Translations under genes and position numbers: made by a program
Shown: positions 1 to 64,000 of the stretch, piece by piece
Layout: each line of letters opens with the position of its first letter
Numbering within the stretch: position 1 is the stretch's first letter
The notes under the pieces: model-generated
Seen by the model: the letters and a program-made list of their open reading frames with translations, nothing else
Database searches by the model: none
Told to the model about the DNA's origin: nothing
Origin: Heliocidaris erythrogramma
Lineage: Eukaryota; Echinodermata; Echinoidea; Camarodonta; Echinometridae
Direction: 5' to 3'
DNA: 64,000 bases
Assembly (NCBI GenBank): GCA_025617745.1
Contig: CM046859.1
Location: 26,525,371 to 26,589,370, forward strand

Positions 1-323
1 TCGCTAAACATATGTACTTGCCATTGTTGCAACCTATACACAATTTAGTGAGAGCTTCCTTATTGTGAATTCTGCAGAAATTAAAATATTCTATTTTAAT
101 CATAATAAAATACAAAAGAAATAGTGAGTGGGTGACGTCACTGGTTCCCTCATTTGCATACTGAGCAGGATGTGCATATAACTGTTTTGCGAAATTAAGC
201 GAAACTTTAAAATACCATAACTTTCTTATTTTACATCCTATTTTGATGAAATTTTCAGTGTTATGCTTGTTGGATTTTTCTCTATTTATTCAAATCAACC
301 TTTTGTTAGGGTGGACTTGGCCT
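1..323. repeat. Right half of a palindromic TTAA-flanked MITE
   Basis: The sequence matches the right part of the complete element at 54361-54938, including the GTGACGTCAC palindrome near 133 and the GGGTGGACTTGGCCT terminus. It is followed by TTAA at 324-327. The left half lies outside the window. Confidence 0.75.
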
Positions 324-1090
324 TTAATATGAGATAAAAACAGAAAAAGTAAATATGTTAACCTTATGAAAGAAGAAAATCCTGATATCGTACACATCCT
401 ATGATTTATGTCTCTAATCAATGCATGTAATTGATGAGATGAAAGAAAGAAAATTTATAAAGATAAAAAGGCATATGAAACATACAAAATTTGCTTAAAT
501 TTACCAACTAGCCCAATAAGGAGCATGACAGTAAGCTGATACAGTTGCTTTTATCCGCTCCTTGGGCCATGTGATGAATATGAAAAGAATGAACCCCCCC
601 CCCCCCCCCCAGCTTAAACAAGAGTAAGCTCATAAAGTGAAAGAATGTGTAAACATGAAAAAGCAAGTGAAAAATATTTTTTTTAATGTGCTAAATTGGA
701 TGCACAAAATGTAAAACTGGATTCCCAATGGCGAAATTGAATGCTCTAACTTAGATCGAGGGGGTTTCACGGGCGAACTTGGTTGCACTATGTATGAATT
801 TGTATGACAATTGGCGAATGCGGTTGCCCTAAAGCGAATACGAATGGCAATTAGCCATCTTGGCTGCACTATAGCGAATTTGAATGGCGATTGGTGGTGT
901 TGGCTGCCTTATCCGCAAAATTGAATGACCTATTTACTTTTGCATGCACTAAGTGCGAAATTGGACGGGAAAACCTATAATAAGAAAGTTGTGAATGCTT
1001 CGAAAATGAGATCACTATCGATGCGAATATCAAATTGGCAAGTTGGTCATTCGATTGTGATTTATTCCTGGTCAACTCTCCCGTATGTCG
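324..1090. other. Intronic or intergenic stretch with poly-C and a degenerate tandem repeat
   Basis: No exon recognised. A C-run lies at about 594-610. From about 765 to 965 a degenerate tandem repeat of roughly 60 bp recurs about four times, built on variants of GCACTATAGCGAATTTGAATGGC. Open frames here carry no recognisable protein. Confidence 0.5.
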
Positions 1091-1097
1091 TACCTGG

Positions 1098-1290
1098 GGC
1101 GGATCCAGGATTTAGTATAGGGGGGGGGGGGGGGGGGCACACAAATGCAGGTTTGTCAACTTTGGGAAAAGATGGGGTTTTTTTGCCAGGCCTCCAAAAT
1201 TCAGTCAGTGGGGGGGGGGGGGGGGCTGGAGGGGGCGGGGAGGGGGCTTATTGGGGGTCCAGTTTCCCTCCATAATTCTCTGACAAGCAA
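1098..1290. repeat. Poly-G repeat of the GCGGATCCAGG family
   Basis: GGCGGATCCAGGATTTAGTA is followed by long G runs (about 1119-1137 and 1210-1226) and ends near an AATTCTCTGACAAGC word. Related copies lie at 39205-39350 and 53548-53785. The glycine-rich frames over it are artefacts of the G runs. Confidence 0.6.
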
Positions 1291-1446
1291 AGAAAAAAGT
1301 TTTCATTCATTCTCTCAGGACACTACTAAATATATGTTGTAGATAGCATATTGTCATAGGTTCTTCAGAAATAAAAAAAGATCCTCCCAAGTACTGTATA
1401 CATACAGTTTGAAAAACTGATGTTTTAATAATTTTATGTGTTGAAA

Positions 1447-1849
1447 CAATTCTCGCTACCCCAAATACGCAATTTCGCCAACAGATGGCGTTTGTCATGC
1501 AAACCACGCATGCGCAGTGCTGACAATATCCCGATTGGGTCAACAAGTGTTTGTCTTTTCACATTGAAAATGTACACAGGTATTACAAAAATCCTCAAGT
1601 TTGAGTATAAATTAACCGACATGTTTGAAAAGAACCATGATTTATTGAGACAATTGGTTGCATTTTCAAAATTTGAGTGGTTTATGTCATGCGATCCGGA
1701 AATTACCGTAAGCATTTTAGCACTCATTTTATTCATAAGCCGTAGTATTTCAATACGGACCGGAAGTGAAGTTGCGAAGATGCGGACCATTTCCATGCAT
1801 AATATTGCCCTCTACGTCGAAAATTGCATATTTAAAGTAGAGAGAATTG
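1447..1849. mobile_element. MITE family A, copy 1
   Basis: About 403 bp, starting CAATTCTCGCTACCCC and ending in the inverted AGAGAGAATTG. A second copy, collinear and very similar by eye, lies at 27770-28169, where the terminal inverted repeats are longer and cleaner (about 24 bp). The open frames inside are conserved between the copies only because the DNA is, and they look like nothing known. Confidence 0.75.
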
Positions 1850-2567
1850 GAAGAATTATCCGACGCTACATCACAGTGACATTACCGATTCGGCCAATTT
1901 GAAATACCCATTTGTGTTGTGATTACAACTTTCTAAAATTCATACCTTTCTTATTGCTTGTCCAATTGCATTCAAACTTTCACTAACCTACTTCTCCGAT
2001 TTTTCTGCTTTCTATCAAGCAACTTGCCATTAAGGTTAGATCTTCCTTTCAGGTTTGTTAAATTTGGCATTTAATACCTTCACTGAACAATTAACCCCTA
2101 CAATCTTTATACATGTACCTTTTTTCTTTTTTAGGAGGAAAAGAATTATTTTTTAAACTCCAAACTTAGCTTATTTGCATTCTTGCAGTGGCAGATTTTT
2201 TTTTTTTTTTTTTTGGCGGGGGCACTTCTGGCCGTCCCCCCTTTTTTAAAAGAAAAAACTATGCCCCCCCCCCCCTGTAAATTCTATCCCCCATTTTAGA
2301 ACTGAAAACTTTTTTTTTTTTTGGTTGTCAGAGAATTTGAAATGATAACGAGAGCCCAAAATGTGTGATAACCATTTTTTTTTTGTTGCTTGTCTGAGAA
2401 TTTTGCAGGAAAAGTAGACCCCCAAAAATATGATGACCTGCATTCTTAGGTGGGAATCGAAACCCATGGCAGGGAAGGGGTAAAATCAATCACAGCAGGG
2501 AAAGTGTTAAAAACTTCCTATAAAGGCATGGAAATAGTTTAACTGAATATGTTTGGCCTTTCTTTAG
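1850..2567. other. Intron/intergenic with low-complexity T and C runs
   Basis: No exon before 2568. From about 2196 to 2470 there are long T and C runs with GTCAGAGAATTT and GTCTGAGAATTTTGCAG words, a decayed relative of the CAGTGGCGGATCC repeat family. The stretch at 1900-2060 resembles the inner part of the MITE at 30869-31121. Confidence 0.4.
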
Positions 2568-2690
2568 GTGATGGCAGCGAGGCACAGAATTTTGAGATCG
2601 TCCAGACTGTGAGTCTTCCAAATAGGGTTATGACCTACCGCTTCCCCTTCATGTTGAGAAAAAACATGAACGTGTACTACCTTATTGCAA
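2568..2690 (+). CDS. Exon 1 of the visible part: linker upstream of fibrinogen-like unit 1
   Basis: 123 nt, phase 1 at both ends. The acceptor is TTTCTTTAG and the donor GTGAGT. It encodes about 41 residues starting G-D-G-S-E-A-Q-N-F-E and ending N-V-Y-Y-L-I-A, with a hydrophobic/basic patch in the second half. I do not recognise a domain; it may be the tail of a module whose earlier exons lie left of the window, possibly a FAMeT-like one given the order at the other end. Phase symmetry and position just before a fibrinogen-like exon support it as coding. Confidence 0.6.
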
Positions 2691-3624
2691 GTGAGTAATG
2701 GCAAGAACATCGTCTGCTGAGAGCCAGAAGGGAGTTAACTTGACTGTGTGAAGTATACAAGTTAAGCCCCCTTCTGGATTACTGCAAATGATATATATTA
2801 CATGTATTAGTACAAGGTGAAATAATAAAAAAATATACATGTTTAGTGTCACTGCCCGCTTTCCCTTATTTAGGCTGCTGCCACCTAAATTTATGGGGGA
2901 AAACAAGAAAAATAATGTTTTAGTGACCCTAATGAAATTTAAGGATGCTGACATTCTGATCCTTGTGGCCTTCTTGAAAAATGATCCAGTCAGTCCCTTT
3001 GAAAGAAATGTGTTGGGCATGGATGGCTACAGGCTAGTCAAAAAACAGAAAAAAATGAAAGGCCCTTTTCCTTTTTTAGACATTGATTAGTAGCCCAACT
3101 GGTCATTAGACCAAATGATAAGTAGACCACGAAAGTTGGCCAAACTGATGAATTAAACCACATGGATGAGTAACTGGGTATAGACAATACACCAGTTAGA
3201 TAGACAACTGGATATAGACAAAAATGGTATTCGACAAAATGGTATGAGACTTCTGTTATTGTGAATACAATGAAAAGTATTTTGCTAATAATATGGTATC
3301 CTTTTTTGTAAATAGTAATTAAAATGTCTTGCAAAAAGATTGTCACACCTAACCCTAACCCTACAACACGTATATCTTTGACCTAATAAAGCCTGTAACA
3401 GTTAATTGTCGCCCGGGCAAATACAGAGGGTTCTCACGGCAGCCATGTTGCAGCACATAACAATAAAAACCTGTGCAGCAGACTGAAAAGCCATTGTTGT
3501 CATGGTCTATTGCACAAGTCATGTTTTCACTGTTAGGTCCTCCAGCATGGCTGCTTCTGGGAACCCTCTTGATACTACATTATTATACACGTAGCTGATG
3601 CCCTGTATTGAATTCTTTTGACAG
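2691..3624. other. Intron with a TAGACCA-rich repeat
   Basis: From about 3085 to 3260 a degenerate short-period repeat of TAGACCA/TAGACAA-type words occurs. A related copy lies at about 38915-39130. A short CCTAACCCTAACCCT run sits near 3349. The remaining sequence is unremarkable. Confidence 0.45.
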
Positions 3625-3738
3625 CGTTTTCATCCTGCCAGGCGTACGAGACCCTAGGATTCCCTCCTGGTTACTATTTCATTGACCCTGATGGTATTTC
3701 ATCAAACTTCAAACCGTTTGTAGTGCAGTGCCTAGAAG
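3625..3738 (+). CDS. Fibrinogen-like unit 1, first exon
   Basis: 114 nt, phase 1-1, acceptor TTTTGACAG, donor GTAAGA. It begins T-F-S-S-C-Q-A-Y-E-T-L-G-F, carries the fibrinogen-module signature P-G-Y-Y-F-I-D-P-D-G, and ends F-V-V-Q-C-L-E. The two cysteines are spaced as in the opening of fibrinogen C-terminal modules of CNTNAP proteins (known family pattern). The first exon of unit 2 (38706-38819) has exactly the same length. Confidence 0.85.
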
Positions 3739-5108
3739 GTAAGAATATGAACTTGTCCAAGATTACTACTTAGTACTTGAATGGCCTTTAGTGGGATACA
3801 ACTTACCTACCAACTGTCGCTATTTAACAGGGACAATCCCAATTTATGGAAAAAGAAAGAGCCATTTCTACCACTGTGTCCCTATTTTTGCAATAATCTG
3901 TCTGTAGTAATGTATAGGAAACTCTGAAATGTCCCATGTTTAGCCTCTGCCTTGTCATTTGTCCCTATTTCTTGGGTTTCAGGGTTGGCAGGTCTGGATA
4001 CAAGGGTATATACATGTATATCGCAGGAGCTTATAAGCACATTTTACGAGTTGGAACGACAAGTGACATAATTTGACACAAGTACGATATACCTTTTTGT
4101 CCTACAAAGGAAATTAAAGCCATTCATTTTTATTTTACATTGTTACAGTACCAAGATAAATAAAAATGCAAATACCAAACATATATTTTACTTTAAATGA
4201 CATACATTCAGTGAAATTCAGAACCATTCTTGAAGTGGGTTCCTTATGTGTGCATAGACATCATCACTTACAGGCTGACACAACGAATCTTTCATTTGGA
4301 AAACACTATGAACACCATACAGACAAATCTTTCAAGAACTTTGGAGAACTCATTTCTAAAAATGTTCTTGTGTGTAAAAGCGTACAAAATGCATAGTATT
4401 CTTGATTTTGCCTCAAGAGATCTTGAGACCTTGCTGTGGAAGTTTGGCAACTACATGTATTGTACTTTTATTTTTTCTGTGAGATATTAATACATGTCGA
4501 GAGAGACCTATATAGTGTACATGTATGTGTAGTCAATTTTGTTTTGCAGTATGAAGATCAGTCATTCATATTCATATTATGAAATTAGATAACAGAGATG
4601 TCATTCTCAACCTAGCAAATGAGTTATCAGTCTTTTATGCATAATTATGAAGATAGAAGACTGTGGCTGAGTGTGGCCGCTTTGTGGCTTGATCTGCCTC
4701 AACGTTTGCTTAGAATGTGCACAGCCTCTTTGTTGGTGAGAAAATATTGTAGCCAAACCGCACTTTACTTCCCTAGACCTGAAGTTCGTTGGACCCCAAT
4801 TTACAGTCAGTTGATGTAGATTGTTCTGAAAGAACTCTTTGTTGTTTGCGATGACCACTTCATGTTCACTGCATAAATTCTAGATCCGAAAATGGTTTGG
4901 ATCTGGTTAGTGTTATGATTATATGGTTAGGATAAGGTTAGGGTAAGGTTAGGGTAAGGATTAGGGATATGATTTAAACAATATCATATGCCGCCCAGCC
5001 TGGAACCTGAATAAAAAAGACGTGGGTCATGTCAGCTGTATTCAAGGTAGGCCTATGGTGTCTCAAAATGGAGGGTGACGAAACCCCATAAAAATCAGTA
5101 TCATTATT
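3739..5108. other. Intron, no feature recognised
   Basis: Start of an 11.8 kb intron. TTAGGG-like words (GGTTAGGGTAAGG) occur near 4922-4965. Small open frames at 4166-4860 have no recognisable content. Confidence 0.4.
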
Positions 5109-6688
5109 GTCTCGCCCACCGGAGGTGAAGGCGAGACTAAGGGATCCAAATGTCGTCCGTCCGTCACAAACGTTATGACAGATAACTTTGCAACCGTCAC
5201 TCACTTTTCAACCAAACTTGGGTTGTAGATGCACTGAGGGGACCTGCATGTTATGGTGCCGTTGGAGGTCACATGATAAGGTCAAAGGTCATTTGAGGTC
5301 AAACGTTAAAGTTTACCTGCAAGACTCTCTTATGACAGATAACTTTGCAACCGTCACTCACTTTTCAACCAAACTTGGGTTGTAGATGCACTGAGGGGAC
5401 CTGCATGTTATGGTGCTGTTGGAGGTCACATAATAAGGTCAAAGGTCATACGTTAAAGTTTACCTGCAAGACCTTCTTATGACAGATAACTTTGCAACCA
5501 TCACTCACTTTTCAACCAAACTTGGGTTGTAGATGCACTGAGGGGACCTGCATGTTATGGTGCCGTTGGAGGTCATATGATAGGGTCAAAGGTCATTTGA
5601 GGTCATACGTTAAAGTTTACCTGCAAGACTCTCTTATGACATAACTTTGCAACCGTCACTCACTTTTCAACCAAACTTGGGTTGTAGATGCACTAAGGGG
5701 ACCTGCATGTTATGGTGCCGTTGGAGGTCACATGATAAGGTCAAAGGTCATACGTTAAAGTTTACCTGCAAGACCTTCTTATGACAGATAACTTTGCAAC
5801 CATCACTCACTTTTCAACCAAACTTGGGTTGTAGATGCACTGAGGGGACCTGCATGTTATGGTGCCGTTGGAGGTCATATGATAGGGTCAAAGGTCATTT
5901 GAGGTCATACGTTAAAGTTTACCTGCAAGACCTTCTTATGACAGATAACTTTGCAACCGTCACTCACTTTTCAACCAAACTTGGGTTGTAGATGCACTTG
6001 GGGGACCTGCATGTTATGCTGCCATCAGAGGTCACATGATAAGATCAAAGGTCATACGTTAAAGTTTACCTGCAAGACCTTCTTATGACAGATAACTTTG
6101 CAACCGTCACTCACTTTTCAACCAAACTTGGGTTTTAGAAGCACTTGGGGGACCTGCATGTTATGCTGCCATCAGAGGTCACATGGTAAGGTCAAAGGTC
6201 ATTTCAGGTCAAACATTATAGTTTACCCGCAAGACTCTCTTATGACAGATAACTTTGCAACCGTCACTCACTTTTCAACCAAACTTGGGTTGTAGATGCA
6301 CTTGGGGGACCTGCATGTTATGCTGCCATCAGAGGTCACATGATAAGATCAAAGGTCATACGTTAAAGTTTACCTGCAAGACCTTCTTATGACAGATAAC
6401 TTTGCAACCGTCACTCACTTTTCAACCAAACTTGGGTTTTAGAAGCACTTGGGGGACCTGCATGTTATGCTGCCATCAGAGGTCACATGGTAAGGTCAAA
6501 GGTCATTTCAGGTCAAACATTATAGTTTACCCGCAAGACTCTCTTATGACATAACTTTGTAAACGTCACTTTCCAAACAGTAATGTAGATATATGCAAGC
6601 ATAACTTATGCAGATTTATGCACTTGGGGAACCTGTTGCATGGCAACAGAGATCACGATATTTCTAGTTATCGCATGTGGGCGAGACA
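5109..6688 (+). mobile_element. Minisatellite-bearing element 1 (CTCGCCC termini)
   Basis: It starts GTCTCGCCCACCGG, then forms a short hairpin with GGCGAGAC about 20 bp later, followed by a GTCGTCCGTCCGTC leader. About nine tandem units follow, alternating near 157 and 147 bp, each with ATGACAGATAACTTTGCAAC and AGGTCAAAGGTCAT. It ends GTGGGCGAGACA, the reverse of its start. CATTATT occurs immediately outside both ends and may be a target duplication. The repeated 65-residue frames here are by-products. The architecture resembles nonautonomous Helentron-type elements with central tandem repeats, by inference. Confidence 0.7.
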
Positions 6689-8529
6689 CATTATTGCTAA
6701 TGCCTTGTTTTTAGTCATTATTTTACTTGTGATAATAATCATTTGCTGACTGGTACATAAAAGCTGATCTGTTACCCTTTTCAATTGTTTTCTCAAATGA
6801 TAGAGCTTTGCAAATTTGTGTTTGTAGTTTGGAACTTTTCAAGCACTTTTTATCACACAAACACATCATTGCTTGATATATACACGTATTTGTTTCGAAA
6901 TTCTCCCTGTATTACTGGGATTAGGTAGCATTAAATTAAGAGATTCTTAAAAATGATTTTTACTTCGGAGGGGGGGGGGGGGGGCAGCCCCCTTAAAAAT
7001 TTTCCAGTAAGAGGCGTCGCCCAGAATCGTAGACCGTGCATTTCATGATATACATGTAGGCCGTACTGGGCTACAGCCCCTAAACAATTTCAGGCCTATT
7101 ATAGCTTTGCAATACTGATCGTTAACAGAGCGCATGTGTCTTCTATTCCGGGGGGGGGGGGGTCTATACCAAATTATAAGATCCATGCTCTGTAAAGTAG
7201 CCTAGAATAATGATATTTTTAATGGCTGGGGGGGTAAGGGGGGGGGGGGGGGTAAGGGGGGTAAGGGGGGGGGGAAGGGGGGGGGGGCTATTGTTGTGGA
7301 GTAGTGTGTCTTTTTGCCTTCTTTGGTACTTGAATTCTAATTCTTACCAGCTCGCCCCGCCAATTTTTCCTCATTACTCCACTGACCATAAATAACATTA
7401 AAATTATGTAAAAGATAATCTTCTATGGGCATTGTATGAAACTTGAATGAAGCAGAGTTTGCAAGCTAATACCATGACTACCATCTGTGGTAGAATTAGT
7501 GGTGGTAGTGACGGTTCAGCCCCCCCCCCCCCCCCCCAAAAAAAAAAAAAAAAGGTGAAAAGATTTAAAGATTTAGCATTTTGGAGTATTAAGAAGTGGT
7601 GTTTTTTGTATTATTTTAGGATAGAGAGAGAGAGAGAGAGAGTTTCAAGGTTTTGGAACGGCCTTTTAGAGCACTTTCGATCACACAGGCAAATCCAAGA
7701 GTTAAATCACCAATACTTGAGGGGGGGGGGGGGGGGGGGGTTTATTGAATAATTCAAGGAGAGGCATCACCCGGTCCCCTGAATTGCCGACTCTCCAGTA
7801 GGTCCTATAGGGAGTTTTTTAAAAATTTGTCTAGGTTTCAAGATTTCTTTATTTCCCACAGGATATCTTTCTGTGTTTTACACAACAAACATGTTATAAC
7901 AAGTTGACAGGCTTTCAAGCACACTCAACATGCTCAAGGAAAAAAGTAGGATAACAATTTCGGAAATAGGAGAAAAAGCTTTTTGAATACACAAATTAGG
8001 ATGAAAGTACGGTATTTGCAGGTTCTCCAGATATTTCTTTTTTTTCTGTGTCAATAGTTTACTGCCTATACTATAGCATTCAGACTAGACCTCAACAATA
8101 TGAATTTACGGCAGTCATAGATTATACCCATTCCATGGCCAACCTGAAAGGATACTTTATAAATACATGTAGCTCTGAGAAAACATGCTCGAGGGGGTGA
8201 CCACATTGCCAAATTTCTCTTCCTCAGGATGCACACTCTAAGAAAAAGTTATTAGGTTGGTTAAAATACAATTCTTTTTTAAACTAACAGTTGGTAGGTT
8301 CTTATTTTAACCAAGATAATGATTTATAACCAACAATATCTGAGAGTCCAGGGAGCAATGGGTATAGCTGCGTTTATCCCAAAGACCCAGCTGGTCTAAG
8401 ACACCGGCAAAACCTAAAAAAGGTGTCAGAAGCCAGCCCCCTTTTAGGGCTAGGTTGTAAACTGGCGCACAAATTGGGCACTTTAATTTACCCCCCGCCA
8501 CCCCCTTACACCGCGGTATGAAAAGGTGT
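6689..8529. other. Intron with poly-G tracts
   Basis: G runs lie near 6970-6983, 7150-7162, 7228-7290 and 7720-7741, and C/A runs near 7520-7553, with GAGAGAG at 7622-7641. No coding similarity or conserved element boundary was recognised. The open frames are driven by homopolymers. Confidence 0.45.
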
Positions 8530-9475
8530 CCCCTGACACAATTCAGGGGTTGGCTTTATCGAGAAAAGAAAAGGAGAAAAAGGAAAAGCAAAGAAATACA
8601 CAGAATTTTTTTTAAAGAGACGATAGAGGGGGGGGGGGATACAGGAGGAGTAGAATGAGAAGATTGATGAAGGGGAAACACAAAGAACTACATGTAGAAA
8701 ATGAAAGAAGAAAAAAATACAAAAAGACATAAGTAAATGAGAAATAGAAAATGATAGAATAAAAAGACAGAAAAACGGAGAGTGAAAAACAAAGATATAC
8801 ATGAAAGGATATAGAAAGAGAATTAAAGCAAATAAATACATCAGCAGGGATAGAAATACAAGATGAAAGAAGGCAAAACAAAGAAATGCATTTATAAGCA
8901 AAAAAAAGAAGAAATAGAAGAATAAATGCACATGCAGAGAGAAAAATCACCCCCAATATATATATATATGTATATTTATTTATTTATTTGTATATAAAAT
9001 AATAATAATAATAATAATATAGAAGGAAACAAATGTATAGGGGTATATTGAAAGAGAGGTTGAAAGATTTAAAAAAGGAACTACATAAGTAAATAGAAAA
9101 AGACAAGATGGAAGAAAATAAAAGAAACACATCAATGAATAAGAATAGAAAGAAAATTAAGCTTGAAGAAGGTGGAAACAAAGAAATACATAAGGAAAAA
9201 TGAAATAAACAAAAAAAAACAACAGAAATACATAAGGATGACTATAAATGGAAGATACAGGATAGGGAAAACAAAGAAATGCATAGGAAAAGCTGAGAAG
9301 GAAAAACAAGAAAAGAAAAACCTAAAACAAAACCAGGGGGAAACTCTGGAATATCACAATGATAAATGAAAAGAAGCACATAGAAACAGACAAAAAGCAA
9401 TGAAAGGATAGCAAGAGAGAATATGTTTGGAAAAACAGTAGGAGAAATTTTAAAAACTGGCAAAAAAAGCCTGGA
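8530..9475. repeat. Purine-rich degenerate satellite
   Basis: About 0.9 kb strongly biased to A and G on this strand, with recurring ACAAAGAAATRCATAAG-like words (for example near 8878, 9178, 9225 and 9273) and GAAAATAGAAAG fill. It looks like an old minisatellite. A (TA)n/TTTA/AAT microsatellite sits at about 8957-9020. Phe/Leu/Ser-rich frames on the opposite strand are artefacts of the composition. Confidence 0.6.
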
Positions 9476-11740
9476 TAATTGGTTTTAAAAAATAGTTAAG
9501 CATATTTTACTGCCTTTTGTAATGCCTTTTCTTTCATTTTAGCTCAATTTTTGGTTCGAAAGGATGTATTCCCAATTGCATTTGCCATTTAAGAGTTGTA
9601 TGTGGGCAATTCCATGAAAAATGTTCACTTTAGTAAAAAAATGAAGTTTGCAATTGCACTTAAACTCTCAAATATTCTTGGAAAGTAATGTATAAATGTT
9701 CATTTTCCAATAGACAAATCATTAAACTGACAAATTTTCGTATTTTTTTCCACCAGTGAAAATCTAATATGATGTATCGCAATAACACAAAAATGTGGCT
9801 ATTTTTGAAGAGTTTATTCTTCCTGTCTCTAATGAAGGCCTAAAATCTACTGGAGGTCTCCTTCAACTTTTAAACAGTAGTTCAGTGTACATATCAACAG
9901 AAAATCACAATGAATGTTAATATCATTCATCAATTTTCGAGGCATTGATCCTCAAAATTGTGTGATTTCTTTATCATTAGAAGTGTCATGTCCGTTACGT
10001 TTTTCACTTAAAGTTTTCATAGCCAACAGGAAATTTGTATTTGGTTACTGTAAATTCAGTTTCTATGTTAGAACTAAATCCCCTTACATGTGTAGCAACC
10101 ATTTTTCCTTACCACTGTCAGTTTTCAAGCAAATGGCGTAACGGACATGACACTTTGCGTAACGGACATGACACTTTATATACGACAAGTGGCAGAAACC
10201 ACATTGTGGGCTCCATTTAATAGATTGATTATTATTTTCAATTGCTTGAGGATAGTGGGATGTTTCTAGATACTAGTGACTCATAAATATAAATATGCTT
10301 GTTATATTTAAGACACAACAACAAGCAGATTTTCCAGTTTACCCATGGAAGTCTGTAGATTTCAGATGATCTTGCTAGCCCTGTTATGTAATCCCATTCC
10401 AACATCTTGATCATGATTGATGACCAACATGCAGCAGCAGGTATGTCCCTGTTTATTTACATAGTGGATTACTGAAGCCAAGACAATGCAGTTCCACTAT
10501 TGGCCATCTCCCTAGCACTTTTCCATGATAACTTAGACCTCATTTCATAATGACACTGGTTTTGTGGAACTGCTTTAGTGCATGTTGCAGATACATGTAG
10601 TTAACTTTCTTTCTTTAAAACTGATGTGAATCATTCAGGACATTTTCATGATATGTTCAAACTTTTGATCAGGTCTGGTTCATTAAGTTTTCTTTGCCTC
10701 AAAGCTTGAGACGTGCTCTACTTTGTTGTATGTTGTTGTGGTACTCTAAGCATTATATTCCATGCATTGTAGTATAGTTGTTAGATCACTAAAACCTGCA
10801 AAAAAGAACTTAGATGTGTTACTATTTAACATTTGGTAGTAGTACTGAGCTGTTAGTTTTGTCTTTTTTATGCCAAATGTTTTTTTGAAAGAAAGAAGTG
10901 AAGATATGGTTCACTTCACAAGGGTGTCATGTCCGTTACGCTAGCATATTAATACTATCTGAGAAATATTAGCCTATAAAGGAGAAAACACCATAGCATC
11001 AACTAATAATTTGTTCTGTTTTGGTATGGAGGGTAGTATTAACTAAAATGTATCATAAATTGTAGCTAGCTGGTGCAGAAGCAAGTTTGCTTTATTTTTT
11101 ATATCTTGTGTAAACATTGAAAAACCAACCCTTCTAAAATTACAGAAATATATGAGATAGTACAGAATACCAGTTATGATGTGTGTCCCTATCTTTCAAC
11201 CTTACTATATGAACAATAAAATATCTGCCATATCTCGTAATAAAACAAATATGTCCGCTCACAAAAAGTGGACAAAACTGTCATGTCCGTTACGCTCAAT
11301 GCGTCATGTCCGTTACGCTACATTCTGAGCTATAAAAAAAGAATGCAATGTAAAACTAATCTCAAACATGAATTTATGATTACAGCATGACTTTAAGTTT
11401 TAATTAATACCCAAACCAGGTTCATTCTATCCCAAAACTCACAGGAATTTTCATAATAAAAAGTAGGTTAAAAAGCCTTGTCCATTTTGTGTCATGTCCG
11501 TTACGGTCACAACGAGTGCATTTTCTCCACAACCGTTCAATAAAATGATGTGAAATTTCATGAGTATATCCCTGATAGTCAAATGTGTCTGATAAACTCA
11601 ATAAAAATTGTTTGGAGACTGCCAATTCTATTGTGTGATGTTTTGAATTACAAAAAACTGTCTGAATGTCATGTCCGTTACGCTGGAATTGACCATGTAT
11701 TCAGCAGGAAATTTTCACGTCTACATTCAATTTAAAAAAA
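9476..11740. repeat. Region with a dispersed GTCATGTCCGTTACG motif
   Basis: A 15-16 bp word, GTCATGTCCGTTACGC, occurs at 9984, 10924, 11280, 11303, 11491 and 11668, and in reverse complement at 10137 and 10157. The intervening sequence is unique and AT-rich. The two inverted copies are only 20 bp apart, and so is one of the direct pairs (23 bp). I recognise no coding function. Confidence 0.7.
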
Positions 11741-12191
11741 TGGTGGGAGTTGAATATTGGTATCATTTAATGAGTTCCAGAGTGGTCCAGTATATAAAAG
11801 TCTTATGTGCAGTAACTGCATGTTCTGGTCAGTGGTAGATGTAACATTATTTGATTGTCTCGTGGAGTGCTTGTGTACTTGATTTTTGTTTAATATTTGC
11901 AATAGATTTACTGGTAAATGTCTATTGTAAAAAGAATCTCTGACTATGATACCCATACGGTTTACAGATCTGGTGCAGTATTGTATGTGAGTGAGCGTAG
12001 CCCCTGAGTAGTAATGATTATGAGGTTTATTAGTGTTATAAAGGAAATAAATTTTTACATTAATCACTAATATCAAAATGGGTGGTGATGATGGATGTAA
12101 TAATAGAGATAAGATATAAGAATAACCATGTAGTTGTAGCGAAAATTTGTGTTAAAAACTTTAAGTTAGAATAAAAAATATTGTCATTATT
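11741..12191. other. Intron, nothing recognised
   Basis: AT-rich sequence with no repeat boundary or exon that I can support. Confidence 0.4.
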
Positions 12192-12616
12192 GTATCCCCC
12201 GAACTAGTGTTCGGGGATACTATGGATTTGGCATCGTCGCGCCGCGTCCGCGTCTGCCGCAGAGATTTTCTTGTGAGCGCTCTACTGGCTGCAGTTTTTG
12301 TCGGATCGCCTTCAAATTTCACATGGAGGTGCATTATGGTAAGATGAAGAAGCCTATTGTTTTTGGTGTGGACAGAGTCATTGTTCCCATGGTAACCATA
12401 TTTTTAAAGAAATAGTAAAGAATTTCTTGTGAGCGCTCTACCGGTTGCAGTTTTTGTAGGATCACCTTCAATTTTAAAACAAGTAAAAAATGACAAAAGT
12501 ACAAAAAGGTAAAATTTGTCAGCAGTGATACCCGAGGTCCCAAATTGCCACTTTATCCATTTCACTTAGTCACAACATTGATTCAAATGGGGGATGGGTG
12601 ACGGGTTCGGGGGATA
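12192..12616 (+). mobile_element. Short element with CCCCGAAC termini
   Basis: It starts GTATCCCCCGAACTAGTGTT, which folds into a hairpin with TTCGGGGATAC, and ends with GTTCGGGGGATAC. The inner part has two copies of a TTTCTTGTGAGCGCTCTAC segment (near 12267 and 12423). It has the same terminal plan as the minisatellite elements at 5109, 12925 and 60998, but no long array. A C-run follows at about 12636-12651. Confidence 0.6.
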
Positions 12617-12924
12617 CATGTACTCTGACAGGTCCCCCCCCCCCCCCCCCCCTCCAAGTGCTCTAGTTATTGTTATCATTGTATTATTATTATCATCATC
12701 ACCATCTTCATCATCATTAATAATATTATTGTTATTATTATTACATTTGTATTAGTATTATTATAAATTATATGAAGCATTATTATTGTCATCATAATTA
12801 CTAATATCAAACAGTGGTCACAGCGTCATCTTTTGCACTTTTCTAGGCAGTTCAACACCCCGCTTGGATGTCACCCCACATTATCAGTAATGCTATACAA
12901 AAGGAAATGAATTGTATTTATTTT
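12617..12924. other. Poly-C and ATT/ATC microsatellite
   Basis: The C run lies near 12636-12651, then a degenerate TTATTATTGTCATCAT tract to about 12810. No exon. Confidence 0.5.
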
Positions 12925-13601
12925 TATGCCTCCGCCGACCGTAGGTGATGCCGGAGGCAATATCTTTTCGGGTCGTCCGTCCGTCCCCTTTTCGTTCTCG
13001 CGATAACTTCAAAACCGTTTTTTTTGGATCAGTTTGTAACTTGGCCTATGTATGCATATGGGAGGGACGATGAACTGAATAGATTTTGGGGTCTCAAGGT
13101 CAAAGGTCAAAGGTCAAAGGTCACAGAGGTCATTATGTACATAAAAGTGGTTTGTTCTCGCGATAACTACAGAACTGTTTGACGGATCAGCTTCTAACTT
13201 GGCCCATGTATGCATATGGGAGGGACGATGAACTGATTAGATTTTGGGTCTCAAGGTCAAAGTTCAAAGGTCATAGAGGTCATTATATACATGACAATGG
13301 TTCATGATGTATGGAGTCTAGGCCTACCTATTTTAGAAATTTGAAGGGGACAACTAGTGGTCTATTTGCTATAAAATATTTTCCTTGGTGTATTTGATGA
13401 TTGTAAGTCATCAATGGTAAGTTTTTTATTTGTACGGGATGGAAATGAAATAAAATAAAATTTCTGTCTCCTGTGCTTTTTAAGTGAAAAGATTTGTAAT
13501 TTTGTTGGACCAATCCTTTTTAGAGTGTACATGTATGCCATATATTTCCAATTTGGTGATGGCGGAGGCATAAATTCCGACTGCGCGCGGTCATCTAGTT
13601 T
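12925..13601 (+). mobile_element. Minisatellite-bearing element 2 (ATGCCTCCG termini)
   Basis: It starts TATGCCTCCGCCGACC, with a hairpin partner GCCGGAGGCA, then a GTCGTCCGTCCGTCC leader. Two units of about 160 bp contain CTTGGCC(T/C)ATGTATGCATAT and repeated AGGTCAAAGGTCA. It ends GGCGGAGGCATA plus a GC-rich near-palindrome (CTGCGCGCGG) and CATCTAGTTT. A terminal hairpin followed by CTAG is typical of Helitron/Helentron 3' ends (family knowledge); the assignment is inference. Confidence 0.65.
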
Positions 13602-13627
13602 GCAATGATTCATGATCTAATACCTAC

Positions 13628-14025
13628 TATATATATATATATATATATACTTGTATATGTATGGTTATGGGGACATTCGCATTGTTATACGTCATCCCAA
13701 TGTCCCCATAACCGGGCTCCATGTCCCCGTAATCGGGTTGTTTTCACACTGGCGGAATAAATCGCATTGTTATAGGCCCCATAACCACAGTTTTGTATAT
13801 ATATATATATATATACTTGTATATATATGGTTATGGGGACATTCGCATTGTTATACGTCATCCCAATGTCCCCATAACCGGGCTCCATGTCCCCGTAATC
13901 GGGTTGTTTACACACTGACGGAATAAATCGCATTGTTATAGGTCCCCATAACCACAGTTTTGTATGTACTTGTATATATATATATATATATATATATAAA
14001 TATATATAGCGCCCCTCCCTCCCCC
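13628..14025. repeat. Tandemly duplicated palindromic element in (TA)n
   Basis: Two near-identical copies of about 150 bp (about 13658-13797 and 13828-13967) start GGTTATGGGGACATTCGC and end GGCCCCATAACCACAG or GGTCCCCATAACCACAG. Each contains an internal inverted repeat (GGTTATGGGGACATT against AATGTCCCCATAACC). (TA)n tracts precede, separate and follow the copies. Confidence 0.7.
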
Positions 14026-14476
14026 CTCCCCGAAAAGAAAGAAAGAAAGAAAATAACCATATTTAAAAAAAAAATCCAAACCCGTTTTTTTGTACCTCTC
14101 ACTTAAAATAATTTATTTGTGACAGTATATATTTTCACTCATAGCATTTTCCATTTTCTCTTTTAGGGAGAATAAATTCAGGCATGCTGTAATCGTATGA
14201 ACAATAATCGCAACCTCTTAATTTATATTTTAAGATGGTTACTATTTTGTATAGCTTTGACAGAAGTATTTTTGGGGGATTCTGATACAAAATCATTAAA
14301 AAAAATAAATGGAACATGAAACTATAATAAAAAAAGAAAAATTATATAATATTGATATAATTATATTTGAGGCGGATGAATCTACAGTATATCGATAGTT
14401 CTTGGCTGTTGTTGGCGGCTTTTAGTAGTCTCTGCTATTGGCTGCTGTTGGCTGTTGTTGGCTGTTGTTGGCGGCA
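14026..14476. other. AT-rich intron, nothing recognised
   Basis: GAAA and A-rich tracts; short GTTGGC triplet-like repeats lie near 14404-14475, just before the hairpin. Confidence 0.4.
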
Positions 14477-14605
14477 TGGGCGCCAATCCTCACAGGAATT
14501 CTATTCAAGTGGGGGGGGGGGGGGGGGGGGGGGGGACACACCTGGATGCAACAATGGGGTGTCCCCCCACTTGAATAGAATTCCTGTGAGGATTGGCACC
14601 CATGG
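14477..14605. repeat. Perfect-arm hairpin with poly-G apex
   Basis: The left arm starts CATGGGCGCCAATCCTCACA and continues through GAATTCTATTCAAGTG into a G run (about 14512-14535). The right arm is its near-exact reverse complement, from CCCCCACTTGAATAGAATTC to GCACCCATG. The arms are about 40 bp with a loop of about 50 bp. GTTGGCGGC-like sequence lies on both sides. Confidence 0.75.
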
Positions 14606-15498
14606 TTGGCGGCTATTAGTAGGACCCAAAATTAGCATGTAACAATTCGTTACCTAATGAATCGATTCATAAACCTGATTAGTGACTTTACAATACAAGC
14701 TTTGTATGTACAGTCAAATCCGCCTCTCTATATATCAAAGAATAATGTTTGAACTCTTTTCTATCCAGAAACCTATTGAAATCATTTACGAAATACTATT
14801 TTGTTACAATATCAAGCCCAGGTTATGTGAAATCCTGTGTTCACTTCTAACATGTCCACTGCAGCTGCCCCCCGACTTGGAATGGGCGGCGGTGGGTTGA
14901 GCGCTTTGGTCCCGGGAACTCCTCTGGCTCCCTCTCCAGCTGCAGAAACTGTCAAATCATCTTGGGGATTTAATTACTTCATTAATTAGGTCATTCTTTG
15001 TGAGGCTGGGAATGATTGGCGTAACTATGACTATACACCAAAGTGCCAAGTCAGTGCCCCTACTTTACCCAGCAGCCTCTATGGCAAGAGACCACAAGGC
15101 AGCATATGCACCATGTGCAGACTGGAATATGTAGAAGAAAATGCTGTCCCTATTCAAGGCATGATTGGTCACAGGGAGTTCAGACATTATTGTTATCATA
15201 ATTGTATTTAACAGACAATGGTTATATGAAATGTATATTAGTTGTTAACCTCTTCTCTTTCTCTTTTTTCTTGTTCCAAACAAAATATTGACAATGTTTA
15301 ATAAATTCAATTCAATTCATTCTTCACTGAATATATCACGCTTGTTTTTCTTCTCTTTTATAGCACTTCGGGACTTTATAATTATACAGTTCATTATATA
15401 TTTTACCTGTAAACTCTCCCTACAATATCTCATAAAATATCGATTTTATTTTGGACAGTAAGTTTTCATGTAATCTTTCTGTTATTTTTATGTTACAG
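14606..15498. other. Intron end, nothing recognised
   Basis: Unique sequence, with an ACACCTGG-free AT-rich part near 15180-15320 and a normal polypyrimidine/acceptor at TTATGTTACAG before 15499. Confidence 0.4.
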
Positions 15499-15747
15499 CG
15501 GGTGCTACCAGCTTCGACCATACAAATGCAAACAAGCCAGTTACAGTGGAAGGCGGGGAGGGTCAATGCAGGTTCCGTTCTATAATCAAATACAACCAAA
15601 CACCAAAACAGATTGAAGCCGTAATTACCAAGTCCAGCTCTTGCAGGCAGAGTATCAAGTACAATTGTTCCGGGTTGGTGCTTAACGATGGACCTAAACA
15701 CTACGGTTACTGGGTATCAAGGGATGGAAAGCCAATGCCTCCAAACA
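15499..15747 (+). CDS. Fibrinogen-like unit 1, central exon
   Basis: 249 nt, phase 1-1, acceptor ATGTTACAG, donor GTGAGT. Features in order: a short Asn/Thr segment, Q-C-R-F-R-S-I-I-K-Y, Q-I-E-A-V-I, the diagnostic S-C-R-Q-S-I-K-Y-N-C-S, and a G-Y-W-V-S-R-D-G patch. This matches the centre of CNTNAP fibrinogen-like regions, where C-x-Q-x5-C precedes a Trp-rich stretch (known family). N-C-S is a possible glycosylation site. In units 2 and 4 the same segment is split by a phase-0 intron. Confidence 0.85.
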
Positions 15748-17648
15748 GTGAGTTGAGGGACATGACTGCATGATAACTTTTACCATAAACCATGCCATTT
15801 CTTACCATTTTTTCACTGGGGGTCTGGTATGGCATTTTCAAGTCTGTATGTGTGAGCTCTATGCTACAATTTTGAAAGTGGGGTGTCTGGACTTAGACTT
15901 TTGGTGCCCATGTGTCCCAGGCACCTGTTAATGTCGAGCCCTGCATAGACTATAATTACATGTATAGAGTGTCCGCATAACAATAGTGATACTATATTTT
16001 CTAATGGAAGTTTTAAAGGAACATAAATGGCTGAAGGTGCCTTCCATTTACATGTACATGGACGTGTACATGTACTTTTAGATAAAAATGAAATCCGAAA
16101 ACAAAAATAATTCCTGTATTGTATGGAATAGCCCTTTGGCGATATCACTCCACATTTTGTGGTTTGGCTCAATAACTTTTGATTCAGAGCCCTAAAAATA
16201 TACCAGATGCATGAATAGAAAGAGCAAAAATTTCTGCACTCACTGTGTCCATTTTTGTTGCATTATTGCATTACTTGAATAACATGAATAATACATGATT
16301 GCATGAGCACAAATCAAGGATGTTTACAAGGTTGTCTGGATAAATTACTCAAATTTAACAAGCTCTTGAAGAGGAAACAGCCCCAAATGACTTTCCCATT
16401 TCTCCAGTCTGCTTGAAAGTGTGTTGTCCATATATATTCAATCATTTCTTTTATAAGCAAAACTATTTTTCAATAGGCAAAACAACCAAAATTACCGTTG
16501 AGTTGATTTCATGAAAGTCTTTGGGATGTTATTGATTACTGTTGGTTGTCGGTACATACAAATGATACACAAGTCTGAGTGTGTCGGTAGATATTTTGTG
16601 CATAAGATATATATGGAATTATTTAACCCATGAGGCACAGCCGAGTGGGTTTACCGCATGCACACAACATGAAGAAACCTGTGCATCATCTGTTTTCTAG
16701 AATGGTGGACAAATATTGGCCACAAATCAATTTTTTTTAATCAGCGTCCAGTAATTACCGAGGCATGGCAAATTTACCAGATGCATGGCTATAGCCATGC
16801 GTCGCTAATTACCGGACGCATGATTTTTCCACATGCAATTTAACACAATTTCCCCCATGTTTGTTTTACATTTATTTTAAATACAAGACTGTATTAAACT
16901 TACATTCTTTATGCAGTGATGACTATACTGTACAATGCTCTTGCCCACAACAGTAAGGAGGCCTACGCCTATACTTTTGCTACGGCATGCATAGTCTATG
17001 CTATGCCTATGCTAGTACGGCACACAGCTGGCTACATGTACTTGCACATTGTGTACGTTGTATGCCCTTAGTGCGATAAACGACAACAGTAATTCTGCTG
17101 CAGACTGTCCAAATCAGGCATTAAATGATAGCATCAGAACTGTTTGATACTAATTAGTAATTTGCCTTTATAATGTTTTTTTATATTAAACAAATCTAAT
17201 TAATTTCTTTGTACTTATGGCATCAGATTGGTCGTGTAAATCTGTTAAATCACCATCAGAACAGTTCATACTTGAGTGAATCTATAAAGTGTGCAGTAGC
17301 ATGTTTACAGTGGATATCGTAATACTGTAATTATTGATATCAAATGTCGGGCCAGTATTTAAAAATATTCTATTGGCAACTGGTCATTTGTTATTCGCTG
17401 GCCGATCATTCGAAGAAATCGGACTTGCGTGCGCACATGCGGGCAAGCACGGACGAGATACGTGCTAGGTACAGTTGCAGGCCATCTGCGGGGACCTACG
17501 GGTAGGAAAAATGGTTCCCCGCAAGTCACACGCAATTAGGCTTGCCCAGAAAGATGTGACAGCGCCTTTACATTGAATACCAGCCAAGGTGTTCACATGT
17601 ACCCTGAAATATCATCGGCTACGTACATGTACCTGCTTATCTGAACAA
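15748..17648. other. Intron, nothing recognised
   Basis: Unique sequence as far as I can see. A CATGCAT/CATGCGTC-rich patch with short internal inverted words lies near 16660-16830 and may be an old MITE, but its ends are unclear. Confidence 0.35.
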
Positions 17649-17860
17649 TTAACTCCACGGATTAGGAGCTCCACTGCCACCGTCGTTTGGCGATGGAGCT
17701 CCAGGTACAACTGACAAAAATCTTCTTCGCCCATTAGTTTGGTCGGTCGTATTGCTTAATTTCGGCAGGTAAGATGAAAATTTGTACTTACAGTTCAAGA
17801 GAATTACTGTAACTGTCCAGCAGGCACTTTGATTTCACGATTTATTGATTATTTCAATAA
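17649..17860 (+). repeat. Left terminal inverted repeat of the 8.2 kb element (outer part)
   Basis: It pairs in reverse complement with about 25620-25813. It contains GGAGCTCCACTGCC...TGGAGCTCC (a hairpin) and GGCAGGTAAGATGAAAAT. It is interrupted at about 17860 by a small MITE and resumes at about 18268-18335 with AAAAAATGGAATTTCC. Confidence 0.75.
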
Positions 17861-18267
17861 GCGAATTTGTAATTGGCCCATGAACAACTTTTTGCAAATG
17901 ACCTTTTCCATTTTTCATTAGGATAGGCATCTTTTCAAAGAAAGATAATACGTAAGCTTGCCCGACATAGCAACCTACAGAATTCAGACCAGGTGACTAG
18001 AATACCTTGTAGCACGTCAATGAACACTTGGGAAAACGCATTGTTTGCAAGTTGGCTATCATTTGGCAGACTGTCAAATACAAACCATCAATGAACACTT
18101 TGTTGCTTTTCAGTGGATTTAATGAAAAGCATAATTAAATGAATATAGGAATAATCATTACATAACAGTCGATGCTTATCTCAGTGAATTTTAAACGAAC
18201 ATGCCAGTTTATCTCAAATGGCCTTTATCTGCTCATGCGCAAATCCTAATTACGAACTCGCTTATTA
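17861..18267. mobile_element. MITE nested in the left terminal repeat
   Basis: About 0.4 kb, starting AATAAGCGAATTTGTAATTG and ending CCTAATTACGAACTCGCTTA, which are inverted versions of each other. The right copy of the terminal repeat (about 25600-25625) lacks this segment, which shows it is an insertion. Confidence 0.65.
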
Positions 18268-18345
18268 AAAAAATGGAATTTCCTCGCCAAGCTGATCTTC
18301 CCTCTACTGTAGCGTACCGTCGATTCATTTCTTCCTTGCGAGGAA

Positions 18346-20129
18346 CTAAGAGTGCTTGATGTTAGACTTGCAGTTGAAGACAAGGATGGCACTCTTAGAA
18401 GGGTTAATCTTGTATCTCCATGTGGATGCATACATGTGGGTGGTGTTGAGCATGGACTGGAGCTCATCAGCAGAGGAGGCAATCAACGCAACATCATCTG
18501 CTAGGACAATAACCCCTGCATACAGGTTTTGGAAATGACAACCAAGATCTGCAGCTCTAAGTGCCTTAATCAGCCCATCAATAAAGATGTTGTAGAGGAG
18601 GGGAGAGAGGATTCCACCTTGCCGGACTCCTTTCTCAAGAGGGAAGGATGAGCTGATTTCTCCTTTCCAGAGAACTTTACTGTTTGCTCCATTGTACATA
18701 TTAGCCAAAGTAGATAGGATCTCAGGAGGGATAGGAGAACTGGAAAGTTTATGAAACAAACCGGTATGCCAGACACAGTCAAACGCCTTGGCGGCATCTA
18801 GGAGTGCTACGTGGATTTCTTCTGGGTGGAGTGAAGATCATTGAGCATCTGAAGGGTCATGGAAGTTAGCATACATGACTTTGTAGCTTGGAAACCAAAC
18901 TGGAGTTCATCAGGCAAGTCTACTCCTGCAAGGGAATCTTCGATCATTGGCTTGATGGCTATTTCAAGGAGCTTAGACAGGGTTGGCGTTAGAGAAATAC
19001 CTCTGTAACTCGAAGGATCATTAACTGGCTTGTTTCCACCTTTGTGCAATGGTATGATAACGGCTTCCTTCAGAGATGCTGGAAGGTGACCAAGTCGTAT
19101 GGAGTTGTGAAAGAGGAGGAGAACAAATCTGCGCAGGGTAGGGCCTGAGTGAGTGAGATGCTCTGAAGTGATGTTGTCATTGCCCGGGGCTTTGCCTGGC
19201 TTTAGCCTCTTGATTGCCTCTTCCAAGTCGCGTGTAGTGAGAGTGAGAGTGTCATCAGCTCTATCATGTGCAAAGCTCGTAGTCAGTGGTGCTCTGGGTT
19301 GTTGAACACAGAGATGAGTGAGTGAGGGTGCAGAGCAGTAGGTGACATCCACTGATGAGAGGTCTCTGAAGTATTTTTTCCAACCTTTGATGACCTGGTT
19401 TCCACGAAACTTTGAATCCTTATAGGTGAGAAAAGGAAGGTCATTAGGAAGGGTTTTCCCTGATCTATTGGCCTTGACAAGTCTGTAGAAGAGTGTGCTG
19501 TCTCTTTCATTAGCAATCTCAATCTTTGCTTGTGTGGATAGTCTCTGAGCGGCTTCAGATTGTCTGAGGGTTCTTCTGAAGGACTTTTTGGCCTCCAGGT
19601 AAGCTACCCAGAGAGGATGACCATCTTTTGGTTTACCACCCTGCTTCCATTTTTTCCAGGAAGATAGTGAGGATGAGTATGCCAACTTTACAGCCTGTGA
19701 CCAATTAGGTTTGCCATGTTTCCTGTCTTTGTGAGGGAGTCTTAAGGAAAGACCTAGCATTTGCTCTTGGATACATGCAAATAGCTGGTCTACAGACATC
19801 TGGTCTAAAAGGAGTGAGTGTAGTTTATGAAAGATTGATGCAGCTACCAACTCTAGGGGTTCAGTGTAAAGTTCTGATATCTCCTTGTGATCTGATGGCC
19901 AAAGAACTGTGTATCTGCGGACTGGAGTGGATGACTTTAATGAAGATGTATCAGCATGACCCCGACTGGAACTGGGGTCACTTGCAGGGAGAAGAGCAGA
20001 AACAAGGACAGGCCTATGATCAGATGTGTTAAGAGGGTGTTCAGAGAGGATTTTCGAGATCAGTGAACATCTGTGTCTTATATGAAGGAACGATGAATCC
20101 ATCGATGTTGGACTTCCTCCGGCCATCAT
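18346..20129 (-). pseudogene. Non-LTR retrotransposon reverse transcriptase (frameshifted, 3'-truncated)
   Basis: The long frame at 18807-20129 begins with the C-terminal endonuclease motif S-D-H-R-P-V and continues into RT: L-K-P-G-K-A-P-G-N-D-N-I, then L-K-E-A-V-I-I-P-L-H-K-G and S-Y-R-G-I-S-L-T. It ends near 18807. Motif A (D-A-A-K-A-F-D) is in another frame near 18780. The frame at 18346-18759 carries G-V-R-Q-G-G-I-L-S-P-L-L-Y-N-I-F-I-D and the catalytic A-D-D-V-A-L-I. The thumb and C-terminal region are missing: the frame stops just before the inner edge of the left terminal repeat. This is an APE-type non-LTR element; the CR1/L2 neighbourhood is likely but the clade is not established. 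It is not functional. Confidence 0.85.
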
Positions 20130-20559
20130 CTGTCATGAAAGTGTAGTGGTCTGGTATACTTCTAAGCGCAGTGAGGCTTGATAGGTTTTCTGACTTCAGG
20201 ACATTATATAGAATCTCAGCTGTTCGTTTCCTGGGGGCAGCTTGGGTGAGGTCAGCATTGAAGTCCCCAGCAACAACTTTCATGTGGGACATGTCAGCGG
20301 AGGTCAGAAGTGATGCAATTTCAGACAGGCAGAGTAGGTATTCAACAACATCAGCTCGAGAGGTGCCACTAGGCAGGTAACAGTTTACAACAAGAAATTT
20401 CTTGGATAATGGAAGTTGAGGCTCTGCCCTGATGAAAACCCGAAGGCAGCGGAGAGACATGGTATAGAAGATTTGAGGGAACAGGTACTCCAGGCATGTT
20501 CGCAAGGACATACGGGTGGTGCAACGGAGTTCGACTATTTCCATCTGAGGGGTCTCCAT
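20041..20559 (-). pseudogene. AP-type endonuclease domain of the retroelement (frameshifted)
   Basis: The frame encodes F-L-V-V-N-C-Y-L-P-S-G, the signature V-V-A-G-D-F-N-A-D, and D-H-Y-T-F-M-T-D-D-G-R-R-K-S-N-I-D-G-F, the usual order in APE-like endonucleases of non-LTR elements. It overlaps the start of the RT frame in a different register, so at least one frameshift separates them. The endonuclease N-terminus is disrupted by the 184 bp duplication next to it. Confidence 0.8.
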
Positions 20560-20862
20560 AGCTTAGATTTTGCGAGGATCTAGCATAATGGAGTGAAGGG
20601 AAAGTCGGGTGGCTGAGAAGGTGAAGAGCTTTCGCAGAGGCCTGATGGAGTGTTTCCATTATCGAAATGTGTGTCAATGTTGAGGCTCTGCCCTGATGAA
20701 AACCCGAAGGCAGCGGAGAGACATGGTATAGAAGATTTGAGGGAACAGGTACTCCAGGCATGTTCGCAAGGACATACGGGTGGTGCAACGCAGTTCGACT
20801 ATTTCCATCTGAGGGGTCTCCATAGCTTAGATTTTGCGAGGATCTAGCATAATGGAGTGAAG
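20415..20862. repeat. 184 bp direct duplication within the retroelement
   Basis: 20415-20598 and 20679-20862 are equal in length and almost identical by eye (one clear difference: CAACGGAG against CAACGCAG), separated by 80 bp. The duplication produces repeated S-L-H-Y-A-R-S-S-Q-N-L-S-Y blocks in the open frame at 20369-21145. The near identity implies a recent event, after the element was already dead. Confidence 0.85.
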
Positions 20863-21389
20863 ATGAAAACGGAGCCATGGATGTGCCACGGAACAGCGTG
20901 TCCGAGGGAGATGATGCTTGAGTGTCTCCTTGGTATGGAGTTGGAGAGACATCTAGTTTGTTTAGATTACATACCTGGCCGGGTGTAATCGAGTCTGTAT
21001 GGCTATATGTATGAGAAGCATTAGGCATATCTGGAAAGTCCATTGGCATCTCTGTTGGTATTAGAGGCCACTTGGGTTGTCCAGGACTGATAGAACTATG
21101 AGGGATAGTAGGCTGCGGGCTTTTTCTCTGTGATGGGTGTGTCAAGCCAGATATAGTGGCGCTGCTTGGGTCATAAGAGCTGGATCTCCGGCTAGTTGAA
21201 GAGATCCGATTCAGATTTATGGAGACTCTAGTTTTGAGGGAAGTTGGGTAATGTCTCGGGGGAGAAAAATTTCCTGGAGGATCAAGTGACTGGGGTTTGG
21301 AGACGGAGGAAGTAGTTCCAACTTTTGTTGGTCTTTGAGGCAGGTTTGCAGGGTCTGCTAAGGGTGGTGGAACAGGCCTTACAGATACT

Positions 21390-21855
21390 AATAATAATAA
21401 TAATAGTGGCTACTTGTATAGCGCACAGGTCCACCTTTCGGTGCTCATGGCGCTTAGAGAAAATTACATACAGAATTCTCCTAAACATACTAAATTAAAA
21501 TACTACAATAATTACAACAAAGAAAACAAATATGATTTCAGTTGTGATTTGAATGTTTCTGTTGACGACAGTTGACGTAATTGTAGAGGGAGTTCATTCC
21601 AGAGTTTCGGACCCATAGCTGAAAAAGCCTGATCGCCCCAAGCATGTTTTGTTCTAGGTGTACGAAGCAGCAATTTGTCTGATGACGAGCGAAGACTTCG
21701 TGTGGGATTGTATTTGGAAATAGAGTTGCACAGGTATGTGGGGGAAAAAGAGTAAACTGCATGATGTACCAATAACAGAATTTTAAAGATAATCCTTTTT
21801 TCAACTGGTAGCCAATGAAGAGAACGGAAAATTGGTGATATGGAATCATATCATA
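21390..21855 (-). mobile_element. 5'-truncated CR1/L2-type LINE tail
   Basis: The minus-strand frame at 21512-21772 ends with the classic LINE ORF2 C-terminus P-K-L-W-N-E-L-P-L-Q-L-R followed by F-K-S-Q-L-K-S-Y-L-F. Downstream comes GCGCTATACAAGTAGCCAC and a (TTA)n tail. It is inserted between the ORF1-like and endonuclease parts of the host retroelement. An (ATATC)n tract sits at its truncated 5' side. Confidence 0.8.
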
Positions 21856-23977
21856 TCATATCATATCATACTTGTGCCTAGTAGATGTAGGAGACATCAA
21901 GAGCTTTCTTCTGTTCAACTGAGAGAATTCCACAGCTTTGTCACTATCGAAGCAGGTATTTTCCACCGAGTTCATTGCTTGAGGAGCTTCACTAAGACAA
22001 TCTAGAGAAACTGTTCTTGCAGGATGGGAGTGACCTGACCCTCTACCATGGGCACCAACTTTTTGTGTGAGGGTATCCGCAGCTACTGCACGTGGGTTAC
22101 AAGCAGCCAAGGAAGGGTCACTATGACTTCTGCGTAATTTTTGTTTGCCAGAAACATGTCGTGCAGGCTTATGGCTATTGGCCACCGGTCTGGAGAGAGA
22201 ATCCTTCAGTGAGCAGGCAGAGAGATCATCCTCTTCATCAAGAGGGAGGGTAAGCCTAACTTCCTGGTCTTTCATTTTGTCATTTAAGGCACTGAAGCGG
22301 TTGGAGGTGGCGAGGGGGTGAGAAGCATTTGCTTTTGGTATTGCTTGTTTACCTTTCTGTTGGAAACTGGGGTTAGTACGAGAGTTCATAGGAGCCTTGC
22401 CTTGCCTTCCTGTGAGCCACCCCTCTGGGGGTAATGGCAGTTCATTTTCATCAATGTCATGGTTAAGGCAGATGGCAACGAGATGATCACTGGAAGAAAG
22501 CAGAGACACAATCTCCCTCTCTTTTGCAGTCAGCTCGGACTTTAGATTTGCAACGGCCTTTTGGGCCTCTTTCTTTTGTCTGATTTCTACAGCACGGAGC
22601 CTTTTAAGGATCTCAATTTCGTATGTAGCTTACTGTAGGTTTGAGACAACTTGCTCGTGTTGTACAAGCAAAACATCTTTCGCTAGTTTGTCAGCAGCAA
22701 GCAACTCCTGGGTTTCCTTCAGTTTTTCTTGGAGAGGCTGGAACACTTGCAAGTAGGAGGGGCAACATCTTCCAAGGTACTACATGCTTTATCGTGTTTG
22801 GCCTGACTTGGCTGAAATAATTGGGCGGAGGACTGAACTGTCTGTGAAGACTTTGAGACTTTTGGTTGGCTATGAGGGATTGTGACAAGAGTTGTTTGAG
22901 AGGCCCTAGACTGGTGAGGTTTGAGTTGGGTCTGTAGCTCTTTGCAGGAATCGGTCTGGGATGCTTGTGAAGCATGCAGGATGCCAATAAATTTAGCGGT
23001 TTGAGAGCCAACGGCTCACCCATGGCAGTAGAAGAGCAGGTGGGGCAAGCCTTCAAACTGTCGCTCTGCAAGCTGAATGGTAAAGGAAGGCAGGTAGTGT
23101 GGTACCAGGTTTCACACAGAACGCACTCGACAGAGTCGGAGACGGCCAACTGGTCACAGACAGGGCAGGTACACACCAATTCTGGGGAGTCACTGCAGGG
23201 AGGGTTAGGAGACAAATCTCGACAGGAGGTGCATAAGAACACATAACTAGGCTGAGGTAGTTTCTTCAACTCTTCTTTGGATAGACCAGTACATGAATAG
23301 TGTAACCACTTACTGCAGTCAGAGCATTGGACAGCATTAACAAATCAAGCATGGATGCCACAAGCAGAGCAAGTGATTAGTTTCTCAGCTTGGGAGCAGA
23401 TGCACAATTCAGGGGCAGTGCAAATTTCAGGTAAATGTGACCTGATGTGTCCGTTAATATCCTTAAGGAGAATAGAGAGCTCATCAGATTGGGAGAGCTT
23501 GGGGTAGTTTACATTCAAGTGCTTCGTTAACCACGGGAAGATGGGGTCAGCAAGATATGTGAAGAATCTCCCTTTAATATGAAGTTCACCTGTAGCACAG
23601 AGGAGGGTCAGATCAAATTGTTTTTGTCTACCTGTTCTTCCAGACTTGGTTGACTTATTGAGGAAGGAGATCTCAAGCTGTTCATTTGGAGTGGCTCCTG
23701 TGGTGCTTATGTATGATGTTAGATCAGAGTTATACAGCTTGCTGTGGTCTTTCAGTAGAGAGAAAATTGTGTCCTTGAGAGCATTGAATACTCTAAAAGG
23801 GAAACTCGCGATAATCTTCTTTTCTCCTTTCCTGGAAGTTGTTACATCTTTAAGAAGGAAGTTTGTAGATGATTTCCCATTAATGCTATAGTGCTTGCTC
23901 AGAGACCCATTAAGATTGCTGTCAGAGCGAGAATGACTGTTTTGTGAGAGTGGCATGTTAAACAGGTAGGAAATCAC
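21856..23977 (-). pseudogene. ORF1-like protein with PHD-type zinc finger (broken)
   Basis: The frame 23345-23977 and the frame 22691-23269 are in one register, separated by an in-frame TGA near 23343. Together they carry two Cys/His clusters: C-S-A-C then C-S-D-C-S-K-W-L-H-Y-S-C near the stop, and C-P-V-C...C-V-L-C-E-T-W-Y-H-T-T-C...C-P-T-C at about 23030-23165. These are PHD-finger patterns, which are known in ORF1 proteins of some non-LTR retrotransposons. The frame then shifts to 21856-22509, a basic Ser/Asn-rich tail. The order PHD, then endonuclease, then RT fits one retroelement. Confidence 0.7.
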
Positions 23978-24234
23978 CCATAAACCTGTAGCGTGTTGTC
24001 AGAGGGATTTATTGAGATCTTGGCACACTAACAACTCACAAATGGACTCTACAGACTAACAGTGATCCCGGAGGTAGAGGCTGACTTCCAATTAGCTGAA
24101 AAGTTATAACTGAGAATATAACTTAACCCAGGGGAATGCCTTGTGCTATAATTATGTAGGCAGTGTACATGCAAGAAAATATAATATAGATCAAGGCTTA
24201 TGTACGGTGGCTGATTTCCGCCAAGGTTTTTTTT

Positions 24235-25048
24235 TCTTTATTCAGTACGGCGTTATAACGCCCTAAATTACGGCGATAAAACACCCTATTACGGCGTTAT
24301 AATGCTCTATTACGGCGATATTACGCCCTGTTAGGGCGTTATAACGCCCTAAATTTTGGCGATATAACGCCCTAATACGGCGATATAACGCCCTATATTA
24401 CGGCGTGATAACGCCCTATTACGGCGTAATAACGCCCTATTACGGCGATATAACGCCCTATTACGGCGATATAACGCCCTATTATGGCGTTATAAGTTAT
24501 AACGCCCTAAATTACGGCGTCATAAAGCCCTAAATTACGGCGTAATAACGCCCTATTACGGCGATATAACGCCCTATTACGGCGTTATAACACCCTAAAT
24601 TACGGCGATATAACGCCCAATTACGGCATTATAACGCCCTATTATGGCGATATTACGCCCTATTACGGCGTTATAACGTCCTAAATTACGGCGTAATAAC
24701 GCCCTAAATTATGGCGATATAACGCCCTAGTACAGCGATATAACGCCCTAATACGGCGATATAACGTCCTATTACGGCGTAATAACGCCCTAAATTACGG
24801 CGTAATAACGCCCTATTACGGCGATATAACGCCCTAACACCCTAAATTACGGCGTAATAACGCCATAAATTACGGCGGTATAACGTCCAATTACGGCATT
24901 ATAACGCCCTCTTATGGCGATATTACGGCGTTATAACGTCCTAAATTACGGCGTAATAACGCCCTAAATTATGGCGATATAACGCCCTAGTACGGCGTTA
25001 TAACGCCCTAAATTACGGCGTTATAACGCCCTATTACGGCGATACTAA
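24235..25048. repeat. Palindromic minisatellite (GGCGTTATAACGCC units)
   Basis: Roughly three dozen units of about 21-24 bp on the theme TACGGCGTTATAACGCCCTA, with GGCGATATAACGCC and GGCGTAATAACGCC variants. Most units contain a 14 bp palindrome or near-palindrome, so the array can form many small cruciforms. It lies inside the 8.2 kb element, upstream of the ORF1-like region. Confidence 0.85.
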
Positions 25049-25552
25049 AATCAGCCACTGTACTTATGATATTGATAAGATATTGCCTCCACAAAGTAAC
25101 ACAGATATTTGAGTGTGGGCATAAAGCATGCAGTATGAGTGTGGGCATAAAGCATGCAGTATGAGTATGAAGAGTAAAGCGTGTACGGTGTAGTAATAGT
25201 GAAAACTAAGTGATCCAGATTGAGTGAGGAACAAAATGGCAGCATTGAGTGAGAAATGCACAAGGGATCACATACAGTACACGTGTGCACACCCAGTGTA
25301 TACGCGAGGTGAGATGTGTGGGACTAGGTGGCAGCTTTTTGCAGAGCAGGAAACAAAGCTAAAGATGAAGGACTTGCTGGAATTAGACCTATTTACTAAT
25401 TACACAAAAAATCACCCACAAACTCTCCGAAGCAAACAATTCTTCACTTTTGCAAAGATCAATACAAAAAGAAAATATGGCCCATGGGATTCCAAAATAA
25501 CAGAATTTTAGAATTAGATCGCGAAGGGAGAGACACAGTGCGATCGAGTGTT

Positions 25553-25813
25553 TTAAATCGACAACACAGTACGGGGAGAGATCGGGTCGGCAAGGAAATT
25601 CCATTTTTTCATCAAAAATAATCGTCAAATTGTGAAATCAGAGTGCCTGATTACAGTAATCCTCTTGAAATGTAAAGTATAGATTTTCATCTTACCTGCC
25701 AAAATTAAGCGTTGCGACTGACCAAACTAGTAGGCGAGCAAGATTTTGGTTAATTGTACCTAGCTAGAGCTCCACCACCTAACACCAGTGGTGGTGGAGC
25801 TCCCTGGAGTTAA
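25553..25813 (-). repeat. Right terminal inverted repeat of the 8.2 kb element
   Basis: The reverse complement matches 17649-17860 and 18268-18335. The outer end has GAGCTCCACCACC...GGTGGTGGAGCTC, a near-perfect hairpin. It is uninterrupted here, so it serves as the reference for the broken left copy. Confidence 0.75.
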
Positions 25814-25832
25814 CGAACAATAAGAATATCCC

Positions 25833-25975
25833 GAGAGAGAACTTCACAACCTGACAACTGATTCTGTTCCCTCTCACTTCATTTTTCCTTTAGGCTGCTA
25901 ACATCACTACAAATTTGGCAGAGAGAACTTCAAATCTGATTTTTCTTCCCTCTCACATCATTTTAATACCTTTAG
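25833..25975 (+). repeat. Duplicated splice-acceptor segment
   Basis: The segment from GAGAGAACTTCA through CCCTCTCAC and CTTTAGGCTGCT occurs twice, ending at two acceptors: CCTTTAG|GCTGCTAAC near 25896 and CCTTTAG|GCTGCTCC at 25975. Only the second opens a coding exon; use of the first would put TAA two codons in. Confidence 0.8.
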
Positions 25976-26134
25976 GCTGCTCCAACACCAATATGAAGTG
26001 CAATTGTGATTCCAACGTGAGAGATATTGAAAATCTCCCGGTCAAAGCGCTTTGCTTCGGTGACACTGATGGTGACGTAGGAACGGAGTGGGGTATCTAT
26101 ACGTTGGGACCCCTCCTCTGCACTGGTGATACAA
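25976..26134 (+). CDS. Fibrinogen-like unit 1, CNCD exon
   Basis: 159 nt, phase 1-1, donor GTAAGT. Joined to the previous exon it reads C-S-N-T-N-M-K-C-N-C-D-S-N, then N-L-P-V-K-A-L-C-F-G-D-T-D and T-L-G-P-L-L-C-T-G-D. CNCD, LPV, FGDTD and LGPLxC are in the same order as in CNTNAP fibrinogen-like regions. It closes unit 1 (174 codons). The acceptor is preceded by a duplicated decoy copy of itself. Confidence 0.88.
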
Positions 26135-26629
26135 GTAAGTGGAACGACTGGGGCAGTTCTTTGTGTGTTGCAAGCAGCTTGTCTGAGGTAACCAAATTAT
26201 GTCATCAGGCAAGCAGATTTCATATTTTAGCACCTGGACTGCCTGACATAGCATTTTTCCTCAAGTAATTTTCAGCCATCCTCTAACATGATCATTTTCT
26301 TGGGGGGCAGGGCAAAGGGCTGTAAAACAAACCCCCCCCCCCCCAAAAAAAAAAAAAAATGAAGGCATTTAAGTTTTATGTTTATATTTTTTTGCGAGCA
26401 TGAATGAATGAGCTAATATTAATACTCAAATTATTGAAATCCATTTACCGATAGATACAAATGTAGTACATGTATGCCAATGACAATTTGAAAAGTGTTT
26501 TATGAAAAACTTTTGCTGAAAACACTCCTCCCTCAATTGCGTTACTTGTGTGTTCATTTGGAAGGTGATATGAAACAAGCAGCTGAAAATTTTGTCTTTG
26601 TCCTGTGTTTGATCAATCTTCCCTTCCAG

Positions 26630-26671
26630 GTGAATGGTTCACTAGTATTACAAATGCAATCGCTGGAGCAG
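26630..26671 (+). CDS. Small linker exon after unit 1
   Basis: 42 nt, phase 1-1, acceptor CCCTTCCAG, donor GTAAAC. It encodes S-E-W-F-T-S-I-T-N-A-I-A-G-A. It is supported by phase and clean splice sites, and by its position directly after the CNCD exon. Confidence 0.6.
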
Positions 26672-27326
26672 GTAAACGTAAGTACAAAACACATTCACTT
26701 ATCTTTGAAAATATGATTCTTGAGTGAGTTTTACATTGACACATGTACATATACATGTACTGTATGTTAATAATAGGATCACTTTGTCAATATTCATGTA
26801 GTCTATACTGTATATGTGCTTGCATGGCATGTAGGATTGGGGGGGGGGGGGGGGTTGTTTGTCCAGACACTTAACAAATATAAAACCGTCTCGTCTGCTG
26901 TTGCATTTCACAAAAAATATGCATCAAATAAAACCAACCACCATGAATATTTGTCATAACGTGTGGTATACATGTTTTTCCTAGCAAAATCTTGTGACAT
27001 ATACATGTACAAACAGAATTAAAATTTAACTTGTAAATGTTCACTATATCATTTCCTTTTGTTTACAATTTCTGTCAAAAATGTATACAGTGAATTACTT
27101 GTATAATTTGGGGGGAGGGGGGGGGTTGATAGATGCATGTAATAATTCATGAACTTGTTGGATACGATAAATCATACGAATAAAATACACATATCTTAGA
27201 GCCGCCAGCCCGAGTTTTCTCAAGCAATTTATGAAACGCGTTTCGCTCCTTTATCAGAAAAAAAAAATTTCTGAAAATTGCCTGTTTTGAAGTGATATGG
27301 AACCTTTTTATATTTTATTCTCATAG
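26672..27326. other. Intron with poly-G runs
   Basis: G runs lie near 26838-26854 and 27111-27125. No other feature. Confidence 0.4.
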
Positions 27327-27407
27327 CGTTCCATGGAATTATCGGGCATCATAAGAGGTTTAGCCTTTCCAGTAGCACAACGCCCCATCGGAGAAACGGG
27401 CAGACAT
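27327..27407 (+). CDS. Linker exon, basic and Ser/Thr-rich
   Basis: 81 nt, phase 1-1, acceptor TTCTCATAG, donor GTGAGT. It encodes A-F-H-G-I-I-G-H-H-K-R-F-S-L-S-S-S-T-T, then P-H-R-R-N-G-Q. No domain recognised. It is likely part of an exposed linker between fibrinogen-like units 1 and 2. Confidence 0.55.
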
Positions 27408-27574
27408 GTGAGTGGTCGATTAATTGACTTAACCCGTTGACTACTGAATTCTTTAACTCTCATAGGCTTAATACAGGAGCCACCCGGTTCCCGTAGTCAA
27501 TGGGTTAACAAGCTCAAGCCTATAGCATTTACTAATACCACAGTCACACCAACAAGACCGACTTTGTCTAGACT

Positions 27575-27740
27575 AGTAGATGGTCTAGGGGTAACATCTA
27601 CGGTGATCAGCTCTCTGCATTCAACTACAAACTGACTCTGATCGGACCCAGGTTTGAATCTCAGTCACGTCTCTTGGACGGTGACGTTAAAGGTCGGTCC
27701 CAGACGTAAATACCGTAATCATATTTGATTGATAAACGTC
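27575..27740 (+). repeat. tRNA-derived SINE-like sequence
   Basis: TGGTCTAGGGG (box A-like) and GGTTTGAATCTC (box B-like) are spaced as in a tRNA promoter, although the cloverleaf is not intact. It is followed by GTCTCTTGGACGGTGACG. Confidence 0.6.
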
Positions 27741-27769
27741 TGTAAAAACCAAGACCGACCCTAGACTGA

Positions 27770-28169
27770 CAATTCTTGCTACCCCAAATACGCAATTTCG
27801 CCAACAGAGGTGTTTGTCATGCAAACCACGCATGCTCAGTGCTGACAATATCCCGATTGGGTCGACAAGTGTTTGTCTTTTTGCATTGAAAATGTACACA
27901 GGTATTACAAAAATCCTCGAGTTTGAGTATAAATTAACCGACATGTTTGAAAAGATACCATGATTTATTGAGACAATTGGTTGCATTTTCAAAATTTGAG
28001 TGGTTTATGTCATGCGATCCGAAAATTAAGCATTTTAGCACTCATTTTATTCATCAGCCGTAGTATTTCAATACGGACCGGAAGTGAAGTTGACGAAGAT
28101 TGCGGACCATTTCCATGCATAATATTGCCCTCTACGTCGAAAATTGCATATTTGAGGTAGCGAGAATTG
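27770..28169. mobile_element. MITE family A, copy 2
   Basis: It starts CAATTCTTGCTACCCCAAAT and ends ATTTGAGGTAGCGAGAATTG, giving inverted repeats of about 24 bp. It is collinear with 1447-1849, with small indels. It is inserted in the element at 27544-28252. Confidence 0.8.
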
Positions 28170-28269
28170 ACCAAACAAAAATTTACATTATCTTGAATGG
28201 CCAAGAGTCGGTCGGTTTAGAGTCTGTGTGGAGTCGGTTTGGTGGTGTGACTCGGGTATAACGAAACTA

Positions 28270-29335
28270 CTGGCAGAATGGGCTATAATAAAAATATTTC
28301 AAGTGTGTGAGTGAGATGGTAAACTTTTTCACCAAGTTGAATAGATTATCCATCTCACAAATGAGAAAATTGTATCATTATAATTAAAGAGGTTTTGATG
28401 CAATTTTGCTTATTAATCAAAAGGGTACCCAGTCATCAAGATTCGCACTGCATATATGACAATCGTTAGATGCAAGCTCTGTGTTAAAGTATACATGTCC
28501 GTGTGGTGGCTTAAAATGCTTCATTAGTTTCCCTGTACGCTATTTCACCAAATAGATTATCTATCTCGCAAATGAGAAAATTAGATTGCGGTACATGTAT
28601 GAAACATCCATACTATTATCATTATCATAGATGAAAAATTAATAATAATAATAATAATACCACTGTTCTTGTATAGCGCATATCACATTATAATATAACG
28701 TCCCTATGCGCTTCCAAAGGGTTTTGGATATTATTACCCTGGCTTTAGCTCCGGCAGCCATAATCAGCGCACAGTGCATTTCAAGGAATAAATCCTGCCA
28801 GGTACCCATTTACTACACCTGGGTGGAGAGTGGCAAATGTGGCAAATTAAGAGGTTTTGATGCAAATGCTCATTAATAGTCAAAAGGTAACTTGGGCTAT
28901 TATAAACATATTTCAAGTTTATGAGTAAGATAGTAAACTATTTCACCAAATAGATTATCTATCTCACAAATGAGAAAAATTAAATATTTGTGGTACATAT
29001 ACATGTATGAAACTTCCATACTTATCATTATCATGGATAAAAAATTAAGAGGTTTTGATGCAATATTGCTCATTAATCAAAAGGCAAAATGGGCTATTAT
29101 ACAAATATTTTAGGTTTATGTGTGAGATGGTAAACTTTTTCACCAAGTTGAATAGATTACCCAGCTCACAAATGAGAAAATTGTATCATTGTAATTATTA
29201 GGTTTTGATGCAATTTTGCTTGTTATTCAAAAGGGTACCCAGTCATCGTTAGATGCTAGCTTTGTGTTAAAGTATACATGTACGTGTTGGTGGCTTAAAA
29301 TGCTTACCGGTAATTAGTTTCCCTGTACGCTGTGA
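28270..29335. repeat. Partial tandem duplications with an embedded SINE 3' end
   Basis: Blocks with GTAAACTTTTTCACCAAGTT, AGGTTTTGATGCAATTTTGC and TTAGTTTCCCTGTACGCT recur (about 28310-28560, 28910-29060 and 29115-29335), showing repeated segmental duplication. At about 28638-28850 a minus-strand SINE 3' part ((AAT)n, GCGCATA, CACCTGGGTGGAGAGTGGCA) is inserted; it is related to the SINE at 55097. Confidence 0.65.
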
Positions 29336-29870
29336 GGATGGATATCAGTATCGAATGTTGCATGTCCACTGATGATTGTACATGTGTACAGTACGTGCTG
29401 GTAAATAGAGTAAACATCATCAAATGTGTAATATCCTGTCATCAAACATGCATTATGCATTTTTGTCTGACCAAAATACCTTGGGTGGAGAAGTATGCAA
29501 GAATGGTAAAAAATAATGTAGGTCAAGTGATGCGTGATTGGCCATTCATATATATATATATAGATTGTTTCTATGTAAAATAGTGATTACATATTACACC
29601 GTGTTGCCAAGTTAGATACTTTAATTATGATAATTTACAATTAAATTGCTAATATTTACGAACGGCACAATGTACCGCATTGAAATACATATAGACTGAA
29701 AATTTTCTGTGATTTTGGCTCTTTCTCCTAATGTACAAAGAGTAATCCCTGGCATTCAGGAAGATGATGCAAAAATGTCACTTTAAAGGACACACTGTAC
29801 CGCCATGGGCAAAATACATTTCTAAAACACACGGACTGAAATCTGTTTGTTGTTGTTGTTGTATCCATAG
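29336..29870. other. Intron, nothing recognised
   Basis: A (TA)n tract lies near 29549. Otherwise unique sequence up to the acceptor TATCCATAG. Confidence 0.4.
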
Positions 29871-29945
29871 CCATATCTGCCACTTTGAAGTCATTCTTAG
29901 ATGGATTGTCCTCCTCTGGACACGGGCGAAAACGAAGATCTGCAG
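29871..29945 (+). CDS. Linker exon with furin-type RKRR site
   Basis: 75 nt, phase 1-1, acceptor TATCCATAG, donor GTACGT. It encodes S-I-S-A-T-L-K-S-F-L-D-G-L-S-S-S-G-H-G and then R-K-R-R-S-A. R-K-R-R followed by Ser-Ala fits the R-x-K/R-R consensus of furin-type proprotein convertases (known). If it is coding and exposed, the protein may be cut between units 1 and 2. Confidence 0.6.
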
Positions 29946-29987
29946 GTACGTACATGTAAATGTTACTATTGTCCCAAGTCACCCAGG

Positions 29988-30112
29988 GCCCCGTTTCGTG
30001 AAACGTTTACCGGTAGTCATTGACAAGTTAGCATAATTGTTTTAAGCTAATCCTTGAATCTGATTGGCTGAGAGCAAATTTGTTAGTAAAAATCACAGAC
30101 AAGATATCTGAT
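29988..30112. mobile_element. MITE of the GATTGGCTGAGAGCA family
   Basis: GGGCCCCGTTTCGTGAAACG opens a short imperfect palindrome with the core CTTGAATCTGATTGGCTGAG. Relatives lie at 38340-38482 and 44966-45062. It is immediately followed by a C run of about 35 bases (30115-30150). Confidence 0.6.
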
Positions 30113-30113
30113 G

Positions 30114-30151
<38 letters not shown>

Positions 30152-30453
30152 TTTGCAGTGAATGTAATGTTGCATATTTTGCTTGACCAGATACATGTTA
30201 CTCGTCTACTGCATGACGCAATAAACAATTCATAATGAATTTGAGCTAGTTGCTCTCTAAATGCAATTCTATTTAGTACTGGAACCAAATCACGAAGGTC
30301 AGCTTTTAAGAACGTCTCTCTTCAACATTAAAGGCAGTAAATCTCACCCCCCCCCCCCCACCCCACCACCCAATGTAGCCCAGAACACTGCCTTTTCATG
30401 TTAATTGAAATTCATGTGTAAAATGATTATTATTTTACCTTACGATTCATTGT

Positions 30454-30720
30454 AATAATAATAATAATAGCTACATTTATATTGCGCACGTATCCATCCC
30501 AGAGCAGAGGATGCTCAAGGCGCCTACAAAGGAGATATTATTACCCTGGTCATCGGATACTGGCATGCCCGCACACAATGTTGCACATTCTCCAGCAATG
30601 GGCAGTACAGTGATGCTCAAATTGCTAAACAAACGACATTAACTTTCGCATCCTGCCGGGTGATAATTGCCTCGTTCTACGGACAAACACTTGTGGAGGG
30701 TTTACATGCTTACATGTACA
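30454..30720 (-). repeat. SINE/LINE 3' tail with (AAT)n
   Basis: (AATAAT)n then GCTACATTTATATTGCGCA; on the minus strand this is a GCGCAATATAA-(ATT)n tail like those at 21390, 28638, 47035 and 55097. Confidence 0.6.
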
Positions 30721-30868
30721 TGGCCGTTCATCCTTTCTTAACATTATGGGGGGGGGGGGGGGGCATCAATGCCCCATGATGTGTTATATTTTTGCTTTTG
30801 ATAACTGCTTCAGGTGTGCAGCAGCATTATCTTAATTTCTGTTACTTTTCTGGATGAAAAGAAAGTTT

Positions 30869-31121
30869 AGAGGGAAAGTCCACCCTGGTATTAAAGTTGA
30901 TATGAATAATAGAAGAAAAATGAGAGATTTTGGTGGTGCAGGGTAAATGGGAGAGGAGCTTGCAAGATACGTCACAGAGTTGCCAATTTGTGTTTTGATT
31001 GATTACAACTTCAAAAATTCATCACTTTCTTTATTTTGCTCAATCCTTTACTGATTTGTTTCTTTAATTTTCCGCTTCTTTTAAAACTAACTTGTAATGA
31101 GGGTGGACTAATTGCCCTTCA
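30869..31121. mobile_element. MITE with AGTCCACCCT termini
   Basis: AGAGGGAAAGTCCACCCTGG at the left and AGGGTGGACTAATTGCCCTT at the right are inverted, with GATACGTCACAGAGTTGCC inside. It is distantly related to the TTAA-flanked palindromes at 1 and 54361. Confidence 0.65.
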
Positions 31122-32138
31122 AGACTTTTGATCACAATTCTAAATTTGGACCTGAATTTGGACCTTTATAAGATAAAATTATGGCTGATACTGCAATTAT
31201 GAATCAGATGGACAGAATAATTTCTTTTTCTGGAAATAGTCTGTGTAATTTTACCTACATGTAAGCTTAAGTTCAAAGTAGAATTTGCAGCTCTTTGTCA
31301 AATTTATGCATTATGAAACTTTAGAATGTGTATTTTATCAAATGATCCTGTTTTGGGATTTTCTCTCCATATATAAATTTGAATCTGTTCAATGTACATG
31401 TACCTTTAGAAACAAAACGAGACACAAAACTCTTAGCTTTCAAAAATGCATAAGCAACAGTTCTCAGACTGTCAAACTGAGAACTTTTCCACAGCAATAA
31501 GAAAAGTCAAATTAAAAAAATGAATCTTCCACATAAGCATTGAATGAGTATGAATAGCCAAATAGTTGCTAATCTTCTGTGAATAAGAAGGCTACATGTA
31601 TGTTTTGATCGGGTTAGTTCTGGATCGGAATTAGCGGGCTACATATGATGATGATGATGATGATGATGATGGCTTCTTCTATAGCGCCGGTATCCGCCTC
31701 AATTGGGCGCTCATGGTGCTTGCTCAGGATGTCTCACAAATTTCAATGTTTTCAGACCGTGGTTGAAATTCTGTTCCTTTCCAAAAATTGTCTTGATAGT
31801 CATACATGTATTTCAAAACCTTGGGATAATGAGGACACATCTACATGAACATGTATTGAGTGAACTGCACTTCGAAGCTATATGCATACATTTTTTTTTT
31901 ATTATACTAGACTGTATCCCCGTCAGGGAGTATCAACCCTTGGTATTTCTCTTTTCGAAGTCCCCAAGATCTTATACTCAATTGCTTCCACCTCGATTCA
32001 ACACCCTTCTGGCTCTCAACAGATGATATCCTCTATCAGATTTTCACTTTACCATTTCTCTCATTTTTCGGCTTTGATTATTAAAGACGAATGCCAAACT
32101 AGACTTTCCCTTTCAAGGGCTTTCGCTTTCGATTACAG
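31122..32138. other. Intron, (ATG)n and SINE-tail fragment
   Basis: (ATGATG)n lies at 31646-31672, followed by CTTCTATAGCGCCGG, a minus-strand SINE/LINE tail remnant. The open frames at 31645-32169 do not fit the gene's phase and stop inside; only 32139-32228 does. Confidence 0.45.
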
Positions 32139-32228
32139 TTTCGGTCGCTGGTGCTCTGCTTCAAAGTGAGACGAAGATGCTGACTGGCACCTCTCTCCGT
32201 ATAAGTTCTGTTTCCAAAACAACTAAAA
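32139..32228 (+). CDS. Linker exon, Ser/Thr-rich
   Basis: 90 nt, phase 1-1, acceptor GATTACAG, donor GTAAGT. It encodes V-S-V-A-G-A-L-L-Q-S-E-T-K-M-L-T-G-T, then S-L-R-I-S-S-V-S-K-T-T-K. No domain recognised. It directly follows the RKRR exon, so it would form the new N-terminus region after cleavage. Confidence 0.55.
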
Positions 32229-32805
32229 GTAAGTATTAGTAATTCCCTTTCCATAAAAGTTTCAAATGTACATTTCAAAGTTCATTCATGATATGCATAC
32301 AAAATAAAGATTGACTGCATGGTTATGAAATACAACAAGTGCCCAGTATTTTAAGCGTCCTGTATATGTTTTGAATTATCAATTTATCTTTGGAATCAAT
32401 AGTGGAGCATCTTCTGCATGCAGCTTGGGTTAAACACCAAACACTTTAATCCCATCTATAGTTTTGGTAAGCCCTTAATTTTGTTTTCCGTATTCTTCAG
32501 ATTTCTATGATTTGTAAAGAGAGCGAAATAATAGCAAATCTAAGCTGCTGTAATTTTTTCCTTTTCTCTGCATGGTAAGTAGAAATTTTGTACAAAAGAA
32601 CTTTACAATTCCATAATTCTAACCATCATTACATTAAAAATGTTTAAAGCAAAAATAGAGAGGACCATACATGTAGCTCATGAAAATGACATTTCAGTTC
32701 AGCAAGCTATATGCTGATAAAGCAGTCTGGACAAGCCCGACAAGTATTTTTGAGTGATTGGTCCCTTTTAATCCTGTGACCTTTGACCCGAGCAGGTTCA
32801 TTTGT

Positions 32806-35800
32806 CAAATGGTCAAAAATGGGAGTTTTGTGAGGATTTTTGGAAACATACATTTTTAGAAAGATAATGTTATGCCTAAAACTATAAATGTTGTTTCCAA
32901 ATTTTAAATTTACTTTTCAGGTATTTTTAGAATTCTAATTTTGGTCAAATTTATGATTTATGAATTATTGAAAAAAAAATGCCCTTAATTGCAATAGAGA
33001 TAGGAATTCCTACAGTTTGTATCATGAGAAATGATATTGGAGATGACTTTCGTGAAAAAGAAATGCAGAAAATATATAAATATATTATCAAATAAATATA
33101 TGCTTTTATGCATATTTTACAACGCCCTCTACAATAATCATGAAACATTTGTCCTCTGCTCCGATGATGACTGTTTCCGACTATGTAATTAAAACCCTGG
33201 AAAAAATTATTAGACCAAGCTTCTGTCTATGGATGCACATTTTATGGCATATTTGACGACAATGGGCATGTACTACATGTACATGTATGTGTTATATAAT
33301 ATGGGAAACTGCTTGTGGGAGCTCACCAAACTGTTTACATTGCAACCTCCATCACAAGTCATAAAGTGCCAATTTGTAAATTCATTGAATTCCAACATCA
33401 TAACATTAACTTTGGAGTCCAGAGCTAAAGTCAAAATAGGTATCAAGTATAAGATTGGGAAACTGTGCTTACCCCCAAACTATTTACATGATGCATCCTC
33501 CATCACAACTTGTAAACTGCAAATTATCGATACCTATGGGATTTTGTTGTTACCACGGTCGTGGCCATATAACAAATTACGAAATGGCAAGAAGAGTGAA
33601 TCTGACCAATCAGAATCCTTCATTCAAGGAACCCATCTTTTATGATATAATATTATATAATATATCATATTCATTATATTATTTACTTTGAAAATATTTT
33701 GGCACATTGAGTGACAGTCAACATTTACACAAGCAATTCTCTTCTTCATAGTCTTACTTTTATTTCTCTCAGTATTTTGTATTCAATCAGCATGCTCTTC
33801 CCCTCTTTTGGCTTCTTCATGTACCAGTCTCTTGCGCACCAGTGCACGGTGTGCCCATTTTCACATTGGTGTTTTTAAAAATAAATATTCATCTCGTTTT
33901 TCTCTGTCATTGCATCCTGGCATTATGTTTTTAAATGAGGACCGGCCTTATATGTCAGGTTCATCTTATAGACCGACAGCCAACGTGACCGATGACCAAT
34001 GAGAACCATGAAACAAAGAATTAGGCGTACATAAAAAGGAACATTTCTGTCTGTTATAGGCCATCTGTCTAGTGAACCCTGAAAAAAATCGTCAGAAGGT
34101 CCTAGAGACCTGGTGGGCTCTCGGTCTCTTGGAATTTTGGTCCCTTGAGATGTAGGCTTTTGGCATCAGCTCCTACTTTCTTATAACTCATACACTCACA
34201 TTAATTTCTTTCGAATCTCATGAAGCTGTTAAATAAATAATCATTACAGAAGGGCTTGAATGTAGGAAATGTTAAAGTGTACTGTTTGAATTATAAATCA
34301 ATGTATTATTAAGAATTATTTTGTTTTTATCTTAATGCGCTATCAGAATTCTCCTTCCACCTCGAAAAACTCTCTCTCTCTCTCCTTCACTTTCTCCAAA
34401 ATCCATATACATGTAATTCTTCTGTTTTTCAACTCTTCGCTATTCACTATGAATGAAATATTTGCCTTCTTTCATTTGTATGGAAAAAGGTATATACAGT
34501 ATTGAAACAAAAAAGTTTATTTTCTTTTTTACTGTAATTGTTTTTAAGCATGTTTCATTTAGGGCTTCCATTATCTCATAATAGTTTAATTTAAAATTAA
34601 CGTCCATTTCTCGGTATTAAAAGACTTTTAAATGGAAATATTATCAATATCTTGAAAAATTAACGCTTGATACGATAATGGTAGTAGATCAAGGGCATGG
34701 GGGAGGGGGGTTGTCAGTCCAAATTTGCCAAATGTCATATGAAAAAATGTTTTTATTTGGTTCAGATACATTGTATAACCTGTAGAATACATTGCATACT
34801 GAAAGATATTCAATTCGTTCTGAAAATGACATACATGTATCTTGAATTAAAAAAGAAAAATGGTTAAGAGAAAGAATAAAGGAAAATGAAGATTATAGAA
34901 GAAGAAGAAAGAGAGAGAGAGAGAGAGAGATCATTTAGCAAGATGGGGAGGGGGAATGCTAATAAAAGCTCAACATTACATGTATGATATCTCAACTTGC
35001 TTTATACAATCACTTGTGTAGGAATGTTAAATTTACAACGTTATGAGATTTGAAGGAAATTAGTACGTAAAATTGCATATGAGATCCAAGAATGGAGCAG
35101 TTGATGTTACATATCATGATTTACCTTGCTGTTTAGCTCAAAGTATGGCAAACTTACATACCTCCTCTCTCTGGATCTTCTTGAATGAATGGAAGTTTAT
35201 GTTTTTGCTGTTGCATGCCAAAGCGCAAACATTTTAGGGTCATATTCCATTATAAGCATAATGCCAGGATTCAATGACATAACATTGTGATGAATTGTAA
35301 TTTTGGAAACAATGTAGAGAAAGAATACCAAGAAAAAGGGGAGACAAACAAGAGAGGAAATTATCAAGATGAAAACTGTTAGTTGTACAATTAGTGTTGA
35401 TCCTATTCCATATCACTACTCTGTTATCTTATTTTATACCAATGTTGATATTGACTGTCGCTCCATGTGCCAACACAAGTATATGATATAATGAATTATG
35501 GTACGCTGATCAATCATGAACACAGCTAGCGCCCGTGGATGTTCACGCACTGCTTCTGCTAGTATGATATAATGAATTATGCCACTGATCAATTATTGGT
35601 CACTAATATTGAAGTATCAGCGATGCTTTTCATGGTGGAGAAACTGAATTGGAGGTTTATTTTTTCAAGGTTACAACCATGTAATCTTTCAAGGAATAAG
35701 AGCCCTGAAAAGGGCTGGTGAGTTCCACTAACTCACGCAAAGAGCTCTGTGGTTTTCAATGTTTCGAAATGCTCTGAAAATCATGACGAGAACACTTGTC

Positions 35801-36250
35801 CAGTGGAGGCTATTTATTGACTACCATTTGATAAGAGTTGATGTTCAACACTGTTGGAAACAGTCATTAGAGCTGAAGACAAGGGTTTCATAATAATCTT
35901 AGAAGGCTTACAAAATAAGATAGGAATAAAAGCCTATTATTTGCTATAATTTTATATATTTTTCTGCATTATTTTTTCATGAAAGTCATCTCTAATATCA
36001 TTTCTATACAAGCATTTGGAATTCCTATTCCTATTGCACTTGTAAAGAGAGCATTTTATAAAAATAATTGAAAAAACATAAATTTGATCAAAATCAGCAT
36101 TCTAAAAATAGCTGAAAAGTAACTTTATTTTATTATATAAATTTGGAAACAACGTTGACATTTTTAATCATGACATTATCTTTCTACAAATGTATGTTTT
36201 CAAAAATATTCACAAAATTTCCGAAAAGGCTATTTTTTGACCACTTAACA
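32806..36250. repeat. Long inverted repeat, arms about 0.38 kb
   Basis: The left arm, about 32806-33185 (landmarks GGTCAAAAATGGGAG, TTGTTTCCAAATTT, GGAATTCCTAC, ATGAAACATTTGTCCTCTGC), pairs in reverse complement with the right arm at about 35850-36250 (CAAGGGTTTCATAATAATC, GGAATTCCTATTCC, AAATTTGGAAACAACG, GGCTATTTTTTGACCAC). The 2.7 kb between them has no recognisable coding domain. It could be a nonautonomous DNA transposon. It ends about 60 bp before an exon. Confidence 0.65.
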
Positions 36251-36308
36251 ATGGACTAAGTGCAGGTAATTTTTTTCATTGGTGTGACAATATTATGTTT
36301 CTTCACAG

Positions 36309-36524
36309 TCGAAAGGGTGAAAACCGTCAGATATCAGCAAGCACTAGTAATGGACAATGACGTTTCCCAGAATGCAGCAGAGGTGCCGTTAGACGCAGAT
36401 GTAGCCCCAGAAAGAATTCGTGAGAGACCAGAGGGTGGGGCTCAGGTTAACCCTATCATGTCTCACCAGGCACCAGACATGGAAACCAAAGAGTTAATGG
36501 AAATGGATGGTGAACTGTATGAAG
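36309..36524 (+). CDS. Acidic linker exon before unit 2
   Basis: 216 nt, phase 1-1, acceptor TTCTTCACAG, donor GTTAGT. It encodes I-E-R-V-K-T-V-R-Y-Q-Q-A-L-V-M-D-N-D-V-S, an acidic/Pro stretch (P-L-D-A-D-V-A-P-E-R-I-R-E-R-P-E) and M-E-T-K-E-L-M-E-M-D-G-E-L-Y-E. Low complexity, no domain recognised. The long intact frame and conserved phase make it a credible exon. Confidence 0.65.
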
Positions 36525-36778
36525 GTTAGTCCGACATATAATATTTTCATAAAATAGTCCAGGGCCCCGTCTTAAAGAGCGGTGATTGATTCAAATCAGC
36601 CATACATTAACCTGTTGAGTACTTAGCCTTAAAGATAACTCTGGCATGAGTGTATGGAATGTGCGTCATTCTAATATCAAATTGTGTCGAACAGGTTAAT
36701 ACATCATGAATGCATTGATAAACATCTGCAGTAGCATGTATTTATATACATGTATATTTATTTAATGTTGATTTACAG

Positions 36779-36921
36779 GGTGCGTGTACCAGGATGGCTT
36801 CACCAGTGATTTTGACACTGGTTATTATTACAAGAAGGCCCTGCACATTCACAGATATAACATTGACAGTACTACAATGACCATGCACACACAAAAAAAA
36901 TCAACTCATAGTCATCCATGA
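36779..36921 (+). CDS. Possible alternative last exon (in-frame TGA)
   Basis: Acceptor GATTTACAG, phase 1, continuing the frame of the previous exon: G-C-V-Y-Q-D-G-F-T-S-D-F-D-T-G-Y-Y-Y-K-K-A, later T-M-T-M-H-T-Q, ending TGA at 36919. AATAAA follows at 37166. Skipping it joins 36524 directly to 38706 in frame, so it could end a short isoform. A weak internal donor (GTACTA, after I-D) would instead keep phase 1. It may also be a decayed exon. Confidence 0.4.
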
Positions 36922-36954
36922 AGCTATTATACATGTACACATGTGTAGACAGGG

Positions 36955-37129
36955 GGTGGGGGTGTTTCATAAAGCTGTTCGTAAAGTTACGAATGACTTT
37001 ACGAACAGCTGGAACATGTTCTTGGGTGCTATACTAATCAGATTCTCAATCATTTAGCACATTACTGACCACCAGTCATGCGTAAAGTCGTGTGTAACTT
37101 ACAAACAGCTTTATGAAACACCCCCCTGA
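36955..37129. mobile_element. Small MITE
   Basis: GGGGTGTTTCATAAAGCTGT at the left and ACAGCTTTATGAAACACCCC at the right are inverted. An inner hairpin GTAAAGTTACGAATGACTTTAC is present. About 175 bp. Confidence 0.8.
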
Positions 37130-37299
37130 TTACTTAAAGATCACATTGCAAGAAAATTCCATCAAAATAAATATTGGCTTAATACTTATTGCATAGATGA
37201 CATAAATTATACAAGGTTATCCAAATTCAACGCTTGGAAACATTTGAATTAATGATTATTATCAATTATAAAACGGTAAAATACAGCCCCCGATATAGC

Positions 37300-37900
37300 A
37301 GCTGAAGAGCTCCTTGAACGCTGCTGAGATGTGTGACGACACACGAAGGACCAGTCCTGTCTAAGCAGACGATGTCCCATAACATCTTACACATTTTTCA
37401 GTGCCTGTTTTGTCATCTCCTCTTCACTTATTTCTCTTACTTGACTAGCGTCAGTCTTAATGTTAGTCTGTTGCCTCACTCTTAACTTCGTGTATGGTAT
37501 TATTTTGATGAAAAATGCAGCGTTAAAAAAATAAAGGAATCAGTCACTTGTAAACAAAATAAGACGCCATTGTATTTTCAGCTGCTTGCACCGGGGCATG
37601 TTCGGCGTTTCAAGAGGGAACGAATACAATCTGTGATATTATTCGGAGGGCTTTTCAATTTGAAAGTGGGGTTTATTTCATTGATCATTGACCCTTCTCC
37701 TGTGTATTTACTATCAAACGGTTTTAGTTATCAGAATAAGTTCACTTTCCCTTTTAGAATGGTGTGAAATAAGGTCATGTTTAAATGTACCAAACTCTTT
37801 ATAATTTGATAAATAATTGCATTGCAGCTACGTTTATTCCTTATAGGACGTCGTCTGCTTAAGCAGGATTGGTCCCTAGTGTGACGATATCAAAACTTCG
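37300..37900. repeat. Inverted-repeat element with possible exon relic
   Basis: AAGCAGACGATGTCCCATAA near 37357 and its inverted relative TTATAGGACGTCGTCTGCTT near 37843 bound about 0.5 kb; GGACCAGTCCTG and CAGGATTGGTCC also pair. Between them at 37582 an acceptor opens a phase-1 frame with C-D-I-I-R-R-A-F-Q-F-E-S-G-V-Y-F-I-D-H, then TGA. The S-G-V-Y-F-I-D part resembles a fibrinogen-module start. Confidence 0.45.
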
Positions 37901-38339
37901 CTATATTTCTGGCGAATCCTCGGATATTCCAGATGCTGAGAAGAGCTTTTATTTGTGTTGTTTTTATAATCATCATATACGCAGTTGACATAAAACTTAT
38001 ACGATTGCCATCTGTAAGCTCCCAGTTTCTAGTGATACATTAATTGCCATATTTGTGATTTTCTTTGGATAGCTACTTTAATGTATTTCAATTTATGCAT
38101 GTTTCTTTCCAGGACCCCAACTATTTAGTGCACCTGCCATGCATAACTGCATCTGTATGGATGGAGTCCATTTTGCATACATTAGTGTTTGCTATGTCCG
38201 GCAAGCTTTTAGCTGTCAAGAGAAGCCTTTGGTCAAGAAGTATGCATAAAATTAGTAAACAGGTGTATTGTGTCATAGAAAATCCATGTATATCTGCATG
38301 TACACTTTTTCTAGATAAGTCATTTATCATGAATAGAAC

Positions 38340-38482
38340 CAGGGGAGCGTTTCATCAAGTGTTTTGTCAGTGATTTTTACCGACAACTGTTATAAGCTAC
38401 TGAAATCCTTGTATCTGATTGGCTGAGAGCAAATTTGTCGGTAAAAATCACTGACAAAACACTTGATGAAATGCTTCCCAGG
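38340..38482. mobile_element. MITE of the GATTGGCTGAGAGCA family
   Basis: Palindromic: GTTTTGTCAGTGATTTTTAC at the left against GTAAAAATCACTGACAAAAC at the right, ending AAATGCTTCCCAGG. The core is TGTATCTGATTGGCTGAGAG. Confidence 0.8.
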
Positions 38483-38705
38483 TGAAGCAAGTCTTCAATG
38501 AAAGAAAGTACATGTATCATGTACATGTAAGTCATTGTACGTTTTTGCATAGTGTATAGTGTATGTATAACATTGTGTCAAATTATGATATAACTTCCAT
38601 GCACTTCCAAAGCGCTTTGAACCATTACCCTTGCTGTAATAGCAAAAAAAAAATGGGATTCGTTTTTACGTACATGTAACGACAGTTTCTTTGCTCACCC
38701 TCTAG

Positions 38706-38819
38706 TGTTTACATCATGTGAGCTACGATATCTTATCGATGGTACTATGGATGACTCTGTCCTGCTTGACCCAGATGGGAGTGGAAATGTCTATCTTGGA
38801 GCATGTCGATTTGAACCTG
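38706..38819 (+). CDS. Fibrinogen-like unit 2, first exon
   Basis: 114 nt, phase 1-1, acceptor CCCTCTAG, donor GTAATG. It begins V-F-T-S-C-E-L-R-Y-L and has D-D-S-V-L-L-D-P-D-G-S-G, ending G-A-C-R-F-E-P. It matches exon 3625-3738 in length, cysteine positions and the D-P-D-G turn; the G-Y-Y-x-I signature is changed to D-D-S-V-L-L. Confidence 0.82.
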
Positions 38820-40019
38820 GTAATGATAATAACATGCCCCCCCCCCTCCCCCCGGAAAAAAAAAAAATATATATATCATAAGTGTACATAAATTTGAAGA
38901 AGCTGTAAGATTTAGTCTGACCGGTCATTAGACCAAATGATAACTATGAAATTTGAACAAACTGACTACCATTAGACCACAAGGATGAAAATGATTTTTT
39001 TTTTATTTTAAATGATGTTAGACCAGTTGAATAGTAGACAAAATTGGTATAGGCAGTATGGCATGAGACAAGCTGGATACTAGACGAATTTAGTTTAGTT
39101 TACTAGACAAACCAGTTTGCAATGAACGTGATTGAGGCTAATATTTAGCTCATTTTACCTTTTCTTGCTCCATACCCATCAACCACTGCACTGAATATAT
39201 TGTGGTTTCAGTGGCGGATCCAGGGGGGCACAGGGGGCACGTGCTTGTCAGAGAATATTGCAGTAAAAAGGAGAGACACAAAAATGCTGAGGACCTTTTT
39301 TTTTTTTTGCTTGTCAGAGAATTTTGGAGTAAAAAGGAGAGACACAAAAAAATAAAGTTGAGTTTGGTCATGCTATTACATTGTGAAGGAAATTGTCTGG
39401 AAGCAATTCGGAAATGTGGATTATGTAGTACATTAGAATTCAATGTACATGCATGCATGTGTACTGTTAGATTTTGGAATAATCAAAATGATACGAATTT
39501 GACTTATTCTTACTGACAGTCATGCACTGTACACAATAATGTGTACATGTACATGGGACAAAACAATCATGTGACAATAAAGTTTCATCCAAATTTTTCA
39601 GTTATATTTCTCATCATATATTTGAATATGGGGCATCCGGAAAGCAATACTTTTCAGGGGAAATAATTTCTTCTATGATATTCTTCCAAACTGATATTAA
39701 AAGAAATTAGAAAGCTCGCAAAATATTTTTCACCTTATACTAGAAATCAACCTTCTCTTTTATAGATGAGTGGCACGTGGTGATAAAAAAAAATATAGCT
39801 GCCTGCAAAAAAAGGCCCATATTCTAATATTCTGATGTGTGACATGGATTATGTGAACATGTTTTTAGGTGGCTATACAAAGTCATGTCAAGGCTCTTTG
39901 GAGATTAACCCACTGACAACGGGAACCAGGTCATCCCTGTATTAAGCCAATGGGAATTCGATAATTCAGTAGTCAATGGGTTGAGTCATCTTCAGCCCCT
40001 TCTTTGCTTTTCTTTCCAG
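38820..40019. other. Intron with TAGACCA repeat and GCGGATCC repeat
   Basis: 38915-39130 is related to 3085-3260 (GGTCATTAGACCAAATGATAA is shared at the start, less one base in display). From 39205 to 39350 is a copy of the CAGTGGCGGATCCAGG family with two GCTTGTCAGAGAAT blocks. Confidence 0.5.
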
Positions 40020-40180
40020 GTAAGACAGTCACAGAAATGGAAGTCACAACGTCAAGTTTCACTGTGGCTACCAGTCAGTCTCCATTCCAAGGTGAAATCG
40101 CCTACAGCACGGGTGACAACAGCGTAAGCGAAGACCAACTGATTGCTCTTATTGACAATTCTGGGAACTGCACTCAAAGG
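40020..40180 (+). CDS. Fibrinogen-like unit 2, second exon
   Basis: 161 nt, phase 1 at the start, phase 0 at the end (AGG|GTGAGA). It encodes G-K-T-V-T-E-M-E-V-T-T-S-S-F, Q-G-E-I-A-Y-S-T-G, D-Q-L-I-A-L-I-D-N-S-G and N-C-T-Q-R, the first half of the C-x-Q-x5-C motif, which the next exon completes. D-Q-L-I-A-L-I aligns with P-K-Q-I-E-A-V-I of unit 1. N-C-T is a potential N-glycosylation site. Confidence 0.82.
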
Positions 40181-40293
40181 GTGAGATTTTACCCATTTCC
40201 TCTTTCCATTTCCTACTATAATATGCTGCTGCATTATTTATACGTGATAAGATGTAAAAATGCGTCTGTAGTAATAATGGGGATGTTCTAGGG

Positions 40294-40500
40294 CAGGGCT
40301 GCCAAGTCTCCCTGATTTCGCAGGAGACTTCCTGAAATCGGACACTTATTAACCAGTATTTAATTGCCTCCTATCGAATAATCTTCCTGATTACGGAAAA
40401 ATAGTTGCCATTAGGTTGTATGCATTTTAGACATCTCCCTGATTTCTAATAAAATTTCCCTAAATCTCCCTGATTGTTGAATTTCAATGTTGGCAGCTCT
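40294..40500. mobile_element. MITE-like repeat (TGCCAAGTCTCCCTGATTT)
   Basis: It starts GGGCTGCCAAGTCTCCCTGA and ends with TGTTGGCAGCTCT, weakly inverted. TCTCCCTGATTTC recurs inside. Confidence 0.5.
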
Positions 40501-40509
40501 CATAGGGTT

Positions 40510-40675
40510 CTATCAGTGCCATCCATACATTGAGTTTGGCCAACTCTGCTCCAGTGGGTAACAATATGGCGGCTTGCTTTGTTAGGCAAGCACGCGTAAC
40601 AAAGGAATCTACGCCATGTTGTGCCCAACTGAAACCGAGTTGGCCAAACTCTGTATATGGATGGCTCTGGGTTCT
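40510..40675. mobile_element. MITE with GTTTGGCCAACTC termini
   Basis: GCCATCCATACATTGAGTTT at the left and the inverted AAACTCTGTATATGGATGGC at the right. About 150 bp, inverted arms near 30 bp. Confidence 0.75.
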
Positions 40676-41039
40676 ACATATATATCCCTGGTGCGCCATC
40701 ATACATGTTTTTTTCTGGTGAAAATCGCTCCGGGTGTTATCTCTTCAAAGATACAAGGATAGGGTTAGAGTTGCAGTCAGTTCTTAGGGTAGGGTTAGTG
40801 TTGGGCATAGTGTTTGGTTTAGGGTTGAAGTTTTGGATTCAGTTGGTGCTGGATTTTCTTTGATGATCTGACAGCCCTCTTATGACAATTTTCTGCATAC
40901 CCGAGGACCAACCTTTTACAAACAACCCAAGAGTTCTAAATTAACCTACCCATATGTATGAATGGGCATGAAAGACTATCTACGCTACTACATACAGGGG
41001 GTAGGAAACTGAGGACCTCCTCATCCAGTCTGGATCGTG

Positions 41040-41345
41040 TCCTCTAAGTGTTCTCTATGTGTGTCCTCAACTTGATACCCTAAATAAGAGCATACACACA
41101 CACACACACACACACACACGTTTACATGGCTTTACTTCCGAGGACAACTATTGTTCCTCTATTGTTACTCGTCCTCGGACAGTCGACGGAATAAGGCATA
41201 AATTCATTGTTCGACGTTCGAGGACTATTGTCCGGCTTCCGAGGACCATTGTTGTCATGATTTTTTTTTTGTTCTCTGTCCGAAAATGTCCTCGGACATA
41301 ATGCTAAACAAATGCACACACACAAACGCACACACACCCAAACAT
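41040..41345. repeat. (CA)n and GTCCTCGG-rich repeat
   Basis: (CA)n lies at about 41094-41118 and again near 41314-41336. Between them GTCCTCGG/CGAGGAC words occur in both directions, an inverted-repeat-rich segment. Confidence 0.55.
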
Positions 41346-41413
41346 GGGCACTACAAATGAAGTTGCCCCCACTGTGACCCCATCTCTCACTGATGTTTTC
41401 CTTTCTCCCTCAG

Positions 41414-41516
41414 GTCTTCTTTAGCTGCCAAGGTGCTTCTCTTGGAGTAGACGGGTCGAATGGTATCCTTCTGGGCAGAAATGGTAGTGAGATAGAGTCT
41501 CCATGGAGTGGAATTG
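41414..41516 (+). CDS. Fibrinogen-like unit 2, third exon
   Basis: 103 nt, phase 0 to phase 1, acceptor CTCCCTCAG, donor GTGAGT. V-F-F-S-C completes C-x-Q-x5-C. It continues G-V-D-G-S-N-G-I-L-L-G-R-N-G-S-E and P-W-S-G-I. The Trp-Trp patch is reduced to one Trp. N-G-S is a potential glycosylation site. Confidence 0.8.
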
Positions 41517-42007
41517 GTGAGTATATACATGTAATCTTAATAGGGCAATCCAACCTTTGTAATCAGGTGATATGTGTGAAAGAAAAGATAAAAGAAACAT
41601 GCTGGTAATTCTCTTAAAAATAGGTAAATATAAACATTTTATATCCTACCAGCAAAGTTAGTGTCATGGCCATGATGTGTAATATGGTGTTTTGGAATCA
41701 TCAAAATTATGACAAATTGAATTTACCCCGCTAAACTAAATCACAAAAGGGAAAAATAGTAGACACAGAAATAGGTACATGGGGCTACATAAACCTATGG
41801 CTTCAGAATTTTGTCCAGAGTTTTAATAACTGCTGGGTGTATGTCTAGTCATAGTTGAATTATGAGATCACTTCAAGAACAGTCCTTTTCATTGAAGAAT
41901 ATCATGATTGCTTCTATGATGTTCTTCCTCTTCGGAATAGAAAAAGTGAAAAAGCACAGCCTTTCCTTTAAGTTGTCATTTTGACCCCTCATGTCTTTTT
42001 CTTACAG

Positions 42008-42181
42008 ATGGTACCTGCAGTAATCCAAACACTTGTAAGTGCCTTACTGAAAACGACAGTGGACTGAATGAGGCTGTCATTACAGACAGACACCTTTTGC
42101 CACTAACTGGATTCAGGCTCGACTCTGTTGATGGGGCCGGACGATTCCATTTTGGTAATCTGCAGTGCACAAATGACCAGA
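42008..42181 (+). CDS. Fibrinogen-like unit 2, CxC exon
   Basis: 174 nt, phase 1-1, acceptor TTCTTACAG, donor GTAAGT. It encodes G-T-C-S-N-P-N-T-C-K-C-L-T-E, L-L-P-L-T-G-F-R-L and F-G-N-L-Q-C-T-N-D. CKC replaces CNC and LPL replaces LPV. It has the same length as the unit 4 exon at 58253-58426. Confidence 0.85.
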
Positions 42182-42753
42182 GTAAGTTTGAGAGAAATGC
42201 CTGCTTTCATTTACATGTATACGGCTTAGAAATGTATTTCTTTTCATTAGTTACATCAGTTTTCCCCCACAGAAATTTGAAGATTTCCATTACTGACATT
42301 TGAAATTGATATCAACTTGACAATGACAATAACTTCTTTCACATGTATGAAAAAGGCGAATGCATCCATGATTTTAATCTGATAATACTGGTAGAAATAG
42401 CTAAATGTACATCTATGTGGGCAAGTCCGAGCTATTTTGTCCTGTACTTTACCAACCATATCTGATTATCGAGCTGACAGCCGTAGATCTTACAAAATAT
42501 CAAATGAAATATTATGATATTTTCATGTCAATGCGTGTTCACGGTTCCATAATGCCATTCTGTAATACTTGATAACATGAAATTTCACACTGGAGGTGAG
42601 ACTAAGATAGCTTAGCTAAACGTGGTGGTGCGTTAAAATGCGGGGAAGACGCATATGATAAAATTATTAAAAATCAAAAATTTATTTTCTAGAGGTAGAA
42701 ATTAAAAGTTTGATCTATCACATGGAAGTGCATTGCGTTTTTTCATCATATAG

Positions 42754-42804
42754 GTTTGAGGGCCCATGTGGTTAGATCTGAGATTGATTCATTGATTGCT
42801 CCAG
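42754..42804 (+). CDS. Small linker exon between units 2 and 3
   Basis: 51 nt, phase 1-1, acceptor CATATAG, donor GTAAGT. It encodes S-L-R-A-H-V-V-R-S-E-I-D-S-L-I-A-P. Its position after the CxC exon parallels 26630-26671 and 48631-48654. Confidence 0.6.
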
Positions 42805-42844
42805 GTAAGTGATTCATGCCATCCTCATAATAGTTTGTTTATTC

Positions 42845-43290
42845 TTTTTTCTTGTTTTGTTCTTATTCTTGTTCCTGTTCCTGTTCTTGTTCCTGTTCTC
42901 GTACTTGTTCCAGTTGCTGCTCTTGTTCTTGTTCCTGTTGCTGCTCTTGTTCATGTTCTTGTTCCTGTTCTTGTTCCTGTTCTTGTTCCTGTTCCTGTTC
43001 CTGTTCCTGCTGCTGCTCTTGTTCATGTTCTTGTTCTTGTTCTTGTTCTTGTTGTTCCTGTTCCTGTTCCTGTTCCTGTTCCTGTTCCTGTTCCTGTTCT
43101 TGTTCTTGTTCTTGTTCTTGTTCCTGTTCTTGTTCCTGTTCTTGTCCCTTTCCTGCTCTTGTTCTTGTACCTGTTCTTGTTCCTGTTCGTGTTCCTGTTC
43201 GTGTTCCTGCTCTTGTTCTTGTTTTTGTTACTGTTCTTGTTCTTGTTCCTTTTCTTGTTTCTGTTCCTTTTCTTGTCTGTGTTCTAGTTT
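42845..43290. repeat. Hexanucleotide satellite (TTCCTG/TTCTTG)n
   Basis: About 0.45 kb of TTCTTG/TTCCTG/TTGCTG units on a 6-bp period, with all purines on one strand limited to G. It starts about 40 bp after a splice donor. The long Val-Pro, Phe-Leu, Ser-Cys and Asn-Arg frames over it are artefacts. Confidence 0.9.
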
Positions 43291-44252
43291 TAACTAGTGT
43301 ACTGAGTCGCCAGTGTCCATGTGCATTGTATCATAATTCGCTGACACCAGATTTTGGTTGAATTACCAATTAATATGTGTGAGGTCTCCAAGGCAGGCAG
43401 GCAGCGACAACAGGGAGATGGGTCTGACCATGGGTCTGTCCCACCATAGAATTTAGAATTACTCGAGCTGGGGAGATTTATGATGATGACATTTCCTTAC
43501 ACTGTAGTAGGAAGAGTGACCAAAGCATTACATAAGAACTGGCTAGCTGTCATTAACCCTTAATCTGCCCCCATGTACCAACTCCAGTGCACAGTGCTAA
43601 TCCGTATTGCACCAGCCACTAATCCCCCTGTGCCGAGTTTAGTTTTGGGGTCCTCAAGCGTGCACAAACAATGTGACTGAACATGTACGCGGCACTGCTA
43701 TGCAGATCAGTACACAAGGTTGTGGCATCGTATGGGTTAATAGTGAAGTCCACTCTCTGTGATTGACAACACTGTAAGGTAAAATCCCGAATGGTGTCAA
43801 ATTCCCCATGAGAACCTACGACTATGTGGCTTGAATAGTAAATTAATTTGACTACATGTACATGTATATTAAAAGTAAAAGAAATTATACGTACAGTATG
43901 GGAACAAAAGTAAATTATTGGAAGCCTTTTGTCTTAAAATCACTTCCTGGAGACATTAAAAAAAAAGATGCGGGAATATGTTAATAATTTGGATTTTTGG
44001 TGCTACATGTATCTGTGCTATGTGTTTCATTTTTCTTTGATGGGTCATACATTAATTAACATGTGGTTTAAACTTCTACCATCGTTAATGATGTAAGAGT
44101 AGAGCATGAACTGTGGTCAATTGTCTCAAAAAGGTTAATCTTGATGGATTCCTTCACTTTTTTGGGCTAGAAGTACGATTCTATAAAGATGATTAATAAT
44201 TCATTGTCTTTTCCCTCTTCTGTTTTCCCTCTTCTCTTCCACCACTACTCAG
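43291..44252. other. Intron, nothing recognised
   Basis: Unique sequence, ending in a good polypyrimidine tract and acceptor CTACTCAG at 44252. Confidence 0.4.
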
Positions 44253-44372
44253 TGCTGAGATCTTGCTACGAGTTAAAGGAGTATTTCAACAATGCAATGC
44301 TGCGTGGTTTCTACAGGATCAACCCGAATCCTGCATCAGGCAGGATTGCGACCGTCTTCTGTGAAGCAGATG
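44253..44372 (+). CDS. Fibrinogen-like unit 3, first exon
   Basis: 120 nt, phase 1-1, donor GTACGT. It encodes V-L-R-S-C-Y-E-L-K-E-Y-F, then R-G-F-Y-R-I-N-P-N-P and A-T-V-F-C-E-A-D. G-F-Y-R-I-N-P replaces G-Y-Y-x-I-D-P; both cysteines are kept. Confidence 0.85.
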
Positions 44373-44451
44373 GTACGTACAATACAATGAGAGCTTACAT
44401 GTAGGTAGCTTAGTGAAATTTGGTTGCATGAAAAGACGTGTTCAGAACACC

Positions 44452-45062
44452 TTAAAAGGAATAGTCCACCCTGGTTACAAGTTGGTTTTAATACAAGCAG
44501 AAAATTTAAAGAAACAGATCAGTGAAGGTTTAAGCAAAATATGATAAGAAATAAGAAAATTATTATTTTTTTAAAGTGATTTGGTAACTTTGTAGAGGCT
44601 TGATAAAATCTGAGCTGCCTGGCCTTACATGCTAACAGTGTATGTAATATGGTGTAAAAATGAAGCCCAGGGGGAAAAAAGCATTTCAAAATCATCATAT
44701 CCTTCACAAAATTAAATATATGCAAGTGACCGGAAATGACAGACTCATATAGACTCAGTGTTTGGACTAAAGCGTATGGCTATACGCTTTCGTAAATGGG
44801 AGTATTCAGTCATAGATATCTTAATAATAGCATTATATATTTGAAAACCTTTCTATGCCTGGCTATTTATTTATCCTGATGAACATCATTATACTAGACA
44901 GATATCAAATTTCAACAATTTATTAAATCAAGCCTCCACAAAGTTACCAAATCCCTTTAATCCATTTATCTATTGAAATTCTTGAATCTGATTGGCTGAG
45001 AGCAATTTGTCATATAAATGGGGCAGTTTTTATTGATAAGAAGTTTTTTGAAACAGGGCCCA
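44452..45062. mobile_element. Two adjacent inverted-repeat elements
   Basis: 44452-44965: AATAGTCCACCCTGG at the left, with GATTTGGTAACTTTGTAGAG near 44579 against the inverted CCTCCACAAAGTTACCAAATC near 44932. It is followed at 44966-45062 by a truncated copy of the GATTGGCTGAGAGCA family. Confidence 0.6.
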
Positions 45063-45098
45063 GGATGCAACTTCATATTGCTTTAATCCCTTCCACAG

Positions 45099-45377
45099 GT
45101 ACTACTGTGATAAGACATGACAGTATGGGTGTCAATTTTCTGAATAAATACCACCGAGAAATTGAGCCGACGTACTATGAATCAGATAGATTCATGGCCG
45201 ACCTTAAAGAAATCTCGCATGAATGCAGGCAATACGTAAAGGCAACCTGTAAAAACATGCCTTTCTTCGACGGCAATCAAGCACCTCTCGCATCCTGGAC
45301 TGGCCTTGATGATATGGAACGGTACAGCTGGGGGACTGAGTCCAATCTTGTAGGGTGCCCGTGCAACTATAGGGATG
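45099..45377 (+). CDS. Fibrinogen-like unit 3, central exon
   Basis: 279 nt, phase 1-1, acceptor CTTCCACAG, donor GTGAGT. It encodes T-T-V-I-R-H-D-S-M-G-V, F-M-A-D-L-K-E-I, the motif E-C-R-Q-Y-V-K-A-T-C, then L-A-S-W-T-G-L and G-C-P-C-N-Y-R-D. It is unsplit, like unit 1. I-R-H-D-S corresponds to the V-I-H-H-D-D of unit 4. Confidence 0.85.
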
Positions 45378-46327
45378 GTGAGTATTGAATGCTTGATCAT
45401 GGTTTAGTATTTTTATTTAATTGTATGTTCAAACATGTTTAATCCAGTGAAATTCCATTATTGATGATCAAAAGGTGATTTAAAAAAAAACAACATTTAG
45501 ATTTAATCATGAAGTATGACTGTGTTATCTGTTTTACATCCTCGTCATGCCAAGGTAAAAAAGGAACAATATAGAGAGAATATGGAATCATTCATGTTGC
45601 TAGGTGCTGTCAAGTCCTCCCCGCCTCCTGGTGACCCCATGGACAAACTCTCTCCATGTTATTCTGTCTAACTTGCCTAATACTGCATTCAATTACATTC
45701 TAGTCACCATGTATGTGTATGCATTAGTGAAAGGTACATGTAGCTTAGGGAAACTTTATATGGCACATAAAGACACGGGAAAGATGCAAACAGCAAAACT
45801 GCTAGTTTTGTCTATGCATGTAAGATTATAATCAGACTTGCATGTATCAGAATAAAAGTTTCCATATCATCTTGCTGGAAAGTGAATAGAGTTAACCCCT
45901 ACCATGCCGTGGGCGGCAAATCCCGCCCTAAAATTTGAGTGTTGAACATTTTGTTTAGGCTGAGAAAAGCTTGCAATATACTTATTCCTATACAATATAC
46001 ATGTATCTTTGCCCAGTTTTCTCAAGAAAAATCTCATTGAAAGTTAATGTTTTATTCTTGAAAATTCACTTTTGATAATTGCCCAAAGATCTGGTGGCAT
46101 GGAAGGGGTTAAATACTAATTCTACATCGTGATATTTTTGTTTTTCCTCTATGGAATGTAATAATGAGTTTGAATAATTTTTGTCATTTGTGTCTTCCCT
46201 GGGATTTTATGTACCATCACGTTTGTCAATTAAGCTACATGTATATGTACATGTACAACAATGTAGGAATGACTAACTATTGACTCATCTGACCGCATAT
46301 TTTATTCTTTCTTCCTTCTCGATACAG
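45378..46327. other. Intron with a LINE/SINE fragment
   Basis: 45602-45690 (GGTGCTGTCAAGTCCTCCC, GGTGACCCCATGGAC) resembles a common metazoan retroelement 3' end. Otherwise unique. Confidence 0.4.
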
Positions 46328-46347
46328 CTAGATGTAATGAAGGAAAG
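46328..46347 (+). CDS. Fibrinogen-like unit 3, 20-nt microexon
   Basis: Phase 1 to phase 0, acceptor CGATACAG, donor GTGAGT. It encodes A-R-C-N-E-G-K. It supplies the cysteine that precedes CNCD (compare A-E-G-A-A-R-C-N-C-D in unit 4 and the fused exons in units 1 and 2). It restores the frame between 45377 (phase 1) and 47270 (phase 0). Confidence 0.65.
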
Positions 46348-46865
46348 GTGAGTGAAAAACATTTCTTGAATAGTGTTTGGTCCTTGCTGTAAAGACTTGT
46401 CGGCATGCATGTATATGTATGATGCCGTAGAGATCGGCAGTCTTTTTTCCTGTGTACATAAAGCGAATGGCAAGTGGGAATGAAAAAACAGTAGCTGCGC
46501 AAATCATATGTCCTCCAAGTATTTAATTTTTTTATCTGGTCATGTCATCATGAAAAAGTCACTGCTGGTAGCAATTAAACCACTTCAAATCAATTATTTA
46601 TGCCTATTTATGTAGAACCATTGCTGTAGTGCTTAAAAAGGGTATTTAAATAGTAATATTATAAGTCTGTTGGTTTCAAATTTTGAATATCAGTCACTTC
46701 TTGCTGCTTTACTTGTAGAATCACTGTGATAAAAAAAGTGAAATGTGTCTCCATGCACACACTGCTGGTGCTCTGTGTTTGTCTTCACAGTCAAGGAAAA
46801 CTTGTAGTAGAGGTCAATCGGGGAGAGAACCAATAACATCCTATTGTTGCATCCTGTGACATATA

Positions 46866-47200
46866 TATGCTCTGGTGACCAACCCTGGACCAAGAACTAT
46901 ACCTAATTCTAAAACCTAACCTACTATAACACAAGTGCAACCCTAATCCTAACCCTAACCCTCTCTCTGTGACAAAAAAAAACCCCAGAGCAATGGTCAC
47001 CAGAGCATACGTTGTAGCACCTACATGTACATGTAATAATGATAATAATAATAGCTGTTTCTTATATAGCGCCTTACCAGTTACAATGTTACCAACCAAA
47101 GCGCTAACATCATTATTACCCCGGTGGATTCAGTTGCGATTCTGCACATTACAGTACACATTCTCCACTCTGGGGAGCATTCCAGCCTGTACATATACAT
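46866..47200. mobile_element. Short MITE followed by a minus-strand SINE tail
   Basis: TATGCTCTGGTGACCA near 46866 and TGGTCACCAGAGCATA near 46994 are inverted, with CCTAACCCTAACCCT between them. From 47035: (AAT)n, TTCTTATATAGCGCCTTACC and CACATTCTCCACTCTGGGGA, also present at 47597-47760. Confidence 0.65.
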
Positions 47201-47269
47201 GTATTATTATGCATACTGGATGTGTATGTTAACGTTTTTAATATGTGTATGTATCCCTTTCCCATTCAG

Positions 47270-47423
47270 CTGTGCAACTGCGATGCTTTCCCTGGACACG
47301 AGACACTGGATGAAATCTTTCTCAAGGAGCCTGCCAAGAGATTCAACTTCCAGGAGGTAGAGGGACAGGGAAACTCACTGGAGCTAGGAGGGTATGAGTG
47401 CAGTGGATCCAGATCAGTCTTGG
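47270..47423 (+). CDS. Fibrinogen-like unit 3, CNCD exon
   Basis: 154 nt, phase 0 to phase 1, acceptor CCATTCAG, donor GTATGT. It encodes L-C-N-C-D-A-F-P-G-H-E-T, K-E-P-A-K-R-F-N-F-Q-E-V and L-G-G-Y-E-C-S-G-S. The CNCD and final L-x-x-x-C positions are kept; the LPV-FGD stretch has diverged. Confidence 0.85.
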
Positions 47424-47596
47424 GTATGTAAACTCTTACTCTTACTTTGGTGTCAAATTGTAGTGACTTCTTAACGTTAACTTATCTTTTGATCCAGAAT
47501 TCTGTTTTTGCATAAAATACATGAGCAGAAAGATATAAGTCCATCCCTGTTGCAGTATATTGTACTGTTTATAAATAAGAACGATTTGAATATGAA

Positions 47597-47800
47597 TAAT
47601 AATAATAATTATAAGCTGTTTCTTATATATCGCCTTACCAGTTACAATATAACCGACCAAAGCGCTTACAGCATTATTACCACGGTCACTGGATCCAATT
47701 GTGATTCTGCACATTACAGTGCACATTCTCCACTCCTCTGGGGAGCATTCCAGCCAGTCGCCCGTTTCCAAGCGTGCACATGCTAGTCCAACCCCAATGA
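47597..47800 (-). repeat. SINE 3' tail copy
   Basis: (AATAAT)n then TTTCTTATATATCGCCTTAC and GAGCATTCCAGCC; second copy of the repeat at 47035-47200. Confidence 0.65.
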
Positions 47801-48154
47801 CGTTAAATAAGCATTTAAATCTCCTCAATGGCAATGCAGAGTGAAATTTATAATCATTATTTGTATGTATAATTTTGTTTGCATTTTGCAGTTTTCATTC
47901 ACATTTGTTTATGTAAACTAACTGATTTGTACTCAATGTATATGAGAGTGAAAGATGAGAATAATCAGAGCCAATTTGAGGACGCTAAGTTCATTCATTT
48001 TAGAGCTTTAAAAAGATTCTGAACTGCTGTGGGTTAGTAAACAGTTATCTGACAGCTGTAGTAACATTTTCGCAAGCCTTGTTTTGTCAAAATGTTAGGG
48101 TTAGGGTTAGGGCTTGCTTGGGTTGCTGTTCAGTTTTAGGTTAAGAAGGTTAGT

Positions 48155-48450
48155 GTTATTAAAATGGCATTAAACTGGCAAAACTTGAACAGCGCCACCT
48201 TACAGTAACTGCTAAATTGAGATAATAATTTGAAAATTAATTGCATTTCATTTTGAATTTCGACAAACAGCCGTTTGGTAAATAGGTACATTTTATATTT
48301 CAAACTATTTTTGACGTTGAACATGTGGAAAATTGCCTACAGATACATTCTAAGCTTCTTCAAACTAGAATGGGGCATGATGGGAAAATTAGAGGCACAG
48401 ACACTTCCTGTTCAAAGATGGCGCCATTAGGAGCTGCAATTTACTGTCAC
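48155..48450. repeat. Dispersed direct repeat, copy 1
   Basis: GGCATTAAACTGGCAAAACT through CACAGACACTTCCTGTTCAA recurs at 52893-53185 in the same orientation. Ends and class unknown. Confidence 0.7.
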
Positions 48451-48630
48451 TTTAACACTGTTATTTCTCGGTGAAGTTGGTTGTCAGAATAATCATAAAA
48501 CATAGCCAGGTCTTGGACAATCACTTTGTATAACAAATGTTAAACTGTTTTATAACATTGTTTTTACAGGCATTGTGTATCCATTTCTCATGATATTTAC
48601 TCCCTTTTCCCGCCGTTTTCCTTGTTACAG

Positions 48631-48654
48631 GAGAACCTGCTAAAGCTTTTTATG
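48631..48654 (+). CDS. 24-nt linker microexon between units 3 and 4
   Basis: Phase 1-1, acceptor CTTGTTACAG, donor GTATGT. It encodes G-E-P-A-K-A-F-Y. Small, but with clean splice sites and matching phase. Confidence 0.55.
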
Positions 48655-50227
48655 GTATGTTAACCAAATTACTAAATTTTTGGTAGACATTTATATGAAC
48701 ATATACATGTACATCACTTGGAAGGGGAAGTTCATCTTCATATCAAGTTGATTTTGATAAAAACGGGGGGAAAAAAGATATGAACAGATTTCTGGTATGA
48801 AAGTTTGGAGAATTGTACAATAAAGAATAAAGAGACTTAAGCATTTTAAAAGTTGTAGTCGATCAAACATAAAGTGGGAACTCTATAGAGTACCGAAGTG
48901 TGATGTCATACCGGCCAAGTTGTCAAGGTTGCTGGTTCCAAACAATTTTTGCTGAACAAAGGCGTGGTGATCACACCAGCGCCAAACACTGAATTTGCCG
49001 TGCTCCAGCCCGTTGCTTGGACGATTTTGCGGTGAACCTCATGCGCGGACTTTGTTGTTTGGAACTTTGGTACACTATATAATTTCCCTTCCTAGCAGTT
49101 CTTTATTCACTTTATATTGACCAACCTTTGTACCTATTTATGTCTGGCCAGCTCTGGCTAGCAAGCTAGATAAGTGCTGTAGCCAGTCTAAAACACAAAA
49201 TAATTTTATCAGTCGACTCTAGAATAGAGGTCTGGTAGAAAAGTTTTTTGAAAGCCTATTATTTTTCATCTTTTATCATCAGAAAGTTGACTTTTCCCAT
49301 GTATGTTGTGCATGTCTGTACATTGTACATGATTATCTGCCTGTAGTAGTGTAATACATGCATAGATACATGTATGTGGTGCATAGGAACAAAACAAAGT
49401 TCTCAAAGGAAAGAAGACACATTTATTGGTGTCAAGGAAATACATTTTCATTTCACAATATGTTCTTGCATGGAATTAAGTGAAATAGGAATATTTGGTA
49501 TCATTTGAAAAGGTACATGTAGTAAATTTCCTACAACTATTGTACACATCATTTTGTAATATAATAAATCATGGTTAAAGAAGTGCAGGTGTTTGAAAAG
49601 TAAGCATTGCTCGTGTATTATCGACTTAACATTTTATGAACCTAGAAAAGTTCTTTCCGTTGAGGTTTTTTTTTTTCTATTTGTGAACCCACTTGTTGTC
49701 CGAACAATTTCAACTTTGTTGCCCAAAAAGTAATTTCGGGCATTATGCGTAATTTGCATAAATCCAAATGGCTATATGCATAGGCATATTTAAAAACGCA
49801 AGACAACTTACGCACAGTGCGCGTGCTGCACCTACATGTAACCCTAACAGTGTTGTTAATCTTGTGCAATGAAACCTGTGATACAGTACGATTCCATGAT
49901 ATAACTTCTGTTTGTTGTATCACAGGTTGTATTGCATAAGATGAACAACACAATGGTTTTTAATATGCATATTATGTGAATTGCACAAAGTAAATCTTTT
50001 GGCAACCAAACTGAAATTGTTGGGAGACTACATGAAATCACAAATTTAAAAAAAACACAAAAACTTCAATGGAGAGAATTTTTCTAGAAACACTAACTAT
50101 TGGCTACATATAAGACTGTCAGAGTGAACAAGTGTTTTGGTAAATTTCAGAAACAAGCAAACCCCTAAAGAACATTAAGAGTTACACGTACATGTAACGA
50201 CTTTATTTCCTTGTCCTTTTCTGACAG
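48655..50227. other. Intron, nothing recognised
   Basis: No repeat boundary or exon supported in about 1.6 kb. Confidence 0.4.
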
Positions 50228-50380
50228 TTCCTGAGCTACAAACATGCAGTGATGTTTTGAAAGCTTTAGAGGTGGACCGGGCCTTTTCCGGCTACTACTT
50301 AATCGACCCAGATGGCCAGGATGGCAGCCTTCCTCCTTTCTTTGCTTTCTGCGATTTCTATTATGAGATGTCTGGAACAG
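50228..50380 (+). CDS. Fibrinogen-like unit 4, first exon
   Basis: 153 nt, phase 1-1, acceptor TTTCTGACAG, donor GTAAAT. It encodes V-P-E-L-Q-T-C-S-D-V-L-K-A-L, the signature S-G-Y-Y-L-I-D-P-D-G-Q-D-G, and F-A-F-C-D-F-Y-Y-E-M. The most canonical opening of the four units. Its 3' half and donor are duplicated as a dead copy at 51069-51200. Confidence 0.88.
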
Positions 50381-50416
50381 GTAAATAGAATGTTTAGCCG
50401 TCTTATAGAGATTATA

Positions 50417-51046
50417 TGTGACCAGGCACCACAAAACCACAAAAAAGTCGCCAGATATTAATTTTTAGTTAAGGTCTGATTCTGAAAGAAGAGATTCTCA
50501 GCTTTAAAATGATATATAACTCATTAGCACTGGATGTTCCTAACTCACTGTACAAAGAGTAGAATGCACAGTCCCTCAGAATGTTACTTCTTAGAAATAA
50601 GGGTTTAAAGTTTGCAAGGTGTTGTGCTAAGGTGACAAAAGGAGGATCAGAACTCAATGAAAATTTCAATGAAGGGATTATCAGATTTTCCTAAAACTTG
50701 GCATACTAATTGGTCATATCCTGTTCATCATAGTGCACTAGTATTAGAACTTACTCTGTTTAAAAGTTATGGGAGATCAAAATGAGACAAGTATTCAGGG
50801 TTGTAAAAAATAAATAATACCACAACATTCAGAGAAGACACACATAAATAAGAAACTGTCAAAAATACCACTATTAGATTGTTTGGTGCCTCCAATTTTT
50901 TAGATTACTAGACTTATTATTAGTATACTCTTTCAGGAAATAACCAAAACTAAAATTTGACTATGCCAACCAAAACCACATTGATTGAGCTCTAACTGAA
51001 AATCACACAGTGCGACTTTTTGGTGGTTTTGTGGTGCTTGATCACA
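50417..51046. mobile_element. TA-inserting MITE family B, copy 1
   Basis: 630 bp, starting TGTGACCAGGCACCACAAAA and ending TTTTGTGGTGCTTGATCACA, flanked by TA. The duplicated neighbouring sequence at 51160-51200 reads straight across the insertion point (GATTATATTTTATC), confirming both ends and a TA target duplication. A larger relative is at 59265-60591. TA targets suggest Tc1/mariner-like mobilisation (inference). Confidence 0.9.
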
Positions 51047-51068
51047 TATTTTATCATCTGTTGTGGAG

Positions 51069-51200
51069 CGCCAGGATGGCAGCCTTCCTCCTGTCTTTGC
51101 TATCTGCGATTTCTCTTATGAGGTGTCTGGCACAGATAAATATCTCAGAATATTTAGCCGTGTTATAGAGATTATATTTTATCATCTATTGCAAAGCGCC
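51069..51200 (+). pseudogene. Dead tandem copy of the unit 4 first-exon 3' half
   Basis: GCCAGGATGGCAGCCTTCCT continues for about 75 bp nearly identical to the end of exon 50228-50380, encoding Q-D-G-S-L-P-P-V-F-A-I-C-D-F-S-Y-E-V. The donor GTAAAT is changed to ATAAAT and there is no acceptor, so it cannot be spliced as an exon. The following intron sequence is duplicated too. Confidence 0.88.
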
Positions 51201-51765
51201 AGGAGTGTGAAGTCTGACAGACATGTGCGCTGTACAAGAACCCACCGTTATTGTTATTATTATCTAGAGATCAGATTTTACTAGTAGTAGCACTATCAGA
51301 AATTCTAATTTTATTTGCATACTTTTAACCCTTAGACTACGGGAATCGGGTGGCTCCTGTATTAAGCCTATGAGAGTTAAAGAATTTAGTAGTCAATGGG
51401 TTAAACTCTTGTAAACTTGATTTTCAGGATAGGGTAAGGTGTACATGGAGTTTGGGGTCCAGGGTTGAATTTACGAACTAGTGTTATAAATTCACTGCTT
51501 TGCATTTTTTTCTGGAGCATGCATCCTGAACTTTTTTTTTATTATTGGGATGTCTAATGCAATGCCAGTGTTTTACCTATTGCCCAATATTTTTCCTTAA
51601 ATTGCTTGTTATATATTTTTTAAATGAGTTGCAGTGAACCATTGATTAGCTTTCTGGATCCTTGGAGTTTTGGCTGGCTATTGTTCACATTTTGCATGTT
51701 ATATACAAAAAAAAAAAAAAAAAAAGGTCCATGCTATTTTCTCCAATATGTTCCCAACGGTTACA

Positions 51766-52062
51766 TGTTGTTTTTCTGAAGGTTCATAATTCTGAAGGAT
51801 CTTAATTCCGAAGGTTCGTTACTTCGACGGTTCCTAATTCCGAAAATGAAAACGGGTTCATATTTCCGAAGATTCGTTATTCCGAAAAGCTGCATAGGGC
51901 TCTATTACATTTCGGAAATTATGAACCCTTTTCCATTTTCGGCATTATGAACCATCAGGATAACAAACCTTCGGAGTAATGCTTTAAATGTTTGGAATTA
52001 TGAACCCCCTGCTATGGGAAATTTGTGTTTCAGAATTACGAACCTTCAGAAAAACAAGTAAC
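51766..52062. mobile_element. Inverted-repeat element rich in TTCCGAA
   Basis: GTTTTTCTGAAGGTTCATAA at the left against TACGAACCTTCAGAAAAAC at the right. Inside, TAATTCCGAAGGTTCGTTA-like words repeat. Confidence 0.7.
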
Positions 52063-52892
52063 CCCCTTCCCGACCACATCTCAGATTTTAGTATATCTGA
52101 TGCCTGTATCGAGCTGATAGCCTACTACTGTGTGTAGAGCTTAAATCACACAAAATAGCAAATAAAATATTTCTATGTCAATCTATGTTCATGATTCCAT
52201 AATGCGATTAAATAATAATTCAAAATAAACAGGACATACCTTGGGCTTGCCCAAGTTGTTCATGTGTTATTCAGATTCTAAGAAATGGGAATGTCAGAAA
52301 ATTTGATATTATTTTCATACACTGTACATGTACATGTGAAATCTGATAAAAATATTGGACTAGAATTGACCAATGATATATTTAATGCAAGGTTATCACA
52401 TTTTTTATAGCAAACTATTCATGTTTTAATGTGCTTTTTGGTACATGTACATCTGAAAAAAAACAGACTGTGTATTTTACATTGAAGATTAGAGCTGGAA
52501 TTTCACTCATTTTATATAAGCTTCAACACATCGGAATGAAACTAGTCTGTAACATTTTCATATACTAAATGTATGTGAAATTTGAGCTGGAAGTTTTCCT
52601 TTTGTTCGATCGTGTACATTCATCAGTTGGTAAAATATATAGCACCTGCAATGTATGCAGATGCATAAGTTCAACACGATATGATGAAGCATGATATTCT
52701 AATATATATATATATATATATCTCTCTCTCTCTCTCTTTATATCTCTCTCTACCTGTCTATTTATATTTTTTCTGTCTATTCTCTCTCATCTGTGTCTTT
52801 GTTTTCACCTTCATTGATTTGACTCTCTTTGTCATTTGTGCACAGGAGAGATGGAGAAAGTGGGTATGTATTTTATTTTCTCCTGTTTTAAA
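52063..52892. other. Intron with (TA)n(TC)n microsatellite
   Basis: TATATA followed by TCTCTCTC at about 52702-52750. No exon. Confidence 0.45.
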
Positions 52893-53185
52893 ATGGCATT
52901 AAACTGGCAAAACTTGAACAGTGGCACCTTACAGTAACTGCTAAATTGAGATTATAACTTGAAAATTAATTGCATTTTATTTTGAATTTTGAGTACCAGC
53001 TGAAAATAGGCACATTTTACATGTATATTTCAAACTATTATTTTTGACGTTGCACATGTGCAAAATTGCCTACAGCCTCCGATACATTCTAAGCTTCTCC
53101 AAACCAGAATTGGGCATGATGGGAAAACTAGAGGCACAGACACTTTTCAAATCCTGTTCAAAGAAGGCTCCTTTAGGAGCTTCAC
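52893..53185. repeat. Dispersed direct repeat, copy 2
   Basis: Same sequence as 48155-48450 with small indels; contains ACATTCTAAGCTTCTCCAAA and GGGCATGATGGGAAAACTAG. Confidence 0.7.
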
Positions 53186-53547
53186 TTTAATATAATATTG
53201 AAAAATTAAACTGATATATTGAAAATATAATGCGCCCTTGGTATGATCGCATATTTCACCACCTTCCACTGTAAAGAATCTGAATATCTGGGTATGGAAA
53301 TGTTGAGGGGAATCCCCTCAAACTAAATAGGCAGGCTCTTAGCCCAAAGAATGTCCCTCTCGGGAGATTAATATTCAAACATTCTATGACCAACCAAGGT
53401 ATGTGTAATTTATTTATGTGTTATTTACATGTAATTTTGTTGGAAAATAAACTTGTCCAAAATGTTATTAAGGTTTCATGCATGGTGACAGTGGTGTATG
53501 AGCTTATTCCTGTGCATGACATTATCAATGACTTTTTAATTAATCTT

Positions 53548-53785
53548 ACCAGTGGGGGATCCAGGATTTAGTAAACGGGGGGGGGGGGGGGCAACACACC
53601 AAAAAAAAAAAAAGGTCCTCGGCATTTTAGTGTCTCTCCTTTTCAGTCCAAAATTCTCTGACAAGCAAAAAAAAAAAAAAAAAAGGTCCTCAGCATGGAC
53701 AAGCAAAAAGAATTTTTTTTTTTTTTTTTTTTTTTTTGGGGGGGGGGCTCGTGCCCCCCCCCCCCCGGATCCGCCACTGATCTTA
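53548..53785. mobile_element. CAGTGGCGGATCC element with poly-G/poly-C ends
   Basis: AGTGGGGGATCCAGGATTTA plus a G run at the left; a C run plus GGATCCGCCACTGAT at the right. These are inverted. Inside, GGTCCTC(G/A)GCAT and TCTCTGACAAGC blocks are separated by A and T runs. Repeats of the same family lie at 1098 and 39205. Confidence 0.7.
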
Positions 53786-54360
53786 CATGCTCCGTAATAA
53801 AGTAAATAATTCTTATTGATAATCAACATTTTCCTTTTCCCTCTTGTAATCCATCATCGTTCTTTAAAATTTCAGGAATTTTTCTCTTCATCAGGTTTTT
53901 AAAAATCGTGTTACGGTTTCCTTATAATGAGTTACAGATATCATGATGTGTTTCTAGCTTGCACTGCAAGGATAGTGAGTGGAAATCTGACTTTCCTGTT
54001 ATTGGTGTACTCGGGATTGGAGCAACGGATCTCACATATTGAGAGCGAAACATTGTTCAAATAAAATCTTATCGAGTCAGGTTATAACAGGCTATGCAAT
54101 ATTAGCTTTACACCTCTTGTGGTGCGCTGTAAACTATGTTTTCTTTGTTGTAGTCCCTGTCAGTATCTTGTATGTACATGTACATGTATATCAAACCATT
54201 AGATCGATTACTATAATTCCTTAGAAGTGTGAATCTTCCCTTTTGTGAACATGTACATTGTCTTTAACTACAAGTATTTTTTTAAATTGAAAGTATGAGA
54301 GAACCCCTCTAGAAAGGCCCCTCCAAACAAAAGGCTGTGAACCGGGTAAAAAATAGTTAA
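53786..54360. other. Intron, nothing recognised
   Basis: Unique sequence ending at the TTAA target of the next element. Confidence 0.4.
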
Positions 54361-54938
54361 AGGCCAAGTCCACCCTAACAAAAAGAAGATTTGAATAAAT
54401 AGAGTAAAATCCAACAAGCATAACAAAATAGGATGTAAAATAAGAAAGTTATGGTATTTTAAAGTTTCGCTTAATTTCGCGAAACAGTTATATGCACATC
54501 CTGCTCAGTATGGAAATGAGGGAACCAGTGACGTCACCCACTCACTATTTCTTTTGTATTTTATTATGTGAAATATAGAATATTTTAATTTCTGCAGATT
54601 TCACAATTAGGAAGCTCTCATTGAATTGTGTATAGGTTGCAACAATGGCAATTACACATGTTCAGCGAGGAATCAAACCTTGTTTGACGTTATAACAAGG
54701 AAAAATCAAAATTTCATGTAATGAAATACAAAAGAAATGTGAGTGGGTGACGTCACTGGTTCCCTCATTTCCATACTGAGCAGGATGTGCATATAACTGT
54801 TTCGCGAAATTAAGCGAAACTTTGAAGTACCATAACTTTCTTATTTTACATCCTATTTTGATGAAATTTTCAGTGTTATGCTTGTTGGATTTTTCTCTAT
54901 TTATTCAAATCAACTTTTTGTTAGGGTGGACTTGGCCT
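54361..54938. mobile_element. Complete palindromic TTAA MITE
   Basis: It starts AGGCCAAGTCCACCCTAACA and ends GTTAGGGTGGACTTGGCCT; TTAA lies at 54357-54360 and 54939-54942. The arms are over 200 bp, each with GCGAAACAGTTATATGCACA and GTGACGTCAC. It is the full version of the copy at 1-323. Confidence 0.88.
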
Positions 54939-55096
54939 TTAAATGAGGTAATGTATTGTAAGTGTACCGTGCCTCACGTTTCTGGCTTTTATAAAATACA
55001 TACCAATCGGTACACATATGGGCGACTGTTCCTTTTAACCCCAAATATTGCCTCTTGCCATTCATTGATATGGCGGTTTCTGGAGGCGGTTAACTA

Positions 55097-55377
55097 GAGG
55101 TGTCGTGGTCTAGTGGATACGTCACCAGACTGTGGATCACAATCCCGCCGCGGCGCTAATGTCCTTTGGCAAGACATTCATTTATATTTGCCACTCTCCA
55201 CCCAGGTGTGAAGTAAATGGGTACCGGTAGGAAGAAATTCCTTGAATGCCTTAGCGCCTATCATGGCGGCTCGTCTAAAGCCGGGGTAATAATGTGATAC
55301 TTTGTATTAAGCGCAGTAGTGTATATTTGTATAGTAGCTGCGCTATATAAATGGACATATTATTATTATTATTATTA
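55097..55377 (+). repeat. tRNA-derived SINE, near full length
   Basis: TGGTCTAGTGG (box A) and GGATCACAATCCC (box B-like), then a tRNA-unrelated body with CACTCTCCACCCAGGTGTGA and GCCGGGGTAATAATG, and the tail GCTGCGCTATATAAATGG plus (ATT)n. The tail matches CR1/L2-type LINE ends such as 21390-21500, suggesting mobilisation by such a LINE. Confidence 0.8.
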
Positions 55378-55429
55378 AGTGCATCTTGTCTGAACAGGGC
55401 TTAACGCGATATTTTCATTTCTTTGATAG

Positions 55430-55545
55430 CTGAGACCGTAATCCATCATGACGATGAGGGCTTCTTGTGGGCGGATGAGGAGGGCTTCACACAACGGTTT
55501 AGATACGCAGGGGCTTCAATCCCACAGATCGCTGCCCTAGCTAAG
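55430..55545 (+). CDS. Fibrinogen-like unit 4, second exon
   Basis: 116 nt, phase 1 to phase 0, acceptor CTTTGATAG, donor GTAGGC. It encodes A-E-T-V-I-H-H-D-D-E-G-F, G-F-T-Q-R-F-R-Y-A and I-P-Q-I-A-A-L-A-K. P-Q-I-A-A-L aligns with K-Q-I-E-A-V of unit 1 and D-Q-L-I-A-L of unit 2. It ends before the C-x-Q-x5-C motif. Confidence 0.82.
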
Positions 55546-56364
55546 GTAGGCATGCACACTTTCATAAAATCAGTTTGGTGTGTTGTAGTTTTGAATGTGG
55601 CATGCAGATCTACATGTACAGAGAGTTGGTAGTCACAATTGATATGAATCGCCAACATCTCAAGGTAAAGACGACTTCTTTTTGTAGTTAATATAATGAG
55701 AAGTTGAGGCAATGAAAAATGAGATATTAAAGTCACATAATCGTGGGTTCTCATGGGGGCATCTGACACCATTTGGGTGTTTACCCAATAACAGGTGTTG
55801 TCAGTCACCCAAAGTGGACTACAGTTTTATGACCAATTGAAAATATGTAATGCTCTGCATTTTCCACCAAAGGATCGCCCCAAAGGGTAAAGTCATAATC
55901 TGATCCAAAGACTCTGTGAGAGACCAGAGGGGATTTCTGGGCTCGACAGCAGGGTTTGCTGTGTCTTGGACTTGTATACATATAAATATTTCCAGTGTTT
56001 TCCACCCAGTCTGGTGTCAGCGAATTATGACCTATTGCACATGGAAACTGCCTACCATATGGCTTTGACTAAAAAAAATTAAGGGTAAAGAAGAAGAAGA
56101 GGGAGACAGTGTATCAAAGACATGAATCCCTTCATTGGGCTTACTGTGAATTGAAGTGTACCAGCTCATAAATGGCCAGAGATGGAAGTAGATGGAAAGC
56201 TTTGATCACTAATGTTTAGAACCAGCTTGCGAGCAGATATCTGTCAGACAGTCTGTAAATGCCTCTTGAACCAAAGGTTGGCTCTGTCACATATGCATTA
56301 TAATATGAAGTAAACCTCCAGTTTATGCCATATTTCTTGTCTTCATCACCTCCATAATTTGAAG
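55546..56364. other. Intron, nothing recognised
   Basis: About 0.8 kb of unique sequence with no supported element. Confidence 0.4.
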
Positions 56365-56533
56365 ATATCAGAGAAGTGTGAGCAAATGATTGAATTCAAT
56401 TGTGAAGGCTCACCCATCTGGGACGGAGAGGAACAAAGAGCATGGTGGACCGACCGATACGGTGAAAAGATGGTCAACTGGGGTGATGTCACCACAGGAA
56501 CCAAAGGATGTGCTTGCATGGCCACAGCAGAAG
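56365..56533 (+). CDS. Fibrinogen-like unit 4, third exon
   Basis: 169 nt, phase 0 to phase 1, donor GTGAGT. It encodes I-S-E-K-C-E-Q-M-I-E-F-N-C-E-G, then R-A-W-W-T-D-R-Y-G and W-G-D-V-T-T-G-T-K-G-C-A-C. C-x-Q-x5-C, WW and G-C-x-C match the CNTNAP order. Two in-frame acceptors are possible: TTTGAAG before 56365, or GAGAAG before 56377, 12 nt later. Confidence 0.85.
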
Positions 56534-56584
56534 GTGAGTGTGGAGTGGTCCAAATCAGTGATGGGGAATTTCATTCAAACCATG

Positions 56585-58040
56585 GGTTAAACCCCGGTGG
56601 AGCCACTCAATGTGACTTGGGGACCGCATGACCGTTACCAAAATCGCGGATATAGGGGTAAATTTCAAGGAACGTCCGCGGACAGAATATTCCTCGAAAT
56701 ATAGAAAATAGGGGTGCGCAGGTGTCCTCGAAATTGATAAAATAGGGGTCAGGAAAAGGGAAGAAACCCCAAGGCATGAAGAAAAATCCCGAAGCGGAGT
56801 CGCTAGCTGCGGGCCTGCCGGGGATCGGAGGGCGCGTTCATCGTTGAGAAAAAAATCCCCGTATTGCCGTCTGTCAGCAAGATGGCGGACGTGAAGGTAA
56901 TAACACTGTTGGGCTCGATCGCTCGCTGCACGCTGATTAGCCATAGCATAGGCTAGGCAGCATGACGCCACTGGCAGCTCTCCAGCGCCATCTTGTTTCC
57001 CTCAAAACAATTCTGGAACGTCGCCGCTGTATTTTGACCAAGTTTGAAGGACTATTTTACTCATATAATCATCATATGCCCTTCAAAGATGAAGTGGGAA
57101 GATGCACGAATCGTGATGTTCGTGAAAGTCGTGTGAAAGGACTTATGTTTCACAGTGGTCACACTTCACAGGTATGAATAGTTCAACTTACACTAACACT
57201 AACAGTAACACTACAGTCCCATTCATACGCTTTCATGTTAGTTTTTGGGTGTATGGGTATGAGGTTACTGCGGCAGGCCGAGTCCATGAATCCGGTAATC
57301 TAGCAAATTAAAGATAATCAAATCTTGCTTAGAGCAATTTTGTTGTCTGTTTTTGACCGCTGCAACAGTGAATGTTGGATACAGTCCCACATAGGCAAGG
57401 GCCCACCCATAGGCCATCTCGTGTATGAATGATCTAGACTGGAAATAGGCACGCTGATACACACAATGACACAAAAGCTGTTGACTTGAAGCCTATTCAC
57501 CCATGAAAGCTAGTCTGGAGTACAAGGTTATCTTCAGATAAGCTTGTACATGTATAAGTTGGTATGAGGTTATTTAACCTCGCTTATTTGTGAGTGGTCA
57601 GACATAGCGGTTATTTCAAATAACCATATGGTCCATAGAGTTCAGTAGTTTTTCCCCAGGAGTTTATATGAACTATTGCCGAAATATTTTTAAATGAATA
57701 ATAACACATTAAAAAATGTGTTTTCCTTATATTAATTGTGTGTGAACTTGTAATTTGAGGAATCGGGTCTTGGACACCTATTATGTTAATGAAAGAAGGG
57801 CATAAACGTCTTGTCCTTGAAATATGGTAAAATAGGGGAAAGTTTCCGAAAGTGTCCTTACAATCTTAAAAATAGGGGTATTTCAAAGTACCATTTTGTC
57901 CTTGTTTTGACGTAAAAAGGGGGTTCAATTTCACAGAATGTCCTTGAAATTGACTGCAAAAGGGGGTTATTTGCATTTTTGGTAACGGTCATACGCGTCA
58001 CCCTCTGCGGGGGAGTGACTCCACCGGGGTTTAAACCCGC
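56585..58040. mobile_element. 1.45 kb TIR element
   Basis: GTTAAACCCCGGTGGAGCCA at the left and TGACTCCACCGGGGTTTAAA at the right; GACCGTTACCAAAA and TTTTGGTAACGGTC also pair. AATAGGGG with TCCTTGAAAT-like words recurs just inside both ends. The frame at 56962-57177 (M-T-P-L-A-A-L-Q-R-H) has no recognisable domain. Probably a nonautonomous DNA transposon inside an intron. Confidence 0.75.
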
Positions 58041-58252
58041 TTGTATACCATGGGATAAAAAAAATAAATGACAAGTCTACAGTGTATATTGCTAGACCAT
58101 GAAATGGCAGTGTGATGGATGACGTACATTACTGTAATACATGCGTACATGTATTATGTTCATGGAGTTTTAAAGCATATTACTATTTTTATGAAAATAT
58201 ACATGTATGCTCCACTTTCAAGTAATTATCTTTGCACTTGCTCTACATACAG

Positions 58253-58426
58253 GATGTGCTGAAGGAGCTGCTCGCTGTAACTGTGATGCCAACTCAACTT
58301 CCATCTTGACTGATAGCGGTATTTTGAGTGATAAGAATCATCTGCCCGTCACCTCTGTGACCTTTGGTGACAGTGTCAGTGACAAGGGCTCGTTCATGGC
58401 CTCTGAACTCAGGTGTAGTGGACAAG
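58253..58426 (+). CDS. Fibrinogen-like unit 4, CNCD exon
   Basis: 174 nt, phase 1-1, acceptor CATACAG, donor GTCAGT. It encodes G-C-A-E-G-A-A-R-C-N-C-D-A-N-S-T, D-S-G-I-L-S-D-K-N-H-L-P-V-T-S-V-T-F-G-D and S-E-L-R-C-S-G. It keeps D-x-G-x-L-x-D-K-x-x-L-P-V and FGD, the closest match to CNTNAP proteins in the window. N-S-T is a potential glycosylation site. Confidence 0.9.
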
Positions 58427-59264
58427 GTCAGTTCGTTTTTTGTATTTTGTTTAATTATTTGAAACGGTTTATTTATAAATATCGTTCGCGGCCCATGGAT
58501 GTGGACGTGTATCTAGAGTAGATGTGGAATCACTATAGGAAACTTCATTCACTAGTTAGGGCCAAGTTCTCTCTTGTTCAAATACTGATAGTTGTAATTT
58601 GTTGTGAGATATTAAAAAAAATAAGGGGGATGGGGGGGGAATGCAACCCCCCCCTATTATTCTGAGTGTAAATGTACGTCGATGATCTAGAGTAGATGTG
58701 GAATCACTCTAGGGATATTCATTGACTGTTTTAGGCCAGAGGTCCCTCTTGTTCAAATACTGATACATGTAAATGTTTGCTTTGAGGAGGGCAAAAATAT
58801 GATGGTTCTGAGTAGATGTAGATGTACATGTAGATATGCAGAAAATACATAGTAAATGTACATGTAGATGTGAAATCAGTAAAATATTGTTAATTCACTT
58901 GTTTAGTGCCCATGTTCGATCTCTGGTTAAAGTTGTTATATTTCATTTTTGTGAAGAAGCAAAGAAAAAAAAATTGCTTAGAGCTTCTGTTTAATTTTAG
59001 CTTGGAAATTCAATTGGATACATTGATGCACAATTTCAACCACTTTCATCCTTTTGTCTTGTACAATACCGGTACATGTTAATCTAAATTATGAAGGGCA
59101 TGCATATCATGAGATGAAATCACGCAATGATAATTTGTTCACTGCTGGGGGTCTGTCCATGTATATGCATCTACCTAAGGAAAAATATTGAGGTTAAAGA
59201 CCAATACTCTTTAGAAATTTGTCTTCCTACTTTAAATGATTTATGAATATGTGATTTACATATA
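58427..59264. other. Intron with local duplication
   Basis: GTAGATGTGGAATCACT occurs near 58517 and 58692, followed in both by TTCAAATACTGATA, showing a duplicated segment of about 175 bp. Confidence 0.5.
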
Positions 59265-60591
59265 TGTGACCCGGCACCACAAAACCACCAAAAAGTCGCA
59301 CAAATTGATTTTTCGGATTTCATCATATTTGGAAAGAACAGAGTTTCAGCTTTAAAATGATATATAAATTGTCAAAATTGAAGGTTCCTAACGCTTTTAA
59401 TTTAGCAAATAAATGGAGCTAGTAAGAGAGTTTGCTGGTATTAATTACGGAGGAAACAAGCTCTAAAGTTTGGGCCTATTCAAGCGTGCGGAGCAAGAAA
59501 ACATAAGAGAAAAGAGTGAATCAAAAGGCCATAGTAACCACTATGAAGATTTAGTTGAAATTTAGCAGGTGTGTTAAACATAGTCTATTCATTGTATTAC
59601 CAAGAGTTTAATTTGGGGGCTTAAGTCATTCAAATATTATCACGAAACTTATGAGAGAGTTCCAATGGAGAGATTAAGCGCACCTGGGTGGTCTGGCACC
59701 TGCACTAGACCGTTCCTATTCACCCCTATTCACCCCTATTCACCCCATTGGGGTGTCTCTCTTTGTTCCCCGTTATATAATACCGATTTGTCACTTTCTT
59801 TTATCACAGTGAACTTGCAATTTAGCCTATGATGAACTTGAATAGGGCTTGCTCTTTTCTTGCTCACATGAAAATCACCTATGGAATTTACTTTGTACTG
59901 TAGACTTACTTATAACTCTTTTGTAGCTCAAATGAATAAACTTGCAATTTGCTTTATAGCAGACACGCATACTATATTTTCTGCTCATAGGAATAATCTT
60001 GTAATTTTTAAATACAAAACTTATATACTCTTTTCTCTCTCACAAGAATTAGCAATTGTTTTATGGAGAAATCACATACTCTTTTAAACTTTAAAGCTCA
60101 AAAGAATCACACTTGCAATTTATTTGCACTGTACTCACTCTGTACTCACTCTTTTCTTGCTCACATGAAAACAACAATATAATTTGCTTTCTCGACTATT
60201 AATATACTTTCATATCATTATTATGAGATTGCTGAGAGTTTCTTCTATCTGTCACTATAAAAATCATTGGGAAGAAGTAATTTAAGACCCGTGATATTGT
60301 AATGATTTTACGAGGGTGAGCGGTACCGATGAAAAAAAATCACACGGAAAGGGGAAAGAATTTTTAAGGAACCGAAGCTGTGCGAAAAAAACTCTTCTAG
60401 ACAAACTGTTAAAAACACATCTTCTACTGTGTTTTAAGCTTCCAGATTTTGATGCAAGGTACAGAAAAGATCGATCTTTCAGAAAAACCAAAAATCCCGA
60501 AATTGATTTTTTCAACCCAAATTTCCATTTCGGCTGTTTGTACAAAATCACTGTTTGCGACTTTTTGGTGGTTTTGTGGTGCCGGGTCACA
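59265..60591. mobile_element. TA-inserting element family B, copy 2 (1.3 kb)
   Basis: It starts TGTGACCCGGCACCACAAAA and ends TTTTGTGGTGCCGGGTCACA within TATA. TTTCAGCTTTAAAATGATAT inside the left end is shared with the 630 bp copy at 50417. No transposase domain is recognised in the enclosed frames. Confidence 0.8.
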
Positions 60592-60671
60592 TATATATAT
60601 ATATATATACAATTGCAAATATATATTTTTTCATTTTCATGTATTTTCTTCTCTCATATCTTTGAATACAG

Positions 60672-60698
60672 GCGGCTTGACAGCTCCTGCTACTGAAG
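60672..60698 (+). CDS. 27-nt linker microexon after unit 4
   Basis: Phase 1-1, acceptor TGAATACAG, donor GTACGG. It encodes G-G-L-T-A-P-A-T-E. It links unit 4 to the FAMeT-like exon. Confidence 0.55.
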
Positions 60699-60997
60699 GT
60701 ACGGCTCCACTGCAGTTTCTTACTCCTTAGCTTCCTGTAGACAGGATTGGTATCACCCATAGCTAGTCGATTAGAGAGACACTTGTGACATGTGCTTGCT
60801 CATGATTCAAAGATTAAATTCATGGTGCTCTAAATAGTTTCCTCCCATAGAGATCGTGCGTGGATGACGACTAATTGAAGCTCCATGATTTGACGATAGG
60901 GCAGTTTCACGACTATATCTCTCTCAATGTGCTATGGTATCACCAAGCGTTTAGAGAGACTGCTTTTCTTTTATTATTTGGCAGCACTGATCTTTTT

Positions 60998-63195
60998 TAT
61001 GCCTCCGTCCACCGAAGGTAGGTGCCAGAGGCATTATGTTTTCGGGTTATCCGTCCGTGCGTGTGTCCGTCCGTCCGTCCGTCCCACTTCTCGTTACCGC
61101 GATATCTGAAGAATCATTTGAGGTAGGAACCTAAAACTTGGTACTAGTATGTATCCCCATACGAAGATGAACTGATTAGATTTTGGGGTAAGGAGGTCAA
61201 AGGTCAGAGGTCACAGAGGTCAATTTACATGAAATTACATGGAATTACTGGTTTTTAGCACCGTTACCGCGATATCTCAAGAACTATCTGAGGTGAGAAC
61301 TTCAAACTTGGTACCAGTATGTATCCCCATAGAAAGAGGAACTGATTAGATTTTGGGGTAAGTAGGTCAAAGGTCAGAGGTCACAGAGGTCAATTTACAT
61401 GAAATTACATGAAATTCTTGGTTTTTAGCACCGTTGCCGCGATTTCTCAAGAACTGTTTGAGGTAAGAACTTCAAACTTGGTACTAGTATGTTTCCCTAT
61501 ACGAAAATGAACTGATTAGATTTTGGGGTAAGGAGGTCAAAGGTCAGAGGTCAATTTACATGAAATTACATGGAATTACTGGTTTTTAGCACCGTTACCG
61601 CGATATCTCAAGAACTATCTGAGGTGAGAACTTCAAACTTGGTACCAGTATGTATCCCCATAGAAAGATGAACTGATTAGATTTTGGGGTAAGTAGGTCA
61701 AAGGTCAGAGGTCACAGAGGTCAATTTACATGAAATTACATGAAATTCTTGGTTTTTAGCACCGTTGCCGCGATTTCTCAAGAACTATTTGAGGTGAGAA
61801 CTTCAAACTTGCTACCAGTATGTATCCCCATACGAAGATGAACTGATTAGATTTTGGGGTAAGGAGGTCAAAGGTCAGAGGTCACAGAGGTCAATTTACA
61901 TGAAATTACATGGAATTACTGGTTTTTAGCACCGTTACCGCGATATCTCAAGAACTATCTGAGGTGAGAACTTCAAACTTGGTACCAGTATGTATCCCCA
62001 TAGAAAGAGGAACTGATTAGATTTTGGGGTAAGTAGGTCAAAGGTCAGAGGTCACAGAGATCAATTTACATGAAATTACATGAAATTCTTGGTTTTTAGC
62101 ACCGTTACCGCGATATCTCAAGAACTGTTTGAGGTAAGAACTTCAAACTTGGTACTAGTATGTTTCCCTATACGAAAATGAACTGATTAGATTTTGGGGT
62201 AAGGAGGTCAAAGGTCAGAGGTCACAGAGGTCAATTTACATGAAATTACATGGAATTACTGGTTTTTAGCACCGTTACCGCGATATCTCAAGAACTATCT
62301 GAGGTGAGAACTTCAAACTTGCTACCAGTATGTATCCCCATAGAAAGATGAACTGATTAGATTTTGGGGTAAGTAGGTCAAAGGTCAGAGGTCACAGAGG
62401 TCAATTTACATGAAATTACATGAAATTCTTGGTTTTTAGCACCGTTGCCGCGATTTCTGAAGAACTATTTGAGGTGAGAACTTCAAACTTGCTACCAGTA
62501 TGTATCCCCATAGAAAGAGGAACTGATTAGATTTTGGGGTAAGGAGGTCAAAGGTCAGAGGTCACAGAGGTCAATTTACATGAAATTACATGGAATTACT
62601 GGTTTTTAGCACCGTTACCGCGATATCTCAAGAACTATCTGAGGTGAGAACTTCAAACTTGGTACCAGTATGTATCCCCATAGAAAGATGAACTGATTAG
62701 ATTTTGGGGTAAGTAGGTCAAAGGTCAGAGGTCACAGAGGTCAATTTACATGAAATTACATGAAATTCTTGGTTTTTAGCACCGTTACCGCGATATCTCA
62801 AGAACTGTTTGAGGTAAGAACTTCAAACTTGGTACTAGTATGTTTCCCTATACGAAAATGAACTGATTAGATTTTGGGGTAAGGAGGTCAAAGGTCAGAG
62901 GTCAATTTACATGAAATTACATGAAATTCTTGGTTTTTAGCACCGTTGCCGCGATTTCTGAAGAACTATTTGAGGTGAGAACTTCAAACTTGCTACCAGT
63001 ATGTATCCCCATAGAAAGAGGAACTGATTAGATTTTGGGGTAAGTAGGTCAAAGTTCAGAGGTCACAGAGGTCAATTTACATGAAATTACATGAAATTAC
63101 TGGTTTTTAGCCTCGATCGTTATCCAATATTTCTAGAACAGTTTGAGCCATCAACTGAATTTAGGCGGAGGCATATAGGAGACGCAGTCGCATTC
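60998..63195 (+). mobile_element. Minisatellite-bearing element 3 with AGGTCA-rich array
   Basis: It starts TATGCCTCCGTCCACC, with a hairpin partner CCAGAGGCAT and a GTCCGTCCGTCCGTCC leader. About 12 tandem units of about 170 bp follow, alternating AAGGAGGTCA and AAGTAGGTCA (a two-unit higher-order pattern), each with AGGTCAAAGGTCAGAGGTCA. It ends GGCGGAGGCATA and a CGCAGTCGCATTCATCTTG tail. The terminal plan matches element 2 at 12925; nonautonomous Helentron-like by inference. Confidence 0.75.
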
Positions 63196-63624
63196 ATCTT
63201 GTTTTATTACTGCTACACTGTTCCAGTTCATTAATCTTCAACAAAAGTATGAGAATGGTACGGAAAAGTAAGAAATGCCAATTTTTGTGAGAAGATATGA
63301 ACTTCATTATTACAATGTGTTGCCAATTGAAGTATTTACAAGAAGTTTTAATCCCGTACAAATGTAGAGATTGCATGCTACCGAGAATGGAACAGTTTTT
63401 AGAGTAGACATTTATAAAGTTATTAAAAATATTTCTTTAGTTGATTCTTTAGTTGGCTCTTAGTAGACAATATGAGGGATGTAAAACGATGTACATGTAC
63501 TGGGATCCTTTTCCGGCAGAAGGTCATTGACTCATGGAATTTCGTTTAGAGTATAGTGCCTTTTTGGCTCTCAGTAGACCATACAGAGGATGTAAAACCA
63601 TGTACTCTGATGCTATCCCTGCAG
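63196..63624. other. Intron, short local duplication
   Basis: TTGGCTCT(C/T)AGTAGAC followed by (A/G)AGGATGTAAAAC(C/G)ATGTAC occurs at about 63453 and 63563. No exon before 63625. Confidence 0.5.
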
Positions 63625-63789
63625 ACTACACCTTCTACTTCAACGCAAACTACCAAGATCAGCATCTGATGAATGTCCTGCCTCGTCTTGAGCCAGGCCA
63701 GGAGTGGATAGAGTTCTTGGTAGATGCGCCTTCCGATGCCTACATCGCCTTCACTAGTGATCCAGATGGGTATCCAGAATATGAGATCG
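63625..63789 (+). CDS. FAMeT-like domain, first half
   Basis: 165 nt, phase 1-1, acceptor CCCTGCAG, donor GTAGGT. It encodes Y-T-F-Y-F-N-A-N-Y-Q-D, then W-I-E-F-L-V-D-A-P-S-D-A-Y-I-A-F-T-S and P-E-Y-E-I-G. F-x-V-x-A-x-x-D-A-x-I-A-x followed by Y-E-I-x-G is the pattern of the farnesoic acid O-methyltransferase-like domain (Pfam Methyltransf_FA), often found beside adhesion modules in invertebrate proteins. The second half should lie right of the window. The name does not imply enzyme activity. Confidence 0.78.
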
Positions 63790-64000
63790 GTAGGTGATTT
63801 GTTACACTCAGCAAAGAAAATAAAGAAAGTCGACACTCTTTATTGTGCAAAGTTTTCATATCAACCATGAATAAAATGTAATAAAATTTATATCAAATTA
63901 AAGAAAAATTGATAATCTACCAACATCAATTAAGACCAAGTTCTGAAATTTCAAACTCGGATGAACACTTGCATTTAAACATTAAAAGTTCTAATTTAAG
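63790..64000. other. Intron at window end
   Basis: AT-rich, no feature seen. Confidence 0.4.

What the first reader, a model, noticed from the sequence alone, without database searches (positions are those of the whole stretch)
3625..58426. Four consecutive CNTNAP-type fibrinogen-like modules in one gene
Four copies keep C-x-Q-x5-C (SCRQSIKYNC, NCTQRVFFSC, ECRQYVKATC, KCEQMIEFNC) and a CxC exon (KCNCD, TCKCL, LCNCD, RCNCD). CNTNAP proteins normally carry a single such region between laminin-G/EGF modules. A tandem array joined to a FAMeT-like domain is, as far as I know, not a described architecture.
Basis: partly seen in the sequence, partly recalled or inferred. Interest (0 to 1): 0.8.

Follow-up and report, generated by a model that had tools for sequence, protein, structure and literature searches.

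The report
Tandem fibrinogen-like modules in glue-type gene
The DNA holds the front part of a very large, probably secreted sea-urchin-type protein in which four related fibrinogen/collagen-like modules sit ahead of domains typical of animal glues and mucus; similar arrays exist, mostly unlabelled, in starfish and mollusc proteins, so the architecture is real but not unique.

Summary
Fifteen exons from 3625 to 58426 (+ strand) encode four consecutive CNTNAP-type modules and a sixteenth starts a Methyltransf_FA (FAMeT) domain; they join in frame without a stop. A profile built from 62 modules of other proteins scores the four at 156, 87, 79 and 58 bits. Pfam Fibrinogen_C hits none of the window modules; related modules hit COLFI and Fibrinogen_C.

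The gene is not a CNTNAP. It runs about 58 kb past the window through SUEL lectin, EGF, VWD-C8-TIL, a Pro-rich stretch, F5/8C and a second VWD-C8-TIL. It matches S. purpuratus LOC100889795 and is roughly collinear with a 3748-aa Acanthaster protein with three modules. This is the domain set of sea-star footprint and alpha-tectorin-like cohesive proteins.

The novelty claim is partly wrong: 24 of 28 molluscan-type hits carry exactly seven such modules, and the same genome holds other module genes. I saw no description of the array in the papers searched. Best reading: a secreted, disulfide-linked cohesive or mucus matrix protein with an overlooked module array. Tissue and adhesive role are untested.

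The parts
2568..2690 (+). candidate upstream exon (phase 1 to 1), 40 aa; not in the verified chain
   Evidence: splice and coding scores; only a weak, non-significant resemblance to the linker before the first module of Acanthaster P0122 (E 0.67 alone)
3625..3738 (+). module 1, exon A (IDPDG segment)
   Evidence: splice chain (acceptor weak, 0.5); profile hit E 3.6e-4
15499..15747 (+). module 1, exon B (CRQSIKYNC)
   Evidence: profile hit E 1.6e-12
25976..26134 (+). module 1, exon D (KCNCD ... LGPLLC)
   Evidence: profile hit E 7.3e-6
38706..38819 (+). module 2, exon A (LLDPDG)
   Evidence: covered in the module 2 profile alignment; no hit on its own
40020..40180 (+). module 2, exon B1 (NCTQR|)
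   Evidence: profile hit E 1.4e-4
41414..41516 (+). module 2, exon B2 (|VFFSC)
   Evidence: no hit on its own
42008..42181 (+). module 2, exon D (TCKCL ... LQC)
   Evidence: profile hit E 1.1e-5
44253..44372 (+). module 3, exon A (RINPN)
   Evidence: no hit on its own
45099..45377 (+). module 3, exon B (CRQYVKATC, CPC)
   Evidence: profile hit E 1.4e-13
46328..46347 (+). module 3, 20-base micro-exon (RCNEGK); inferred
   Evidence: splice scores acceptor 5.2, donor 5.6; closes the frame between exons B and D
47270..47423 (+). module 3, exon D (LCNCD)
   Evidence: weak profile hit E 1.8
50228..50380 (+). module 4, exon A (LIDPDG)
   Evidence: profile hit E 1.3e-4
55430..55545 (+). module 4, exon B1 (TVIHHD)
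   Evidence: weak profile hit E 1.2
56365..56533 (+). module 4, exon B2 (KCEQMIEFNC ... CAC)
   Evidence: acceptor weak, -0.9; profile hit E 1.1e-11; matches S. purpuratus P0001
58253..58426 (+). module 4, exon D (RCNCD)
   Evidence: profile hit E 3.1e-14
63625..63789 (+). first exon of the Methyltransf_FA (FAMeT) domain; continues outside the window at 70535 (window numbering)
   Evidence: chose the donor at 63793; 63789 is the one in frame with 70535; joined domain 53 bits to PF12248, cut-off 24.2

Best explanation
The window holds the 5' part of one large gene for a secreted, cysteine-rich matrix protein of the echinoderm Sfp/alpha-tectorin-like kind. Its order is four CNTNAP-type (COLFI/fibrinogen-related) modules, FAMeT, SUEL lectin, EGF, VWD-C8-TIL, Pro-rich spacer, an unnamed domain, F5/8C, EGF, VWD-C8-TIL and a further Cys-rich exon. 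Shown here: modules, order, frame, homologues. Inferred: secretion; the VWD-C8-TIL units link chains into disulfide-bonded multimers (only the second VWD keeps a CGLCG motif); SUEL, F5/8C and FAMeT bind glycans or other matrix proteins; the four modules form a stiff disulfide-stabilised N-terminal rod that makes protein contacts or oligomers, as related COLFI and fibrinogen domains do. The product would be a cohesive mesh in a temporary adhesive or in surface mucus.
For: Sixteen exons join in frame with no stop, 808 aa with the donor at 63793 and 807 aa with 63789. S. purpuratus XP_011677870.1 (LOC100889795, 1600 aa) maps in order on one strand from module 4 (56332) to the second TIL (121776), 56-84% identical outside the Pro-rich part. 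That annotated protein runs from a module 4 exon into the FAMeT, so both lie in one gene model. In the whole own genome 18 of 29 matches to it lie at this locus, all on the + strand, including the 9 best. Acanthaster LOC110989137 (3748 aa) has three modules at 611-1223 and aligns collinearly with model residues 180-1143 and 1539-2267. Pfam hits above cut-off on typed exon joins: Methyltransf_FA, SUEL, VWD twice, C8, TIL twice, F5/8C. Published footprint proteins combine vWD, C8, TIL, D-Gal lectin, EGF, FA58C and FAMeT domains, and Sfp1 has FAMeT (PMC9382459, section 2.4 and passages; PMC10057474 and PMC7037938, passages). Cysteine is 5.5% of the approximate model.
Against: No transcript, proteomic or tissue evidence for this gene was seen. 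The P. lividus alpha-tectorin-like adhesive candidate is the homologue of another S. purpuratus locus, LOC100892803 (PMC10057474, passages), so this gene may have a different job. No GDP[HY] motif occurs in the model or in P0001, unlike the cleaved Sfp1/Sfp2 (paper) and the first VWD of Acanthaster P0122. The SUEL exon has no match in the S. purpuratus model list. The stretch of Acanthaster in the FAMeT position is not recognised by Pfam. Taken alone, the Acanthaster modules match a C15 locus of this genome better than the window exons, though intact and split exons are not comparable. Start codon and signal peptide were not found.
Confidence: 0.8

Rival explanations
1. A narrower version of the best explanation: a mucus or gut-surface gel protein (FCGBP/zonadhesin-like) or an egg/embryo matrix protein, with no role in tube-foot adhesion.
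For: Three of the molluscan relatives bear such names: FCGBP-like (P0002), zonadhesin (P0025), mucus 2 (P0027); most others are unnamed or uncharacterized. The adhesive P. lividus homologue is a different locus (PMC10057474, passages).
Against: The window gene and Acanthaster P0122 share SUEL and F5/8C, and the window gene FAMeT, with footprint proteins (PMC9382459 section 2.4); these domains are not seen in the three molluscan proteins scanned nor in the database Pfam lists of that group.
Confidence: 0.45
2. It is a CNTNAP/neurexin-4 type receptor with an expanded fibrinogen-like region.
For: All four modules score on a CNTNAP-only profile; in the module tree window modules 1, 3 and 4 fall in the wider group that includes CNTNAP.
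Against: No LamG in the scanned pieces; downstream exons are SUEL, VWD, C8, TIL; 147 of the 149 remaining hits, nearly all named CNTNAP or neurexin-4, have one module.
Confidence: 0.02
3. Two neighbouring genes: a four-module gene and a separate FAMeT-SUEL-VWD gene.
For: Introns of up to about 12 kb and transposon insertions lie between exons; no transcript was seen.
Against: Frame is kept from 58426 to 63625; the S. purpuratus model runs from module 4 into FAMeT; in Acanthaster modules and VWD are one protein.
Confidence: 0.06
4. The array is a decayed or mis-assembled stretch.
For: Modules 1 and 2 lack one CxC loop and module 2 scores lowest (58 bits).
Against: All 16 exons are open and spliceable in frame; Acanthaster module 2 lacks the same loop.
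Confidence: 0.03

Closest known systems
S. purpuratus LOC100889795 (XP_011677870.1, P0001)
   Same: matches exon by exon, 56-84% identical outside the Pro-rich part, from module 4 exon B2 to the second TIL; this locus is its best match in the genome
   Different: the annotated model starts inside module 4, so whether it has modules 1-3 could not be seen; no SUEL match
Acanthaster planci LOC110989137 (P0122, 3748 aa); by length and a GDPH in its first VWD possibly the counterpart of A. rubens Sfp2 (3716 aa) - a guess
   Same: tandem modules, SUEL, EGF, VWD-C8-TIL and F5/8C in roughly collinear order
   Different: three modules, SUEL domains in front, more SUEL and F5/8C copies, no Pfam-recognised FAMeT, GDPH in the first VWD
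Molluscan VWD proteins, FCGBP-like (Mya, Crassostrea, Patella, Octopus and others)
   Same: tandem array of the same module; VWD listed for 24 of 28 hits, and exactly seven modules plus VWD in 21 of 28
   Different: mostly seven modules; no FAMeT, SUEL or F5/8C in the three scanned; modules cluster by position among molluscs, apart from most echinoderm modules
CNTNAP / neurexin-4
   Same: one module of the same family
   Different: single module, LamG domains, different downstream domains
A. rubens Sfp1/Sfp2 and P. lividus alpha-tectorin-like (PMC9382459, PMC10057474)
   Same: domain set VWD, C8, TIL, lectin, EGF, F5/8C, FAMeT (Sfp1)

Membership tests
CNTNAP-type fibrinogen-like module | match to a profile of CNTNAP modules | tested here: met
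   75-module CNTNAP profile: 106, 68, 33, 25 bits
CNTNAP-type fibrinogen-like module | conserved cysteines incl. C-x-Q-x5-C and final CxC | tested here: met
   4 of 4 modules; the first CxC loop is absent in modules 1 and 2
Fibrinogen_C (PF00147) | score above Pfam cut-off | tested here: not met
   no hit at E <= 1 for any window module; 3 of 12 members of alignment A2 match at E <= 0.5, best 8.1e-5
COLFI (PF01410) | score above Pfam cut-off | tested here: not met
   only module 3, 12.5 bits against 26.2; 7 of 12 members of A2 match at E <= 0.5, best 8.5e-9
CNTNAP / neurexin-4 protein family | LamG domains | tested here: not met
   no LamG in the scanned exon pieces; the gene's 3' end was not scanned
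CNTNAP / neurexin-4 protein family | C-terminal transmembrane segment | not tested
   3' end of the gene not modelled
Methyltransf_FA (PF12248) | score above Pfam cut-off | tested here: met
   53 bits against 24.2
Sfp1/Sfp2-like cohesive proteins | VWD, C8, TIL, lectin, EGF, F5/8C, FAMeT in one protein | tested here: met
   EGF and the first C8 by homology to P0001; that all lie in one protein is inferred from P0001 and P0122
Sfp1/Sfp2-like cohesive proteins | autocatalytic GDPH-type cleavage site | tested here: not met
   no GDP[HY] in the approximate model or in P0001
Sfp1/Sfp2-like cohesive proteins | expression in tube-foot adhesive glands and presence in footprints | not testable with these tools
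   no expression data

The most novel reading that the evidence does not exclude
A tandem CNTNAP/COLFI-type array is an overlooked, recurrent N-terminal half of VWD-based glue and mucus proteins in molluscs (seven copies) and echinoderms (three or four). It is the part that oligomerises or binds the surface, and the single module of neuronal CNTNAPs derives from the same ancient secreted-matrix module.
Probability: 0.25. Interest if true: 0.7.

Novelty: new variant of a known kind. Interest (0 to 1): 0.5.

Why it matters
Pfam leaves the four-module part of this protein (about 750 aa) without a domain above cut-off, and shows no COLFI or Fibrinogen_C in the Patella and Lottia relatives either, although a profile finds seven modules in each. 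Naming the module gives an expressible target for testing how temporary adhesives and invertebrate mucus cohere, and a route to the origin of the CNTNAP fibrinogen-like region. By sequence I found no CNTNAP module among solved structures.

Tried and rejected
CNTNAP receptor: rejected, downstream exons are SUEL and VWD-C8-TIL. Fibrinogen_C or COLFI as family name for the window modules: below cut-off. A loop exon (W...CxC) for modules 1 and 2: none convincing between 15747-25976 or 41516-42008, so the loop is probably absent. Search with the ORF at 44927-45385: besides itself it mainly matched a dispersed repeat in its 5' intronic part. Profile of the four window units alone against the PDB: nothing at E <= 1; with 12 modules, fibrinogen beta chain E 6.3e-6 and collagen alpha-1(I) E 8.2e-5. 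Module tree (FastTree, 59 modules, 198 columns): mollusc modules cluster by position; window modules 1, 3 and 4 fall with other echinoderm, SRCR, GRL101 and CNTNAP modules (local support 0.93), several inner nodes being weak; module 2 falls with mollusc modules on a very long branch, which I read as an artefact. Whether mollusc and echinoderm arrays are one inheritance or two is open. Structure prediction was not tried: by its stated rule a spliced module does not qualify, and the whole relatives listed exceed 1200 aa. The full outputs were cut or capped.
Full report
WHAT IS THERE. The window is a 64-kb piece of a 1.06-Gb genome. A simple exon scan and a splice-and-frame check give 15 exons for four modules and a sixteenth for the start of a FAMeT domain. 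They join in frame with no stop (808 aa; 807 aa with the donor that fits the next FAMeT exon). Most junctions are phase 1; phase-0 junctions split modules 2, 3 and 4. Two acceptors are weak (3625 and 56365). A 20-base exon at 46328-46347 closes module 3.

IS IT MORE THAN CHANCE. A profile from 62 modules of 14 other proteins, without window sequence, scores the four joined units 156, 87, 79 and 58 bits. On 10,835 six-frame ORFs of window plus flanks (244 kb) it lists 14 stretches: 11 in the array, all on the + strand and in order, 9 of them at E < 1e-3; two array exons (E 1.8, 1.2) are no better than the best reversed ORF (E 1.2); the other three have E 2.5 to 9.5. No further module shows at E < 1 in 80 kb upstream or 100 kb downstream. 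A profile of 75 CNTNAP modules alone gives 106, 68, 33 and 25 bits.

WHAT THE MODULE IS. Fibrinogen_C and COLFI do not pass their cut-offs on any window module. Of 12 aligned modules (8 from other proteins, 4 of the window), 7 match COLFI and 3 match Fibrinogen_C at E <= 0.5. A profile of the 12 finds fibrinogen beta chain (positions 2-54, E 6.3e-6) and collagen alpha-1(I) chain (positions 2-108, E 8.2e-5) in the PDB, but no CNTNAP among the 58 listed; a CNTNAP1 module alone also finds none. The module is thus best called a CNTNAP-type relative of the COLFI/fibrinogen domains. Modules 1 and 2 lack the first CxC loop, as does Acanthaster module 2.

WHAT GENE IT IS. Exons continue downstream: FAMeT (53 bits when its two exons are joined), SUEL lectin 55.5, first VWD 55.6, TIL 55.1, F5/8C 74.3, second VWD 121.8, C8 43.8 and TIL 33.8 bits. 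S. purpuratus XP_011677870.1 (LOC100889795) maps onto exons in order from module 4 to the second TIL. It also locates the first C8, EGF exons at 75.9, 76.1 and 115.0 kb, a Pro-rich stretch at about 93-106 kb, and a domain at 108.6 kb that Pfam does not know; it shows no match to the SUEL exon. A Cys-rich exon at 128.1 kb is matched by Mya P0002 and Acanthaster P0122. That annotated S. purpuratus protein starts inside module 4 and runs into the FAMeT. Genome-wide, 18 of 29 matches to it lie at this locus on the + strand, among them the 9 best; a weaker relative (38-48% over short stretches, 29% in one) lies on C9 at 6.07 Mb, and two long ORFs on C21 match at 29%. Acanthaster LOC110989137 (3748 aa) has three modules, then SUEL, EGF, VWD and more, and aligns with the model over two long collinear blocks. 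Its stretch in the FAMeT position is not recognised by Pfam. I take the source to be a sea urchin or near relative; this is inferred from the S. purpuratus match and was not tested otherwise.

RELATED ARRAYS. Three protein searches gave 198 proteins (one search listed its best 120 of 198 hits). Module counts at E < 1e-5: in the molluscan group (P0002-P0028 and P0123; 24 named as molluscs, 4 unnamed) exactly seven in 24 of 28, the others 9, 8, 6 and 5, the 9 in a Mya model with partial copies; VWD is listed by the database for 24 of these 28 and both seven modules and VWD for 21. Two in 16 of 17 SRCR-type hits of vertebrates and one hemichordate, one in the seventeenth. Three in Acanthaster and in Diadema P0124, where they follow F5/8C domains. 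One in the truncated S. purpuratus protein. Two in an arthropod GRL101-like receptor. One in 147 of the 149 remaining hits, nearly all named CNTNAP or neurexin-4; the two others (P0197, P0198) were not examined. The search picks candidates by shared words, so these are not complete surveys. In a tree of 59 modules the molluscan ones cluster by position 1-7 in chiton, bivalves, gastropod and cephalopod, which suggests that array is old. Echinoderm modules, except window module 2 on a very long branch, sit with CNTNAP, GRL101 and SRCR-type modules (local support 0.93).

OTHER MODULE LOCI IN THIS GENOME. The three Acanthaster modules match 26 places at E <= 0.1: three in the window and 23 elsewhere, the weaker of which may be chance; six lie on C3 within 65 kb on one strand, perhaps another array. 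Of three 10-kb stretches read, two on C15 each hold an intronless frame of about 400 aa with one full module (129.5 and 144.3 bits) behind a hydrophobic start and a Thr/Pro-rich part, and one on C3 holds two adjacent exon-like module pieces (58.6 and 42.3 bits). So the module is a wider family here.

HOW IT MOST LIKELY WORKS. Shown: composition and order. Inferred from known families: secretion, disulfide-linked multimers through VWD-C8-TIL (only the second VWD has CGLCG), glycan or protein binding by SUEL, F5/8C and FAMeT, and a stiff N-terminal rod of four disulfide-bonded modules for contacts or oligomerisation. There is no GDP[HY] site in the model, so the autocatalytic cleavage described for Sfp1 and Sfp2 is not expected in the modelled part.

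LITERATURE. PMC9382459 (section 2.4 with its figure legend read; other passages): Sfp1, 3853 aa, and Sfp2, 3716 aa, have comparable domains; Sfp1, 3, 4a and 5 have FAMeT; the legend names no fibrinogen-, COLFI- or CNTNAP-type domain; the figure itself was not seen. PMC10057474 (passages): the P. lividus alpha-tectorin-like candidate corresponds to S. purpuratus LOC100892803, another locus. PMC7037938 (passages): related adhesive candidates and their domains. PMC10475054 (passages): snail mucus proteins with C-terminal fibrinogen-like domains. In these main texts 'contactin' has no occurrence and 'neurexin' none in the four where I searched it. Searches of the open-access library showed, by titles and abstract openings, no description of the array; subscription papers and supplements are not covered.

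VERDICT. Real, in one gene as far as models show, and misjudged as unique: a new variant of the VWD-type adhesive/mucus proteins with an overlooked module array.

Noticed in passing
window 18349-23998, - strand: LINE-type element inside the intron between module 1 exons B and D: reverse transcriptase 83.5 bits, endonuclease 23.4 bits (below its cut-off), PHD finger 39 bits.
   Followed up: partly
window 5173-6570; 13630-13997; 24246-25044; 42858-43276; 61092-63111: Tandem arrays outside the exons, with periods of about 147/304, 166, 21, 6 and 170 bases.
   Followed up: no
window 1432-1899 and 27736-28258: Two copies of a diverged dispersed repeat, pieces about 83-92% alike in translation.
   Followed up: no
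L021:4580-5056 (window numbering 108580-109056, outside the window): A 158-aa domain with no Pfam match, conserved in S. purpuratus (77% identical) and weakly in Acanthaster (E 0.005), just ahead of F5/8C.
   Followed up: partly
L027/L028 = G000:C15:4408284-4409471 and 4419606-4420832, - strand: Two intronless frames of about 400 aa, each with a hydrophobic start, a Thr/Pro-rich part and one full CNTNAP-type module: small, probably secreted single-module proteins.
   Followed up: partly
G000:C3:23259149-23324162, - strand: Six module matches within 65 kb, perhaps a second multi-module gene; only 10 kb (L029) were read.
   Followed up: partly
P0124, Diadema antillarum, residues 828-1438: A sea urchin protein with four F5/8C domains followed by three of the same modules: another echinoid architecture with an array.
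   Followed up: partly
own genome, e.g. contig C21: The Methyltransf_FA search lists 44 matches, 18 of them on C21, but none in the window gene, whose domain is split between exons.
   Followed up: no
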